This document shows, piece by piece, positions 1-64,000 of a DNA stretch of 64,000 nucleotides. How positions within the stretch are numbered: position 1 is the stretch's first letter; the number at the start of each line of letters is the position of its first letter. Below the pieces are notes generated by a model. That model was given only the letters and a program-made list of their open reading frames with translations, was not told the origin of the DNA and did not search any database. Origin of the DNA: Picocystis sp. L7 (Eukaryota; Chlorophyta; Picocystophyceae; Picocystales; Picocystaceae); contig QXJR01000028.1 of assembly GCA_020975725.1 (NCBI GenBank), positions 434,001 to 498,000 of the forward strand. Direction: 5' to 3'. The translations under genes and the position numbers were made by a program.

Positions 1-1
1 C

Positions 2-124
2 ACGAAGTACAAGAAGAATGCTTGCCAGTTTTGCAAGTGCAAATTGAGGGTGTTCCCTAGACATGCTACATATCGATCTTGCCACACCTTTGGCAATTGC
101 AACAAGTGCAAGACCCCTTACTAG
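2..124 (+). other. Cys-rich C-terminal fragment, cut by the window edge
   Basis: An open frame runs in from the left edge and stops at 122-124, leaving 40 residues. It carries paired cysteines (CQFCKC, then CHTFGNCNKC) that resemble a zinc ribbon at the end of a longer protein. Similar tails occur on some transposases, and a tyrosine-recombinase fossil follows 300 bases later, so a mobile-element origin is plausible. The rest of the gene lies outside the window and I cannot name the family. Confidence 0.3.
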
Positions 125-427
125 GCCAAAGAAGAAAGCGCCGTAGGTCGCCCCGTTGATCACACTTGTTGGTAATGTGTGCCCATTCCAAGCAAGCACC
201 TAAGACTAGAATGCAAAGCTTGACAATTTTCAAACATGAGATTGATGAAAAGGGCCATGCTTGACCCTCTCTTCGACCTAGGAGGGTTCAATCGCTTTTT
301 CTTTTTTAAATGTGTAAATCGGGTTTTTGGCTTTCGTCACCTGGGATTCACCCGGTGAGTCCAAAAATCATCCACAGAGGGTGACCAAAAGGAGGGAAGG
401 GAGGCTCATGAACCGGGATGTGGAGGT

Positions 428-2192
428 GTGGGGTGTACTCTAAATATTGACCTAGTGGTGGAGCTTCGCAATAGCGAAGGAATGGTCACTAGCAAAGCAT
501 ACAAGATTGGCCAAGCGCTGTTCCTTCTTCACCTATGTAGCCAAAACCATTTGTCTTTACTCCTCTCATTCAAAGAAGGTGTGAGTGAGCAGTTGGGCGG
601 GGCTCGTGGAAATCACGGGGTGACAAACTCTGCATTGATCTTCACACTTTTGCCGGGTTCCTCCCAAGGCAAATCCATTGTGCCTTTGGACCAGATGTTT
701 AAGGATGCGATGCCTGTCCTTGATCCAATGTATGCTTTGGAGATGGATGGCAGGAGGTTGAGCGATATCCAATTGAGTAAATACCATTATGCCTTACACT
801 TGCTATGCAAAGACTTTCAGCAAGAACAACGATGGGCTCGATAGATGAGAAGAATTGGCAAAGTTCTCCGTGGATGGTCGCGGGCAAATCCTAGAAGGAG
901 AAAGGAAGAAGGGATGGAAGTTGAGAGTGGTAAGGCTCCTTTGCTTGGTGTTATGCAACACTCATGTGGATTTGGTTTGCCGATTAGACAGGGTGGCCTA
1001 TCTCAACATTGGACAGGTGAGGGATGCACATGAATATCTTCTCATTTTCTTCGCATAGTCAAAGATAGACCAAGAGGGCAACTTAGCAAAGCATGGGCCG
1101 GCCATGTATGCAAATCCCCTCAATCCCTGAATTAATCTTTGGACAAGCCTCGGAGTCTTCCTCGTGAGAGCTACACATTTCGAATTGTTACTTAAAGGCA
1201 GCTCTACACTTGCTTTGTGCCATGGTAGCCGATGAAAAAGAAAAAAGATTTAAAAATTGCGTGATGGGGTCCGTGGAGTGCCTCAAAGATGAAATCAAAG
1301 CACGTGGCCTAAAAACGGACTCTCTTGGCAGCCGCTCATTTTGCAAAGGAGCCGCAACGTACCTCGGTGCCGGGGGAAGACCTTGCCCTTTAACAAGTGC
1401 AATACCATGACGAGCAGGCTTGATACAAATTGGTGTAGAGGGCACATATCGAGACTTCGATAGTGCCGGTGATCCCCATCTTGGCAGGACGGCTTGCCCA
1501 TGCACACAGAAGAGCTTGTATTCTTACCACCCACATTCGTGCTAGGAAATGACGAGGAGAGCGGCTTCGTCCGTTGCTATGTGGGAGAGTGCATGAACAT
1601 TGCAATGATGAACTTTGTTGTTGCTCAAGGGTGCTTGGCAAGTGTGGTATTCCATTTGGAAACATTGAAGGCCCACCTCCAAAGTACCCAAAAGTTGTGG
1701 ACAAACCTGCTCATGGTTGACAATGACCGATGTCGTAAACTCAAGACAATGATATACTATGGCTATGTTTACGACGAAGTGGCCAAATAACACAATCTGC
1801 GTGAGACTAGAGTACCACCTCATTGCACGCATTTGCATGAAATGCACCGCGTGCGAGGTGATGTAGACAAGAGGATTCCACATATCAAGGATCAAATGGA
1901 TCGATCACCAGCGGTCATCGAGCAAGCACTTGGTGAAGTGGTGCAACAAGGCAAGATTGACGGTCACCTTGTAACGACGGCAAATCAAGAAACTTACATG
2001 GTCAAGGGTTTGAAGAATTTTGGCTTTGGAGACTTGATCCACGAGCAACAATTTGCAGGCCCCGGATTTGAAGCAGGTGAACAACATCAAGAAACGTTGA
2101 GTGACTATGGTCTCCTACCCTTTGCACCACTAGACGCTCGAAGATTGTACAACTCGTGGCTATCCTTGGAGACTCATCCACCCACATGAGGC
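428..2192 (+). mobile_element. Broken tyrosine-recombinase element (Crypton-like or other YR element)
   Basis: Pieces of one recombinase-like protein follow in the expected order on the plus strand. At about 1060-1130 there is a KIDQEGN...MYANPLNP segment. At about 1310-1500 comes FCKGAATYLGAGG...CPLTSAI, then DSAGD...GRTACP, which resembles the catalytic RKGAATY and AGD/GRT region of tyrosine recombinases found in algal and oomycete repeats. At about 1505-1790 lies FLPPTF...GCLASVVFHLETL, and at 1815-2189 VPPH...LHEMHRVRGDV. The copy is broken at several points and is a fossil. The segment at 428-844 is probably its N-terminal part but is less recognisable. No end repeats were found. Assignment rests on recalled motif patterns, so the subfamily is uncertain. 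Confidence 0.5.
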
Positions 2193-3280
2193 TAGTGAGC
2201 AAAAGGACCGCGAACGCTTGAAATCATACCGCAAACTCATGTTAGCCATGCAAGCAGAGGTACTACTTGGTGTGTGGAAAAATTGGGCAACGTTTAGGAG
2301 TACGAAGCCATGTTAGAAAGCACCCAACACGATTTCAAGTGCGACAACTCGCGTAGCCTCAAACGTCGTCATGGAGAACTTTGCTGGGATATCATTCTAT
2401 GCCTCAAGTACTAAATGCAGCGGTTACCATGGTACTTGCACGTCCGTCACACTTTTTGCTCGTTCACTTCCACCCAAGGCATGCGACCGCGAAGGAGGCA
2501 CGTGCGCGGAAATTGCTCGTGCATACTCAATGATTGCACCCTCCACCCCCATACTCGATCCGTCTCGCAAAGCATCCCTTCCGCGCGTTTTCTCTTGAGT
2601 TTCTTCCGCGCGCCATTGATAGACGAGCCGCTCGTGTCGCGGCATGACCGGTGCCTGCCTTCTCGTTGTCCATGCACGCGACCGTCCAAAAACCAAGAAA
2701 CGATCAATCCAAAGTCACCGGACGTAAACAGTACAAAGACAAGATGCGTACTGTTCCCGGACATTCCTTGTGGGAGACTCGTCTTTCCTGCCTAAAAAGG
2801 GTGTTTGAAATCCCCAGCTTGAACCGAGCATGGCGGCTACGGACGATGGATGGGGCGATGGCGTGGCAGCTCGAGGGGTTGCTCGACGTGGATACCGGAG
2901 AGCAAACTACATGCATTACCTCACTCAGTGCATATAGTGGGTGGTGTTTCATCAAAGTTAAGTCACGCGCATGATGAGGCGAGCACGGACACGGCTTGGT
3001 TCTCGGGGACGACGTCCTCGTCTGCGGTAGAGAATAAACTCCCACAGAGGGATCCTGCACCCCTTTTCTCAAGAATTCTCCTCCGAACGTCATTGGGGTC
3101 AAGTAGGTTTCCGACCGGATGGGTCGTCAGGTTCAGACCCGGAATATATCTCAGGGATGTGAGGGGTGACGCCAGGGTGACGAAATTCGGCGAAGAGGGG
3201 ATCTCGTGAAAAAGCTAGGGACTGATTACGTGCACTGAGAAACCTTGAAAATTCCATAGCCTCAAATGGCATTCTGCAGC
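2193..3280. other. Intergenic stretch without a recognisable gene
   Basis: No open frame here resembles a protein family. The stretch holds one near-match (one mismatch) to the recurrent promoter-type motif, as GAGAATAAACTCCC at 3030-3043. It contains the 3' flank of the syntaxin gene. Confidence 0.5.
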
Positions 3281-4210
3281 TCACAAAAACACTAGATTTT
3301 TCAGGACCAATAGCACCAGCATGAACAAGATCGCACCGACAAGCAAAAGGATGCACATGGTTGTGCGACTCTTTTTCTGCGATCTTTCTGCCCTTCTGAG
3401 CTGTTCAAGACCCTCTTCCACGTGAGATCCAACCTGATCGATGTTATAATCGATACGGTCAAGTACAGTGCCTTGATCAATGACGAGCGTTGACAGGTCT
3501 TTCATGACCATGGCAAGGTCTTCTACCGATTGTGCCACTGCTTCAATCTCACGTTCTCGTTCCCTGACAATTGCAGCATCAGCCTGCTCTACCATAGCTT
3601 CTGCTTTGCTCCTACCATGCTCCCCAAATGCCCAATCTTCGCGAGTAGGTTCTAGCCCCGGCACAAAGGTTCTAGTGGATCCTTCTGCCTGCTTCTTCAA
3701 ACGTAGCAGGTAGTTCTTCTGTGCCTTTCTGAATTCGATCGACAACTTTTGCAGTTGCTGAGCAGCCTGAGCTTGCACATTCTTCTTCACTGCATCCTCC
3801 TCTTGGCTTCCGTGGGATCTCAGCCCACGAAGGCGCCCTTCACAGTTGTGCAACGCTCTTGTGATTTCTCTCGCTTTGTTGTCCGCTTGGACTTGCGGTG
3901 CTCCGGCACTATCGTCATCGAAAGACGCACGGAGCGCGCGTGCGTGCAGTTTCGGCAGCTCGTCTAGCATCCCTCGAATCTTCACCATGTCTTCGGCCAG
4001 CGCTTCGGACGCGTCCACCCAAGGCGGTGGAAGGCTGGTGGCGCGTCCTTCGTGCGTTGGGTTCCTTGCATTCCCATCGGACAGCAGCGCTTCGTGTTCC
4101 ACCGAAGGCGATTCAAAGAGGGCACGGGTGGCACGGGAAGCCTCGCGGTATCGTCGAAAGACCGCGGTTCGGTTTCGAACGGCGCCCAGAGGCGCCATGA
4201 CGTTCGCCAT
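3281..4210 (-). CDS. Qa-SNARE syntaxin of the Tlg2/syntaxin-16/SYP4 type
   Basis: This 309-aa protein is a tail-anchored Qa-SNARE, which in this family drives fusion of endosome-derived vesicles with the trans-Golgi network. The N-terminus has RNRTAVFRRYRE, very like the RNRT-FRKYR start of plant SYP41-43. The middle carries the family signature FRKAQKNYLLRLKKQ at about residues 170-185. The C-terminal third is the SNARE helix, with the central-layer glutamine in DQGTVLDRIDYN, followed by a basic stretch and a hydrophobic anchor (TTMCILLLVGAILFMLVLLV) that ends the protein. The open frame extends upstream to 4375, but that extension runs into a tRNA gene, so I chose the ATG at 4208-4210; a second ATG at 4198 is possible. 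Length matches SYP4 proteins (about 320 aa). Confidence 0.9.
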   Translation of the reverse strand: MANVMAPLGAVRNRTAVFRRYREASRATRALFESPSVEHEALLSDGNARNPTHEGRATSLPPPWVDASEALAEDMVKIRGMLDELPKLHARALRASFDDDSAGAPQVQADNKAREITRALHNCEGRLRGLRSHGSQEEDAVKKNVQAQAAQQLQKLSIEFRKAQKNYLLRLKKQAEGSTRTFVPGLEPTREDWAFGEHGRSKAEAMVEQADAAIVREREREIEAVAQSVEDLAMVMKDLSTLVIDQGTVLDRIDYNIDQVGSHVEEGLEQLRRAERSQKKSRTTMCILLLVGAILFMLVLLVLKNLVFL

Positions 4211-4352
4211 CGCCCATACGCACGTCTGAAACGTCGAAAATCTCAGGTGGGGGATCCCTTTCGAACTTGTCTTGAACCAATCAGGATCCCCTTTCCAAAA
4301 CGAGGCCAATGGGAGGAGAAGGGTCGGCTTTCCACCCGGCATACCAGGTTCG

Positions 4353-4359
4353 AAAAAAA
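4353..4359 (-). terminator. Pol III terminator (T7) of tRNA-Val
   Basis: A run of seven T on the minus strand begins nine bases after the discriminator base of the tRNA gene, as expected for RNA polymerase III termination. Confidence 0.8.
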
Positions 4360-4367
4360 CAGTTGGA

Positions 4368-4440
4368 TACAGCAAGCGAGTTTCGATCTCGCGACCTTCT
4401 GCGTGTAAGGCAGATGCTCTCCCAACTGAGCTATCGCTGC
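4368..4440 (-). tRNA. tRNA-Val (anticodon UAC)
   Basis: The minus strand folds into a 73-nt cloverleaf without intron. The acceptor stem is GCAGCGA with TTGCTGT (two G-U pairs), the D stem GCTC/GAGC, the anticodon stem TCTGC/GCAGA with loop CTTACAC (anticodon TAC), and the T stem GCGAG/CTCGC. The discriminator base is A. The A box (TAGCTCAGTTGG) is canonical. The T loop is ATCGAAA, so position 54 is A instead of the usual T, a variant best known from eukaryotic initiator tRNAs. The CCA end is not encoded, as expected in a nuclear gene. Confidence 0.9.
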
Positions 4441-6235
4441 AACACGAATAATAGTGTTAACTAATCGGGCTTTTGGGAGGATATATATATTAGACCCGAT
4501 CCCCCCGAAAATACCGCTCATCGAACTACATCAAACCCTTGTTTTCTACTTGGCTCTCAAGACTGTTGCGATCAAGGTCGCAACAAGACGATGCTTGAAT
4601 TCTATTCGGCACCCATCGATGGATGGAACAACCAAGTGCAAGTCCGACTTTCCAAACCTGCTTGTCCGACCTTACTAAGCGATCTCCCGTGAAAAGGTGG
4701 TTCGGGACGCTAGAGCTATCGTGCCTAAACGTCAAGACGGAGTAGAATCTCACATGAGCCGTTCTCCAAAGGCAACACGACAACAACAATGCTTTGATAG
4801 CGGGTGCCTCCTTAACAAAACAACACCATTCTTGTCTATGGTAGACTTATGGTTGATGCTTAATGAGAGCGGATTCGAAACGTTACGTAGTTCGTTTATT
4901 TCACATGTACAGGTAGTTCAACAAGTAAGGACGAAGCGAGATTTCATTCGAAGATGTTTGCGAGTGTGATGTATTGGGAGGATGCGCAGGGCTCCTCTTC
5001 AGCCCTCTACGAAGGGGAAGTCTTGAGAAGGCACTCTTCAAGGGCGAGCAATACAAGGTATCACGCGTGCTTGATGCACGTAGAAAGGTCTTATTTGTGT
5101 CATTGAAACGTCGCATTTTATCATATTAAGCAAGTGTTGAAGCTCGTGGACGATCGAGCATGGACTCTTCCCCATATTCCTCCGTATGTCCCTCGATGTG
5201 ATTCCACCAAAAATCTATTTGGAATAGCATACCCCAAAAAGGTAGATGGAGCAGGGGGTGGAAGCATCGTCCCCTTCCACGTCTACTACTTCTAGACGCA
5301 TGATCATGCAACGTGAGTAGTCCGCTATGGGACCCGAAAAGTTGAAAGAGGGTGGGTCAAACCAAGATTTCACTCATGTGCTTGGTCCAAGTGCCAAGGC
5401 ACACGAGGCGATGTGAAGTGCGAGTTTCTTGGCTTTGTCCTGGATGTCACCGTTCGAATCAAAGCCATTGAGTAGATCCATCACGTGCATATATCTTCCA
5501 TTGAGATATGTAGGTGCTCATATATAACCGTCTTTATTCCCACAACAATACGATGGATAGTTTTAGATGCCTCATAGCACAAAACTAGCTACACCCTAGT
5601 CCCATTTGCTGTTTGCCAATGGACGCAAGTTATAGTAAATCTTTGCGTGGATCCTTTGCTCATAGGAGGGTGGATGCTTCCAATGGGAAACATTATTTCG
5701 CTTCTCCCTATTTTGCTTTTTGTTGTAGTTGGTCTTGCCTTCAAAGTCCACGAACCACGCCCAGATTTTCCAAGGACATCTTCCTCGCACTCTTGGACCG
5801 CACTTCAGGCAGGGTGGTGCTCGGCACATGTTCAACTCTGCGGGAAAGAATAGCCAGAGGGTGTGCCATCAAGGAGGTTCGAAGCCCCCTTTGATCTGAC
5901 TACCAAAGATCGCAGGAAGTTCCTGGAACCTGGCAACAGTGCAGCTCCTCACACGCACACACACTCGATGTCTCAAGGGCACCCTCAGGTGCTCTGGGGA
6001 GAGGAATCCGTTCGCTCGACTTTGAGCGAGTGTAAGTGGAAGCGCGAGCTGTTGGAAATTGAATCATAGAATGCGGGCCATGGCATAGAATCCTTCACCG
6101 AGCTGTAAATTCAGGTTGCCGGTTGGATCTTTGATCCTGCTACGGCTAAAGTTCAATCGAACCTTACGTTCTAGAGAGCATGCGTTCAAGCAAGAGCAGA
6201 AGGAAGAGGTGAAACCTACAAACACTGGATTGTGT
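4441..6235. other. Gene-poor stretch
   Basis: About 1.8 kb without an open frame that I can assign. A GTTAAC hexamer at 4455-4460 lies 15 bases upstream of the tRNA 5' end. The rest is AT-richer than the neighbouring genes and looks like decayed intergenic DNA; its last 150 bases include the SDA1 3' flank. Confidence 0.4.
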
Positions 6236-8524
6236 CTAGTGTTTCTTCTTCCCTGTAAATTGTTTCTTGCGTGCAAGCTGCCCCCTGCCCTTATTGCGCA
6301 CCCTTACCTTTGCCTTCCGTTGCCGAGCAGCAGCAGGCAAGGCCTTCGCCTTCTCCTTTTCTTTATTGCTCCTTCCCCCTTCTTTCTTGTGTTTGAACTT
6401 GGCAGATGCGCCAAACTCTCTTCCTTCGCGACCTTCATGCACCCTTGCCAATCTCATAGCCTTTTCTTGTCTAACTCGGATCGTGGGACCGAGGTCCTCA
6501 GGATTCACCCGCTTCTCATTCATACCCTGCAACTTGGTAGCTCTGCCTTCAGTCGATTTCGCCAAAGATTTAAGACCATGTTTTTTCATTTGAGCTTCAA
6601 CTAAATTTTCCTGCTTCTTCCGCTTCATCTGTGAAAAGTCTTCGGGTGTGAGCATTCGAATCATTTCTGTGCTATACAGCTCCTTTGCTGAACTGTCGAG
6701 AGTTTTTTCTGACTTGATTTCTGCAACCTTTCTCTTCAAGGAACGTAAACTTTTGCCTTCACCCTCCACTTCTGTACCATTTGCTGGTGTCCCTTCCTCA
6801 TCGATCTCGCCTTTGGAAGGCCCCTCCCTCAACTCAACCTTGGTCTTTACAGCAATTGTTTCTTCTCGAGCTTCCTCCGAAACAGCTGAACCATAACCCG
6901 AGCTTTCTTGGGATTCGTATTCCTCATCAGATGGACCCGAATATATATCCTGTCCAGAACTTTCTCCAGTTGCCCAGTCATCCCCCTCAGATTGAGAAGC
7001 AGGATCTTCTGCATCTAGCAATTCAACTCCTGGAACACGGCTGGGAACACTCTCTGCACCGTACGGCTGCAGCTCCGGAGCCCCACTTTTGAGCAGATTT
7101 TCTTGCACAACCCTACCTCTGTCTTTCTTGTGAAGCATCTGTGGAGCTACAGAGCGGAACAGAGAAATCAGGGACCGCGCAGCCATTCGAACTCCCTTCA
7201 CTTTGTCCGTCTTGTAAGAAGCCAAGTCCTGAAGCAAAGTGTCAGAGATGATCAGTGGTTGTCTTGCACAGAGTTCACGGACTGATTTAAGCCCTACTTG
7301 CACCACCTCGGGTCGTGCACGATCATGAATGAAGTTATTGACAAGTTGGCGTAAGACAGGTTCAAGAACATCCGGAGGAACCATGTCGTGCGTGGCTTGA
7401 GCAAGCGATGCAAGAATATGAGTGACCTCTCTTTGTTGAGGCATCACATACTTCTGAACAAAGGGATAGAACTGCAGAAGAATCAACTTATGGACTCCTA
7501 TGGCTCGGGAAATCACCTGAAGCATTTTCAGTCGACTTTCAAACGTCTCCGTCCCTTTGGTAAGCCTTGCAAAAAGCTGGTCAGCAAAACCTTGTGGATC
7601 GTGCAATAAGTGCAACGCTGCAATGCCTCCTTGTCCCTCTCCCAACGCCTCCCTCCTTGCCTGTTTTTTTACCGTCATCATTACGCGCTTGAGTTTGGCT
7701 TGTTTTTTCTTTTTGGTCGAAAAAGTCCCCTTTTTGTGGGCAGCATATATCTCTCGCTTGGAAGGGCCTGCAATTCCAGCAGCTGAATTCGATACCCGTA
7801 GAAGTTTGTCTTGCTCATCCTCCTCTTCGTCAGAACTATCGTCCTGCTCATCGTCCACTTCGTTCCCAAGGAAAAAGTTCAGGCAGGCATTCAAGATTGA
7901 CGAAGAAGGATGTTTTGCCCCACATGCTAGTACATTCACTGCGTTGGAGCTCCTCCACACGTTTCTCCTGTACATTTCAGCAATGATGGCCAAGGACTTC
8001 TTGGACACAAACTCTTCCTCGTTCTCAATGTTCTCTCTCAGAAATCCAAGCAAGGTTTTGTTGAGCTTTTCGTCTTGTCTACCCTTGTTGCATTTCGCAA
8101 TGTCTGCGATGATGTGCCGAAAGATAAGCTGGTGCAGTTCCTTGTCTCGACACCGGAAGAGGCGAAAGAAGAGAGGGAGGAGTTGGGTTGGCCCCACTTG
8201 TTTCCTGTTCCGCAGCATGATAAGTGCTTGAGCCAGAGTTTTACGCAGCGAAGGACTGACACCAGAAAAGTTGTTTTCGAGCAGTTCCATGAGTTGGATT
8301 GGCAAGTTTTCCGTCTGCTTCGGATAGCACGCGGCCACCTGTGCCATGAACGTGACCAGTTCGGCGAATTCCTCGCTGTTCTTCTGTGGATGGAGCTTGA
8401 ACAGGGACAGCTCCGCCAGGAAGTGCCGCCTCTGCAGTTCGAACTCGTCCACGTATCCTTCCGGATCCCGCTTGGCTTTGTTCTGCAGCGCTGCGAGGTC
8501 GGCGCCGCCCAGCCGCGCCGCCAT
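6236..8524 (-). CDS. SDA1: SDA1 family protein, 60S ribosome biogenesis and nuclear export
   Basis: The 762-aa product matches SDA1 over its full length. In yeast and animals this nucleolar protein is needed for late maturation and export of the 60S subunit. Residues about 1-370 form the helical SDA1 N-terminal region (YVDEFELQRRHFLAEL, CNKGRQDEKLNKTL, EMYRRNVWRSSNAVN). An acidic stretch (about 220-245) and a lysine-rich stretch follow. The middle contains MLQVISRAIGVHKLILLQFYP and VQVGLKSVRELCARQP, both typical of the family. The tail is acidic, then very basic (RKKQFTGKKKH), as expected for a nucleolar protein. I chose the ATG at 8522-8524; the codon before it is GTG. No intron is apparent. 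GTTAAC boxes and one promoter-type dyad lie within 170 bases upstream. Confidence 0.95.
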   Translation of the reverse strand: MAARLGGADLAALQNKAKRDPEGYVDEFELQRRHFLAELSLFKLHPQKNSEEFAELVTFMAQVAACYPKQTENLPIQLMELLENNFSGVSPSLRKTLAQALIMLRNRKQVGPTQLLPLFFRLFRCRDKELHQLIFRHIIADIAKCNKGRQDEKLNKTLLGFLRENIENEEEFVSKKSLAIIAEMYRRNVWRSSNAVNVLACGAKHPSSSILNACLNFFLGNEVDDEQDDSSDEEEDEQDKLLRVSNSAAGIAGPSKREIYAAHKKGTFSTKKKKQAKLKRVMMTVKKQARREALGEGQGGIAALHLLHDPQGFADQLFARLTKGTETFESRLKMLQVISRAIGVHKLILLQFYPFVQKYVMPQQREVTHILASLAQATHDMVPPDVLEPVLRQLVNNFIHDRARPEVVQVGLKSVRELCARQPLIISDTLLQDLASYKTDKVKGVRMAARSLISLFRSVAPQMLHKKDRGRVVQENLLKSGAPELQPYGAESVPSRVPGVELLDAEDPASQSEGDDWATGESSGQDIYSGPSDEEYESQESSGYGSAVSEEAREETIAVKTKVELREGPSKGEIDEEGTPANGTEVEGEGKSLRSLKRKVAEIKSEKTLDSSAKELYSTEMIRMLTPEDFSQMKRKKQENLVEAQMKKHGLKSLAKSTEGRATKLQGMNEKRVNPEDLGPTIRVRQEKAMRLARVHEGREGREFGASAKFKHKKEGGRSNKEKEKAKALPAAARQRKAKVRVRNKGRGQLARKKQFTGKKKH

Positions 8525-8563
8525 CACGAAACAGTGTCGGAACCTTCTTCACGTGCACTGCGA

Positions 8564-8690
8564 GGTTAACTGCTCGTGGTTAATCCAAGCCCCTTCCTCC
8601 TGCCCCCTCCCGGGGCCGAGGGAGGACGCCCGAACTTAACCCTTTCGTTAACATCGTCGGTGCATCCCCGACGGGAGAGAAGAAACTCCC
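8564..8690. promoter_or_regulatory. Putative divergent promoter with GTTAAC boxes and a GGGAGTTTCTTCTC motif
   Basis: Upstream of SDA1 lie GGTTAAC (8564-8570), GGTTAAT (8578-8584), TTAACCC (8636-8642) and GTTAAC (8647-8652). An exact copy of the recurrent 14-mer follows on the minus strand at 8677-8690. The combination recurs next to other genes in this window. A promoter role is inferred from position and repetition only. Confidence 0.5.
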
Positions 8691-8722
8691 TCCAGGCCGA
8701 CGGTTCGTCGACGTACGTGGTG

Positions 8723-9265
8723 ATGTACGTTTCCATCCTCGTGGTCCGCTCCGCCATCGAAGAACGCACCCGAAGAGACGTCTTTCGAATGTCATTGGCG
8801 GGTGGAAGGTGGATGGTGCTTCCGTTCGATCCATGCGACCTCCAGGTGGTGTGTCCGCGCACTCGAACCGACGGGTGGGACAGACGGTTTCAGGGTCGGG
8901 GGTCGGACGTGGAGAACATAAACACGTCACAGGTGCAGATATGTGGCGTTCCGTCGAATGCACCAACACCCGTGGCATGTTCAGTTTCTACCTCGAATTC
9001 AGCGTATTGCAGGAGGCACTTTAGCAGAGGGCATGCAGGCCGCCTCAGATATCTGAAGGAAATGGCCCCGAACGGGCACACAACGAATGGACAAATCTTG
9101 GATAGGGAGGCCGGCACAAGCAACAAATGTCCTCAAATTGAATTCGCGAGACGGGTGGCTTCAGCAATTGAAACAGGAGAACTCCTCGATGATTGCACAA
9201 GCGCCCATCGTTCCGAGCCCCTGAGCTGTCAACGGTTCCGTCTGTGGAGAGCGTTCTTCACCTGA
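8723..9265 (+). CDS. Possible two-exon gene divergent from SDA1, unknown product
   Basis: An open frame starts at ATG 8723, 33 bases after the promoter-type motif. Its internal segment 8846-8932 begins with GTGGTG and ends in CACAG, and would make an 87-bp intron of the size seen in other genes here. Splicing gives a 151-aa protein (MYVSILVVRSAIEERTRRDV at its start). The frame stays open whether or not the segment is removed, so splicing is not required. No family is recognised. The position opposite SDA1 across a motif-bearing spacer is the main argument that the gene is real. Confidence 0.25.
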   Translation: MYVSILVVRSAIEERTRRDVFRMSLAGGRWMVLPFDPCDLQVVCPRTRTDGWDRRFQGRGSDVENINTSQVQICGVPSNAPTPVACSVSTSNSAYCRRHFSRGHAGRLRYLKEMAPNGHTTNGQILDREAGTSNKCPQIEFARRVASAIETGELLDDCTSAHRSEPLSCQRFRLWRAFFT

Positions 9266-9451
9266 CAAGTGCAGAAGCTCCTTCTGAACACAACACCAAT
9301 GAAAGAGCACCGCCCTGAATCCGATACGACTCTCTTGTATTGGCAATGCTTCGCCCCGAAACGATGCAGAGCTACTGCGTGACTGGAGTGTGCTGAAGCA
9401 GGATGAACATCGCGGTTTTGCTGCTGGGAAATTAGTTTGGTACACCTCCAT

Positions 9452-11020
9452 CTAGGTAGGGGTAGTTGAGGGATTTAGCGCAACGCGTGCGGTATCCCCT
9501 TGTTGCACTGGAGTGGAGGGGGATCCTTCGCGTCTCTGTTCGCTCCGCACCCTTCGGCTTTCATCGAAGTACTGGTTTGGGTGATTTACTCCCGTCATAC
9601 ATGCACATCCATGCACTCCTTCAAATGTTTCCTGACAAGCAAGCTGGAAGTGCTTGTTTTTCACCTTTTCTAATATACTATCAACTCTCTGAGATTCTAA
9701 GCTAAGGACCTGAAGCATTGATCTGAGGTCATCTTCACTCTTGTGCCTGTATGGGCAACCATGATGTTCGTCACTGCCAGGAGTAGACGTGATGATTTTC
9801 ATGCACGAATAGGGTGTGTAATCACGCCTGTTGCCCTCCTTCCCATAGTTGTGTCTGATGTTGTAAGCATACTTCTTTTCAAACTGATCGCCATCACACT
9901 TGGGAGCGAATTCTGCTTTCCAGAAAGCGAGAGCATCTTGAAGATTGAGGCCAATCCCTTTCAAAAACAATCCCAGCTGCATTCTGCCACCGTATTTCAG
10001 GTGATGGCTTGCTTTGAGCCTATGGTACAAGTGACTCATGCACAAGGGAAATGACTCGGCTGCCAAGCTGGGGAGATCCTGTATGGTCACCGGAGAGTCT
10101 GATCCTCCTCTTCTGACACCATTGTCATAGTCTGGTCCGAGATATCGCTTATTGAGTGACTCTACCAATGGCGCAAGCCGTTGCTGCTCCCCCGCAGAAA
10201 ACTCATCCCACTTCCTTGCTGTGAGGATGAGGCACTTGGACAGCTGTGCTCGAAAGTGTCCAACCAGCAAGGCTGTCAGTTGGCTCGCCCTCAAAAAGAC
10301 AGCACCATCCTTCACGTAGACTTTCCTCATGGCCACCAGCTCAGGCACACTCTCAAAGGGTACTTGGAAGAACTTGGATTCTTTCGAAAGTTCTTCCTTT
10401 GTTATTTTTTCACTTTGCTGTGAACGGTACACCGCAAGCAGCTTCTCCTCCAGAGCTTTGAATTGGTCTTGCCTCAATCTTCTGCAGGGAAGGTGGCACT
10501 TCTCCAGAAAGCTTACTTTCTCGTTTTCAGAGATGATACGGAACTTCTGTCTGAAGAGATCGCATTCGTGCTGGATGAACCACCTTCTCAACTCGTCAGT
10601 TTGGCAATACGCCAATCGAAGTACGAAGTGGGAGATTGTGTCCTTCCTTCTTGTTGCCTCGGATGTATCTTCTTGCATATGCTGCTTCAGAAGGGTGAAT
10701 ACAGCATCGGTGAGTTCATTTTCACGTTTTCCACTCAGTTTCGCAGCCTCTATTCCCTTGAGCACTGTTTATGGAATGACAGCATGGACGAAGGTTAGTG
10801 TTTTTCCCTGCGTTTTCTTCGCTGTCGGGCAACTTTCTACCAGGCGCAGCCAGAACTCACCTCGTAATCGGTCGATGGCCAGCTCTTCGAACTCTTCGAG
10901 TGCGATGTCCTCAAAGGGTGGATCGGAGTACATACAAGGCAAAAACTTGGAAGTTTCGTTGCCACTGTCCTTTTTCGCGATTCCACGGCCTTGATACGCG
11001 CCTTCCACTTGGAAAGCCAT
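9452..11020 (-). CDS. PRIM2: DNA primase large subunit (PRIM2), one intron
   Basis: The coding sequence joins 10861-11020 and 9452-10764 on the minus strand, giving 490 aa. The 96-bp intron starts GTGAGTTCTG and ends CATAAACAG. Splicing restores the family's N-terminal motif, LEEFEELAIDRLRVLKGIE, which neither exon alone contains. PRIM2 is the regulatory subunit of the primase that makes RNA primers for DNA polymerase alpha. The C-terminal half has the four iron-sulfur cysteines in order: LCMSHLYHRL, YSCMKI, HGCPYRH and LACQETF. It also has HHLKYGGRMQLGLFLKGIGL, the typical lead-in to that domain. Human PRIM2 is about 509 aa, so the length fits. The start is the ATG at 11018-11020; the frame stays open further upstream but shows no conservation. 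Confidence 0.93.
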
Positions 11021-12020
11021 TGTTCCCGCCCAGTGATCTCCAGGTGAACCAGGAGGATCTCTGCACGTGTCGCACTGCACCAACCCACGTGTCACGCGTA
11101 GGATCGCGGCACACGTCCAGCGGTGCTTCTGTCTGTTCCTGTCGGCCTTGGTGCGATGGAAGCGGTCGCGCTTCCCATGCACGTGTTCGGATCGTCTCAC
11201 CAGTCGCTTCCCGCCTTTTTTCGGTGTGCCAGCGATCCGATCCGATTGGAAGAAGCATTCCAATAGAAGGGACATCGGGCAGGGCCGACCCAGGATGCCT
11301 TCGGTTCAAAAGGCCAGGATTGTGAGAGGGAAACCCCTGCTGTCTACCTTCCCCGGGGCCTTGCCCCCTCACCCCCTCTTGCGTCCCTCACCCCCCCTCG
11401 CCTGCCCGTCAGGGAGGAAGATCGACCGGCCGTGCCATCGGACGACTCGGACGGAACGGAGGGGTCGCACGTCCGGAGGGCAACGGCCCGTTGCCCTCCG
11501 GACGTGCGATCTTCGCAACGGATAGAAGGGTGGGACGGTCTCTCGGGGGGCGGAGTCGCGCGAAACGAAGGCAGGAGAGCAGTTTGGGCTCGAGGAAGGG
11601 GACCGTTGCGGACAGACGTATCTGCCACCGGACGGAAGAGAGGCCTTGCCTCGAAGGACGGTGGCGATCGCGAAGGTCCGTGCGTCGTGGAAAAGAGGAA
11701 TTTACAAGGCAAGGGGAACGGCAGAGGAGGATGTGGCCTTCCGTTCAAGGCACAGCCACGCCACGGGACGAGTCCATGCGCTGGAGCAGAGTGCCCAGGC
11801 CGATCTTCTCGACCTTCATGTCTGCATCAAGGGATGCTAGAACTTCTGGTTCGGACGAGCTCTCTAAGGAAGCCGTCACGTATTCATGGAACCTCTTCAA
11901 CTTCATCCAAAACTTCCTGCGGGACGATTGAGTGGGAGGATCTTTGCGCCAACCTGGATGGTGCTCTTCAGCCTTCATGTACGAGCATTGCGCAGAGCTG
12001 TAGTTGCTGTTTGTCATTTT
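11021..12020. other. Intergenic stretch upstream of PRIM2
   Basis: No convincing gene. The first 400 bases are GC-rich flank of PRIM2. A large palindrome (11465-11509) lies in the middle. The last 100 bases join the Crypton. Open frames here are low-complexity Arg/Pro-rich readings. Confidence 0.4.
11465..11509. repeat. Perfect inverted repeat, 22-bp arms with a 1-nt centre
   Basis: The left arm (11465-11486) begins TCGCACGTCCGG. The right arm (11488-11509) is its exact reverse complement, with a single C at 11487 between them. The arms are GC-rich and would form a very stable hairpin or cruciform. It lies about 445 bases upstream of the PRIM2 start codon and inside no gene that I recognise. 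Confidence 0.9.
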
Positions 12021-13625
12021 CTACCAGAGATCGTGCAAGGAAGAAAATTGCTTGCAATTGGTGGGGGCATGAGGTGGAGGTTTGACAGCATGCGCAACCA
12101 TACGCCTTGTGCCTTCCAAAGCCTTGCCCAATGAGTTTTTCGACAACTCTGCAATCATGCTCTTGCATTCTCTGACTTCTTCGTTCAACGCCTTCAGTTT
12201 ATGATCCACGGCAACGGAATGTTGAGTAAACATGTGCATGAAGGATTGATTCAACGTGTCATGAGACCGCATGCCTCCACTTGACTGTGCCCGGACAATT
12301 TTGCTCTTGAACCTTGGCCAGTACGGGCATTTGAACACAGGATGGCCAAACACTGCGTTGGAAGAACCTTGAGTCGAACGCAACAAGGCACAATCTTGCA
12401 AGAAGACAACCCTTGCAAGTTCCAATGTTCTTAAGAAAAGCAAAGCTGCATCATCCTTCACCCCATCAGGTCAATTGACCACTGCAGCTATAGCTTCCTC
12501 CAAACTTGGAAATATTTTCCTCAATAATTCTGGGTGGGGTTGCTCTTGTTGGCATGGCATGCATACGTTGGTATAATCACTATGTCCACCTGCTGCCACC
12601 ATTGCCTTGTGGGCCACATTTGTAAAGTAATTGGTTCGAACCACAGAAGAAACTTTAGCCCCGTCACCTCCATCCAACCATTTGCCCAGCCTGGTGATGT
12701 CCTCCTCATTTATATAGGGGAGTGTCTCAAAAAACCTTGCTCCAAACTCTCTCATGTGGGTCACTTTACCCAAGTCCAGGCCCAACTCATCACTTACCTT
12801 CTTGAATGCTGCATACATTCCTCTATCCGTGACAGGATAGAACTTTGAAGCATCATACCATGCACGATTCGGAGAAAGAAAATCTGGCAATCGCTCGCCA
12901 AGGATGTCAAACCTCCAAACGAGGTATCAGCACGTAGCTCCCAAGGCACATAATTCCACATCCAAGTGACGGCAAGCCCCATGCAGTCTAAGCATGTTTC
13001 CACTGTTCTTATGCTTGGTACGAATGCGCAAGTAGGGTAGGGCATCGGGACCGCTCTCTTCATATCATGTGAAGGAAAGGCCAACAAGTGCACATTCACG
13101 CAATGAATCCCCACGCATCAATGTTTGGAAGCAAATTGAAAAGGCCATGGCATGGACAAGGGACATGGCATTCATGACCCTTTTCCTATCTTGAATGCTC
13201 ATCATCTTTGGCAAGAAGCTAGCATAGTCCTTGCTGCCGTCATGTTTCAATTCATTTCCTCGATGCCTGGCATTTTTCAGTACTCCTTTGACACGGTGGG
13301 ATCTTACCTTCAGGTGCGCTGCACGGAGTTTGTTGGTGGCTGTTACTGCAGAGAACAGCTCTTGCAGAGCGCAAACACATTGATTCAGGTGGGAAAAGGT
13401 GCGTCCATCAGCATGTTGACCATCCACGTATGCTTCCGTCATTTGAAGCAGCCAATCAAGGTCTACAATATCGGCCAATCCTCCAAATTCTTCGCTTTTG
13501 CTCATCCCATTCACGAAAACCCTCCAGTGAGGCTTGTACTTTGCCCTTGTGCTTTTCTGTTGTGACATCTTCGCCTCCCACTCTACCAGTAGTGGGTCAA
13601 GCTCCTTGCTGCCGCCCTCGTTCAT
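12021..13625 (-). mobile_element. Crypton DNA transposon, tyrosine recombinase with GCR1_C-type domain
   Basis: A single minus-strand frame of 535 codons from ATG 13625 to the stop at 12021 encodes a Crypton-type protein. The N-terminal part (STRAKYKPHWRVF, then LMRGDSLREC) is the core-binding and first catalytic region. Next come GACRHLDVELCALGA and YLVWRFD, then VTHMREFGARFFE with the HxxR box, RLGKWLDGG, and NYFTNVAHKAM with the candidate catalytic tyrosine. The C-terminal part (LFLRTLELARVVFLQDCALL, then HPVFKCPYW) is the GCR1_C/Ndc10-like DNA-binding domain. The frame is interrupted only by three TGA codons (13065-13067, 12927-12929, 12471-12473), with no frameshift. Host genes here end in TGA as well, so these are stops. 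Cryptons lack terminal inverted repeats and none is seen. Confidence 0.75.
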
Positions 13626-14734
13626 GTCGAATGTTGTTCGTGGACCATACAAACACCTTCTAAGCGGAGACTCGGAATGGCCGTGCACCCGTTCTTGTTC
13701 GAAAGGACGCACCTAGAAGGGCAACATTTGCTGGTTGCTGGTCCACGTTCGTTCTAGAATGCGACGAGTCGCTCTGCTTGCCCTCTGGCACAGTCCAACC
13801 GGAAACGGAAGCGCAAACGACGCCCTACCCACCGGCCAGGTCAACGAGGTGGCAAAGCAGTAAGACGATGCTCGGCTACGTCTTTGACCTGACGCAACCT
13901 CCCCCAACCCCGCGAGTTCTGGCGTCGATTTTGGTCCTTCCGCTGTCACGTGCCACGATGCCCTCACGCACCCGGTCGAAGTGTCGTGCACAGCAACTTC
14001 GAGCCTGTTAATCTGCCCCCGGACCCTCCGGTCTGAAAAAGATTCCACACCAGGAGGAAGAAGCAGCGAGCTTACCAATTCAAGTGTGCACACCGTCGTC
14101 CCAATCAGTATGTCGGTGCCGTTTCGTGGGGTGGAACTTGAAGCACATAGTTCCTTAGGAATGAAACATGGAGAGTACTGACCAGGATTTTTTCAAAACA
14201 GGTGTTATTTCAATGGGCATCAAGGCACTCCATGTCTTGTGAAATTAAAACATGACAGTAGAAATGCACACTTGAAGACATAAACAACTGAAGTGAAGAT
14301 TGTTTACAGTAGGACTTCCATCCATCTCCCATCGTGGCTGATGCATCAACAACACCTCTATCCATCCGCCATTTCTGCTGGCGCAACATTGGCAGAAAAC
14401 CCGAAGAATTCGGGTCGAGCCGTTCACGCAACAAGAGGCACATGCAGGATGAACCAGCGTGTCGGGTTCATGCCGAGGTTCCTTTCCTCTCCAGCTTCCT
14501 GTCGCTTTGGCCTTTGCCGACGTGCCGCTCACAGGTGGACACGCAAGCTTGCCCCATCGTGTGTCCGTTCACGACATCCAGCAGAGCCACCGTAGCATCC
14601 TCTTCGTTCGTCCCGGTGCCGTCTCATCCCCCTCCCATCAAGCAGTGCTCTTTGCGTGTGGTTTCGTCGGCGTCGGCGTGTGCCACGAGTGGTAGGGTTT
14701 GCCGGGGATGTTTACGTCGATGGAAGTATTTCCT

Positions 14735-14750
14735 GGTTTCCATGGAAACC
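14735..14750. repeat. Perfect 16-bp palindrome GGTTTCCATGGAAACC
   Basis: The sequence equals its own reverse complement. It shares the TTTCC/GGAAA half-site with the palindrome at 14791-14808, which suggests a binding site for a dimeric protein, but no adjacent gene is recognised. Confidence 0.7.
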
Positions 14751-14790
14751 GATCCACCAGGGACGTTTGAGGGAGGGGGGTGGAAACCAT

Positions 14791-14808
14791 GTGGAAACTA
14801 GTTTCCAC
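14791..14808. repeat. Perfect 18-bp palindrome GTGGAAACTAGTTTCCAC
   Basis: The sequence equals its own reverse complement and lies 40 bases from a second palindrome with the same half-site. Further GGAAACC copies occur at about 14783, 14869 and 15064. Confidence 0.7.
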
Positions 14809-15082
14809 GTCCGCGGCGTCCCTCAGGAACGTCCCCGGGAGGCCTCGAATGGCGTCTGAAACCCCTCCGGAAACCGCGCTGGTTGAGTTTTTATTCGGCT
14901 GGGGACGAATCGATTCAGGATCCACCCCCCCGGGGACGTCGAAATACTCCTGTGTTCTCCCCCACAGAATTCCCCCATCGAAGATCACCGGGGAACAGGG
15001 GGGTGGGCCCCGATCCACCGATGCCCCCCCGAGCAGGGCGTCCCCCAGGAACGTCCCCCAGTTCCGGAAACCAGGGCATGGG

Positions 15083-15839
15083 TCAACGGATTGTGCTTCC
15101 CAAGAGAGGTGGAGAACAAGTCCAAACTCGAGGCCACGAAGTGCTTCGAAGGCGGGGATTCTCGCTAGCAACGCCTGTGCCACACCGGTACATCTCGTCC
15201 TCCAATCGTCTTGCTTTGTTGGAGAATAGCGACTTGATTTGGAATGGGATCTCAAGTGCGCGTTTGAGAAGGCTTCTTGGCCAAGAATCTTGTAGGTGAT
15301 GAACACGCGCAATCCATCCTTGTCGGAACAATACAATTGCAAACCGTTCACGAGGTAAGACGTAGACCATGGACAAGTGTGGAACTCGGGAACCAAGGCA
15401 GTCCATTTTCACAATCGCGTTTGAAATCCCAAAGAAGCGCTTCGCTAGGAACCACAAGCTCCCACATGGGTTCCTTGCCCATTGAACAACGGGTGCATTC
15501 CACCGGGAAGCAACACTTTGTTCGCCAGTGCGTTTCATTGTAATGAACTCGCTGTTGACATCGAATTTCATGAAAACCCTTGAAGCCTTTGGGGGCAGCC
15601 TCCTTCACATTGACGATGCAAGGATGGGATGAGCACTTTCTTATCAAGTTTGTGGTCCCAATTGCAAAGTGACTAGCGACCAATTGCATAAAGAAGTGGT
15701 ACCAACCATTTGTACAATACTCGTCAATGCGGGAGGCTTGATGTGCGCTCATTGCCAATTGTTGTTTCTCTTGTTCATGTTCTTCATTCGAATTTCGAAC
15801 TTCGTTCGATAAATGTATACATGCTAGCACACCATCCAT
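15083..15839 (-). pseudogene. Degraded open reading frame, unknown family
   Basis: A minus-strand frame from 15839 to about 15390 has protein-like composition with several Cys, Trp and His residues (for example CTNGWYHFFMQLVASHF and NETHWRTKCCFPVECTRC). Protein-like sequence continues to about 15120 only after a change of frame near 15390 (YLVNGLQLYCSDKDGLRVF). This looks like one protein that has lost its frame. I do not recognise the family. A transposon-derived or host pseudogene origin are both possible, since the surroundings are gene-less and repeat-bearing. Confidence 0.3.
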
Positions 15840-17504
15840 TTATAAGAAACTTGAAAGAATGAATCTCCATCGATCACGCACTCTCTCAACCGCTCTTGAG
15901 ACAACACACGACGAGTCATTGTCGAGCCAATGGTCACTATTGCACAAGCGTCTGTGAGTGTAGGACACTCACACACGTGCCTTGGAGGAAAGCGTGTTGA
16001 CGGGAAAGGGGGCGGCCCATCGGCTCCGGATGAGGGTCTTCTCACTTGCGGATGAGGTCCTCCTTTTGGCGACTCGAGGCTTGGTGCCTAGCGAGGTCGG
16101 TCTCCTGGTGGTTGGGCAAGCGCGTTGGCCTCAGCAAGCCGTGAAGAGGACGGAAGGAGGCGCGCTTGTGAGAGGCAAAGTCAAGAAGTGTATCACAAAA
16201 CAAAGAGGGACGATAGGTCTACCTCTCTCACCGCCTCTCACTGGCGGTTGGAATCGGAGCAAAGGGGTGTCTTAGCCGCCTTCGTCTTCCCCTGAGTCAA
16301 CCCTGACCGTCCATTTTGCTCGCTCCGGGGCGACTATGAGCTGTCACTTGTTCGACAACGCTCAGCCCCTCAGGCCCACCCCTCGCAATTGTGGATTGGG
16401 ACGGGGTCGGCGGGTTCCCTTCGGTCTGTCTCGATCAAGGTCCCCGGTTCCCCTTACAAGAAGCCCGTTCTGATCGGGGGCGACCGTGCTTCAATGCGAC
16501 CGGGGGAAACTGGTTCTGGTTCCGGAACGGTACTGTCGTTGTATTCCAAAGGGATATCAGATCCCTTACTCGATGGGTAGCCTCGATGGTTCGGACCCGT
16601 AAGCCAGGGTCTCGACGGACCCTGGTGGGCCTCGTTCACAGGAGGAGGCCACTGCCTTATGCAACATCACCTTTGGATCATAGCAATTGCAAGAAAATTA
16701 ACTACCAATTTTTTAATGGCTTTCAGTTGGCAACATTTTCCTTGACACAATGTGGCCGTTTTGGTTAGGGACACGGCCACATTTTTCTTGCGCTTCCACC
16801 ATCCTCGTCACTTTCCTCGATATTGAGACTGAGTAGCACTGGAATGGGTAAAAGATGGGATGAAACTCGCACAATGTGCTCTTCAGTCGCCTCATTGCTC
16901 ACTTAACTTTTCGTTGCCCTATTGATTTGCCGTGTACTTGACGTCCCTCGCAACTCGACAGATCATGCTAGCACTATTGCAACGGTTTGAGTGGACACTT
17001 GAGCCAGGATACCATCACGAGGAAGGGCCGGCTTGTTTTGTCATGGACATCCTTTCCCCGACAAGCAATATCAAGCAATATGGCAAACGCATGCAATAGC
17101 ACCGCATCCGTTGAGTAGCGGCTGGAAAGCCTTCGATTGGAAAGGAACGATCTCAATGATGCAATTCTTTTGCCTCTTTTGACTCACACGTTGAGCCAAC
17201 ATCGAGGAAGAATATGAATGCATGGTTCTACTCGAGCGCCCGAATGCCGATCCATGGATCCACCCCGTACTACCCTTGCACTTTGACCCTTTTTACTTTC
17301 TCCGAAACATTCATGCATCGTTTTCTTATTGGAGTAGTGGAAGGCGTCTAGAGACGTACTTGTTCCTCCATCCGCGAGGTTCGATGGATCCATTCCCTTG
17401 GAAGTTTTCCCCCAACTTTTTTCTCCCATTCGAACCTTTCGAAAAATTGTTTGGTGGCCGAGTCGTCGAGCGCGAAGCGAACCGTTCCACGTGGAAGAGC
17501 TGCC
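15840..17504. other. Gene-poor stretch
   Basis: About 1.7 kb without an assignable gene. Short open frames exist on both strands (for example near 15982-16275 plus) but none matches a family. The last 60 bases are the 5' flank of the gene at 17505. Confidence 0.4.
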
Positions 17505-18707
17505 ATGGCCGATGGAAGGCTCAGGATGGCAGTAGCCGCGGTTCCCACGGTCGCAGACGTCGAATCCGAAGACGAAGTCGACGATGCGCGAGTGGTGTGG
17601 GAGCAGGAAGACTTGTTGAGCGAGTGGGCAAGTGGAAAAGGGGTCTCAAGGCAGGACGAAAGGTGGGCGAAAGCAACGCGAAACGTCCAAAAACCGGATG
17701 AAAGCAATACACAGGAGCACGATACGTGGATCACGAGGAAGAGAAGCACTTTTTCGCACGTGGAGAGGTCGCTGCCATCTCCAGCAGGGACCTCCAAAGA
17801 AGAAGGAACGATGGTGCAAATACAACCGGGAAAGTGCCAGAGTGCTTCACAAGGCGACTACCTCGCTACCCAACATGAAAGGTGCTTGCGCGAAAGAGAG
17901 ACGAACGTTCCCGTCGTACAGCCATCGACGTGCGAGCTTGGTCGACCCATCAATCTCAGAGCAGGATGCCCGTCCACTGCTCCTAAAGGTGTCAAAAAAT
18001 CTAGACGAGGGGACTGTCCAAAGACCGTCGCAAAGAAAAAAAGATTCTCTATCATTTCTCCAGTCGAAGATTTCGACGTCGGTGCCAAGCAAGGGAGTCA
18101 GGACGTGGAGCATCTTTGGAAGGCGATGGATAAACAGGAGACCCTGAATGGTCAGCACTGTCAACATCACTTACTCCATAAAAACGCTGAACGCTCAGCG
18201 GAGGAGAGAGATGTGCTTGGTCGTAAGTCCACCGAATTTTCCAGCTTTTTGGAGTCACTCGAACCCCAATCCACGGGTGATCTGCACAGAACCTATTTTG
18301 GCAATAGAAAGTCCAGAAAAGCCCTGAGGCCTGGTCTTTCTTCGTGTCTGGCCAGAGTCTTGAGTTATCCTCGGTGGAATCCATTGCAAGCAAATCGCAC
18401 TGTGCACACCACAGAACCGTATCCTGAACCTGGGCACTACGAGTTTCGAGTGACTAGGAAGCACTTTCAGGCACATCTGGTGCTACACTACTGCACAAGG
18501 ATACGGCCTGCGACAAATGCCCACCTTGCAGTGATCGTAGTTGGAAACACCAAGCTAGGTGACAAAAATTTGGACATCGGGAGTATGATTACGATTTTGC
18601 CATCTCACTACGAAGAAGCAATGGAAATTCAAGAAGTGAAGTGTTTACTCCAACAGTATTGCAAGGTAAATAACATCCATGGTATACAGAACAGTTACAG
18701 TACTTGA
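17505..18707 (+). CDS. Unknown 400-aa protein with low-complexity basic middle
   Basis: A long frame with ATG at 17505 (preceded in frame only by GTG). The N-terminus has an acidic patch (VESEDEVDDARVVWEQED). The middle is rich in Ser, Lys and Arg and looks disordered, with KKRFSIISPVEDFD. The last 110 residues look folded: FRVTRKHFQAHLVLHYCTRI, then HLAVIVVGNTKLGDKNLDIG and MEIQEVKCLLQQYCKV. The last part faintly recalls OB-like domains of DNA-repair scaffold proteins such as SPIDR, but I cannot support that from motifs. The AAG-GTAAAT near 18664 could be a donor splice site, so the true C-terminus may differ. It converges with the GARP regulator, 123 bases apart. Confidence 0.55.
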   Translation: MADGRLRMAVAAVPTVADVESEDEVDDARVVWEQEDLLSEWASGKGVSRQDERWAKATRNVQKPDESNTQEHDTWITRKRSTFSHVERSLPSPAGTSKEEGTMVQIQPGKCQSASQGDYLATQHERCLRERETNVPVVQPSTCELGRPINLRAGCPSTAPKGVKKSRRGDCPKTVAKKKRFSIISPVEDFDVGAKQGSQDVEHLWKAMDKQETLNGQHCQHHLLHKNAERSAEERDVLGRKSTEFSSFLESLEPQSTGDLHRTYFGNRKSRKALRPGLSSCLARVLSYPRWNPLQANRTVHTTEPYPEPGHYEFRVTRKHFQAHLVLHYCTRIRPATNAHLAVIVVGNTKLGDKNLDIGSMITILPSHYEEAMEIQEVKCLLQQYCKVNNIHGIQNSYST

Positions 18708-18830
18708 CTTTGTTCTTACTTTAAAATGTGTTCAACATTGAGAGGCCGATGTAAAATACATCTACCATGAAAGCGACATTATTGACGTCCGTCCTTCAGG
18801 CAGCTCAGCACCTGTGCCCCCCGCATTTAG

Positions 18831-20108
18831 CTATCGTGCAGCAAGCTTCTTCCTTGCTATTGCAGGCTCGGTGCATTCCTGTTTCACAGCGATCTTCTGA
18901 GCCTTACAATGATCTACCTCATAGCCTTGTTCCTTCAACTCAGCTACAATTCCATTGACACAGGGCAGCTTCAACCCAATCGGCAGAGGTGTCTGCGGAT
19001 TGGCCAGTGCTTGAGTGATTGCCTCTGATACAAGTTCCTCTGGCAAAGACAGAGGTGAGTTGTACGAAAGAGGGACAGTGTGGTTCTGCACTGCATCAAA
19101 TTGATAGAGAGCCTGGCCAGGAGATGCTTTTGACATGCCCTCGCACATTGGAAACCCACACATAGCATTAGTGTTCCAATGGTGCTGGTTCGTAGCGACC
19201 GGGGTTCCAATCACAGTCAATCCGCCTTGTCCCATAGAGAAGTTGCCCACCCTACCCCCCCCACTGACATTGGCAGGTAAGGGCAGTAGAGGTCGCTGGT
19301 GCACACTCCTTTCAAGGCCAGTACCTAAGGAGGACTTCCCAGAATCCAGGTCCTTCCCACCAACTGTCTGTGCTGACCCACCTGAAACAGACGTACTGCT
19401 TAATTTCTGTGGACCATCATAATCCTTTGATGCCAAGTACATCCTCAGGTAATCTGCCACGATGTGCTTGTTCAACCCTTTCGCTGCAGTTCCCATGGCC
19501 TGAAGGATCTTGACAGGATTTGCTTGAGGCCCAAGCTTTTCAACAATGTCCACAAAACGCTTGTGGCGGTCTGCGGGCCATTGGTCCCCGGAGATGACAG
19601 GGGAGGTCTCGTGCCAAGATTTCTTCGAAGGCACACTCATCAGTTTGGCCTTCTTGGCTACATGTCCTTCATCACTTTTGGCCAGTTTATTTTTAAGGTG
19701 CGCTGGGGGGTTTCTAACGACATGCTGCCACATGGTTCTGAGCCTTGAAAGAGGAAGTGGTTTGTAGAAAAAATCCACAGCCCCGAGTCTGACTGCCTTC
19801 ATCAGATACTTCGGATCGTGCCTATCTCTCGTCACAACAATGACTGGGATGCCGCAACGGTTCTCCAACAGCGTGAGTGCTGGGCATCCTTGAGCTCCAG
19901 TCCCTTCCACCAGGACGATGTGGAAGTTGGATGACGATGTCTTCAGGAGTTCAATCCCATCCCGAGCCTTCTCGCAAGCAATGACTTCGTACTTGAATTG
20001 CTTCAGTGCCCTCTGCGATTCTCCACGCTCTTCTTTGTTGCTGTCGATCAAGAGTACCTTGAGACCTTCTGGAAAGCTGGGCCACAGTTGCTTCACGGTG
20101 CCTACCAT
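18831..20108 (-). CDS. Pseudo-response regulator with GARP (Myb-like) DNA-binding domain
   Basis: A 425-aa nuclear regulator resembling plant APRR2 and B-type ARR proteins. Residues about 15-132 form a receiver fold (GLKVLLIDSN at the first strand, VIVVTRD with T93, DFFYKPL with K116). The strand that should carry the phospho-accepting aspartate reads HIVLVEGTG, so a glutamate (E68) stands at or next to that site, as in plant clock PRRs. Only one of the paired acidic residues at the first strand is clear (D22). Phospho-relay is therefore unlikely. Residues about 174-226 are the GARP motif: DQWPADRHKRFVDIVEKLG and LNKHIVADYLRMYL, corresponding to the WxxxLHxRFVxxVxxLG and SHLQKY regions. The rest is Ser/Gly-rich. 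I chose the ATG at 20106-20108. A short upstream exon cannot be excluded because the frame stays open. Confidence 0.85.
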   Translation of the reverse strand: MVGTVKQLWPSFPEGLKVLLIDSNKEERGESQRALKQFKYEVIACEKARDGIELLKTSSSNFHIVLVEGTGAQGCPALTLLENRCGIPVIVVTRDRHDPKYLMKAVRLGAVDFFYKPLPLSRLRTMWQHVVRNPPAHLKNKLAKSDEGHVAKKAKLMSVPSKKSWHETSPVISGDQWPADRHKRFVDIVEKLGPQANPVKILQAMGTAAKGLNKHIVADYLRMYLASKDYDGPQKLSSTSVSGGSAQTVGGKDLDSGKSSLGTGLERSVHQRPLLPLPANVSGGGRVGNFSMGQGGLTVIGTPVATNQHHWNTNAMCGFPMCEGMSKASPGQALYQFDAVQNHTVPLSYNSPLSLPEELVSEAITQALANPQTPLPIGLKLPCVNGIVAELKEQGYEVDHCKAQKIAVKQECTEPAIARKKLAAR

Positions 20109-23100
20109 AACGGTCCGTAGAGTAGATTCGGCACCAATCAAGGGAGGAGGTAGATCACGGCACGGTCCTGCTCGTCCTCTGGACGCCGGAGGCTATGCTG
20201 CCAGGCTCTTCCCTCCCACGGGATCGCAAACGCTCCACGCCGCACGTGTGTGCTGTGCACTTCCGTTCAGGCGGCGTCCGTCCCGCGACGACGTGGTTTC
20301 GGAGCTTCCTTGCTTCTCCCTCCGCGCCCGCGTCCTCGAGGACGCCGGTTCCTTCCACGTGCGACTGCTTCCTTCTTTCGAGACGCAGCAAGCAGAGTTT
20401 GCGATCGAATCGAAGCTCGAAGTCGCGAGCGATGGCCGATCCGTCGGCAGCGACGAACGCCTCTGCAACGAGCTTTGTCCATGGACAACGATGTCGACCC
20501 CGCGGATCTCCACCCGATCGCAAAGACCCGCAGAGGACGGACACGTGCACCGAAGAAGGAGAGGCAGGTCGAGGTCCTCTGCGGCTCCGGCGAAGAAAGC
20601 CGCGTTGGAAGGGGGAAGAACGGTCCCCCCGAAGGTCGCCCGTTGTGAAACATCTACCGCAGAGGATGGTGCTCGGGGACAATCGCGATGAGGGGGGCAC
20701 AGACACCCGTCCTCTGCGCCAACGGTGACGTGTCGGGCAGGGGCGAACCCGATGGGAGACTGTGACCACCGGGTAATCACGGAGTTTCAAAATTACCATC
20801 GAAATGGAGAACGGGAATATCGTCCACCTTTCGAACCACAAATATCGGATGGGGTTGCGGGGATCTCCTCGAAGATATGTGTTGATTTTGAACCGATATG
20901 CCGGTCGATTTCCTGGGGATTATCACCGGTAAGGGTCGTACGACGCCGAGGAGATTCTAGGTGTTTCGACGATGTCGTTATGGATCGCTCGTGGAGTTTG
21001 TAGATATTTACGGGATATGTACGAAAGCCGGTCCACCACGGTTAATTCGGACCTAAACCGTTGCCTCATCGATCGGGGATGGACGTTCGCTCGGAACGGC
21101 ACCACGTGATGGATGTGAATACGATCCGAAGATTGGCGCAAATGTTCGGCCACGGCACACGCGAACAAGCGTCAAAGAACCAAATAAGATCGGTCGTTTC
21201 AAGAAAACTGCGAGCATGCACAGTGAAACCGAGCGATTCTCAATGTAACGGAGGCGCATACATTCCCATGTAACTTTGCCTTGCATTTTCACACCCCAAG
21301 TAACAGATCATGGGTTATGGTGAAATCCTACACCTTCGGGAGTTATCATGCTGGCATTACGACCGTTCAACTCGGGCCCGACAACAACCCTCGTTTATGC
21401 TGGGGAATGAAACCAAAATCGCTTGCCCTCGCACCAATTTTCGTCCTACGCGTGTCTTCTGCAGGCAGTTTAAAAGGAAAACACGAAGTGTCTAAGCTCG
21501 TACATGGAAAGAGTTTCAACCGTTGGAAGATAATCCTCATGCACGAAGAAGCTCACGTCGAAGGAAGGCTCTACTTTTCTCAATAATAGCTTGTGCATTT
21601 ATGGTCAAGGCTGTTGACAAACAAAATACGAGACCGATCCCTTTTCCACGTCTAAAGGTGCACTTACGTGTTGTGAACGGAAGTGCGGTGGTTGTTAAGA
21701 AGTAGAACGAGTATGGAATCTTCACGATAGAACATCACCTTTAATCCCGTTGGGGTCGATCATGGAGTTGGACACTCATCATTTCTAAATCCTATTCAAC
21801 AAAAATTAAGCATGGGTATGCAACATCCCATTGGCAACATGATAGTTATTAATGAAATATCGTAGCTCTCGTAGAACTCATCACACGATCACTCTTGTAA
21901 ACTCAAAACATAAGGATGAGCAAGCCTCGGCAACGAAGCATGTGTAGAGGCCATTTATATTAGTTTAGGAAGTTGTTCCAAGTACTTTGGCTCAAATAGA
22001 AGTTGTAGAACTCTGTCGTGTAGTGCAAGCTTGGAGCGATGTGCAAGCACTTTGAATGCTCTTTGTTAGGAGGCTCTGCTAGGACATCGAGGTTACATAG
22101 ACGAATGTCGTGCACATACCATTTCATCTTTTTACCAAAGAATCAAAGTGAAAACCGATCTTCATCTCTCCCGATGAGGGGATGTTATTCCAAAGTGCAT
22201 CTACGTTAGTCGAGTAAGCAGACTTCTATTATAGGCATATGCATGTCCCTGGTGATGCGCAAGCAACTCCACTAGGAAAATGCGTGTTGTTTCCAATGGC
22301 TTACATGGTGTCTTTACTACTGATTTGAAGCGCATCAATGGTCGAACTCGTTGGAATCGGAACAAGTTCGCATACGGTTTCATCCTTCCAAACTTGCCAT
22401 AACTTTTCGGCTTGAAGGTAGATGAACGCTAACAGATGCTTTCTATTCGTTTAATATTCCTCTAAGGTACATAGTCATGACGGGGCGCGAATTGGTGAAA
22501 GTTATTGTCTCACGCAAACGAGTGATGCCTCGAATTAAACCTTCATAGATTGATCCAAAGATCATCCCAACGCTACTCAGCCTGAAGAGAATGCAAGTGG
22601 CGTTACACTTGTTTACTATCCGAGAAATGTTGGTGATTGTTGCACATTTTGCGTCGATGTTCACAAATCCTACGGGTGTGGGATGCGCTTGTGTGTGCAC
22701 CTTCACAACGAGCATCACAAACAGGCTAATGACAGTTGGTAGCTCGTTCGGTTCCACTCCATGACAATGGTCAAGTCTAGCTCATGAAGCGCCTAGACCG
22801 TGACAACGCACATGCGATTTCCTTGAGTAGTTCGTTTCGGGTCTACATGAATTGCTATTATGTGGGCCTATCCTGGCAAACTTTGAATGCTTGAGCTACA
22901 ATACGATCGCATGATGCACACCACAAAATAACCATTCGACTAAATTAAGTAGTCACACTTCTGGTATCAGAATTGCACAATCAAGATATAGTGCTTTGAA
23001 GTGGCCAACATTGGATTTTGCAACAATTAAGGCGTCGAACGAAAGTGGAGACATTTCAAGTACTTTCGAGCACCTATCATTTATTCTTGAACGATGGCAC

Positions 23101-23445
23101 AGTGCAAAGTTGAACAGATGCACATAACAAGCCAGCCCATGGGAATTGGTCACTGCCCTGTTACGATGATCCGCATCTGGATGTGTTCGCCAAAGACAGC
23201 ACTTCCAGAGCCTTGCTTCCTTTCGAAAAGCAACAGAAATGCAAGTCAATTCTACTTCTACAGCTATCCACAAGATTCTACGCTCAGCATACCATGCAAT
23301 CGGTATTATAAATCGGCGCTGGCCTGATGTGAACTCCTCTACCCTTCGTTGCCACTTTGAACCGCTTCCTCCCTACCCAGTGGCGTGCAAGGGTTTGTAA
23401 ACGGGAAGAAAACATGCTGTATACCCCCTATACATGAGGATACGC
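20109..23445. other. 3.3-kb stretch without a recognisable gene
   Basis: The first 600 bases are GC-rich and hold overlapping Arg-rich open frames on both strands (for example a 55-residue reading starting MDNDVDPADLHPIAKT near 20480); a short gene divergent from the GARP regulator is possible but unproven. From about 21,300 the sequence is AT-rich with only short frames. Nothing resembles a transposase or a known RNA. Confidence 0.4.
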
Positions 23446-25365
23446 TTATTGGGGCTCTTCTGTTTGCTCGAAGCAAATACGCAATTCCTTCAACTGTGAT
23501 TGAGGGACAGGGTCCGGTGTATGCGTTAACGAGCAAACCGCTTGTGTTGTCTTAGGAAAGGCAATCACATCTCGTATAGATGATGCTCCACATAAGAGCA
23601 TGACCAGCCGATCAATCCCCAATGCCAAGCCACCGTGTGGGGGAGCACCCATATCGAAACACCTAAGCAAGTATCCAAACTTTTCCTCTGCTTCGCTCTC
23701 AGACATCCCAATAGCTGCAAACACCTTCTCTTGAATATCTCTCTGATAGATACGCAGGCTACCGCCACCAATCTCGACCCCGTTGTATACAATGTCATAC
23801 GCTTGAGCTCGTGCTTTCTGAAGGTCACGCAAATCATCGCCATTGGGAGCAGTAAAAGGATGATGGACGGATTCAAAGCGCTCCTGTTCACTGCTCCATT
23901 CCATCAGAGGAAAGTCAGTCACCCAAAGTGGAGCATGTTTTATGCTTGATGCACTGACGTCCCCCAGCGAGTTGGCCACGAAGCAGCGCAGCCGCCCAAG
24001 AGCAGTTTGTATTCGTCGAGTCGGACCTGCACCAAAGAGAAGAAGATCACCGGGCTCCGTTCCGACATGCTCCACAATCTTGCTAGCCCTTTGTCCTTCT
24101 AGTGCTTCTAGAATAGGCTTAGCACCTTCAAGTCGACCATCAGAATCTAACCTGGCAAAAGCCAGCCCTGCTAGCCCAGCAGCTGCGGCCTCCTTTGCTA
24201 TTTCCCCCTTGGGCCATTTCAACTTTGAATTGGATATCCTTGCACCATCAGGTACACGGATGCAATAGACACTTCCCCCATCCGAAACAGCATCGGAGAA
24301 AACCTGGAAGCTGCAGCCTTTCACGTGTGTAGAGATATCAAAGAGCCTGAGGTCGTACCTGGTGTCAGGACGGTCCGTCCCGTAAGTAGACATGGCTTCT
24401 TCATACGTCATACGAGGAAAGGGCTTTGGCAATTCTACACGTGCGCACTCCTTGAAGACCTTCGCGAGGAGATCTTCGGTGAGGCGTATGATTTGATCTT
24501 GGTCCATAAACGCCATTTCCATATCCAGCTGGGTGAATTCAGGTTGTCGATCCGCCCTGAGATCCTCGTCACGAAAGCATCTGGCAACTTGGTAGTATCT
24601 GTCGAATCCAGCACACATGAGCATCTGCTTGAAGAGCTGTGGGCTCTGAGGAAGCGCATACCAGGAACCTGGGTGAATCCTGGACGGCACCAAGTAATCG
24701 CGAGCACCTTCTGGGGTGGACTTGGTGAGGATAGGGGTCTCGATCTCAGTAAATCCGTGTTCGTCTTCCAGGAATCTCCGCATACACTTGATGACTTGGT
24801 GCCTCAGCTTCAGGTTGTCCGCCATGTTCTTCGTTCGGAGGTCCAAAACGCGATGCTTCAACCTGGTCTCTTCCAGGGGAGTTTGGTTTTTCGCGTCTTC
24901 CACATGGCTGACGCTGAAGGGAAGGGGTTTGGTGACCGCATTGAGCAGTTCGACTCTGTCCACGCATAATTCCACTTCTCCCGTCTGCATCTTGGGATTC
25001 GCCTCTTGCCTCAACCGCACGGTTCCAAACACGTGCACGACGTACTCGTTCCTCAACCTTTCCATGTTGCGGTGCGCTTCCATTGCTCCTTTTGGATCGC
25101 TGGCCAGCTGCACCACGCCGCTGTGGTCTCTCAAGTCCACGAACACGATCCCACCGTGGTTTCGCGTGCCATCCACCCATCCGCACAAGCACACTTTCGC
25201 ATCCACGTCGGATGGACGCAGCGTTCCGGCGAGGTGGCTCCGACGCGGCCAGGTGGGCGCCGGCTTCATCGTTTCGGATGCGCTCGCGGCTGTGCATCGG
25301 CAACCCATCGGTCTGCATCGCAAGCTGCGCATCCATGCGCTTCCCATCCGCATGGGTGCGTACAT
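23446..25365 (-). CDS. Aspartyl-tRNA synthetase, bacterial (organellar) type
   Basis: A 639-aa class II synthetase that charges tRNA-Asp, of the bacterial AspS type, so it should serve the chloroplast and/or mitochondrion. After an N-terminal extension ([20 protein letters not shown]) that looks like a targeting peptide comes the OB-fold anticodon-binding domain ([21 protein letters not shown]). The class II catalytic core follows ([31 protein letters not shown]). A GAD-type insertion (about residues 330-470) is the bacterial hallmark. Motif 3 is [22 protein letters not shown] near the C-terminus, with DVIAFPKT. The frame is open to 25824, but residues before the ATG at 25363-25365 show no conservation and include a promoter-type motif at 25425-25438. 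Confidence 0.95.
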
Positions 25366-25424
25366 GGCGGCGGCGCACGTCGCGATTCCGACGCGAAATG
25401 CGCCGATGGAACGCTCGTCGTTCT

Positions 25425-25438
25425 GGGAGTTTCTTCTC
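25425..25438 (+). promoter_or_regulatory. Promoter-type motif GGGAGTTTCTTCTC
   Basis: Exact copy of the recurrent 14-mer, 60 bases upstream of the AspRS start codon. Function is inferred from its repeated association with gene starts. Confidence 0.5.
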
Positions 25439-26981
25439 TGCTGCCTCGGATTCCTGTCCTGGTGCGTACATGGACACACACATACTTCCACACCACGCCG
25501 TGGACCAAACCTACCCATGGAAGCCCCGTTCCATGCACGGCTAGAATGCAGACGAAGAAGGCGAAGTGGGCGCGGGTGCGTGGATGCGGTGGTGTGACAA
25601 ATGGTGGGAGAAGGAGACAACGTGGGATGCGCCGACGCATGGGTGACGACCGTCCCTGGTAGAGAAACACATACCATGTGGGAGACGGCCGAAATGTTTA
25701 CACCACCACTCGTTCGAGTTTGAGGGTCCACATAATCTCTCCGTTGGAAAAGCGCCGTTTTACCAACGTGACAAGCCCACAAACGCTCGAGAGGCTCACG
25801 AATCGCACCCTCCGCATTCAACAAAAATGGTCACATCACTTCAAAAGCAAAGGACGGTGTGGCTATTTCTACACTAACAACGGGACTTGTTCTTTTCACA
25901 ACCGCAAATGGCTTGCCCTTTTCCCTTTCCGAGTTCGAGAAGGTCGAAAGTTTTGTTCCTTGGGGCTTGTCGTTGCATGCATTGTTCATGGTCCACGATG
26001 GCAGATCACAATGCATGGTTCGATGGAGAGAGGATCCGTGAATCGTCACCACGCAGCTCAAGCATGCTCTGGTTTTCCCAACGACAATACACCAAGGACA
26101 ACCCCTCCTCGAAGGAGGGTCACGCCGGCCGCCGGGCAAGCAAGAATTACAAGCAAGCTTGTCACGTTTGGTCAAACTCCCTTTGCCATGAAACGACGAA
26201 TTATCCTCTAGATCGCAAAGCATCCCACGCCTCTACAAAGGTTGCCTCTTCACATGCAATCCTCAGATGGATGATATTCATGACGGCACAAGGCACGGCA
26301 CTTTTGCGTTAGTTTGCACGTAGTAAAATATAGAAACGCCCGCTTCATGGTGATTGACAGTGGAGTTGGGTTCATTGGCTAGGTGCTTCGTGAAACGGCG
26401 CCCAAAGTCGTGCCTGTTCTACTTGAGCACTTTTCGAGGGCCCAACGTTCTCATCTGCGCGGTAAAGGGGGTGTGGCCACGCGCCACGAGCGACAACCGC
26501 TCCACCGATCGCAAAATGCAGTGTAGCGATTTGCCAGGCCGGAAGGATCATGTTCTTGTGTTCTCTTGCTTCGGGACAACAACCTCCTAAACTCCTCGAT
26601 CGGCGAGTGTGTCGCTTCGTCGATCGTGTGTGCATTGAGCACGCTTTGTCACGAGGCGGCATGCGGCTGGACGCATCGTTCGTTTTCTTCCTCCACGTGT
26701 CTCTTGTCCGGGCGATGCGTTATGCGGCGGAGTGGCGGATGGCGCGTCCTCGTCCACATCGGGGGGGGGGTGTCGCTTTCCTGCATGCTTCTTCTTGCTG
26801 CTGGGGTGGTTGGATGGGACCGGTCGTTCAAGATGAACCTTTTCCTCTTTGGAGATTTGGATACGTGTTTGTTTCCCCTTCCACTTCGTTGTGGATCTTT
26901 GGCTAGAAAGGGAAGGACCAGGACGTGACCCTTGTGGTGCACATTGCGCCCATCGTCTCACCTTGGGAAGACGTGTCGGAC
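25439..26981. other. Intergenic stretch between AspRS and the HAT-repeat gene
   Basis: These two genes are divergent. The 1.5 kb between them holds no open frame that I can assign. A G run of ten occurs at about 26761-26770. Confidence 0.4.
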
Positions 26982-28760
26982 ATGGCAGCACGCCTGCGGA
27001 TCCTGTCGAGCGCCACACCTTCTTCTTCGTCTTCTTCTCGGCGCAAGGAACGGAAGGAAGGGGAAGGCGGCGTGCTGGAAGAAGCCAAGCGCGTCCATCG
27101 CGACGTCCTGGAACAGGCACGTGGCGGAGACCTGCACGGCGCCATCCGCTCGCTCACGCCGGCTCTGGCGCGCTTTCCTCGCAACACGCACCTCCTCACC
27201 ACGTCTGCTTCCTTGCTGGATCGAGCAGGACGCACGGAGGAGGCCGTGGACGCGCTGCGACAGGCGTGTGCGATCGATGGGACGGACGCCGCTCCATGGC
27301 AGGCTTGGGCCATGCTCGCGTCGCGTCGCGGCGACTTCGCGTCCGCCGAGGCGCTCTTCGAGCGAGCCACGCGAGTAGACGGAAGGCATGCACCTGCCTG
27401 GCAGGCGTGGGCGTGCTTCGAAGCCGCCAGGCGACGCACGAAACGCGCACGTGAGCTGTTCCGAAACGCCGTCGATGCGGATCCGACGCACGCGCCGAGC
27501 TGGCAGGCCTGGGCGCTCCTCGAGGCGCGAACGAAGGAGTACGACGAAGCAAGGAAGCTGTTTCGAAAGGCCACGAGCGCCAGTGCAGAACATGCGCCCA
27601 GCTGGCAAGCCTGGGCGCGTCTCGAAGCGGAGCTGGGAAGGACGCGCGAAGCGAGGAAGCTCTTCGAACGTGGCGCGACGTGCTGCAAGCCGCACGCGCC
27701 GCTCCTGGCGGCCTGGGGAGCCATGGAATCGCGACTGGGACGTTTGGAGGAGGCGCGCACGCTTTTCGTCCGCGCACACGAAGCGGACCCGAGGCATGCG
27801 CCGACGATCCTGCAGTGGTCCGCCTTGGAACGTCGCGCAGGCGCCACGGGAGAAGCCAGGAGGATCCTCTCCATGGGCCTGCACCATCACTCCCGAAACG
27901 CACACTTGTTACATGGAATGGCACTGGTGGAGAAAGAGGAAGGACATCTCGATGCCGCACGCCAGCAGCTCGAGGAGCTGACGAAGGGTGGAACCGAGAC
28001 CCGAGGCGTGGCCTGGCACGCCTTGGGGAAGCTGGAGAGCGAACAAGGAAACTTTCACGATGCTAGGATTGCTTACAGGCAAGGGATCAAAACGGGGGAT
28101 GATTCGTGCCGGGTCAAGTGCTACCTCGAACTGGCCCAGTTGGAGGTCTTGCAAGGCATGTTCGAAGAGGCAGGGAGGGAATTCGAAAAGGGCGCGGCCA
28201 TGGGAGGTCGATTGGATGCAACATACATGCAAGCTTGGGTGAGGTTCGAGAAGCGACACGGTCACGAGGAGCGCACCAGAGAACTCTTTCGAGCCAGCTC
28301 CGATCTTTCTCCCCACGATCCACGGGTGTGGTTGCAGTGGGGCATGTGGGAGCGCAGCAGGGCCAGGGTAGATGCGGCACGTGCTTGTTTCTCAAAGGGT
28401 GTCAAGCGGACATCTGGGAACGCCTTCCTATGGCAAGCCTGGGCTGTGCTGGAGGCGTACACTGCACAAGATGTCGAGTCCGCAAGGAGGCTGTTTGCAA
28501 AAGGGACGAAAGCATGCCCCGAGGATGCGCCCCTTTGGATGGAGTGGGCACTCATGGAACAAACCAAGGGAGAGGGGGTGCAGAGGGCCAGGGAGCTCTT
28601 CCAGCGAGGTTCACAAATTCAACCGCTCCATGCTCCACTCCTCTCCGCTTGGGCAAGGCTGGAGGAGACGAACGGAAATGCTGCAAAAGCTGCCGAGCTG
28701 GATAATCAACTGTCTGAGATCGAGGCAATGCAGCGCGGAGTGTTCCGAGGAACTCCCTAG
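26982..28760 (+). CDS. HAT/TPR-repeat protein of the Mbb1/HCF107 type
   Basis: A 592-aa protein built almost entirely of about 34-residue helical repeats. Each shows the half-a-TPR (HAT) pattern W-x-x-W-A followed by A-R-x-L-F: APWQAWAMLASRRGDFASAE, APAWQAWACFEAARRRTKRA, APSWQAWALLEARTKEYDEA, and at least a dozen more up to LLSAWARLEETNGNAAKAA. Proteins of this pattern in green algae and plants (Mbb1, HCF107) bind the 5' region of chloroplast psbB or psbH mRNA and protect it. The N-terminus (MAARLRILSSATPSSSSSSR) is Ser/Arg-rich and could be a transit peptide. I chose the ATG at 26982; upstream codons are open but lack an ATG. It converges with HisG. The RNA target cannot be told from the sequence. 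Confidence 0.85.
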   Translation: MAARLRILSSATPSSSSSSRRKERKEGEGGVLEEAKRVHRDVLEQARGGDLHGAIRSLTPALARFPRNTHLLTTSASLLDRAGRTEEAVDALRQACAIDGTDAAPWQAWAMLASRRGDFASAEALFERATRVDGRHAPAWQAWACFEAARRRTKRARELFRNAVDADPTHAPSWQAWALLEARTKEYDEARKLFRKATSASAEHAPSWQAWARLEAELGRTREARKLFERGATCCKPHAPLLAAWGAMESRLGRLEEARTLFVRAHEADPRHAPTILQWSALERRAGATGEARRILSMGLHHHSRNAHLLHGMALVEKEEGHLDAARQQLEELTKGGTETRGVAWHALGKLESEQGNFHDARIAYRQGIKTGDDSCRVKCYLELAQLEVLQGMFEEAGREFEKGAAMGGRLDATYMQAWVRFEKRHGHEERTRELFRASSDLSPHDPRVWLQWGMWERSRARVDAARACFSKGVKRTSGNAFLWQAWAVLEAYTAQDVESARRLFAKGTKACPEDAPLWMEWALMEQTKGEGVQRARELFQRGSQIQPLHAPLLSAWARLEETNGNAAKAAELDNQLSEIEAMQRGVFRGTP

Positions 28761-28921
28761 TGCATAATTTCATGAATGGAGAAGATGCCAATGGCGATCC
28801 CTCCTCCTCACGACGAACTTTTTGTGCTTGTGGGTTAAGGGTGCCCAGCCACTTTACCGCTTTTCTGCACCAATAACGTTGAATTATGGAGCAGGAACGG
28901 CGAAACTTAGCTCCTGGTGCC

Positions 28922-30207
28922 TTAGAATGTGCCTTGCATCCCAAGCTGGTGCTTCAAGTTTCGCCATCTTTCTGGTTCCTCATCGAAAATGTAAGTAAGC
29001 GGCGTGACTAATACACCGCTACCTCCTATGCTTCGTAGAAGTCGGACAGAAGCATAGAGGTCTTTCCTAGGGACGACCACCGTCACGGCAAAATAGCCTG
29101 TCTCGGCTGCATCGCCATTTTCACCTTTCTTAAACACCGGTGCGACCGTCGGTCCTTGCAATCCTCCGAGCCCGCTGCAACCCAACAGTCGATGAGCTAC
29201 CTCTGCCTCGCTGGTTCCTACCATATTGGCCTGGACCGAGAACATCCCCTCGGCCACGAGATGGGCCTCGAGACGCTCAATCATCTCGTGCACGATTTCA
29301 AGGCAGCCTTTCCTTTCCAGCATTGCCTTTCGCGAAGCCACCAGGACCCCTTGAGACTCCAGGATCTTTCCGCCATCAATCTCCCGCAGATTGTTTTCCC
29401 TCATGGTGACTCCACTCGAGACGAGGTCCAAGATGATATCCGCACTCCCCATTTGAGGTGCCGCTTCCAGGGCGCCATCGGCACTGAGAAGCACGACGTT
29501 TTCGAACCCATGTTTGCCGAAGAATTCCCTGGCGATGTGATGGTATCCGGTCACCACACGGAGCGGGGAACTTTCCGTCCAGCAGGACATGCCTAGCAGG
29601 GCTTGGAGGTCCTGCACGTCGGCGAATTTCTCCGTATTCGGCACTCCGAGCGCCAGGTGGCACTTTCCGAATCCCAAGGCATCGTGCACAACCATAAGAT
29701 CACCATCTCCCTGGGCAAACTCGCGGAACATGTCGTATCCGACGATGCCGATGTCCACGTCTCCGTAACGCAGTTTTCTCACCACGTCGGACGCGCGTTG
29801 GAACCACACCTCGAGGTTGTCTTCGAAGACGGGTATTTCTGCCACGTACTGTCTGGGATTGAGTTTGTTCACGCTCATTTGACAGCTCTGCGTCGCGTTC
29901 GTTTCACCGGTCAGCGTTTCGGCTCTTGGATCTCCCTTCGGATCTTGTTCATATCCCTGAGGGTCGGTACCGGACGTTTCGGTACGGCGAGGCTGCACAT
30001 CGCGTACGTTTCGCTTCGTTCCTCTTCGCGTTCGTCACGCACCTTGAGCAGTTCCAGGGTGTCTTCCGCCATCCTTCCTTTGCTGGGAAGGGCCATCCGC
30101 ACCCTTTCGTGGGGTCTGGGCGACGCCACCTTGGTTTTTGGCGTCACCGAAGCAGACGCGCACGTGGTTCGGACATGTTTCTTCGACACCGTTCGTAGCG
30201 CCGCCAT
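28922..30207 (-). CDS. ATP phosphoribosyltransferase, first step of histidine synthesis, one intron
   Basis: The coding sequence joins 30043-30207 and 28922-29887, giving 376 aa. The 155-bp intron starts GTGCGTGACG and ends GACGCAG. Splicing yields LPSKGRMAEDTLELLK-SCQM, uniting the ATP-binding N-terminal motif with VNKLNPRQYVAEIP. The enzyme condenses ATP with PRPP. The PRPP-binding loop region reads LSADGALEAAPQMGSADIIL, followed by DLVSSGVTMRENNLREI and VLVASRKAMLERKG. The C-terminal regulatory domain is present (IGGSGVLVTPLTYIFDEEPER), so this is the long, feedback-inhibited form. The first exon from ATG 30205-30207 carries about 38 basic, Ser/Thr-rich residues, as expected for a chloroplast transit peptide. 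A tandem repeat with GAATATTC sites lies just upstream. Confidence 0.93.
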
Positions 30208-30270
30208 GCCTTCCCCTTCCCATGCGTCGATTCGCACCACGGTCCACGCCTGGGGGAACCCATCCCTTGC

Positions 30271-30640
30271 GAATATTCGCACCCCCCTCGTCAGGGGGGG
30301 GCCCTCCTCCCTTCCCCGTCCCCAGGGGAACCCACGTGAGAATATTCGCAGGGGGGGTCCGGGAGGGATCCGAAGGGGGAGGGGAGAATATTCGCACCTC
30401 CCCTCGTCAGGGGGGGCGCCTCCTCGCTTCCCCGTCCCCAGGGGAACCCACGTGAGAATATTCGCAGGGGGGGTCCGGGAGGGATCCGAAGGGGGAGGGG
30501 AGAATATTCGCACCTCCCCTCGTCAGGGGGGGCGCCTCCTCGCTTCCCCGTCCCCAGGGGAACCCACGTGAGAATATTCGCAGGGGGGGTCCGGGAGGGA
30601 TCCGAAGGGGGAGGGGAGAATATTCGCACCTCCCTCCGCC
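30271..30640. repeat. 116-bp tandem repeat with GAATATTC and CACGTG sites
   Basis: A 116-bp unit recurs about three times between HisG and the divergent phosphatase gene. GAATATTC, a perfect palindrome, occurs at 30271, 30340, 30386, 30456, 30502, 30572 and 30618. The spacings 30340-30456-30572 and 30386-30502-30618 are exactly 116. CACGTG (the plant G-box) precedes one site in each unit at 30333, 30449 and 30565. GAATATTC fits the GNATATNC site bound by PHR1-type GARP proteins in plants. The proline-rich frames that cross the repeat are by-products of its composition. Confidence 0.85.
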
Positions 30641-30848
30641 CCAACGGACACCCGGCTTCACAACGGCTTCACAACCGTGGGCACCGGGGACGGGTCCCCT
30701 CTCCTCCCTCGACCCGCGGAGGACGTCGTTCGTCGCCCCTTCGTCCTCGTCGGGCCATGGTGTGGTGGACCCCCTTATCTGGCGATGGCGTTTCCATCGC
30801 GTTCATTACGCGTCGGCGTCTTCGTCCCACCTCGCACCTGGTGCAGCG

Positions 30849-32252
30849 ATGGGAAAGCGAAACGGAAGCGTGGCGAAGGGAGAGGGAGAAGAAAGCAGCG
30901 CACTGCGACGGATCAGCGCAGGATTGGCCACCGCCTTGGCCAAGTTCCGGCGGTCGAACGCCCAGGACGCGACGCAGCTGTCGTTGGTGCGTGCAAGCGC
31001 ACGCGTTCCAGGACGCCTCGGAGGCGAAGGGGCGAAGATTCCGGATGCTGACGGACGGACGGATGGCCGAAACCCACGACGACGCGGCGGGAACGTGCTT
31101 GGCGACGTCGACGTACAGGTGGGAGCGGGACCGGACGCAGATGAAAAGTTGACGCCGAACAAACGGCCTTCTTCTGGTTCGGACAACAGCCTCATCACCT
31201 CGTCCAGCCGGAAGAAGAAGAAGGAGCAGTCCGCCATTCGACTGGCCTCGCCGCTGTCCAAGGTGACGAGAGCGGACGTCGAAACGGAAGAAGCAGACGT
31301 GGCCAGGAACCTCACACAGGAGTTCGAGAACGACAAAAACGCACCGGGAGCAGACAATGGTGGAGAAAGCGAAGGCCTGGAAAAGGAGGCGTCGAAAAGC
31401 ACACTCTTGGCGTTCTTCTCGCCCATGTATTCGCTCTTCAAGGGTGGCATGCCGAGGCCAGGACACGATGCGACCACCGCGAACGTTGCGGCCACACTGG
31501 AACACCACCCCGAATACGAGGTGTACGAGATGGACAAGCCCTCACTGGCGTGCGAAGAGGAAAGCGACCTGGAAGAAGAGTACGAGTACGAACTGTTCGA
31601 CCCGTACTTCTTCATCAAAAATCTACCTCCTTTGCACCAGTGCGTGTGCTCCTCGCGCCCCTTGCTGCTACCGAAGAAAACCAGGCGGTGCCCGCCGCAC
31701 ACACTGGTCCTGGACCTGGACGAAACCCTAGTGCACAGTACCTTGGATGGTTACATAGATGATGCAGATTTTTCTTTCCCAGTGGAATTCAACTGCCAGG
31801 AAATCATCATACACGTCAAATGTAGACCGGGGGTGCTGGAGTTCCTCGACACGGTCTCGAAGCACTTCGAGGTGGTCATCTTCACTGCGTCTCAAAAGGT
31901 ATATGCAGAGACATTACTGGACATACTGGATCGAGATCGGAAGTTTATAAAGCACAGGATATACCGAGACTCCTGTGTGTACGTGGAAGGCAATTACATG
32001 AAGGATCTGTCTGTGCTCGGGAGAGACTTGTCGAAGGTTGTGATTGTGGACAACTCCCCCCAAGCGTTTGGGTTTCAACTTGCCAATGGCATTCCAATTG
32101 AATCATGGTTTGATGACAGACACGATAGGGAGTTGAACGAGTTGCTCCCGTTCCTCCTTAACATAGCGAAGGAGGATGACGTACGCCCATTGATTGAACA
32201 GAGGTTCAGGCTGCATGAACTTGTTCGCAGTGCAAAGGAGCCTCGTTCTTGA
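30849..32252 (+). CDS. SCP/CTDSPL2-type protein phosphatase (FCP1-like, NIF domain)
   Basis: A 467-aa protein whose C-terminal 180 residues are a complete HAD-type serine phosphatase domain. LVLDLDETLVHS holds the DxDxT catalytic motif (D289, D291). GVLEFLDTVSKHFEVVIFTAS, ILDRDRKFIKHRIYRDSC, LSVLGRDLSKVVIVDNSP and IESWFDDRHDRELNELLPFL complete it. Relatives dephosphorylate the RNA polymerase II C-terminal domain or transcription factors. The N-terminal 280 residues are poorly conserved, basic, then acidic (EEESDLEEEYEYELFDPYFF), as in the CTDSPL2/SSP4 group. I chose the ATG at 30849 (MGKRNGSVAK). It converges with PRP16, 158 bases between stops. Confidence 0.9.
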   Translation: MGKRNGSVAKGEGEESSALRRISAGLATALAKFRRSNAQDATQLSLVRASARVPGRLGGEGAKIPDADGRTDGRNPRRRGGNVLGDVDVQVGAGPDADEKLTPNKRPSSGSDNSLITSSSRKKKKEQSAIRLASPLSKVTRADVETEEADVARNLTQEFENDKNAPGADNGGESEGLEKEASKSTLLAFFSPMYSLFKGGMPRPGHDATTANVAATLEHHPEYEVYEMDKPSLACEEESDLEEEYEYELFDPYFFIKNLPPLHQCVCSSRPLLLPKKTRRCPPHTLVLDLDETLVHSTLDGYIDDADFSFPVEFNCQEIIIHVKCRPGVLEFLDTVSKHFEVVIFTASQKVYAETLLDILDRDRKFIKHRIYRDSCVYVEGNYMKDLSVLGRDLSKVVIVDNSPQAFGFQLANGIPIESWFDDRHDRELNELLPFLLNIAKEDDVRPLIEQRFRLHELVRSAKEPRS

Positions 32253-32402
32253 GGAGTACATATGGGGTGATGATGCGGGTGCCATGGACCAGGTGGACAA
32301 ACATACTTCACAGAACTGGTAGCACATGCGGTAAGCTCTACAATAAGCTCATCTAGTCCTTGAATCGGAGGGAAGGCGTGAATTCCATAGCAAAGCGTAC
32401 TT

Positions 32403-32408
32403 TTTATT
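32403..32408 (-). promoter_or_regulatory. AATAAA polyadenylation signal of the PRP16 gene
   Basis: AATAAA on the minus strand begins two bases after the PRP16 stop codon. Being so close to the stop, it may not be the main site, but it suggests plant/animal-type rather than TGTAA signals. Confidence 0.4.
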
Positions 32409-32410
32409 GA

Positions 32411-35400
32411 TCAGAGGCCAAAGCGGCGAACTTTCCGCTTGAGACTCTTTTGGGACGTGGTTGTCCCAGGCATTATTATTGGTTTGTTTCCCTCCTTTTT
32501 CAATTCTACTGTTTGCTTCGAGGCCTCTGCCACTGCCATGTCTTCTTCCATTTTGTCTGCCAAGTGCTTAAGCCTCTGCTTGTGATGGAGTCTGCCTTCA
32601 CCACTGCCTTTGATGCTGAAAAACATTGGGCCAACCTCCGCCAGCCACTCTGGCTCCACTGCAGTTACACACCTCATATACTGTTTGCTGGTCAGAATGA
32701 GCTCGTGGTACACAATATAATCTGGCGTGTAACCAAGACCGTACAACGCGCTAGAAGGGTGCAGCTGACAAGGTAGACCACTCCTGCAATTCAGGTACTC
32801 GCCTATGCCTTTCATCCTGGCAGCATTTGTAAAATACGAACTGCAGATGGCTTTCCGGCATACATCCCATTGGGAACCACAAGATATGCGGGGCACACGC
32901 TGCTGCTTCATAATATCAAGAAGCTGAGCACGCACTTCACGTGCTTTCTGAAGCCCCTTCGAATGAAGGAAGTGCACGCTGCACCAATCTGCCCTGCATC
33001 CATTCTTCTTCCACTGTGTGTACACATTAAGCAAGGTTAGATGGTCGCTTTCTGGAACAAAAAACTTCTCTCTGGCTGCATCGCTTTCTTCAACTCTCCC
33101 AGGTGGCCTAAAAAAAACGGGCGGAACGCTCAGCATGCTGACAACCGTAAGCACTTCTTCTGAACATCCAAGTTCTGCTGCTACCAGAAGAAGCTTGGCC
33201 AAGGCCGGGTCCAAAGGAAACTCCACCATCCTGCGCCCCAGGTCTGTCAACCCACCTGCATTGTCTAAAGCACCGAGGATCCACAGACCATGCATGCTGT
33301 TTAAAATATTCTCTTGTGGAGGGGGATCCATGAAGTCGAAATCGAGAAGGTCATCAATGTTGAGGCTCTTGAGCAGCAACACCACATGCCCTAAATTTGT
33401 ACGTTGGATTTCAGGTACGGTGTTCTCCAGCATTTCCAGGCGATACTGAGACTCTGTGAAAAGCCTTGCGCACATACCTGGCCCTGTGCGTCCCGCGCGC
33501 CCTGCACGTTGGTTTGCAGCAGCTTGGCTCTCTGGGAAGACCTGCAATGCATCCATACCCATTCGCGGATTGTACACTTTCATTTTGCAGTATCCACAAT
33601 CGATGACATACAGGATGCCGTCTATTGTCAGGCTTGTTTCTGCTATGTTTGTGCTGACGACACACTTCCTAACCCCAGGTTCAGCTTTCTCAAAGATCTT
33701 TGTCTGCAGGTCCGAAGGGAGCTGGCTGTAGATGGGAAGAATGCTTAGGTTGGGTACATCCTCACCAAGTCTATCAAGCCTTTCCTGCAGCGTGAAGCAC
33801 ACCGCCTCAATTTCCTCTTGACCAGTCATGAATATCAAAATATCCCCAGGTGGACTTCCTAGATGAGTGCTGAGAGCTTGCTTCACGGCAGCTTCCACAT
33901 AATCTTCGACAACAGTCCTGCTGAACAGGACATCCACCGGAAAGGTTCTCCCAGGGATATTGAAAATGGGTACACTGCCAAAGAAATTGGAAAACTTCTC
34001 AGCATCAAGCGTGGCAGAAGTCACTAATAGCTTGAAGTCTCTCCTTTGTGCCACGATTTTTTTGAGGATGCCAAAGAGAACATCTGTATGAAGCGATCTC
34101 TCGTGTGCCTCATCCATGATAACCACCGAATAAGAATCCAAGTCTTGTTCCTTCAGTGTTTCTCGTAGCAAAACACCATCTGTCATATACTTTATTTTCG
34201 TCTTCTCCCCAGTGCAATCTTCAAATCGAATAGCGTAGCCTACCTCCATCCCTAGCCCGACATTCATTTCCTCACTAACCCGCTTGGCGACAGAAACAGC
34301 GGCCACCCTCCTCGGTTGGGTGCACCCTATCAGACCCCTTTTGCCGTACCCGTCTTCGTAGAGATACTGCGTCATTTGGGTGGTTTTCCCACTCCCCGTT
34401 TCTCCCACCACCACAACGATCTGGTTTTCCCGAATTGCTTTCATCAAACCCTCTCTACAACCAAAGACGGGAAGCTGGCGCCTCTGCTCTGCAACCATGC
34501 TTGAATTTGCCTTATCCCTTTTCCCTCGATTCTTCTCCATCAGCTCTCTGAACTGCGAGCCTGCCCTATAATCCAGATGCTCGTCTTCAACGCGCTGGTC
34601 CTCCCCGCCGGGTTCCTTGGCCCCTTTTTGTTCCCTTTCGTCCTGGGTCAACCCTGTGATGTGTCCCATTCGACTACCAGCGACTTCCCAGAAACGTTCC
34701 CTGCTCTTCTTGCTGTCTCTCTGTTCGCGGATTTCTTTCAAGAGTGCACTTCCCCTTTTGCTAACGATGGCCATGTCCGAGGTTGGATCTTTCAACGGCA
34801 CCACCGGGTCGGATTGCTTGGTGAAGGTGATTCTTCCATCCAGGAAAGGTGGTTTGGTGTCATGGACCAGAAGGACCACTTTGGCATCGTCCTCTTCGTC
34901 GAAGTTGGTATCGTGTTCTCCCAACCTTCCCATGCCTGAGGTGACGAGCCGGTTCTCTTCCCACGCATCGCGATCGGATTCCATCTGCGATGCTTTTTTC
35001 ATCTGAACCATCGACATCTTCCTCCTGCTTGGATTTGCCAGCATTTTCTGCAAGTTTTCCTTGGCTTTCCACGCCTCTTCACCTCCGAAGAAGCTTGGTT
35101 CGCTGGTCGTCAAGTCCACGACCTGATCTTCGTCTCGATCGTACCATTCCACGTCCACTTGATGTTCTGCGTTCTTCCATCCCACCTCAGATTCCGATCT
35201 TGGAGGTTCCACTCGCGTCTGCGTGCTGCTGCCTTGAACACGTCCATCGGTGCGTGCTCGTTCCACGTGTCTTCTTCCATCGTTCCATTCGCCACGTGTT
35301 CGACGCCCTTTCCGGTCATCCTCGCCTCCCTCGCTCCTCTGGCGCAGGGAAGTACCTTTCGTCTCCCTTCCCTTCCTTCCAGACGCATCCCATCGAACAC

Positions 35401-35425
35401 TGGTTCCCTCCTTTTCCTCGTCCAT
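32411..35425 (-). CDS. PRP16: DEAH-box splicing helicase PRP16 / DHX38
   Basis: A 1004-aa DEAH/RHA helicase. In this family PRP16 remodels the spliceosome after the first splicing step. The region before the helicase core is diagnostic: VHDTKPPFLDGRITFTKQ at about 187-204, VPLKDPTSDMAIVSKRGS, and FWEVAGSRMGHITGL. The core has GETGSGKTTQ (341-350), DEAHERS (438-444), SATLDAEKFS, FMTGQEEIEA, and QRAGRAGRTGPG. WH, ratchet and OB domains follow (LDPALAKLLLVAAELGCSEE; SCGSQWDVCRKAICSSYFTN; SSALYGLGYTPDYIVYHELI). The N-terminal RS/RG-rich part is shorter than in human DHX38 (1227 aa). The start is the ATG at 35423-35425. The whole gene is one exon. Tandem TTAAC boxes begin 56 bases upstream. Confidence 0.95.
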   Translation of the reverse strand: MDEEKEGTSVRWDASGRKGRETKGTSLRQRSEGGEDDRKGRRTRGEWNDGRRHVERARTDGRVQGSSTQTRVEPPRSESEVGWKNAEHQVDVEWYDRDEDQVVDLTTSEPSFFGGEEAWKAKENLQKMLANPSRRKMSMVQMKKASQMESDRDAWEENRLVTSGMGRLGEHDTNFDEEDDAKVVLLVHDTKPPFLDGRITFTKQSDPVVPLKDPTSDMAIVSKRGSALLKEIREQRDSKKSRERFWEVAGSRMGHITGLTQDEREQKGAKEPGGEDQRVEDEHLDYRAGSQFRELMEKNRGKRDKANSSMVAEQRRQLPVFGCREGLMKAIRENQIVVVVGETGSGKTTQMTQYLYEDGYGKRGLIGCTQPRRVAAVSVAKRVSEEMNVGLGMEVGYAIRFEDCTGEKTKIKYMTDGVLLRETLKEQDLDSYSVVIMDEAHERSLHTDVLFGILKKIVAQRRDFKLLVTSATLDAEKFSNFFGSVPIFNIPGRTFPVDVLFSRTVVEDYVEAAVKQALSTHLGSPPGDILIFMTGQEEIEAVCFTLQERLDRLGEDVPNLSILPIYSQLPSDLQTKIFEKAEPGVRKCVVSTNIAETSLTIDGILYVIDCGYCKMKVYNPRMGMDALQVFPESQAAANQRAGRAGRTGPGMCARLFTESQYRLEMLENTVPEIQRTNLGHVVLLLKSLNIDDLLDFDFMDPPPQENILNSMHGLWILGALDNAGGLTDLGRRMVEFPLDPALAKLLLVAAELGCSEEVLTVVSMLSVPPVFFRPPGRVEESDAAREKFFVPESDHLTLLNVYTQWKKNGCRADWCSVHFLHSKGLQKAREVRAQLLDIMKQQRVPRISCGSQWDVCRKAICSSYFTNAARMKGIGEYLNCRSGLPCQLHPSSALYGLGYTPDYIVYHELILTSKQYMRCVTAVEPEWLAEVGPMFFSIKGSGEGRLHHKQRLKHLADKMEEDMAVAEASKQTVELKKEGNKPIIMPGTTTSQKSLKRKVRRFGL

Positions 35426-35480
35426 GGCCGAACACGCGCGTGCGCGACGAAGCCGAGATGCGACATGGAAGCGCCTCCTG

Positions 35481-35554
35481 CTTAACCCCTTCGCTTAACT
35501 TCGTGGCTTAACCCCTTCGCTTAACTTCGTGGCTTAACCCCGTGGTTAACCCCA
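35481..35554. promoter_or_regulatory. Tandem TTAAC-box array upstream of PRP16
   Basis: Two copies of a 26-bp unit containing CTTAACCCC and CTTAACTTCG (35481-35506, 35507-35532) are followed by CTTAACCCC and GGTTAACC. Six TTAAC boxes thus lie between 56 and 130 bases upstream of the PRP16 start codon. A promoter role is inferred. Confidence 0.5.
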
Positions 35555-36726
35555 CCGGTGAAGTCCGTCGGTTCGGACCCACCGATGGACGTCCCCGAGA
35601 AACGAGGGCTTCGGGGGAGGAGGGGAAGACCACGGCGCTCGAGGAGGATGAAGGACGCCGCGATGGAGGTTCACGACCATCCATCCAAACGAAAAACGGA
35701 CGGAGAAGGAGTGGAACGGCCTTGCTTGTCACGCTACGAGGAGCAGGCGAGGAACCGCCATCCATCCGTGCCCCGGCAGATGCCCTTGCCTTTGCAACCA
35801 ATGCTTCAAGATGGAACGCGATACTGGGGAGAATGCCACCCGAGGCCATATCCGAGGGATGCTGCAAGGAGATCGAAGCGTGGGGTAAGAACCCTACAGG
35901 ACGAATTCCAAGAGGAGGTGTTCGACGCACGTCTCGGATCCCTTTTTTCTCGGAGGTCGTGTAGTTCCGCGAGGTTCAATCGCATCACGATCCTCTTGAA
36001 ATCCGTTGGTTTCTCGAGCAAAAGGGGAGACATCCGGACGTCCCCTTGTGAAAAAAGTCGCGCCGACACCGGCGGCGTGCACGTGCATGTTCGAGGTCGC
36101 AACGGAATGAAGGCATCGTTCCATGGATTGCTCGATGTTTGACTCGGATCCCTCCCTTTGTTACGATTCCCTCGCATTCATGCCAACGATCGACGTTTCG
36201 AGGTGTCGAATCGAGGGTGCCTTCGATCGATGGGATCGACCGGACGACGTGGCCTCCGCCTTCCTTCGAAGACGACCGTTCGAGGCCCCACCCGGGGAGT
36301 TTTTTCTCCGAGGATCTCGGGGGGGGGGATCCCCTGCGGTTGGCTTGTGTGGGTGTGTGGGAGTGGGGGCGTGGACCTCGACTGACCTCCGATGGATCCG
36401 AGGCGACGTGGGGGGTGTGGCCCCCGAGGGGTGCAGTTGCACCCCCTTGCGGGACGGACCTCGGTCCCCAGATTCCTCCCGAGAGGGGACTGAACGGCTA
36501 GGAAGGGGTCTCCCCATCCAACGTCACCCAGCTGGCGGCTCGTCCGCCCCGGGATCCTCCCCTGTTCGCCTGTCGATTCCTTCGGGAGGGTGCATCTGCC
36601 ACCCCGCGCCACCAGTTACACCCCAGGCGGGGACGTGAGGTCGGGGCGAAGAGCTTCGCGAAGCGTCTGGGCGGGAAGCGCAGCACGCGCAGCAGGAAGG
36701 CGGCTGGCCACGATCGAGCGGACGCC
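35555..36726. other. Intergenic stretch with a possible unplaced exon and GC-rich leader
   Basis: On the plus strand, 35795-35889 reads like protein (FATNASRWNAILGRMPPEAI, then a Cys-Cys pair) and is followed by a good donor site (G-GTAAGAAC at 35884-35891). I could not find the adjoining exons. From 36290 to 36660 the sequence is GC-rich. It holds a one-mismatch copy of the promoter-type motif at 36295-36308 and an inverted repeat GGGGTGCA-gt-TGCACCCC at 36428-36445. This part is probably the 5' flank of the gene at 36727. Confidence 0.4.
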
Positions 36727-38103
36727 ATGGAAGGCGGCGTGCGTTTCCTGTCGAGGGGAGAGAAGCAGGGACTGCATCCAGAACGACACCGAGGACCGAG
36801 CGAGTCGTCCCTGACCACGCTGGCGCGAGGAGAGGACTGGGACGCGGGACATGCCTTCGACGGAAGAGGCGGAAAAGCGCACGCCGAGCTGGATTTCGGA
36901 CGTGCGATGCGGAGGGTCAGCTCAGCTCCCACGCTGAAAAACCTGGGAACCGCCAGCGGCAGCGCAGAAAACAACCGATCGAACATCGGTGCGGAAATGG
37001 AGGTCTACGTGGTCCACCGACCGTTGCGAGAGTTCGGTGGACCGGCCTTTCAGGCGCTCCCAGACTTCGTCAAACACACGCTTAGAGACCTAGGGATCTG
37101 TCATTACATGACGGTCTTCCGGACGCCAGATGGTGAGATGCGCCAGTTCGACTTCGGGCCGATCGGTGGAGACATCTCCCTCAAAGGGAAGCTCCCTGCA
37201 CACAAGAGAAGGATTAGAGAGAAGAGAGGGGCACAAGGAGAAATCAGGGAGGACATCGTAGACGTGTCCTCCCTGCCAGAAGACTGCATGTTTGTTGGAC
37301 GCACGAGGCTCACACTGGACGACATCAGGACGTTCAACCAAGTGCAAAACAGCGTGTACCTGCTGAACCAAAATGATTGCAGGCACTACTGCAACAACCT
37401 TGTTAGGTATTCCACTGGACTGGAGAAAGTTACCAGTGTCATGCTCACCTCCACGGTGTCGGAAAAGAGGAAGGCCAGAAAGAACGCCCATGAGAAGGTG
37501 TTGGATCCATTCATCTTTGCCTGCCACTACATGACAGATTGCACAAACTGGAAAACTGTGTCAAGGGTCCGTGATTGCACCGTGACCGTAGCTTGCACAG
37601 CCCTCGGTGTGAGGGCTTTTCCGGAGAGGCTCTCCGGGCCTTTGATGAAAGTTTTGCCTGCAAAGCAAGTCTTGCCACTCATTGGTGCTGCTGCAGGGAA
37701 GCCTTTTCGGAATGCCACCATCACGGCCTTTGCAGCTGCAGCTGCCTCCTACTCTGAGGGACTGGTGAACGCACCTCTGATTCGAGAAACAGTGAGCTTG
37801 GGGACAAAGATTGGCGATGGGTTAAAGGTAACGGCACATGTGGCGGAGTCTATTGTTGCAATGGGACTGAACACTTCAGTTTCTTCCTTTACTATGGCAT
37901 CATCTGGCGCAGTCACAGTGGCCTCTGAAGCAGCGACTTCAGCGGCAAAATATGCAGGCACAGCCTCAAGGGGGGCAGTGAAGGCGTTTGGCCTTGGCAT
38001 GAGAAAGTCTAGCTCTGGAGTTAGCTTGCCCAGGCTATCCAAGTCTGCAAGGGCAGCAATAGGTCGTCCGCTCGCCGTCTCGGTCACCCAGAGGCAGAGC
38101 TAA
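36727..38103 (+). CDS. Putative permuted papain-fold (NlpC/P60/LRAT-like) protein
   Basis: A 458-aa protein of unknown function. The central part has a pattern seen in circularly permuted papain-like folds, with histidine before cysteine: HYMTVFRTPDGEMRQFDFGP around H126, and later LNQNDCRHYCNNLVRYSTG around C218. In such families (LRAT, PPPDE, some NlpC/P60 proteins) these residues form a thiol hydrolase or acyltransferase site. The N-terminal 90 residues are low-complexity. The C-terminal 150 residues are rich in Ala, Ser and Val with weakly hydrophobic stretches, perhaps membrane-associated. The start is the ATG at 36727, after a GC-rich leader. The assignment rests on the two motifs only and no closer family was recognised. 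Confidence 0.55.
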   Translation: MEGGVRFLSRGEKQGLHPERHRGPSESSLTTLARGEDWDAGHAFDGRGGKAHAELDFGRAMRRVSSAPTLKNLGTASGSAENNRSNIGAEMEVYVVHRPLREFGGPAFQALPDFVKHTLRDLGICHYMTVFRTPDGEMRQFDFGPIGGDISLKGKLPAHKRRIREKRGAQGEIREDIVDVSSLPEDCMFVGRTRLTLDDIRTFNQVQNSVYLLNQNDCRHYCNNLVRYSTGLEKVTSVMLTSTVSEKRKARKNAHEKVLDPFIFACHYMTDCTNWKTVSRVRDCTVTVACTALGVRAFPERLSGPLMKVLPAKQVLPLIGAAAGKPFRNATITAFAAAAASYSEGLVNAPLIRETVSLGTKIGDGLKVTAHVAESIVAMGLNTSVSSFTMASSGAVTVASEAATSAAKYAGTASRGAVKAFGLGMRKSSSGVSLPRLSKSARAAIGRPLAVSVTQRQS

Positions 38104-38125
38104 GATGATGTAGTGCAGCTTTCTC

Positions 38126-38131
38126 AATAAA
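38126..38131 (+). promoter_or_regulatory. AATAAA polyadenylation signal
   Basis: AATAAA lies 23 bases after the stop codon of the upstream plus-strand gene, with TGTAA shortly after it. Confidence 0.5.
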
Positions 38132-38322
38132 GGTCGTGAATGTAAGGCACTCGCTACATTTGTCTTGAGTGTGCACAGAAGTGCATCATTTGTACAAATA
38201 AAACTAGGGATCAGCAGGTCTTGACAACCTCCAAATGTTTAGCAATCAGCAGGATGTGCATGTAAGAGATCCATATCTCTTAACAAAAGTGAACGGTACA
38301 AATCATGATGAATGTGTGTAGA

Positions 38323-38328
38323 TTTATT
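38323..38328 (-). promoter_or_regulatory. AATAAA polyadenylation signal of PurM
   Basis: AATAAA on the minus strand begins 16 bases beyond the PurM stop codon. Confidence 0.5.
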
Positions 38329-38343
38329 TCAGCAGGAAAACTG

Positions 38344-39532
38344 TTATAGAATTTCCACTGCTTCCACTTCAGTCACTTCACCAATGACGTGCGCACCATA
38401 CATAGAAGCTGCAGATGCCCCCTCTTTGTCAGTCACCACAACCATACCGATGCCCATGTTGAAGGTTCTGAACATCTCGGAATCCGACACTCCTCCGGCT
38501 TTTTGGAGCCATTGGAAGAGCGGAGGAATCTCCCATGACTCCTTGCGAATGCGAACACCGAGACCTTTTGGTAGAACACGTGGAATGTTGTCTGTAAAAC
38601 CACCACCAGTGATGTGTGCCATAGCTTTGACTGGGATTTTTTCTGCCATGCCCAGAACTTCATTCACGTAGATCGCAGTTGGTGCCAGCAGTGCCTCTCC
38701 TAGCATCTTATCCGTCCCTTCCAGAGGATCCCGGAGGGTTGTGCCTGATTTTTCTAAGATCTTCCTGACCAGCGAAAACCCGTTTGAGTGCACCCCCGTT
38801 GACGGCAATCCCAGGAGTATGTCGCCCGTTTGCACTTTGGAACCATCGATCAGATGGTCCTTCTTCACGAAGCCAACCGCAAAGCCACTCAAGTCGTACT
38901 CCCCATCAGGATAGAATCCGGGCATTTCAGCTGTCTCGCCACCCAACAGAACACAACCGCTGCGCTTGCAACCATCCACTATCCCTTTGACCACTTGCTC
39001 GGCCTTGTCTACATCCAGAGCTCCTGTAGCGAAGTAGTCCAGGAAGAACATGGGCTTGGCCCCGCAAGTGACGATGTCGTTGACGCTCATGGCCACCAGA
39101 TCAATGCCAATGGTGTCGTGTTTGTCCATCTCGAAGGCCAGTTTGAGCTTCGTGCCTACACCATCCGTCCCACCTACAAGGTATCCGTCGCCTGGTCGGT
39201 TGGATCGAACAGTCAGCCTTTTCGAACGATCCTTTTCGAGACCACGTCCACGACCAACGAACCGGTTGGCGGGTCCACTCACCGAAAGGATAAAGTCCGC
39301 TGAATCCACCGATTTCAGGACACATCTTCGCGATTCTTCGCACGAGTTCGCTTCCGGCGTCGATGTTCACTCCGGCATCCCGATAGGTGAGTCCAGGTTC
39401 GGCCGACGAGCCCAGGCACCGTCTCGGACCGCGACCGGCTCGTTTCACCGCCCTTCTGGCGGATCCTCCTGTGCACCGAACCGTCCTTGATCCCATCAGT
39501 GCGTCCTGGGACGACGCAAGCGAGGCAGCCAT
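38344..39532 (-). CDS. Phosphoribosylformylglycinamidine cyclo-ligase (AIR synthetase), one intron
   Basis: The coding sequence joins 39283-39532 and 38344-39191, giving 365 aa. The 91-bp intron starts GTGAGTGGAC and ends CCGACCAG. Splicing produces [20 protein letters not shown], matching plant PUR5 almost exactly, whereas the unspliced frame breaks this motif. The enzyme closes the imidazole ring in purine synthesis. Exon 1 holds [20 protein letters not shown] after a 45-residue Ala/Ser/Arg-rich extension, consistent with a chloroplast transit peptide as in plants. Exon 2 has [45 protein letters not shown] and [16 protein letters not shown]. The start is the ATG at 39530-39532. Variants of the promoter-type motif lie 75 and 270 bases upstream. 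Confidence 0.93.
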
Positions 39533-39606
39533 GCTCCTGGCGCGTGCAGGTGCGGCCTCGGAATGGCGCCGCCTCGAACGCAGTCGAATGCCGACCCAGG
39601 ACCCTC

Positions 39607-39815
39607 GGGAGTATATTCTCTGCCGGGCAGCGGTGGGTTCGGGTCCGTCCCATCGGTCCTTCCCCGGTTCTCCTCCCGATCGAACCCGGTATCCCTTCCC
39701 TTGGAGACCCGGATCCGACCGGGAAGGCTTCCGGTTCGTGTTCCCCAATGGAGCTGTTTCCCAGCGCAATCCTGCACCTGCAACTCCGCTCACCCCCAGT
39801 AGAGAATATTCTCCC
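39607..39815. promoter_or_regulatory. Promoter-type motif variants upstream of PurM
   Basis: GGGAGTATATTCTC at 39607-39620 and GAGAATATTCTCCC at 39802-39815 combine the outer arms of the recurrent 14-mer with the GAATATTC core of the HisG repeat. GGGTTCG/CGAACCC boxes lie between them. Function is inferred. Confidence 0.4.
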
Positions 39816-40225
39816 ATCATGGAGGTGGGAGGTCTCGAATCGAATCGAGTCGGGGGAGGTATGCATAGGAGGGAGCCACCCTTGTGCAGCACAAGTACAA
39901 AAAGCACGACGTACGCGTGAAGGTAGCCTTCCATCGCCCGGATGTACTCCGGTGGTGTGTCAGAATTCAGTGGCAAAGACAGGTGTGGACGTTTGCTGTT
40001 GCATTGGACTCGTGAGCTTGCCAGAGGCCAGGAGAGCACGGCAGCCGGAGCCGTTGGAACACACGCGGTCGAGCTCGGCCCCTGGTTGGTGACTTGCCTG
40101 CATCTGACATTCGAAGGATCCCACTCCAAAGCGAACGAACGGTGATCCAACGTCCATCTCTGTCCCTCCAAACCTGCTAGAAAGGCGATTCGGACGATTG
40201 CCACCCCCTCCCCTTCCCCTCGAGC

Positions 40226-40239
40226 GAGAAGAAACTCCC
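40226..40239 (-). promoter_or_regulatory. Promoter-type motif GGGAGTTTCTTCTC
   Basis: Exact copy on the minus strand, ending 13 bases before the ATG at 40253 of the aminopeptidase gene. If it is a promoter or leader element, the true start may be one of the downstream ATGs (40277 or 40322). Confidence 0.5.
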
Positions 40240-40252
40240 CTGGGCTTGGTGG

Positions 40253-41574
40253 ATGGACGCGACGTGTCGAAGGGAGATGCGGCGGACGATACGGACGAGC
40301 GCACAGCTGCACCGCGCGACGATGAGCCGCGCGTTCGGCCGTTGTGCGGCGGTACGGGCCGCCAGGTTCGGCGTGGCACCCATGAGGACGGCAGTGGAGG
40401 TCATCCGACACGCTCCGCTCCCCGTGGCGCGCAAATCCGACGCGGCTGCCACGTGGAGGATGCGCTCCGGCGTCACGGAGGTCTTCTCGGGAAAAGGATT
40501 CGGCGAGCTGCTCGCATTGAGGAACAGCAAATCCAAAGAGTGAGCCATGCGATTCGAACCCGACGTCCGATTGCGCACGCGCCGGAAAGGAAGCTGACGA
40601 GACTTCGCTACTTCGTCGTCCCAGTGGAAGGAAGAGGTTGGTGAAGGGCACCGTCAGCCCACCTCTATCCGTACCCGATCACATCGAAAGGCCGCCGTAC
40701 GTCCTCAAGGGAGACGGAAAAGCGCCATGGACAGATGCGTATCAGATCCAGGACGAAGAGGTACGACACGTTCCGGGATCGAGTTGGGCACGCAAAACGT
40801 TGTCCATGGCGGTGCAAGGACACAGCTGACGGCGGATGATCGCCCTTCCTCAAACAGGGGATTGCCAGGATGAGAGAAGCAGGGAAACTTGCTGCACAGG
40901 TGAGGGACTTTGCAGGCTCGCTGGTGAAGCCTGGGGTGACCACAGACTACATTGATAAGCAGGTCCATCAGATGATCATCGATCACAATGCTTACCCGTC
41001 GCCTTTGGGATACGGCGGGTTTCCGAAGAGCGTGTGCACATCAATCAACGAGTGCATCTGTCATGGCATCCCTGACAGCAGAGAGTTGGAAGATGGAGAC
41101 ATTGTCAACATCGACGTCACAGTGTTTCTGAATGGATTCCACGGTGATACGTCGAAGACGTTTTTGTGTGGTAATGTAAGCGAGGATGCGAAGAAGCTGG
41201 TGCAAGTGACCAAGGATAGCTTAGATGCAGCAATAGCCGTATGTGGTCCTGGCGTACAACTGAAACGTATAGGGGACGAGATCCAAAAGGTTGCTGATGC
41301 ACACGGCTACGGTGTTGTTCGGAGCTTTGTGGGGCATGGGGTAGGCAGACTGTTCCATTCTGGGCCAACGGTCCTTCATTACAGGAACAACGATCGCGGA
41401 AAGCTGGAGCTCGGGCAAACTTTTACGATAGAACCCATGCTTACTGCGGGAGGAATACGGGAAAAATATTGGGACGACAACTGGACCGCCGTTACGGCCG
41501 ATGGTTCACTCTCAGCTCAGTTCGAGCACACCCTCTTGATCACTGACAGAGGCGTGGACATTTTGACTGTGTAA
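40253..41574 (+). CDS. Methionine aminopeptidase, organellar MAP1D type, two introns
   Basis: The coding sequence joins 40253-40539, 40625-40760 and 40858-41574, giving 379 aa. Intron 1 (85 bp) is GTGAGCC...CCCAG and intron 2 (97 bp) GTACGAC...AACAG. Splicing links the leader to VPDHIERPPYV, then QIQDEE to GIARMREAGKLAA, restoring the type I MetAP order. It removes the initiator methionine. Metal ligands sit in NIDVTVFLNGFHGDTSKTF (two Asp), FVGHGVGRLFH (His), FTIEPML (Glu) and QFEHTLL (Glu). HNAYPSPLGYGGFPKSVCTS is the mitochondrial/plastid MAP1D signature. The first 60 residues are Arg/Ala-rich, a likely organelle targeting peptide. ATGs at 40277 and 40322 are alternative starts. Confidence 0.92.
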
Positions 41575-41700
41575 GCGATGAAAGTCTGAATACCGTTGCA
41601 GCTTCCTCTCTGGTGCAGCACAATCGTCGGCAGCGATTGGGTGGTTGAAAGGAATGGCAATGTGCTTCAACTATCTATGCGGGAGCGAAAAATCATCGTT

Positions 41701-42354
41701 CTACCTCTTTGGGTCAGTGGTGTCCGAACTATTGAACAATTGCTTCACTTTCGTGAAGAATCGGGTGCAGCTGACGCAGAATCCACTGCCATCCACGGGG
41801 TCGCCGGTAGCTTGAGTTTGCCGACCGGTGACGTTGGCGGACGCCTGTTTTCGTCGCATTTCGGACCCCCGGCCCGCATTCTTACGGTTCGAATGCTTCT
41901 TCTGACTGTTTTCTCTCCCGTGGTGCTTCCCTCGTAGTCCCACACATGCGTGATCAGGTCCGAACCTGTGTTTCAAGCAGACTGGAACCGAGCACGCCTT
42001 GCACACGAATGTGTTGGAAAGCATCAGCTTTTCCCCGCATCCTGGAGCTCCACATCGTTTTTTGGGAGGCATTCGACCCTTCTGCGCCCTTTCGCACTCT
42101 CCAGACAGCAGGTGCCGTTCCCAAGCAGCGTCGACATCCGCTCGCGAGCCGTGCATTGGGATCGGCAGTTGGCAAGCCGGACAGACGGTCACCCGTTCGT
42201 CCTTCACCGGTCCCACTTGGCATCCGTGCGCACGGTACGTCCGGTGTTCGAGGCAGTACACCTGCTGGCACGCGTCGCAGGTGAAGGGAAGGAAGTCCAG
42301 CTGTCGGCATTCCGCGTGCGCGCACCTCGTGCCTAGGTGTGGCAGCTCGGCCAT
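41701..42354 (-). CDS. AN1-type zinc finger protein (ZFAND2/SAP11-like)
   Basis: A 217-aa protein with two AN1 zinc fingers. The first is at residues 4-43 (CAHAECRQLDFLPFTCDACQ, then YCLEHRTYRAHGC). The second is at about 96-136 (RCGAPGCGEKLMLSNTFVCK, then VCLKHRFGPDHAC). Between them is CPACQLPIP with a DVDAAWERHLLSGEC segment that matches the family linker. The C-terminal 75 residues are basic with a short CVSC pair. Family members link to the proteasome and p97/Cdc48 and respond to stress, which is inference here. The start is the ATG at 42352-42354; residues upstream in the same frame are promoter-like GC-rich sequence. It diverges from the glucosidase gene. Confidence 0.88.
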   Translation of the reverse strand: MAELPHLGTRCAHAECRQLDFLPFTCDACQQVYCLEHRTYRAHGCQVGPVKDERVTVCPACQLPIPMHGSRADVDAAWERHLLSGECERAQKGRMPPKKRCGAPGCGEKLMLSNTFVCKACSVPVCLKHRFGPDHACVGLRGKHHGRENSQKKHSNRKNAGRGSEMRRKQASANVTGRQTQATGDPVDGSGFCVSCTRFFTKVKQLFNSSDTTDPKR

Positions 42355-42419
42355 CGTGGTTCCATCCAGATGGTGTTCGAAGCGAAAGGCACCTCGACCC
42401 CGTCCCTCCCCTCCGAGGG

Positions 42420-42433
42420 GGGAGTTTCTTCTC
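42420..42433 (+). promoter_or_regulatory. Promoter-type motif GGGAGTTTCTTCTC between divergent genes
   Basis: Exact copy, extended to CTCCC so the outer five bases form an inverted repeat. It lies 66 bases upstream of the AN1 gene start and 266 upstream of the glucosidase start. Several GGGTTCG/CGAACCC boxes lie between it and the glucosidase ATG. Confidence 0.5.
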
Positions 42434-42698
42434 CCCTCGGGTGGAGGGGGACCACATCCTCCAGGTCCCCCCCGGGGTCCTGCCCGGTTCCAAAAGGGGG
42501 ATTGGACCCGCACGAACCCGGGTCGAGGCCGGTTCCTCGGGTTCAAGGCCCGGGAGGATCCCCTGTACTCACTCGGGTCCCTCCCCCGTCCGAAAGGGAG
42601 GACCCGCCGGGGTCGAACCCGAAACCTTCCGGGTTCGATCGGTGGGCTTTTCGGTTCAATGGGAGGTTTTCCTTGGGACTCGAACCACGAGGCCGACG

Positions 42699-45419
42699 AT
42701 GGCGGAGCGGATGGCGCTCGCTTGGCTATGGCGCGCGGCCGCCCTGGCCTTCCTGCTGGGCCTGGGATCGGCGTTCAAGCACGACGAGTTCAAGACCTGC
42801 GAGCAGGCGAACTTCTGCAAGCGAAACCGACGGATCGTTGCCGCACACCACGACTACCGGATCGAAAGCAGGGACGTGCGCGTGGTGGGAGATCGCCTCG
42901 AAGCCGCCGTTTGGGATCAAATGGAACCCAACGTCACGCTTTCGATCGACATTCTGGCCTACGAAGGTGGAATCGTGAGGCTTCAGGTGCGCGAACCACA
43001 GCCCAGGTATGAGGTGGAACACGTGCTGGTGGAAGACCTGGAAGAGAAACGTTCCAAGTGGACCGACGTGCAGATCAAGGCAGACCATGTGTCCTTGAAA
43101 AACGCACAAGTCACCGTTAAGATGAGGTACAGTCCCCTCAAGGTAGATCTTATCCAAGGTGGCAAGCCCTTCGCCACCTTCAACGATCGCCAGCTGTTCC
43201 ACCTGGAGCATACCCATACCAAAGGCGAGAATGAAACCGAAGGAGCATGGGAAGAGCGGTTCCGATCCTTTACAGATAGCAAACCACGCGGACCCCAAGC
43301 AATTTCCGTTGACGTCACCTTCCACTCGGTGCGACACATTTATGGCCTGCCCGAGAGGGCATCTAGCTTTTCCCTCAAAGATACATTCGAAGAAGGGAAT
43401 CCAACCTCTGAGCCATACAGACTGTACAACTTGGACGTGTTCGAATATGATCACGATTCGCCTTTTGGTCTGTATGGCTCGATACCTCTCTTGCTTGCCC
43501 ACAGAGCCGGGCTCACCGTGGGTGCGTTCTGGCTTAATGGTGCGGAAATGTTCGTGGACGTTAGCAGCGAGCGCTCCGGCTTTTTGACGGGCAAGCACGT
43601 GGTGTCCAGGCAGAGCCATTGGATTGCAGAGAGTGGGATAGTGGATTTCTTTTTCATGCCGGGCCCTTCTCCCGCAGATGTAGCCATGCAGTATGCGCAA
43701 CTTACAGGAACAGCATCGCTGCCGCCAATGTTTGGAATTTCTTACCACCAATGCCGCTGGAATTACAACGACCAGGAGGACGTGAAGCTAGTGGATGCAT
43801 CCTTCGATGAGCATGACATCCCATATGATGTCATCTGGCTAGATATTGAGCACACCGATGGCAAGAGGTACTTAACCTGGGACAGGCACAAGTTTCCAGA
43901 GCCCAAAAAGATGCAACAAGAAATAGCATCCAAGGGACGGAAGATGGTAACAATTGTAGATCCTCATATTAAGAGGGACAAGAACTACCCCGTCTTCAAG
44001 GAAGCTGAAAAGTCTGGATATTTCGTAAAGACCAAAGACAAGAAAGATTTTGATGGCTGGTGCTGGCCTGGAAGTTCCAGTTATCTTGATGTGATGAATC
44101 CAGAAATTCGCCAGTGGTGGGCAAAGCAACTGTCTGAGGAGAACTATCCTGAGTCTACCACTGACCTGCACATCTGGAACGATATGAACGAGCCCAGCGT
44201 TTTCAATGGCCCAGAGGTGACAATGCCCAAAGATAATTTGCACTTCCCGAATGGGTCCTCTGGGCTTCCAGTTGAGCACAGAGATGTGCACAATCTATAT
44301 GGTCTGTTCTATCATGCGGCTACAGCAGAGGGGTTGAAGCTCAGATCCGAAGGAAAAGAGCGAACATTCGTGCTTTCCCGAGCTTTTTTTGCCGGCTCGC
44401 AAAAGTATGGGGCCATTTGGACTGGAGACAATGCCGCTAATTGGGATCATCTGAGGGTTTCTGTTCCAATGCTGCTTGCATTGAGCATTGCAGGCATTTC
44501 ATTCTCAGGTGCCGATGTGGGCGGTTTTTTCGGCAACCCAGAAACTGACCTGCTGACTAGATGGTATCAACTTGGTACATACTACCCCTTCCTAAGGGCG
44601 CATGCCCATCTTGAAACCAAGCGACGGGAACCTTGGCTATTTGGGGAGCCCGCCACTTCGCGGATTCGAGAAGCTTTGCGCGAGAGGTATGCCCTCTTGC
44701 CATACCTCTACACCCTGTTTCGCTGGGGGAACTTGACCGGACAGCCAATTATGAGGCCGCTCTGGTACGAATTTCCCAACGACTCTAATGTGTTTGACAT
44801 GGATGATGCATTCATGTTTGGCGATTCTCTCTTGGTGTACCCGGTCCTGGAGAAGGATGCGGAGTCTATCACTGCACGGCTTCCTGGCACTGAACCATGG
44901 TACTGTGCAAAGACCGGCTCAGTACATGCACCTGGCACAGCAACAGTAAGCGTCGATATGGAGAGCATCCCAGTCTGGTTACGGGGAGGTACGATTGTTG
45001 CTCGCAAAGAGCGTCCAAGGAGAAGCAGTGCACAAGCTGCGCTTGACCCTCTCACTCTGGTAATATCTTTGGACCGAAAGGGGGCAGCTTCTGGAGACCT
45101 GTACATGGATGATGGCCATAGCTTTGATTTTGATTCAGGCAAATACATTCACAGAAAGTTTTCCTTTAAAGGACAGACATTGACCAATGAAAGGTTCGAT
45201 GGATCTTCAACTTGGGACATGCCTACAATGATTGAAAAGATAGTGATCCTTGGCATGAAGAATAAACATTTGAGTGCGCACCTGCAAGATGGCACCCCAC
45301 TGCATGTCGAACAGGGCCCTCTTATTATGGCTGCTGGCAATCCCGATGTTGCTTTGATTGTGCGGAAGCCTAAACTCTCTGCTTCCTTGGATTGGACCAT
45401 CACATTTTTGTCGGCATAG
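42699..45419 (+). CDS. Glucosidase II alpha subunit (GH31), ER glycoprotein processing
   Basis: A 906-aa ER enzyme that trims glucose from N-linked glycans in the calnexin/calreticulin cycle. A signal peptide is clear (WRAAALAFLLGLGSAF), followed by FKTCEQANFCKRNR, the Cys motif at the start of all glucosidase II alpha chains. The N-terminal beta domain contains HIYGLPERASSFSLKDT and EPYRLYNLDVFEYD. The GH31 barrel has ISYHQCRWNYND, VIWLDIEHTDGKRYLTWD, the nucleophile in WNDMNEPSVFNGPE (D495) and the acid/base in IWTGDNAANWDHL (D577). FSGADVGGFFGNPETDLLTR follows. The C-terminal beta domains are complete, and the length equals that of plant homologues (about 920 aa). The start is the ATG at 42699, since the open frame upstream overlaps the AN1 gene promoter. 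No intron is apparent. Confidence 0.96.
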   Translation: MAERMALAWLWRAAALAFLLGLGSAFKHDEFKTCEQANFCKRNRRIVAAHHDYRIESRDVRVVGDRLEAAVWDQMEPNVTLSIDILAYEGGIVRLQVREPQPRYEVEHVLVEDLEEKRSKWTDVQIKADHVSLKNAQVTVKMRYSPLKVDLIQGGKPFATFNDRQLFHLEHTHTKGENETEGAWEERFRSFTDSKPRGPQAISVDVTFHSVRHIYGLPERASSFSLKDTFEEGNPTSEPYRLYNLDVFEYDHDSPFGLYGSIPLLLAHRAGLTVGAFWLNGAEMFVDVSSERSGFLTGKHVVSRQSHWIAESGIVDFFFMPGPSPADVAMQYAQLTGTASLPPMFGISYHQCRWNYNDQEDVKLVDASFDEHDIPYDVIWLDIEHTDGKRYLTWDRHKFPEPKKMQQEIASKGRKMVTIVDPHIKRDKNYPVFKEAEKSGYFVKTKDKKDFDGWCWPGSSSYLDVMNPEIRQWWAKQLSEENYPESTTDLHIWNDMNEPSVFNGPEVTMPKDNLHFPNGSSGLPVEHRDVHNLYGLFYHAATAEGLKLRSEGKERTFVLSRAFFAGSQKYGAIWTGDNAANWDHLRVSVPMLLALSIAGISFSGADVGGFFGNPETDLLTRWYQLGTYYPFLRAHAHLETKRREPWLFGEPATSRIREALRERYALLPYLYTLFRWGNLTGQPIMRPLWYEFPNDSNVFDMDDAFMFGDSLLVYPVLEKDAESITARLPGTEPWYCAKTGSVHAPGTATVSVDMESIPVWLRGGTIVARKERPRRSSAQAALDPLTLVISLDRKGAASGDLYMDDGHSFDFDSGKYIHRKFSFKGQTLTNERFDGSSTWDMPTMIEKIVILGMKNKHLSAHLQDGTPLHVEQGPLIMAAGNPDVALIVRKPKLSASLDWTITFLSA

Positions 45420-46392
45420 TACCTTGCTTCCATTGCTGGTTACCTACGGCTGTTCAAGCCAGGCACACTTCATTTTGGATGCGACATAGATGCATCTTCG
45501 GCCATCTGGCACAGATGAGTGAATGGTTCTTGCAAGATGGCAAACTTTACATTTGGCATGGGTGAAGTTTCCCGAGGAAGTCAGGTCTGTCCTACCTGGC
45601 AGACCGGAAACTGCAGTGATTGCTCTCAGAAGTATCCAGGAAGCAGGACGATATTCATTGTAAAGAGGAAACGCGTCCATGGTACTTCACTTCTCACCTC
45701 TCATCACTTTGCTTTGTGTTGCACAATTGTCTTGCACAAAAGCATCACTGTTTTTTTCTCGTTATCAGCAGTAACTCGTTGCTGATTATGCAGATGAGCT
45801 ATCGTCGTATCATCAGATTTTCAATGGTACCTCAGCATCGGGGGAAGAGTTGACAAGAAGGGGCACAGTGCATCCATCCAAGTCGCGTGTGGAACGGACG
45901 ATCGACCGATTGGAAGGGTACTGCAAAAGGAACGATGAAGAATGTATCTGTGGTTGTCCATTCCATCGATTCTCAAGAACATCCATTCTTTGGAATCCTT
46001 GGCTCGCTTCACAATCCACGCACACTCGTTCGACCTACCCATATTCGAGAAGCGTCATTGCATCATCTTTGGCTCTCATGGGATCCAAAACCATCCGTGT
46101 TGGATCCGGTTGAGGATGTTTGTGCACTTGAGCTGGACGGTTGGGCACTCCTGGCATCACCCCTGTGTCAAGGTGGTCAACCTCGTTCTCGGAGAAGCAG
46201 GTGGGCATGGTCCAGGCTGTGGTTTCTTGCTCCCCATCTGCATGTTTCGGTCCAACACACAACCTTGCTTGTCCTCGGTCCAGGTTGGTGCAGTTGGAGC
46301 AGGCCATCGACAGGTACTTGTGGATCCAAGACCGCGTCCGCGAACCCTGAGCGGCCTTCCAAGCATCGCAGCGGGACGGACGCGAAAGAAAC
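45420..46392. other. Intergenic stretch, gene content unresolved
   Basis: Open frames exist on both strands, for example minus-strand readings with MACSNCTNLDRG (near 46320) and SKEWMFLRIDGMDNHRY (near 45970), but none is recognised. The otherwise alternating strand order of this region would predict a minus-strand gene here. Extra 5' exons of the FHA gene are also possible. Confidence 0.3.
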
Positions 46393-46965
46393 ATGTCCCA
46401 CCGAAGGGAAGGTGGAGCCGTGGCGGACGTGCAAGGTCGTGGGCAGGAGCAGGAAGGACGAGAGGCGCGTGCAGGAACGTCGGGACTGCCACTCGGTGTG
46501 GACTTCGGACTCTCCGGCCTGCTTGCACAGGAGCAAAACAAGTGCCTTGACGTTGTGTTGAAGTTCACCGAGCCGCCAGAAGCTCATCAACCCACCAACA
46601 AGTGGCGCGTGTACGTATTCGATCGCGGAAACGAGATCGCCGAGACATACAACCTGCACGATGAAAGCTGCTATCTGTGCGGCACGAGCACGGAGGTCGC
46701 CGATGTGCTATTGAGTCATCCTACTTGCGAGGAGCAACATTCTGTCCTCCAGTTTCGAATGGTGGAGAAGGAAGGCAAGGATCACCTGATGGTGAAGAGC
46801 GTCCGTCTGTACATTCTGGACCTGGAGAGCACCCATGGAACATACATCAACGGCGAGAGAATCAAGCCTGATTTTTACTACGAGATCCTCGATCGGGACA
46901 TGGTACAGTTCGGAAAGGATGCTCGCGAGTTCATTTTCTTGAAAGAACCCGATGGAACTGTCTGA
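46393..46965 (+). CDS. FHA-domain protein of the SNIP1/DAWDLE/Pml1 type
   Basis: A 190-aa protein, nearly all FHA domain, which binds phosphothreonine. Relatives act in the spliceosomal RES complex (Pml1/SNIP1) and in microRNA biogenesis (DAWDLE). The region ahead of the FHA fold (FGLSGLLAQEQNK and FTEPPEAHQPTNKWRVYVFD) is specific to this group. The FHA core follows: ESCYLCGTSTEVADVLLSHP, CEEQHSVLQFRMVEK, then LYILDLESTHGTYINGERI and DRDMVQFGKDAREFIFL. The usual Arg of the phosphopeptide-binding GR motif reads GT (CGTSTE), a notable change. The first 30 residues are unconserved and an additional 5' exon may exist. It converges with the next gene, 74 bases between stop codons. Confidence 0.85.
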   Translation: MSHRREGGAVADVQGRGQEQEGREARAGTSGLPLGVDFGLSGLLAQEQNKCLDVVLKFTEPPEAHQPTNKWRVYVFDRGNEIAETYNLHDESCYLCGTSTEVADVLLSHPTCEEQHSVLQFRMVEKEGKDHLMVKSVRLYILDLESTHGTYINGERIKPDFYYEILDRDMVQFGKDAREFIFLKEPDGTV

Positions 46966-47039
46966 TCACACGTGGCGTTGGTGCCAAACACCCGAGGGAC
47001 AGAAGCTTCATGCTCACCAATGCCGACCTCTTCTTACAT

Positions 47040-47414
47040 TCACTTATCACCGGTGGAGACGTGCACTTTCTGCAAGAGTTGAAAGGCAGGTCCGTACTGC
47101 AGCCCGGACTCCCTCATGCTTGCGTACAAGCTCACTGCATCTTGGGGGACTCGTGCGGACGCCCTTTGTGCATCCGTGCCTCTTTGGAAGAGGTTCTGTT
47201 CTCTCTGTTCGATGTTCTTTTTTTCTGCTCTGTACGCTTCCTTGAGCAGCTCCTGGAAGGCTTGCATATCATCCCCGAGTGCAACTTTGGCCACTTCAGG
47301 TTCTTTTTGGAGCAGTTCCATTCGCTTCTCGTCGTTTCTCAAGGCTTCTTGGAAGGCTTTCGGGTCTTTCGCCGTCCCGTCTTCGTTCAGCGAGAAGGGT
47401 CCGTTGTCATCCAT
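47040..47414 (-). CDS. Small unknown protein (124 aa), charged and helical
   Basis: The frame runs from the ATG at 47412-47414 with biased, protein-like composition: acidic N-terminus (MDDNGPFSLNEDGTAKD), a central helical charged part (LLKEAYRAEKKNIEQREQNL), and a C-terminus with RASARVPQDAVSLYASMRES and GLQYGPAFQLL. The last segment resembles the YGPAF motif of polyketide-synthase dehydratase domains, but the protein is far too short and lacks catalytic residues, so this is not evidence of function. No signal peptide or membrane segment. It looks like a conserved soluble protein whose family I do not recognise. Confidence 0.55.
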   Translation of the reverse strand: MDDNGPFSLNEDGTAKDPKAFQEALRNDEKRMELLQKEPEVAKVALGDDMQAFQELLKEAYRAEKKNIEQREQNLFQRGTDAQRASARVPQDAVSLYASMRESGLQYGPAFQLLQKVHVSTGDK

Positions 47415-47700
47415 GGTTCAGCTTTCACTTTTCAGGCCTTGCTGGTGCACGCACCGTTTGGTATCCCACCACTCGTCAGTCTCTTCCCACGACCCTCCAC
47501 GTCCGTCTTTCGATCGCGCGTCTCCTCTTCCGATCCTTCCGTCTCTCCCTCACCTTTTCTGTCTCCCTTGCCTTCGCTTCTTCTCCCCTTTTCCGGCGTA
47601 CAGACGCGTGCAGCTCTTCCTGCGACGTGCGTCGAAGTGGCGTAACGCTCGGTCCACCTCCCAAAAGCCACCACTCTCTCCCCTCTGGACCCACCCCTTT

Positions 47701-47805
47701 GGGAGTTTCTTCTCTTCTCTTTCGGGAGTTGCTTCTCCCCTCTTTCGGGAGTTTCTTCTTCCCTCTTTCGGGAGTTGGTTCTCTACTCTTTGGGAGTTTC
47801 TTCTC
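47701..47805 (+). repeat. Five-copy array of the promoter-type motif, about 23-bp period
   Basis: Copies start at 47701, 47724, 47747, 47770 and 47792. The first and last are exact GGGAGTTTCTTCTC; the others differ at one or two bases. Spacings are 23, 23, 23 and 22 bases, about two helical turns, so all copies would face the same side of the DNA. The array lies 287 bases upstream of the small gene at 47414 and 850 upstream of the DEAD-box gene. Confidence 0.8.
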
Positions 47806-48215
47806 GGTCGAGGGGAAGCGGTGGCTTGGGACGCGAGCGTCCGAACCGCAGTGGTTCGCGAGCAAAAGCTTCGCGTCGCAGGAGCGGCGACCATCGAGGC
47901 TTCGCCCTCGGGTCGTTCGAAGGAGAAGATACGCGTCGGGGACAGGTGCATGGATTCCACGCTGCTCGGTGTCCTCCCTCCCCGACCATGGCTCTCGGAC
48001 GGGTGCGGGTGGCGCACGATTCCCGACCTCCTCTCCATCTTCCGCCCTCACGCACCCCTCCACGTGCGATCTCGACCCGTCGCACGTCGCCTGCATCCCC
48101 TCCCGCGCCGCGCCGACTCCCATGCGCCTCGTCCGCCGCGCACTCCACACCGTCGCCTTCTGCTACAGGGTCGGAACATTGGCGGTCCCTCCCCCTTCGG
48201 ACGGGTGCGAATGCG

Positions 48216-48370
48216 CTTGGGTGTGAGGGCCAGTGTCCGAGTGTGAGGGTGTGGGTGTGAGTGGGACTGTCCGAGTGTGAGGGTGTGAGGGTGTGAGTGC
48301 CACTGTCCGAGTGTGTGGGTGTGAGGGCGACTGTCCGAGTGTGTGGGTGTGAGGGGTGTGAGGGGTGTGG
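48216..48370. repeat. GT-rich minisatellite
   Basis: Imperfect units containing TGTCCGAGTGTG start at 48234, 48268, 48304 and 48332, separated by GGGTGTGAG stretches. It lies in the 5' flank of the DEAD-box gene and looks like an ordinary short tandem repeat. Confidence 0.75.
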
Positions 48371-48654
48371 GTTCGGCCCTCTTCGGCACTTGGGGTTGCA
48401 GGCGCGATCGTTGCGCCGCCTCTGGGTGCGTGCGTTCGGATCCAGGCGGGAAGGCAGGGGACGGGGCGGGACGGATGCCGTGGAGGACGGTGTCAGGACC
48501 GTTGGGATCGTGGCGCACGAGGAAAGACCACGTCGTGAACCCGGCGGACCGGGAAGAGGGGAAAGGGACGTGTGTGCTTTGGGAAACGAAAGCTGACCGA
48601 TCGGATCGCAGGACACGCGATTGGACGCGAAAGGAAAAAGATACGAACGTAAAC

Positions 48655-50322
48655 ATGCCGTATCGACCCCCACACGCGAGAGAGGGTGCAGGCGGAGGAC
48701 ACGCGCCACCCACGGATTACCGACCGAAAGGTTATGGGGGTGGCAGCTCCTTTGGGACCACCAGGGGGTTTGGAGGAGATGCCAGAGGCGCGCCACCCTC
48801 CACCGTCTCGTCCCCGGCACCACCCACCGTGTTTCCCAAGTGGAAGCCCTCGGAAAGGGTCAATAAGTTCACGGAAGAGCAAATCAAGGAAGTGAGGACG
48901 CGCATGAATGTCACCGTGGATTTCGAAGACGGGGAACCGTTGGCTCCACCCCCGATCGAAACGTTCGAAGACATGAATCTTCATGAAGACATCATACAAG
49001 ATATCCGATATCACGACTACGAAAAACCTACACCCATACAAACCCAAGGCATACCTGTAGCACTCTCTGGAAGGGATATCCTCGGATGCGCACAGACAGG
49101 ATCGGGGAAAACTGCATCCTTCGCCATTCCCATGATTCAACATTGCCTCAACCAGCCGCCCATACGGAGGGGGGATGGACCCCTTGCTGTGGTCCTGGCG
49201 CCAACCCGGGAGCTCGCGCAACAGATCGAGCAAGAAGTGAAAGCATTCAGCCGTACATCCAAAATGAGGAGTACCATTGTCGTGGGTGGCACACACATGG
49301 GCGAACAACGCACTGAGCTACGTGCCGGTGTGGAGATAGTAGTAGCGACACCAGGTCGATTCATTGACCATCTGCACCAGGGAAACACATATTTGGACAG
49401 GGTGTCCTTCATCGTGCTGGATGAAGCAGATCGAATGTTGGACATGGGCTTCGAGCCCCAGATTCTTGAAGTCATGAAGAATCTCCCCAAGGAGCACCAG
49501 ACATTGCTCTTCAGTGCAACGATGCCTCCTGAAGTAGAGGAATTGGCGGGCAAATACTTGAACAAACCTGTTCGTGTGAAGGTTGGTACGGTCAGCACCC
49601 CGACTGCAAGCGTCACACAGCATCTCATCCAAGCTGCTGAGGACAACAAGATCCCCATGCTTCTCCAGCTTTGTTTGGAGGAACAGCAGGCTGCAAGCCA
49701 CATGGGGCACAAGTTCCCGCTGACCATCATTTTTGTGGAACGAAAGAATCGATGTGATGAAGTTGCAGATGCTTTGGAGGATCAAGGCCTCTCTGCGTGC
49801 TCCTTGCATGGTGGGAAGACCCAGCAGGAACGTGAAAGTGCACTCCGAGACTTCAGAACGGGAAGAGTGAACATCTGTGTGGCCACTGATGTAGCATCTC
49901 GCGGCCTAGATGTGACTGGCATAGATCATGTGATAAACCTTGACCTACCACGGGCGCTTGAAGATTACGTCCATCGTATTGGTCGTACAGGACGTGCCGG
50001 TGCTTCAGGACGGGCAACAAGCTACTATACCGAGAGGGACAGTTTTATTGTGGGGCGTATCAAGTTTGCGATTTCTCAGGCAGAGAAGGGTAATGCTCAT
50101 GCATTTGCCACTGGCAGAGAGGCCAGGCAGAAGGAGCGCGAGGAACGAGCAGCCTTTCATGGAGGGGCTGGGTCAGGCGGGACCGATGAGGTATCCGACG
50201 GCATTGCTGGTATAAAGGTTGACGATCAGTACAAGCACATGGCAGTGCTGGCAAGTGCATCGGGCCAGGACAAAACAGGTGCCGCCGATGATGCATGGGG
50301 CGACGATGAAGATGATTTTTGA
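48655..50322 (+). CDS. DEAD-box RNA helicase (DDX3/DED1-related plant type)
   Basis: A 555-aa ATP-dependent RNA helicase with all core motifs: the Q motif with upstream F (FEDMNLHEDII, PTPIQTQGIP), Walker A (AQTGSGKTA), PTRELAQQ, GG and TPGR, DEAD (VLDEADRMLDMGF), SAT, the helicase C motifs IIFVERKNRCDEVADAL and VATDVASRGLDV, and HRIGRTGRAG. The N-terminal 90 residues are Gly-rich (MPYRPPHAREGAGGGHAPP), and the C-terminus is acidic (DDAWGDDEDDF). The insertion in QLCLEEQQAASHMGHKFPLT and the tail FATGREARQKEREERAAFH match one plant DEAD-box subgroup. Its exact substrate is unknown. I chose the ATG at 48655; the upstream frame crosses a minisatellite and is unlikely to be coding. Confidence 0.93.
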   Translation: MPYRPPHAREGAGGGHAPPTDYRPKGYGGGSSFGTTRGFGGDARGAPPSTVSSPAPPTVFPKWKPSERVNKFTEEQIKEVRTRMNVTVDFEDGEPLAPPPIETFEDMNLHEDIIQDIRYHDYEKPTPIQTQGIPVALSGRDILGCAQTGSGKTASFAIPMIQHCLNQPPIRRGDGPLAVVLAPTRELAQQIEQEVKAFSRTSKMRSTIVVGGTHMGEQRTELRAGVEIVVATPGRFIDHLHQGNTYLDRVSFIVLDEADRMLDMGFEPQILEVMKNLPKEHQTLLFSATMPPEVEELAGKYLNKPVRVKVGTVSTPTASVTQHLIQAAEDNKIPMLLQLCLEEQQAASHMGHKFPLTIIFVERKNRCDEVADALEDQGLSACSLHGGKTQQERESALRDFRTGRVNICVATDVASRGLDVTGIDHVINLDLPRALEDYVHRIGRTGRAGASGRATSYYTERDSFIVGRIKFAISQAEKGNAHAFATGREARQKEREERAAFHGGAGSGGTDEVSDGIAGIKVDDQYKHMAVLASASGQDKTGAADDAWGDDEDDF

Positions 50323-50365
50323 ACATCCTCCATGGATAAGGGCGATGTACAAACATCTTTAGTAA

Positions 50366-51127
50366 TCACTTTCTCAGCCTTCTGAGCTTTGGAGACACAT
50401 GTTCCTCATCATCAGAATTGGCAGGAAAGTCAAACGTACTGGATTTCGACCTATTCCTCTTGGTTGCTGCAGCGGCGGCAGCGGCAGTCAGCGCGACAGG
50501 GTTGTTGGCAGTCTTCGGTTGCCCCCTGGAGCCTCTTGGTCCACTGCCAACTCCAGCCTTTTTGGTCTGCTCTTTTCGTAGTAAGCGTGTGAATGCGCTT
50601 TGAGATCCTTTGGCCGCTCCTTTATCCAGGCTACGTTTCTCCCCTTTGAGACCAGAGGACGTGTTCGCAGGGGTAGTTTTGGCACTCCCGACCCTTCCCG
50701 AGCGTGTGCTGTCCTTTCGGCGCGTTGCTGTGCTCGGCGGTCCGGTCCTTCGTCGTGTTCCTTCCGTCTTGCGCTTCAGTTTCCCAAACGATCCTCGGCG
50801 CTTCGACTTGGTCTTGGGAGTTCGTTGGAGGCCTCCAGACGAGCGTGCGGTGCCTCCCGGACTCGCTTCGTCGTCGTCGACCTCACTTTCGTCCAAAGCA
50901 TCGAACTCCTTCGTCTCTCGACCGCCTTTCTTCTTCAACTTGCCTTCTATCCGTCCCATCTGCCTGGTTCGTTGGAAGTTCAGGCCACCGGCACGAAAGG
51001 GTGCGTCTTTCGCCCATTCGAGCAAGGCATCGTTCACGTGCGGTGCGTCGGTTCTTGCCGTCACACCAAGGACGACGAAAGGGCGTGGAAGTGCGTCCCC
51101 GTAGAAGGACTGGATGCTCACCACCAT
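50366..51127 (-). CDS. Unknown basic nuclear-type protein (253 aa)
   Basis: The first 60 residues look folded and conserved (VSIQSFYGDALPRPFVVLGV, then DALLEWAKDAPFRAGGLNFQ and RTRQMGRIEGKL). An acidic patch (DALDESEVDDDEA) follows, then about 170 residues rich in Lys, Arg, Ser and Thr, with a run of alanines, that look disordered and contain several nuclear-localisation-like clusters. A DNA- or RNA-associated role is a guess from composition. The start is the ATG at 51125-51127. The gene converges with the DEAD-box gene, 43 bases between stop codons. GTTAAC boxes lie about 130-150 bases upstream. Confidence 0.65.
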   Translation of the reverse strand: MVVSIQSFYGDALPRPFVVLGVTARTDAPHVNDALLEWAKDAPFRAGGLNFQRTRQMGRIEGKLKKKGGRETKEFDALDESEVDDDEASPGGTARSSGGLQRTPKTKSKRRGSFGKLKRKTEGTRRRTGPPSTATRRKDSTRSGRVGSAKTTPANTSSGLKGEKRSLDKGAAKGSQSAFTRLLRKEQTKKAGVGSGPRGSRGQPKTANNPVALTAAAAAAATKRNRSKSSTFDFPANSDDEEHVSPKLRRLRK

Positions 51128-54100
51128 CGAAACGATTCCTTTCGACGCCGATGCGGAAAATTAAAACACAGACGCGCGCCGTGTGGCGAGCAACGCCGAA
51201 AGGTCTTCCCGATTCTGGCGGGAAACGACCACGAAGTGCTGGATCCCGCCAAATTTGCTTAACCAATCGGTTAACTCCAAGGGGTGAGAAGCCCGAACGG
51301 GGAGTGAAGCTACTTACGAACGTTGCAAGACAGGGGTGTCACACTTCCCACCCTTTCATCGTTGCAATGATGCACCCTACTGTCCTCAACGTGCCAACGT
51401 ACGGCAGATGTAGAACGGCCCGAGTCGGGGAATGTCCTACGACTCGAAAAGGTTACGTCTCGTACTGCTTCGAAGGCCTTGTTTGACACCAACACACATG
51501 TAGTGCGGGCCTACATCGTTGCCTATGTGACCTTTGACAAAATAAAGCAACAACTACACCCCTAGGCCCATGACGTTCCGCGAAACTCAATGTTCACGGA
51601 CACCAGGCCCGCAAAGAATATCCCCGTTTTTGCTCTCTCCATCCTTAGAAGATGCATGGCCCGATCCAACACCCTTCCCGAACCACGTTGCAAAGTAACT
51701 CGTGGTGTAGAGCAAAAGCCGCTCTATAAATTCGGCACGTAGCGTGTGGGTGGAGTGTTTGCTTCTTGGTGAAGTGAGACATCCTTGAACGATGTTCTAC
51801 TTTGGCAAGCAATATACGAATTAGTCCGCCAATGTAACCATGCCTAGGCAACCCGCAAATACTAAAATAAAAGATCAGGCGAACAGCGTCCTTGAGCACC
51901 CAACACTTTGCACAAAGTCCTCCAATCTCTTTGTTGGTGAAGGTTTGCACGAGAAATTCCGTGTTGTGGAAGGGTCTTCCACCTCACATATGCGGAATCC
52001 GCACATGTACATCTTCAAAGTGCATCAAATGTTTCCAAGCATCAAGTTGTGACGTATTGCATCAATCGTGAGAAATTGTATAAATACTAGGCGCTAGCGA
52101 AAGTTTCGAAAGCTAGGTGTCATGTTCTTTTGGCGTGTAGATACTTTGCATACTTAACATGGTAATTTCCTTGGCACAAAATGATGAACAAACGATCTCG
52201 CCTTTCCCACAATTTGCTGATCATCATAGCTTTCGCGTACTTGATGCCAAGTTCCGAAAACCCAAGCATGCCGCCCAAAAACGGGCTGGTAAATGCCCTT
52301 GGGGCATGCGCATCTACTTTTATTGGACGTCAACGATTCATTTCCCCACCTTCTTGCCATTTGTGCAACCTAGCTAATTAGGCAAGAGTTGAGATCCCTT
52401 GTGGTCGGCGAAGTCGAAGGATTTTCCTAGAGGTGGGTCTTGTAGACTGCGAACTCAAGTTCGGGGCCAACCTTTGCAACGCTCGAAAATTTTAGAGTCA
52501 TGAAAAATGTATTCGTGGGATCCACAGACCTCGCTCCCATACCGGGCTTGCGCAATGGTAAGCGACAGAAGCAATTGTAAGGTGGAAATGGAAGCATTGC
52601 AATAAAAGAAAATGTGGTGGGTGTAGCATGCGAAATCACATCTTGCGGGCCTAAAAAGTAAGATGCTTCAACTGAATGGGATCAAAATATACAACCATTC
52701 GACACTGATTGAGCACTCTTTTGCAATCTTGAAGTTCTTCAAGACCTACTTGGTGATATCACACGCTATTCATTTCGCATGGACGAAAGTTTCCTTGGTG
52801 TATTCGGGCATGACAAGCCGGCATTTTGCTATCAACATTGTTCAATGCTTAGGCCCGACTTTTTACTAAAGAATCGGCACAAGGAAGTGCCTGTGGACTT
52901 TGGCAAGATGCACATGGCCTCCAAGATGCAGACCATGGCGAGATGCTTTCAGCAATCAAAGGACAAGGGGTGCCTCTAGCAGTGCGTCGTCAGTTACTTT
53001 TTGGCGCTTTTCATGGTCCTCACCATTCCTAACGTGAAAGAAGATTTGAGGACGACCACTCTCAAAGAAAAGTGCATTTGTTGGCTAAAAATTTGCAAAT
53101 GAAAACCATATTCATAGCTGCATACGCCATGTCTTCGCATCACAAAGGGCTCACCTTCGTTGCATACGTTGCGAAGTGAAGTAGTGGGCAACACTAATAA
53201 GTATGCATTGTTGGCTTTAAATGCATAAGCTAGTAATATATTTGTAAGAAATCACATTTGTCTTCTTCACATAGGGCGGCCGTGGAAGTAGAAAAGCATC
53301 TGATGCAACGAGGTGCATTGCATGCTCCTTTAGCCTCGCGATTGCACTTTTAGTGTGCACATTTACTAGATCTTATATCTTTCGCTCCACCCGGCATGCT
53401 TTTGGCAGCGCCTCATGAAAGTTCAAAGCTAGCGCCTTTGGCATGCCAAAGCTACTAAGTGCGAAGTCATTTTCGCTAGTACGGTTTCCTACATGCATCG
53501 GCGCGGGCCACGTATATGCATTTCTTCTTTCCCTCCTGTTTCGTGCTTCTATCAACTAAGATTGTAATATACTACCAATCGTTTATTGTAGCTGGCAAAA
53601 ACATCAAGTTCCATTCTTTCACGAAAGAGTGCTTCCCAAGATAAAAGAACCACTCCTCGTGTTATTCCGAAGGGTTCAAACTTACCCCATTCACGGTGTG
53701 ATGTAAACCTTGACGGGGTGTCTCTACCACGATCCCCGACCAACGTCGGTCCTGTTGTGACACACAATGCACAAACATTAAGCATGCGGATGCAAAGCTT
53801 TCATACGAAAGAAAACTTTGGGCCTTCAATCGGGATTTTTGCACGATCTCGCGATCACCTCTCCATTGGTAAACCAATTTGTGCTTTCTTCTTGGGTCGT
53901 CCTTGATGTGGAGCACTATGGTGGTCCTTTCCTATCCTTTGTTTGCTCGAAGTTTCTCTTTGACAACCCTTTGACGCCACCTGTGGGATCGACCACAGCT
54001 TACAAGTTTACCCAAACCCGAATGGCAAGGTGATTTTCATCATCGGCCGAGAGCAAGTTTTGGCAGCTAGAGGCATCCGTACATCCAATGAGAAGTCCAC

Positions 54101-54540
54101 TGGTTGTGTGTCTATCAGAGAGCAAAACAATGGAGTGTACTGTAGGACGGGAAGGCGACATCTTCGGAAAACACCATCGCGAAAAAAAATTGAACAAATA
54201 GAATCGAATGTGCTCTTCAACTTTCATTCCTCCTGTCCAACCCAACGAGAGGGGAGGTTGAGATACTCACTCCACCAGCATTCTCTTGGTGAGAAATTCA
54301 TGGTCATTGTTCTAACGTGAAGAGCATGGGAAAAGCCGCGAAGTCCGCAAGAAGGCATTTCCAACTTGTGCAGGTCTCAGGAGTCGTTTGGTGGGATTGC
54401 GGACGCCAGACTTGACATCCTACCAAAGCAACTCCACCATTGAGATCTAGCGGGCATACACCAAGCTTTCCTGGATTGTCGGCAAGCCCACGTCTTGCTG
54501 CTTTATTGTCAGGACTCTCGACGATTGAAACCATTCGAGA
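51128..54540. other. 3.4-kb gene-less stretch
   Basis: After a short GC-rich promoter flank (TTAACC at 51259 and GGTTAAC at 51269) the sequence becomes AT-rich, with only short frames on both strands. A plus-strand reading at 52779-52979 (FGHDKPAFCYQHCSMLRPDF) has protein-like character and may be a fragment of a decayed gene or element. Nothing else was recognised. Confidence 0.4.
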
Positions 54541-55100
54541 TCACTTGCTCCGGAGGAGCGGGTAGTTCAACGGATTCGCGTCGAACTTTGCACGTTTCGC
54601 AGCCTCCCTCGCCTCCGACAGCCTCTGAGAGGACGTGGTGATGACTGTCTTCAGCTTCTTCTGGCTTTCACGCAAGGAGTCCTCTTCGTCGTACACTTTC
54701 TTCAGCCCCAATTCTGCATCCGTAAGCTGGCGTTCCTTCTTCGAGATCGTATCATGGATCCTCTCCTCTTCTCTCTTCACTTTTTCTAGCTCGGAATGGA
54801 GTAGGTCCAGTTCCAAGGAGACCCCTTCGCGAAGACTAGAGAGCGATTTGGCTTGCTCTTTGAGCTCTTGGATTGCATGTTCCCTGTCTTTGGTCGCCTG
54901 TTCTGCCTCTTGGAGCGCGGCCATTGCTTCACTGACATCCCGATTGGCCTCCCAGACCTTGTATCCCGCCTGTCGTTGCGTCCAATCCGGTCAGTTCCCT
55001 TCACATTCGTTCGACCTACATCTACGCTTCGACGCACCTGTCCAGCCCACGCCGCTGCCGCAAGTCCGGTCACACCTCCCACGGCACGCGACACCTTCAT
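54541..55100 (-). CDS. Coiled-coil protein with hydrophobic N-terminus, one intron
   Basis: The coding sequence joins 55038-55100 and 54541-54969, giving 163 aa. The 68-bp intron starts GTGCGTCGAA and ends AACGACAG, phase 0. The joined sequence reads MKVSRAVGGVTGLAAAAWAG, then QAGYKVWEANRDVSEAMAAL. The N-terminal 25 residues form a short Ala/Gly-rich hydrophobic segment, like the anchors of small mitochondrial or peroxisomal membrane proteins. Residues about 40-150 are a heptad-rich coiled coil (LELDLLHSELEKVKREEERI). No family is recognised. The N-terminus is uncertain because the frame stays open upstream of the ATG at 55098-55100. Confidence 0.6.
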
Positions 55101-55784
55101 GTCGACCACGCCGGACAGTGAGGCGATGGCGTCTGTTCCAGGAGAACTCTGCAGGCACACCCACACCCCATCGGGCAAGGGAGGGGGGGTGTTCCATGAT
55201 CCCCTTGGACAAGTGTAAGAGGATTGTTCAACTGCATACTGTAATTGGAAAAAAAGGTTCTCGAAGGTGGATGCATCCTTCGACGATGCTATGCGAGAAA
55301 GGAAAGATTCGATGAAGAACAAAATGGAGAATTTAACGGCTGATCAAAGAAGATCTACGGACATGAGCGTACAAGTACCTTCCTGCCTATCGTTGCAGAG
55401 GGAGCAACAGCATGTCAGTGTAGCCCGGCGAAGCCATTGATGCTGGAGAAGGGTGGTGAATACACTTCAAGGAAAAGAAGGCATACGGCGAAAACATTCA
55501 CCAACAGCCTAGTCAAAGCAATTGGAATGATCAGACCAACCGTGCGTTGAAGGGTCCTATAGGATTGATCCAACAGAAGGCTTTGCGTAACCTTGAAATA
55601 AAATCTGGCATTCCCTTCTTGTTGACAAATGATGGTGGCATACCTCCGAGAATTTCAATCAGCAAAATCTTTGTCAGCGCTGTCTTTTACACACTTGAAG
55701 CAGTTCCACAAGCCGCTTCTCCATGGGCGTGGTTTCTGCATCAAATGGATCGCTGCAAACAATGGCAGGCTCAATATTCCTTGT
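55101..55784. other. Intergenic stretch downstream of the remodeller gene
   Basis: No assignable gene. It contains the 5' flank of the coiled-coil gene and the 3' flank of the SWR1-type gene. Confidence 0.4.
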
Positions 55785-58700
55785 CTAGTGACCCTGCAGT
55801 TCTTGTTCTTCCAACATCTTCAAATGCTCCCTGTATGCAGCCGCAGCCTTCGCAGGGTCTATAAGGTGGGAAACCAAGGGTTCTTCTACCTCATGGGCTT
55901 TGTCCTCCTGTGTGTTACCTGACATCTCCTTTTTAGCAGTATCCTGAGCCTGTTTCTCCCATATCTTTTCCTCATGAGCCAACGCTACATCTGCTGTGAT
56001 TATTCTTTGTTTTGCATAATGCTCCTCGAAGAATCTGATGGCGTACCTCTCTACAGGCAAAAGTTCTTCCTCCCACGAGGCACCTAGAGCTACTGCACGT
56101 TCTACTTTTTCCTGGAAGAGATTCTCCTGCTCTCCGCCGTTGTTCGCTTCCTCCCCTGCATCTTGATGGACCAGATCTCCCTTTGGATGGTCCCTATGGC
56201 CGTCTCCACCCTCGGTTTCATTCTCTTCCTGCAAAGGTACCTCACCTTGGAACTCCGCCAGCTCTTGTTCTGCCTCCTTCTTGGCCGCTTCTGTAGCAGC
56301 AACATCCGCCTCATCCTCAACCTGCTTCAGCACATCGTTCACGTTGTCCTCTTGATCTATCTCCCCAGCTTTGCAGGAAGGTTTTCCGTCAAAAATGTCA
56401 ACCAAATTGCTTTTCTTGAAAAATTCGGTGTTGAAATCGCCAGATTGTATTGCAAGAAAGTCAAGTTCCTGCTTCTGTTTGGACTTTCGCAAAATGTTCT
56501 CTTCAATTGTCCCATGCGAAACAAGACGATATATGTGAACAACCTTTGTTTGCCCAATACGATGGGCCCGATCCTGTGCCTGGGCATCCATTGCTGGGTT
56601 CCAGTCACTGTCGTAAAATATGACAGTGTCTGCACCAGTAAGATTCATTCCCAATCCTCCACTGCGAGTGCTCAAGATAAAGCAAAAAATCTTCGGATTG
56701 GAGTTGAACCTCTGCATCAGTATTTGGCGCTGTTCTGGCTTTGTGGTACCATCCAACCTGAGATAGGTGTAACCATATAGATTGAGAAAAGACTCAAGCA
56801 CATCTAGCATTTTTGACATCTGTGTAAAAATCAGGCACCTGTGCCCGTCCGCTCTTAGACGGCGCAGCAGAAGTGCAAGCTCTTGCAGCTTTCCACAATC
56901 AAACTGTATCAAGCGACGATCTGGAAAGAAAAGCTGGTGATGCACGATAGCTTTACGTAGCGGAGCAAGTAGAGGTCCAACTTCAGCCAGCAGCAGTGCC
57001 TCTTGCACTTGTTGGATTGCTTGCTTCTTTTGATACCCCTTTGAACACCATACCTTCGGAGCTTTGGCCCTTGCTTTAGGAATTACAAAGCAGCATTCCG
57101 ACAAGGTTTTGTCCATTTGGAGCGATCTCTCTGGAAACGAAAGCAACATTTTTGCAAGAATACGAGAGTGTTCAAACAACTTTCTAGGGTCTATTTTAGC
57201 TTGCTGAACAGAATCTACCAACGTTGGACAAGATAAAACATCCACATCACACCAGACATTTAGCGCTCTGCATGAACTTCTCACTTGGACCTGCTCCACA
57301 ATAGAGTTCCAAACATCCGTTTTTGCTGCATAAACCCTTCTTTTTAGAAAGTCTGAAATGGCGTTCAACAAATTGTGTGAATTAGCTGAGAGATGACTGC
57401 TCAACGAGGGTCCACATCTTGAAGAATCGAAGTTAGACATAGCCGGTACTATGGATATTGGTCCAGATTGCATTGACGTGAATGTCTGCAACTCGGGAGC
57501 TGAACCTCTTCCCGTCAGAAAGTTCCACGGACTGCATGCACCAGACAATGAAGGCATTACATCGACTACCAGTGAAGGCATCTGCAATTCAATACGCTCC
57601 ATGTCAAAAGCTGAAACAATCGGCCGACTTTCAAAAAGGTCTGGATGGTTGCAAACCTTGCGTAGTTGCATAAGACAATTCATTATTCCCATAAGATTTC
57701 CACTGCCAAGTACCTTCTGAGTATTACTGCTGGACATGTAGTCTTCATACAGTTCCCTTTGTCTCTTACTCAATCGGCAGTAAAGTATATGCTCTTCCTT
57801 TGGTGGTAGGCTTTTCTCTACATCCCTCTTTATTCGTCTGAGTAGGAAAGGCCGCAATACTTTATGCAATCGCTGTACAATCTGCGTGTTGACTGATGAC
57901 TGGCCTTCCACCATACCTGTAAGTGGCATCGAAAACCATTCACTGAATTGCTCATACGAACTAAACACATGAGGCATCAGAAAATGCAAAAGGGCCCACA
58001 ACTCCATGAGGTCATTTTGCAAAGGTGTACCAGTAAGCAATAACCTGTACTTTGCATCGAAGTTCAAAAGTGCTTGCCAACGTTGACTTCTCCAGTTTTT
58101 TATCATGTGAGCTTCGTCTAGAATCAGGTACTTCCACTTTTTTCTACCAAGAATTTTGATGTCTTTGAGGATAAGGGTGTAAGTAGTGATACAAACATGG
58201 AAGCTGTTTGGTTTGGACCAACCCTGCCTTTTGAGCTTCCTCTCCTTTGCGGTGCCAAAGTAAGTAAGTACCTTAAATGCCGGGCAGAATTTGAAGAATT
58301 CCATTTCCCAGTTTAACATAACAGATGTAGGGACTACAATCAGATGTGGACCCCATATTCCTTTCTCAATAGCCAAGTGCGCTAACAGCGCGATAGTTTG
58401 AATGGTTTTACCGAGGCCCATCTCATCTGCAAGAATTCCATTGAGTTTCTTCTCATGCAGAGACACTAGCCAGTCTAGACCTATGTGCTGATATTCACGT
58501 AGTGGATATTTCATAAGAAATGGGACTTTGGTCTTGATTTGGGTTTGCTGTGGTGCATCACTACCAAGTTCTGCTACTTTGACCCTATCGCTCTTTTCCT
58601 TTTGGTTCTCTCTTTCCTGCTTTTCAGCAGGTGCTGCATTTTCTTTCATGCCCAAGCTAGCGTGCGAGGTGTTCATTTCTACATCTCTGACTCCAGACCA

Positions 58701-60965
58701 AAGACCTCCATTACTGGCAGTTTCAGCTTGCCTTCTTGTGATTATTTGCCTGCTGCTCTCTCTTCCTGGTCTAGTGTGCTCCTTGGAAGAGGGTAGAAGA
58801 ATTGACTCAGGCATGTGGTATTGCCGTAACAATTCTGTGACTGACAAGGAAGCCTCGGCTTGAAGCGCACCGATTTCGTCTACTGGACCCTCCTGTGTTT
58901 CTGCCAAAGCCAGCCTCTCTTCTTCTTCAAGTGTAGATTCATCATCCTCACCATCACTTGTGAGCATGTAATCATGATCTTCATTGATATCTTCAGCAAC
59001 ATCATGCTTGCACATGAGCAGGGCATAATCTTGCTGCGCTTGCTGAATGGGTTTTGAAGCATCCTCACCACAAGACACATCCGTCAATACTCGAGCACGT
59101 TCTTCACTCCTATCAGAAACACCCCGTGCTTCTGCATGTCTTCTGTGCTCCTGTGCATTGCTCCTAGTACTGTGCTCGTGGTTATCTCTTTTTGATGGAC
59201 TTGGTTGACGATAAGATGCGAGCAGTGCTTCTATAGGCATATTAGCTTCATCTTGAAGGCTGTGAATTTCCTCGTCGGGTCTTGAACCCCCTTCCATTCG
59301 GACCATTCTCTCTTCTTCTTCTAGAGTTGCCTCATTATCTTCATCACTTCCCGACAGGATGTAAGAATCATCGTCTCCTTCCTCGCTGAACTCTTGCGAA
59401 TCGCCGCCTTCAGTAGAGGAAGATGAATTCTCTTCAATAGACTGCAGGATATTAGGGTGCCTACTTGCATGCACTGCTGTTGCTGAACCCCCATTGAACA
59501 ACTGAGATCGGTGTTTCTCAGGCTGATGTTGAAGTTTGGAAGGGCCTGCTCCATTCGACAGACCCACCTTGCCCTTGATACCTTCACAACCTATAGAACC
59601 AGGACGCTGCCTTTCTTCCAAAAGTAAGTGGGCATGCGTTTCAGCAAGACGCCCTGTCTCTCTTTCCTCTGGCAGGGCCACCTGTTTCTGCTCTGATGAA
59701 CTTGAGCGAACAAACTCTTCCTTTGCTGTGAAGATCTGCTCTTTGTGCTCTGCAGGCTGGGTGGGTTTGGGCTTCGAAGTGTTCCCACCATTCTCTTGCT
59801 GTGCTTGCATGGCCATGTAAACTTGCAGGAGGCTATCCAGTGAAATATCTTGTTCCTGTTGGAGCATTTCCAATTCCCTGGCTTCTTGCCTTTCCCTATC
59901 CCCTTCAAGGGCGGCTCTCTTTTCCTCCTCCAAAAACGTATCCATATCATCTATTTCCTCGTCCAAATCTGCAATGTATTCGTCGTCGTCTGACATACTG
60001 TCTTCGTCTGTTTCTGAGTCCAGAGCCTGCCAACCTGCTGCCTCAGCATGAGTGGTTCTGCCGGGTGGGCCTGCTGCCTCGTACAACTGCAAACCTTCGC
60101 TGGGGATTTTTTCTTGCCCATCCCCATCCATGGCTGCCTCAGATCTATCCCCTTGCTTCCAATCTGTCTCATGGGGATCTTCATTCTGAGGTATTTTCAA
60201 TTCCACTGCACCACCAATTTCCTGAACATGCGTTGGATGGGCCTTCACATTTCCCACAGCGACCTGTCTCTTTGCCTTTTCAGATTGGTAATCTGGTTTG
60301 GCTTTGAAGATCTCTTCTGCCTTTACATCTTCTTTCTCTCCCGCCACCATGCGCTCGGCCATGTCCCTCGTGTACGTCTCGGTTTGTCCCAGGAGTGCTT
60401 CGAGTCGCACATACAGTGCTTTTTTCTTTTGTTGTTCATAGGAGACCTGGTGTTTGAATAGCACCAGCTTTTCCACTTGAATCCAGAACTTGGACACTTG
60501 CTTGGCAATCCATGCGGCTGTCTTTTTCCTTTCCAATTCCGCTTCTTTTTTTCTTTTCAGCTTCCTAGATTCGACGTCCAAGTTGGAGCGCACGATGGCT
60601 TTGGACCACTTCTTCGCCTGTGCTAGTTTCCATTTTCTCTCTTTGTTGACGTCTTTGGCGAGCCACTGCATCTCTTCCAGCATGTAATCCCAGTGGCATT
60701 TCTCTCTCTTCGGTTCTGGCCCTCTGGGAAGCGGTTTGATGTCTCTCCATCTCTCTTTCCTGGACTCTTGTATTTCGTCGGCCAGCTCCAACACCTCTTC
60801 TTCCTTCAGGTACCTTTCCCAATCCACCGGGTCCATCTCCGAGCCTCCCTTTCCGTCCACCTTCCTCCTCTTTCGTTCCTGTCCAGGTTGCTCCATCGAT
60901 CCCGCCTCCGACTGCAACGCGAACGAGCACCGCTTGGTGCGCTCCTCCGCCATGGCGTCGGCCAT
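55785..60965 (-). CDS. PIE1: SWR1/PIE1/SRCAP-type chromatin remodelling ATPase
   Basis: A 1726-aa INO80-family Snf2 ATPase, the catalytic subunit of the complex that exchanges H2A for H2A.Z. An HSA domain near residues 75-190 (CHWDYMLEEMQWLAKDVNKE and RKWKLAQAKKWSK) binds actin-related proteins. A long acidic region follows, with three repeated segments: DSETDEDSMSDDDEYIADLD, GDDDSYILSGSDEDNEATLE and DHDYMLTSDGEDDESTLEEE. These match the acidic repeats of plant PIE1. The first ATPase lobe has DEMGLGKTIQT (about 847) and LILDEAHMIKN (about 950). A large insertion of over 300 residues, the family hallmark, separates it from the second lobe (CLIFTQMSKMLDVLESFLNL, about 1380; AQDRAHRIGQTK, about 1468). 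No SANT domain is seen, unlike Arabidopsis PIE1. The start is the ATG at 60963-60965; the upstream frame is motif-bearing promoter DNA. It has no introns. Confidence 0.93.
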   Translation of the reverse strand: MADAMAEERTKRCSFALQSEAGSMEQPGQERKRRKVDGKGGSEMDPVDWERYLKEEEVLELADEIQESRKERWRDIKPLPRGPEPKREKCHWDYMLEEMQWLAKDVNKERKWKLAQAKKWSKAIVRSNLDVESRKLKRKKEAELERKKTAAWIAKQVSKFWIQVEKLVLFKHQVSYEQQKKKALYVRLEALLGQTETYTRDMAERMVAGEKEDVKAEEIFKAKPDYQSEKAKRQVAVGNVKAHPTHVQEIGGAVELKIPQNEDPHETDWKQGDRSEAAMDGDGQEKIPSEGLQLYEAAGPPGRTTHAEAAGWQALDSETDEDSMSDDDEYIADLDEEIDDMDTFLEEEKRAALEGDRERQEARELEMLQQEQDISLDSLLQVYMAMQAQQENGGNTSKPKPTQPAEHKEQIFTAKEEFVRSSSSEQKQVALPEERETGRLAETHAHLLLEERQRPGSIGCEGIKGKVGLSNGAGPSKLQHQPEKHRSQLFNGGSATAVHASRHPNILQSIEENSSSSTEGGDSQEFSEEGDDDSYILSGSDEDNEATLEEEERMVRMEGGSRPDEEIHSLQDEANMPIEALLASYRQPSPSKRDNHEHSTRSNAQEHRRHAEARGVSDRSEERARVLTDVSCGEDASKPIQQAQQDYALLMCKHDVAEDINEDHDYMLTSDGEDDESTLEEEERLALAETQEGPVDEIGALQAEASLSVTELLRQYHMPESILLPSSKEHTRPGRESSRQIITRRQAETASNGGLWSGVRDVEMNTSHASLGMKENAAPAEKQERENQKEKSDRVKVAELGSDAPQQTQIKTKVPFLMKYPLREYQHIGLDWLVSLHEKKLNGILADEMGLGKTIQTIALLAHLAIEKGIWGPHLIVVPTSVMLNWEMEFFKFCPAFKVLTYFGTAKERKLKRQGWSKPNSFHVCITTYTLILKDIKILGRKKWKYLILDEAHMIKNWRSQRWQALLNFDAKYRLLLTGTPLQNDLMELWALLHFLMPHVFSSYEQFSEWFSMPLTGMVEGQSSVNTQIVQRLHKVLRPFLLRRIKRDVEKSLPPKEEHILYCRLSKRQRELYEDYMSSSNTQKVLGSGNLMGIMNCLMQLRKVCNHPDLFESRPIVSAFDMERIELQMPSLVVDVMPSLSGACSPWNFLTGRGSAPELQTFTSMQSGPISIVPAMSNFDSSRCGPSLSSHLSANSHNLLNAISDFLKRRVYAAKTDVWNSIVEQVQVRSSCRALNVWCDVDVLSCPTLVDSVQQAKIDPRKLFEHSRILAKMLLSFPERSLQMDKTLSECCFVIPKARAKAPKVWCSKGYQKKQAIQQVQEALLLAEVGPLLAPLRKAIVHHQLFFPDRRLIQFDCGKLQELALLLRRLRADGHRCLIFTQMSKMLDVLESFLNLYGYTYLRLDGTTKPEQRQILMQRFNSNPKIFCFILSTRSGGLGMNLTGADTVIFYDSDWNPAMDAQAQDRAHRIGQTKVVHIYRLVSHGTIEENILRKSKQKQELDFLAIQSGDFNTEFFKKSNLVDIFDGKPSCKAGEIDQEDNVNDVLKQVEDEADVAATEAAKKEAEQELAEFQGEVPLQEENETEGGDGHRDHPKGDLVHQDAGEEANNGGEQENLFQEKVERAVALGASWEEELLPVERYAIRFFEEHYAKQRIITADVALAHEEKIWEKQAQDTAKKEMSGNTQEDKAHEVEEPLVSHLIDPAKAAAAYREHLKMLEEQELQGH

Positions 60966-60968
60966 CGA

Positions 60969-60985
60969 GTTAACCCGAACGTTAA
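60969..60985. promoter_or_regulatory. GTTAACC and GTTAAT boxes adjacent to the remodeller start codon
   Basis: GTTAACC at 60969-60975 and GTTAAT at 60981 lie within 20 bases of the ATG, similar in kind to boxes upstream of SDA1, PRP16 and the gene at 51127. Confidence 0.4.
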
Positions 60986-61049
60986 TTCGGACCGTGAGAG
61001 GTGGGGGGGGGGAGGGGACGAAGGGGAATGACGCATCCCTCCCCCACGA

Positions 61050-61171
61050 GGGAGTTTCTTCTCCCCCATCGGAGGGGAGGGAGTTTCTTCTCCGAAGCGG
61101 TGGGGGAGAGGGGAGTTTCTTCTCCCCCATCGGAGGGGAGGGAGTTTCTTCTCCGAAGCGGTGGGGGGGAG
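61050..61171. repeat. Two 61-bp units carrying four promoter-type motifs between divergent genes
   Basis: Exact GGGAGTTTCTTCTC copies start at 61050, 61079, 61111 and 61140. They alternate between the forms followed by CCCCATCGG and by CGAAGCGG, so a 61-bp unit with two motifs is duplicated. The array starts 85 bases upstream of the remodeller start codon and ends 54 bases before the PIG-U start codon, so it probably serves as a bidirectional promoter. Confidence 0.85.
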
Positions 61172-61206
61172 AGGGGAGAGGGGAGGGCAAGGAGGAGTGG
61201 GAGAGG

Positions 61207-62577
61207 ATGGCGAAGACCACGCGATGGACAGCGGCGCTTGCGTGCTTGTCACTGGTCCTGCGGGTGCTCCTGGCCTGGAAAGGAGCGCCGAAATGGCTGC
61301 AAGACAGGACGGACGTGTCTCCCCCCCAAGGAACCATGCGAAGGATCAAAGAAGGAGCCGCACTCTGGAGGATGGGACTGTCCCCGTATCTGGGATCCGC
61401 TTGGCAAGGTCCACCGCTCCTCATGGTGCTCCTCAAACCTTTCCTGTACCTGCAGAACAAGTTCCAATGGGCGTACGTGATACCCTACCTCGTAGCAGAC
61501 GTGATTGCCGGGAACGCCATCCGAATGCTGGCCAAACACCTCGGAACGAAAAGCGAAAGGAACGAAAGACAGGGAGAAGAAGACATGACGAGGACAGTCT
61601 CGAGCGGATGGGCTCTGTACGATCTGAAGAATGGAAGAGGAGAAGATAAAAAAGGCGAAACGATTGCCTACCCATCGAAAGATTGGGCAATGGTTCTCTG
61701 GTACCTCTGGAATCCATGTACCTTGGCAACCTGTTTGGCTGGCTCTGTTGCTGCGATTGAAAATGCTTGCGTACTTGGAGCGTTGGTCGCGGCCGTGCAA
61801 AGCAATGTTCCACTTGCAAGTTTCTTCATCGTTGCTGGGACTTACCTCAGCCTGCACCCAATTATTTATGCCTTGCCGGTGGGTGTCATCCTTGTCCGAG
61901 GGACAGAGAATTTGCTCAACGTGAATAAAGACGATCACAACAGAAAAAAGGACACCAAAGCAGCATGGCGATTTGTGGCTTGGTTCGTGGCTTGGTCTGT
62001 TCTGCTTATTGGGCTGTCGGAGGGTATTCTGTTTAGTGGAAACCATGAACAATCTGCCCATTGGATGTCACAGGTATACGGATTCATACTTGGAGTCGGG
62101 GATCTAAGCCCAAACATGGGTTTATACTGGTACCTGCTGGTGGAGATGTTTGATGACTTCCGTGGCTTGTTCACGTTTGCTCTACAAATGGGGTCTTTGG
62201 CTCTGCTGCCTGTCCTGTTTCTCAGGCTTTCTGATCGGCCAGTTTTCTTGGCCTGCGTCCAGGCTGTGATCATCAGCTTGTTCAGGCCTTACCCCACATT
62301 TGCGGACCAAGCTCTCTATTGCACACTTATACCACTCTTTTCAGATCAGTTATTGAGGATGAAGCACAAAGCGGCACTGGTGAATGCATTTCTCTGGATC
62401 GACGCGCTTGGTCCCGTCTTTTGGTACCTCTGGACTTGCTTGGGGGTCGCCAATGCTAACTTTTACTACGCAGTTTCTCTGGTATATGCTTGTGTCCAGA
62501 TACTACTGCTTAATGACATGATTGGTGCTGCAATTGAGTACCAGAGAGAAATAAAGAAGGAAAAGAAAGATATCTGA
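61207..62577 (+). CDS. PIGU: GPI transamidase subunit PIG-U
   Basis: A 456-aa polytopic ER membrane protein, one subunit of the complex that attaches GPI anchors to proteins. It starts MAKTTRWTAALACLSLVLRV with a first membrane segment and a luminal loop (APKWLQDRTDVSPPQGTMRR). EGAALWRMGLSPYLGSAWQG and PPLLMVLL are the typical PIG-U/PIG-M-like segment. VLWYLWNPCTLATCLAGSVA, LSPNMGLYWYLLVEMFDDFR and LFRPYPTFADQALYCTLIPL are further conserved blocks, the fourth helping to recognise the lipid. About eight to ten hydrophobic segments are visible. The C-terminus is KKEKKDI, close to an ER-retrieval KKXX-type signal. The length matches human PIGU (435 aa). Its stop codon lies ten bases from that of the next gene. 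Confidence 0.93.
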   Translation: MAKTTRWTAALACLSLVLRVLLAWKGAPKWLQDRTDVSPPQGTMRRIKEGAALWRMGLSPYLGSAWQGPPLLMVLLKPFLYLQNKFQWAYVIPYLVADVIAGNAIRMLAKHLGTKSERNERQGEEDMTRTVSSGWALYDLKNGRGEDKKGETIAYPSKDWAMVLWYLWNPCTLATCLAGSVAAIENACVLGALVAAVQSNVPLASFFIVAGTYLSLHPIIYALPVGVILVRGTENLLNVNKDDHNRKKDTKAAWRFVAWFVAWSVLLIGLSEGILFSGNHEQSAHWMSQVYGFILGVGDLSPNMGLYWYLLVEMFDDFRGLFTFALQMGSLALLPVLFLRLSDRPVFLACVQAVIISLFRPYPTFADQALYCTLIPLFSDQLLRMKHKAALVNAFLWIDALGPVFWYLWTCLGVANANFYYAVSLVYACVQILLLNDMIGAAIEYQREIKKEKKDI

Positions 62578-62587
62578 ACGGGGGGGA

Positions 62588-63712
62588 TTATTTACCGGGG
62601 CTATTGAAATGGCTCTTCGCCCTCTCGAATAGGATGCTCCACATGTGGGCACGGGAGAGTACTATTTCCACATCCTTCTCGGTCCAGTCCGCCGTTGGTA
62701 GGCGCTGGAGGAATAGAATGATGCCCTGGAAGTCCAATTTTCGCAACCGTTCCGACCAATGCACTAGCAGCGAGGCACAAACATAAACTAGAAAGTCACA
62801 AAAGCGAGGGCCTTCAGCAAGATAGGTATCCCATACTCGAAGGACACAAACTGGAAAGGGCAGTTCCCTTAAAAGTAAACAGTTCACCCAGCGAAATGCA
62901 AACTGGAGGTACTCTACTCCTTGCTGCTCCAAGTGAGCCGCCAACGGCTCGTCGATTCTTCTAACCATGTCCTCCAACAGAAGGACCTTTTCTTGAATAC
63001 CTGGCTGTGCTGGTGTATAGTGATCTTGGATTCCATCTAGAAGTCTAGACAAGCACCAGTAAGCATCCGCCTCTGCGATCACCAGCTGCTCTTCACTCAA
63101 AGTCTTTATGTCCCACTCTTCCATAGGTTCTTCGAAGAATTCTGAGAGAAAGACAATGATGAAGGGTGTCACAAGATCGTTGATACCCTGCACGTAACCA
63201 CTAGCAGGTGTCCTCAGTGCGCGGATGTACAATACACGGCGCAACATCTCCTGGATCCTATCATTATCCCTTACAAAACGGACTCCGGGTGCCGTCCTTG
63301 GCACATCAATACTTATTTGGTGCATTGTCGCATTTTCATCCGTCGATCTCAGCTTGTGTGTTTCGTGGTAGTACTCAGGTAGCATGTCCGCATACTCTTG
63401 ACGTTTCCTGGCCAACACAGCTTCCCGCCTCTGGACGTTCACCGGGACGTATCCTGACAGGATTCTCCAGCAGCAGGGTCGGTGCTGGTTCGGTACACCG
63501 TTCCAGGCAAGCGCACGAAGCATTTCAAGATCCAAGTTGGGCCTATGCAGTAGCTCTCTGAACTTCACTTCCCTCGCCGTCGCGTACGCCTGCTGCCCAC
63601 CTGCGGTTCCTCTGGTATCGTCGTCCAAGGCCTCGACACTCCCTGCTGCACTGACCACTGCGTGTGTGAAACCCATCACCGCACGACTCGCAGTCTCCTC
63701 GCCTTCCCGCAT
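62588..63712 (-). CDS. Rab GTPase-activating protein of the TBC1D22 type
   Basis: A 374-aa TBC-domain protein. It accelerates GTP hydrolysis on a Rab; TBC1D22 relatives are Golgi-linked. Residues about 45-360 form the TBC domain: KFRELLHRPNLDLEMLRALA at the start, WNGVPNQHRPCCWRILSGYV, then the arginine finger (HQISIDVPRT, R139) and glutamine finger (ASGYVQGINDLVTPF, Q175). EADAYWCLSRLLDGIQDHYT, QPGIQEKV, QFAFRWVNCLLLRELPFPV and LRVWDTYLAEG follow, all closely matching TBC1D22. The first 45 residues are unconserved. The start is the ATG at 63710-63712; upstream codons are open but begin at GTG, and a 5' intron is possible. The remaining 290 bases to the window edge hold only its 5' flank. Confidence 0.92.
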   Translation of the reverse strand: MREGEETASRAVMGFTHAVVSAAGSVEALDDDTRGTAGGQQAYATAREVKFRELLHRPNLDLEMLRALAWNGVPNQHRPCCWRILSGYVPVNVQRREAVLARKRQEYADMLPEYYHETHKLRSTDENATMHQISIDVPRTAPGVRFVRDNDRIQEMLRRVLYIRALRTPASGYVQGINDLVTPFIIVFLSEFFEEPMEEWDIKTLSEEQLVIAEADAYWCLSRLLDGIQDHYTPAQPGIQEKVLLLEDMVRRIDEPLAAHLEQQGVEYLQFAFRWVNCLLLRELPFPVCVLRVWDTYLAEGPRFCDFLVYVCASLLVHWSERLRKLDFQGIILFLQRLPTADWTEKDVEIVLSRAHMWSILFERAKSHFNSPGK

Positions 63713-64000
63713 CGTCCAGCTCTCTCCTCGTCGACACTGCACGCGTCCAAGAGGCACTCGTGCCTGGCGAAGCCGTAGGCGGACTGCGAAGGTAAACTCA
63801 GGTGTGAATCTTTCTCGGGGGGGACGAACTCCGGACGCAGTCCCATCCACTCCAAATGGGGGCCCTGGCTCCACGGACTCTGTGGATGGGGCGATGAAAG
63901 AAAAGGGGCCTCTCTGTCGATTTCGTTGTACGAGCGCAGTTGTGCGTCGAGGATATATCGAGATCTTCGGTCGTGGTATCGAAATGTTCGCTGTTTTTCT

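Follow-up and report, generated by a model that had tools for sequence, protein, structure and literature searches.

Which DNA words start transcription is, to our knowledge, little understood for most algae and protists. In the 64,000 nucleotides of the Picocystis sp. L7 genome analyzed here (hereafter the window), one 14-bp word, GGGAGTTTCTTCTC, returns at locus after locus, which raises the question of whether it is a signal of the genes beside it, a repeat that merely settled there, or an accident of base composition. We address this by asking how often the word occurs, where it lies relative to predicted genes, in which orientation, and how much of its surroundings is shared between copies.

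A recurrent 14-bp word and its consensus

Matches to GGGAGTTTCTTCTC with at most two mismatches number 17 in the 64-kb window (10 exact, 4 with one mismatch, and 3 with two), where 100 dinucleotide-preserving shuffles give an expectation of 0.68 and a maximum of 4. The exact copies form six separate loci, two of them arrays. When words of at least five copies were ordered by the number of separate places they occupy, with simple words filtered out, sub-words of the 14-mer headed the lists at k = 10, 11, and 12. An initial annotation of this DNA had listed 10 exact and 6 near copies in excess of chance; all of its coordinates proved correct on rescanning, and the shuffles bear out the excess. 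Its statement that the exact copies are noncoding is true under the accepted gene models, with the qualification that for 25425 and 42420 this status is a choice of start codon, because in-frame 5′ extensions of open frames cover both. One match, at 58441 (TTGAGTTTCTTCTC), lies within the SWR1-like coding frame; it is probably due to chance and was dropped from the locus counts.

The element is better written GGGAG-N4-TTCTC (GGGAGNNNNTTCTC), with TTTC as its usual centre and GAGTTTCTTCTC as its main form. This strict pattern has 16 sites at nine loci, against 0.37 expected from 60 random sequences with the dinucleotide composition of the window, and it adds a site absent from the initial annotation, 39802 on the minus strand; 47747 falls outside the strict 16 because its last bases are CTT. 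We built a profile, weighted by locus, from 17 sites at the nine loci, 47747 included. It carries at least 1.19 bits at 13 of the 14 positions and 0.48 bits at the ninth, and the best flanking columns reach 0.71 and 0.60 bits. Nine of the 14 positions, those of GGGAG and TTCT, are invariant in the 17 sites, and apart from the last base of 47747 all variation is confined to the middle four bases, seen as TTTC, TTTA, TTTT, TATA, AATA, TTGC, and TTGG. With this profile, no site that went into building it scores below 17.9, and the best match outside the set scores 15.2. The word, its bounds, and its excess are direct observations.

The copies, and the repeat that carries a variant of them, are arranged as follows.

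3030 to 3043, minus strand: near copy GGGAGTTTATTCTC, some 240 bp beyond the SNARE gene's stop codon; the sole locus not upstream of a predicted start
8677 to 8690, minus strand: exact copy, sense to the SDA1-like gene (minus strand) and 153 bp upstream of its start at 8524
25425 to 25438, plus strand: exact copy, antisense to the AspRS-like gene (minus strand) and 60 bp upstream of its start, taken as 25365
26982, plus strand: start of the HAT/TPR gene, 1557 bp from the 25425 copy
30271 to 30634, no strand assigned: 116-bp tandem repeat between HisG (minus strand) and the NIF-type phosphatase (plus strand), with three copies of GTGAGAATATTCGC and no strict copy
30382, 30498, and 30614, plus strand: three copies of the variant GGGAGAATATTCGC in that repeat, one base off the strict pattern
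36295 to 36308, plus strand: near copy GGGAGTTTTTTCTC, between the DEAH helicase gene (minus strand, 35425) and orf36727 (plus strand)
39607 to 39620, plus strand: near copy GGGAGTATATTCTC, antisense to the PurM-like gene (minus strand) and 75 bp upstream of its start at 39532
39802 to 39815, minus strand: copy GGGAGAATATTCTC, sense to the PurM-like gene and 270 bp upstream of its start; contains the palindrome GAGAATATTCTC
40226 to 40239, minus strand: exact copy, antisense to the methionine aminopeptidase-like gene (plus strand), with the copy end 14 to 83 bp upstream
42420 to 42433, plus strand: exact copy, between the AN1 zinc-finger gene (minus strand, 42354) and the glucosidase II alpha-like gene (plus strand, 42699); forms the middle of a longer, imperfect inverted repeat
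47701 to 47805, plus strand: tandem array of five copies in steps of 22 to 23 bp; 47701 and 47792 exact, 47724, 47747, and 47770 variants
61050 to 61153, plus strand: array of four exact copies (61050, 61079, 61111, and 61140), including a 61-bp duplication, between the SWR1-like gene (minus strand, 60965) and PIG-U (plus strand, 61207)

The range given for 40226 reflects three possible starts of the methionine aminopeptidase-like gene (40253, 40277, or 40322), the first exon of which was placed by eye. Between the 36295 copy and the DEAH helicase start lie 870 bp, and between it and orf36727, which has no Pfam domain, 432 bp. The 47701 array stands 287 to 391 bp upstream of gene 47414 (minus strand); its distance to the DEAD-box helicase gene (plus strand, 48655), which it also precedes, exceeds 800 bp. 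A minisatellite of the GTGTGAGG type also occupies 48219 to 48369, upstream of the latter gene. The variants at 30271 to 30634 were kept out of the nine loci; the 116-bp units of this HisG/NIF gap carry palindromic GAATATTC sites.

Gene starts and divergent gene pairs

Open frames and Pfam domains yielded 21 predicted gene starts, of which 17 are Pfam-backed. Not among the 17 are the primase large subunit (first exon unplaced), orf51127, orf36727, and gene 47414, whose match above the cut-off extends over no more than a short stretch of a polyketide-synthase dehydratase model and is not trusted; some genes of the window contain introns, which were read by eye. Eight of the nine loci, all from one 64-kb window, lie at most 450 bp upstream of one of the 21 starts, a zone that makes up 25.6% of the noncoding DNA (p = 0.00013 against noncoding DNA; this and the following position p values are guides, because starts and cut-offs were set after the sites were seen). 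The earlier claim that most copies lie upstream of start codons agrees with the exact loci, all six of which have a copy no more than 300 bp upstream of a predicted start among the 21; the second exact copy in the 47701 array is 378 bp from its start. When starts are restricted to the 17 backed by Pfam, the 450-bp zone takes in six of the nine loci (p = 0.0033) and the 300-bp zone five of the six exact loci (p = 0.00046), the fall to 6 of 9 arising because orf36727 and gene 47414 have no trusted domain. Three gene-poor stretches, which were picked by eye after the sites were known and make up 13.8 of the 29.0 kb of noncoding DNA, are free of all nine loci; the gene-poor stretch 1 to 3280, which holds 3030, was not one of those picked. 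The near copy at 3030 does not mark a gene start as had been supposed, as no gene start is visible downstream of it. The genes served were described earlier as unrelated housekeeping genes, and it is to their 5′ flanks that this noncoding element is tied.

The strict pattern is present in six of seven head-to-head intergenic regions (AspRS/HAT, DEAH helicase/orf36727, PurM/methionine aminopeptidase, AN1/glucosidase II alpha, 47414/DEAD-box helicase, and SWR1/PIG-U), as against one of seven other 5′ flanks, in some of which unseen genes may be hidden (one-sided Fisher p = 0.015). Those compared were the flanks of SNARE, SDA1, the primase large subunit, the response regulator, the SNIP1-like FHA protein, orf51127, and TBC, with SDA1 the sole one to carry the strict pattern; together they span 12.9 kb, versus 6.1 kb for the head-to-head regions. 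The seventh head-to-head region, HisG/NIF phosphatase, has only the one-base variant TTCGC, and the count becomes seven of seven if this is admitted; it becomes four of five when the pairs resting on orf36727 and gene 47414 are removed. Head-to-head regions hold 14 of the 16 strict sites, 8677 and 3030 being the remaining two, and three of these regions have their copy at a long distance from one of the two genes (1557 bp from HAT, 870 bp from DEAH, and more than 800 bp from DEAD-box). The element is therefore, as the initial annotation had it, often found between divergent genes, whereas the word "general" in that annotation claims too much: 6 of 14 five-prime regions are without the pattern in either its strict or its relaxed version, and HisG/NIF contains the relaxed form only. 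The 14-bp element is promoter-linked, with a marked tie to divergent gene pairs; both its 5′-flank position and its divergent link were observed directly.

Several other features of the window came to our attention. GTTAAC, a possible second promoter word, has seven copies (4456, 8565, 8647, 23525, 35545, 51270, and 60969), and a count by region places five in 5′ flanks (350 bp) and one outside, an enrichment that is not firm because its p value of 6.6e-05 is uncorrected for about two thousand hexamers. Copies of TTAACCC lie some 57 to 121 bp upstream of the DEAH helicase start and also near the SDA1 and SWR1 starts. TTCGGAC occurs in four 5′ flanks (35572, 40189, 42588, and 60986), which is little above its expected flank share because it has 19 places in the window. 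The open frame at 13065 to 13712 looks by eye like a tyrosine-recombinase (Crypton-like) fragment; it has no match in Pfam or PHROGs.

Orientation, flanks, and competing explanations

Mixed orientation and arrays were also observed directly. Relative to the nearest start, the copies at 8677, 36295, and 39802 are sense, those at 25425, 39607, 40226, and 42420 and in the 47701 array are antisense, and the 61050 array lies between two starts. Copies occur singly or as arrays of four to five; the start codon is between 14 and about 430 bp away, distances that refer to predicted start codons and not to transcription starts. Core-promoter elements are oriented and fixed in place. The core-promoter role suggested earlier is thus not one we can retain, and the element does not behave like the TATA, Inr, or DPE type, because its orientation is mixed, its distance variable, and its copies sometimes arrayed. 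On the sequence evidence, an orientation-indifferent transcription-factor site of bidirectional promoters explains it better than a mobile element, a core-promoter element fixed in place, or an RNA hairpin.

The GGGAG...CTCCC arms ascribed to many copies shrink on inspection, with CTCCC following immediately at only 4 of the 17 sites (42420, 47724, 61050, and 61111). Folding of 11 windows around copies gave z values from −3.38 (61050) to +1.07 (40226). Only one of the 11 falls below −2, so there is no general hairpin; two are positive (40226 and 47677, the latter at +0.11), and the remaining windows lie between −1.57 and −0.07.

We also compared the flanks of 63 site pairs on both sides (126 comparisons) with those of about 3,900 random promoter pairs. 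Seven of the 126 reach p < 0.01, where about 1 is expected, and two of the seven merely contain neighbouring motif copies. The strongest joins 40226 (minus strand) and 47792 (plus strand), whose 3′ flanks can be aligned from the motif edge over 42 columns with 32 identities and one 3-bp gap, at a score of 34 against a null maximum of 24. The other four matches are short, with scores of 21 to 27, the best of them (40226/61140, at 27, above the null maximum) running over purines. Neither the profile nor the flank comparison found a unit common to most loci beyond the 14 positions. One promoter module has probably been copied between 40226 and 47792, and because these two share a longer flank, part of the family may stem from the copying of DNA and not from the selection of sites.

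These observations bear unequally on the alternatives. Could the long, strict word be an insulator or architectural site, at which a putative multi-zinc-finger protein would separate divergent genes and activate neither? Its mixed orientation and its presence in six of seven head-to-head regions would suit such a role, but SDA1, a gene with a non-divergent neighbour, also has a copy 153 bp upstream, and another lies 60 bp from AspRS, with the divergent neighbour starting 1557 bp away; we regard this explanation as unlikely. About as unlikely is a dispersed short repeat, its copies spread by duplication or surviving as relics of a small mobile element with a preference for open promoter DNA. 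The shared flanks of 40226 with 47792 and with 61140 are what it would predict, as is local duplication at three arrays, but most loci are alike in little besides the 14 positions, few flank comparisons are significant, and the 13.8 kb of gene-poor DNA has no locus.

The remaining alternatives fare worse. The pyrimidine run TTTCTTCTC might be a core-promoter pyrimidine patch of plant type, and the pyrimidine half of the element does resemble CTTCTC and TTCTTC, hexamers that the Y-patch passages of PMC1832190 give for Arabidopsis. The same passages describe the Y patch as made of C and T for the most part and as direction-sensitive, whereas the orientation of the element is mixed (PMC1832190). 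The HisG and the response regulator of the window look plant-like, but GGGAG, the purine block, is no less strict than the pyrimidine half and occurs in 17 of 17 profile sites (which were picked by likeness to the word), and we consider a Y patch very improbable. HisG is closest to PDB 6czl, which we take to be a Medicago protein, and the response regulator at 18831 to 20141 is like ARR1 (E = 1e-16), with a second domain weakly like LUX (E = 0.005); these similarities make a photosynthetic, perhaps green-lineage, source likely. At the RNA level, a hairpin in 5′ leaders would draw on the GGGAG/CTCCC pairing open to the strands at 42420 and 61050 and on the 9 of 11 windows that fold slightly better than their own shuffle mean, but the scarcity of low z values and of immediate arms, together with the many copies antisense to the nearest gene, makes it harder still to credit. 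Least plausible of all is a chance product of minisatellites and purine/pyrimidine-rich promoter DNA: CCTCCC-like words are plentiful in the 5′ flanks of the window, and tandem arrays account for two of the nine loci in addition to the HisG/NIF variants, but the exact 14-mer occupies six separate loci and the shuffles (n = 100) never approach the observed count.

A putative binding site and its relation to known elements

We favor the explanation that the element is a protein binding site in the 5′ flanks of housekeeping genes that serves head-to-head genes in both directions, at a probability of roughly 0.6; both the binding and the two-way activation we infer from the position and form of the word. 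A sequence-specific DNA-binding protein would occupy GGGAG-N4-TTCTC, contacting the outer blocks GGGAG and TTCTC and tolerating a changed middle. The binder could be a dimer or a multi-zinc-finger protein, either of which could read two blocks. Once bound, it would work in either direction, by attracting the transcription machinery or by making chromatin accessible, and one site or cluster could therefore serve both genes. Two observations sit uneasily with this scheme: nine invariant positions out of 14 are strict for a single transcription factor, and the 3030 copy does not fit.

A sequence text search of open-licence papers found no description of the 14-mer as a regulatory element, in keeping with the earlier statement that no described element has this sequence. 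Among the papers that this search found, a single one contained the exact 14-mer, inside qPCR primers for strawberry mild yellow edge virus, which are unrelated. In collections of viral and genome contigs, a two-copy pattern had no matches in either, and a 17-base form had five single matches in viral contigs, a number similar to that expected by chance on a rough guess of collection size. A query limited to close relatives of the DEAH helicase confirmed none among seven pattern matches in viral contigs and four in genome contigs. Such absences say little, because the collections are of viruses and prokaryotes.

The heat-shock element reads nGAAnnTTCn, in alternating nGAAn and nTTCn units, and GAAnnTTC is found inside the variants GAGAATATTCTC and GAGAATATTCGC. 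We rejected it as a candidate: the main form of the element is without the GAA half, and GAATATTC occurs only at 39804 and in 30271 to 30634. Plant REG-type elements such as TGGGCC are, in the sections of PMC1832190 devoted to them, orientation-indifferent hexamers and octamers of the −20 to −400 zone of many promoters. The element shares with the REG type, so described, a promoter-proximal place in 5′ flanks and both orientations, and differs from those hexamers and octamers in its 14 bp, its tolerant centre, and its link to divergent pairs.

The kind of element is familiar. ZNF143 and BANP at animal bidirectional housekeeping promoters, and M1BP at Motif 1 in Drosophila, are DNA-binding proteins each with a long, strong word of its own in housekeeping promoters that are often divergent. 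The element resembles these words in length, strength, and setting, and differs in its sequence, its lineage, and a binder that is only putative. It is conceivable, though we hold the idea tentatively and think it rather doubtful, that a lineage-specific master housekeeping factor, unlike known plant and algal factors, uses this near-palindromic 14-bp word as a genome-wide bidirectional-promoter signal, as ZNF143, BANP, or M1BP do in animals. A 14-bp word at nearly every divergent promoter of the window would offer a direct handle on its factor, and would be a sign that another lineage, too, has long, strong bidirectional-promoter words like those of animals.
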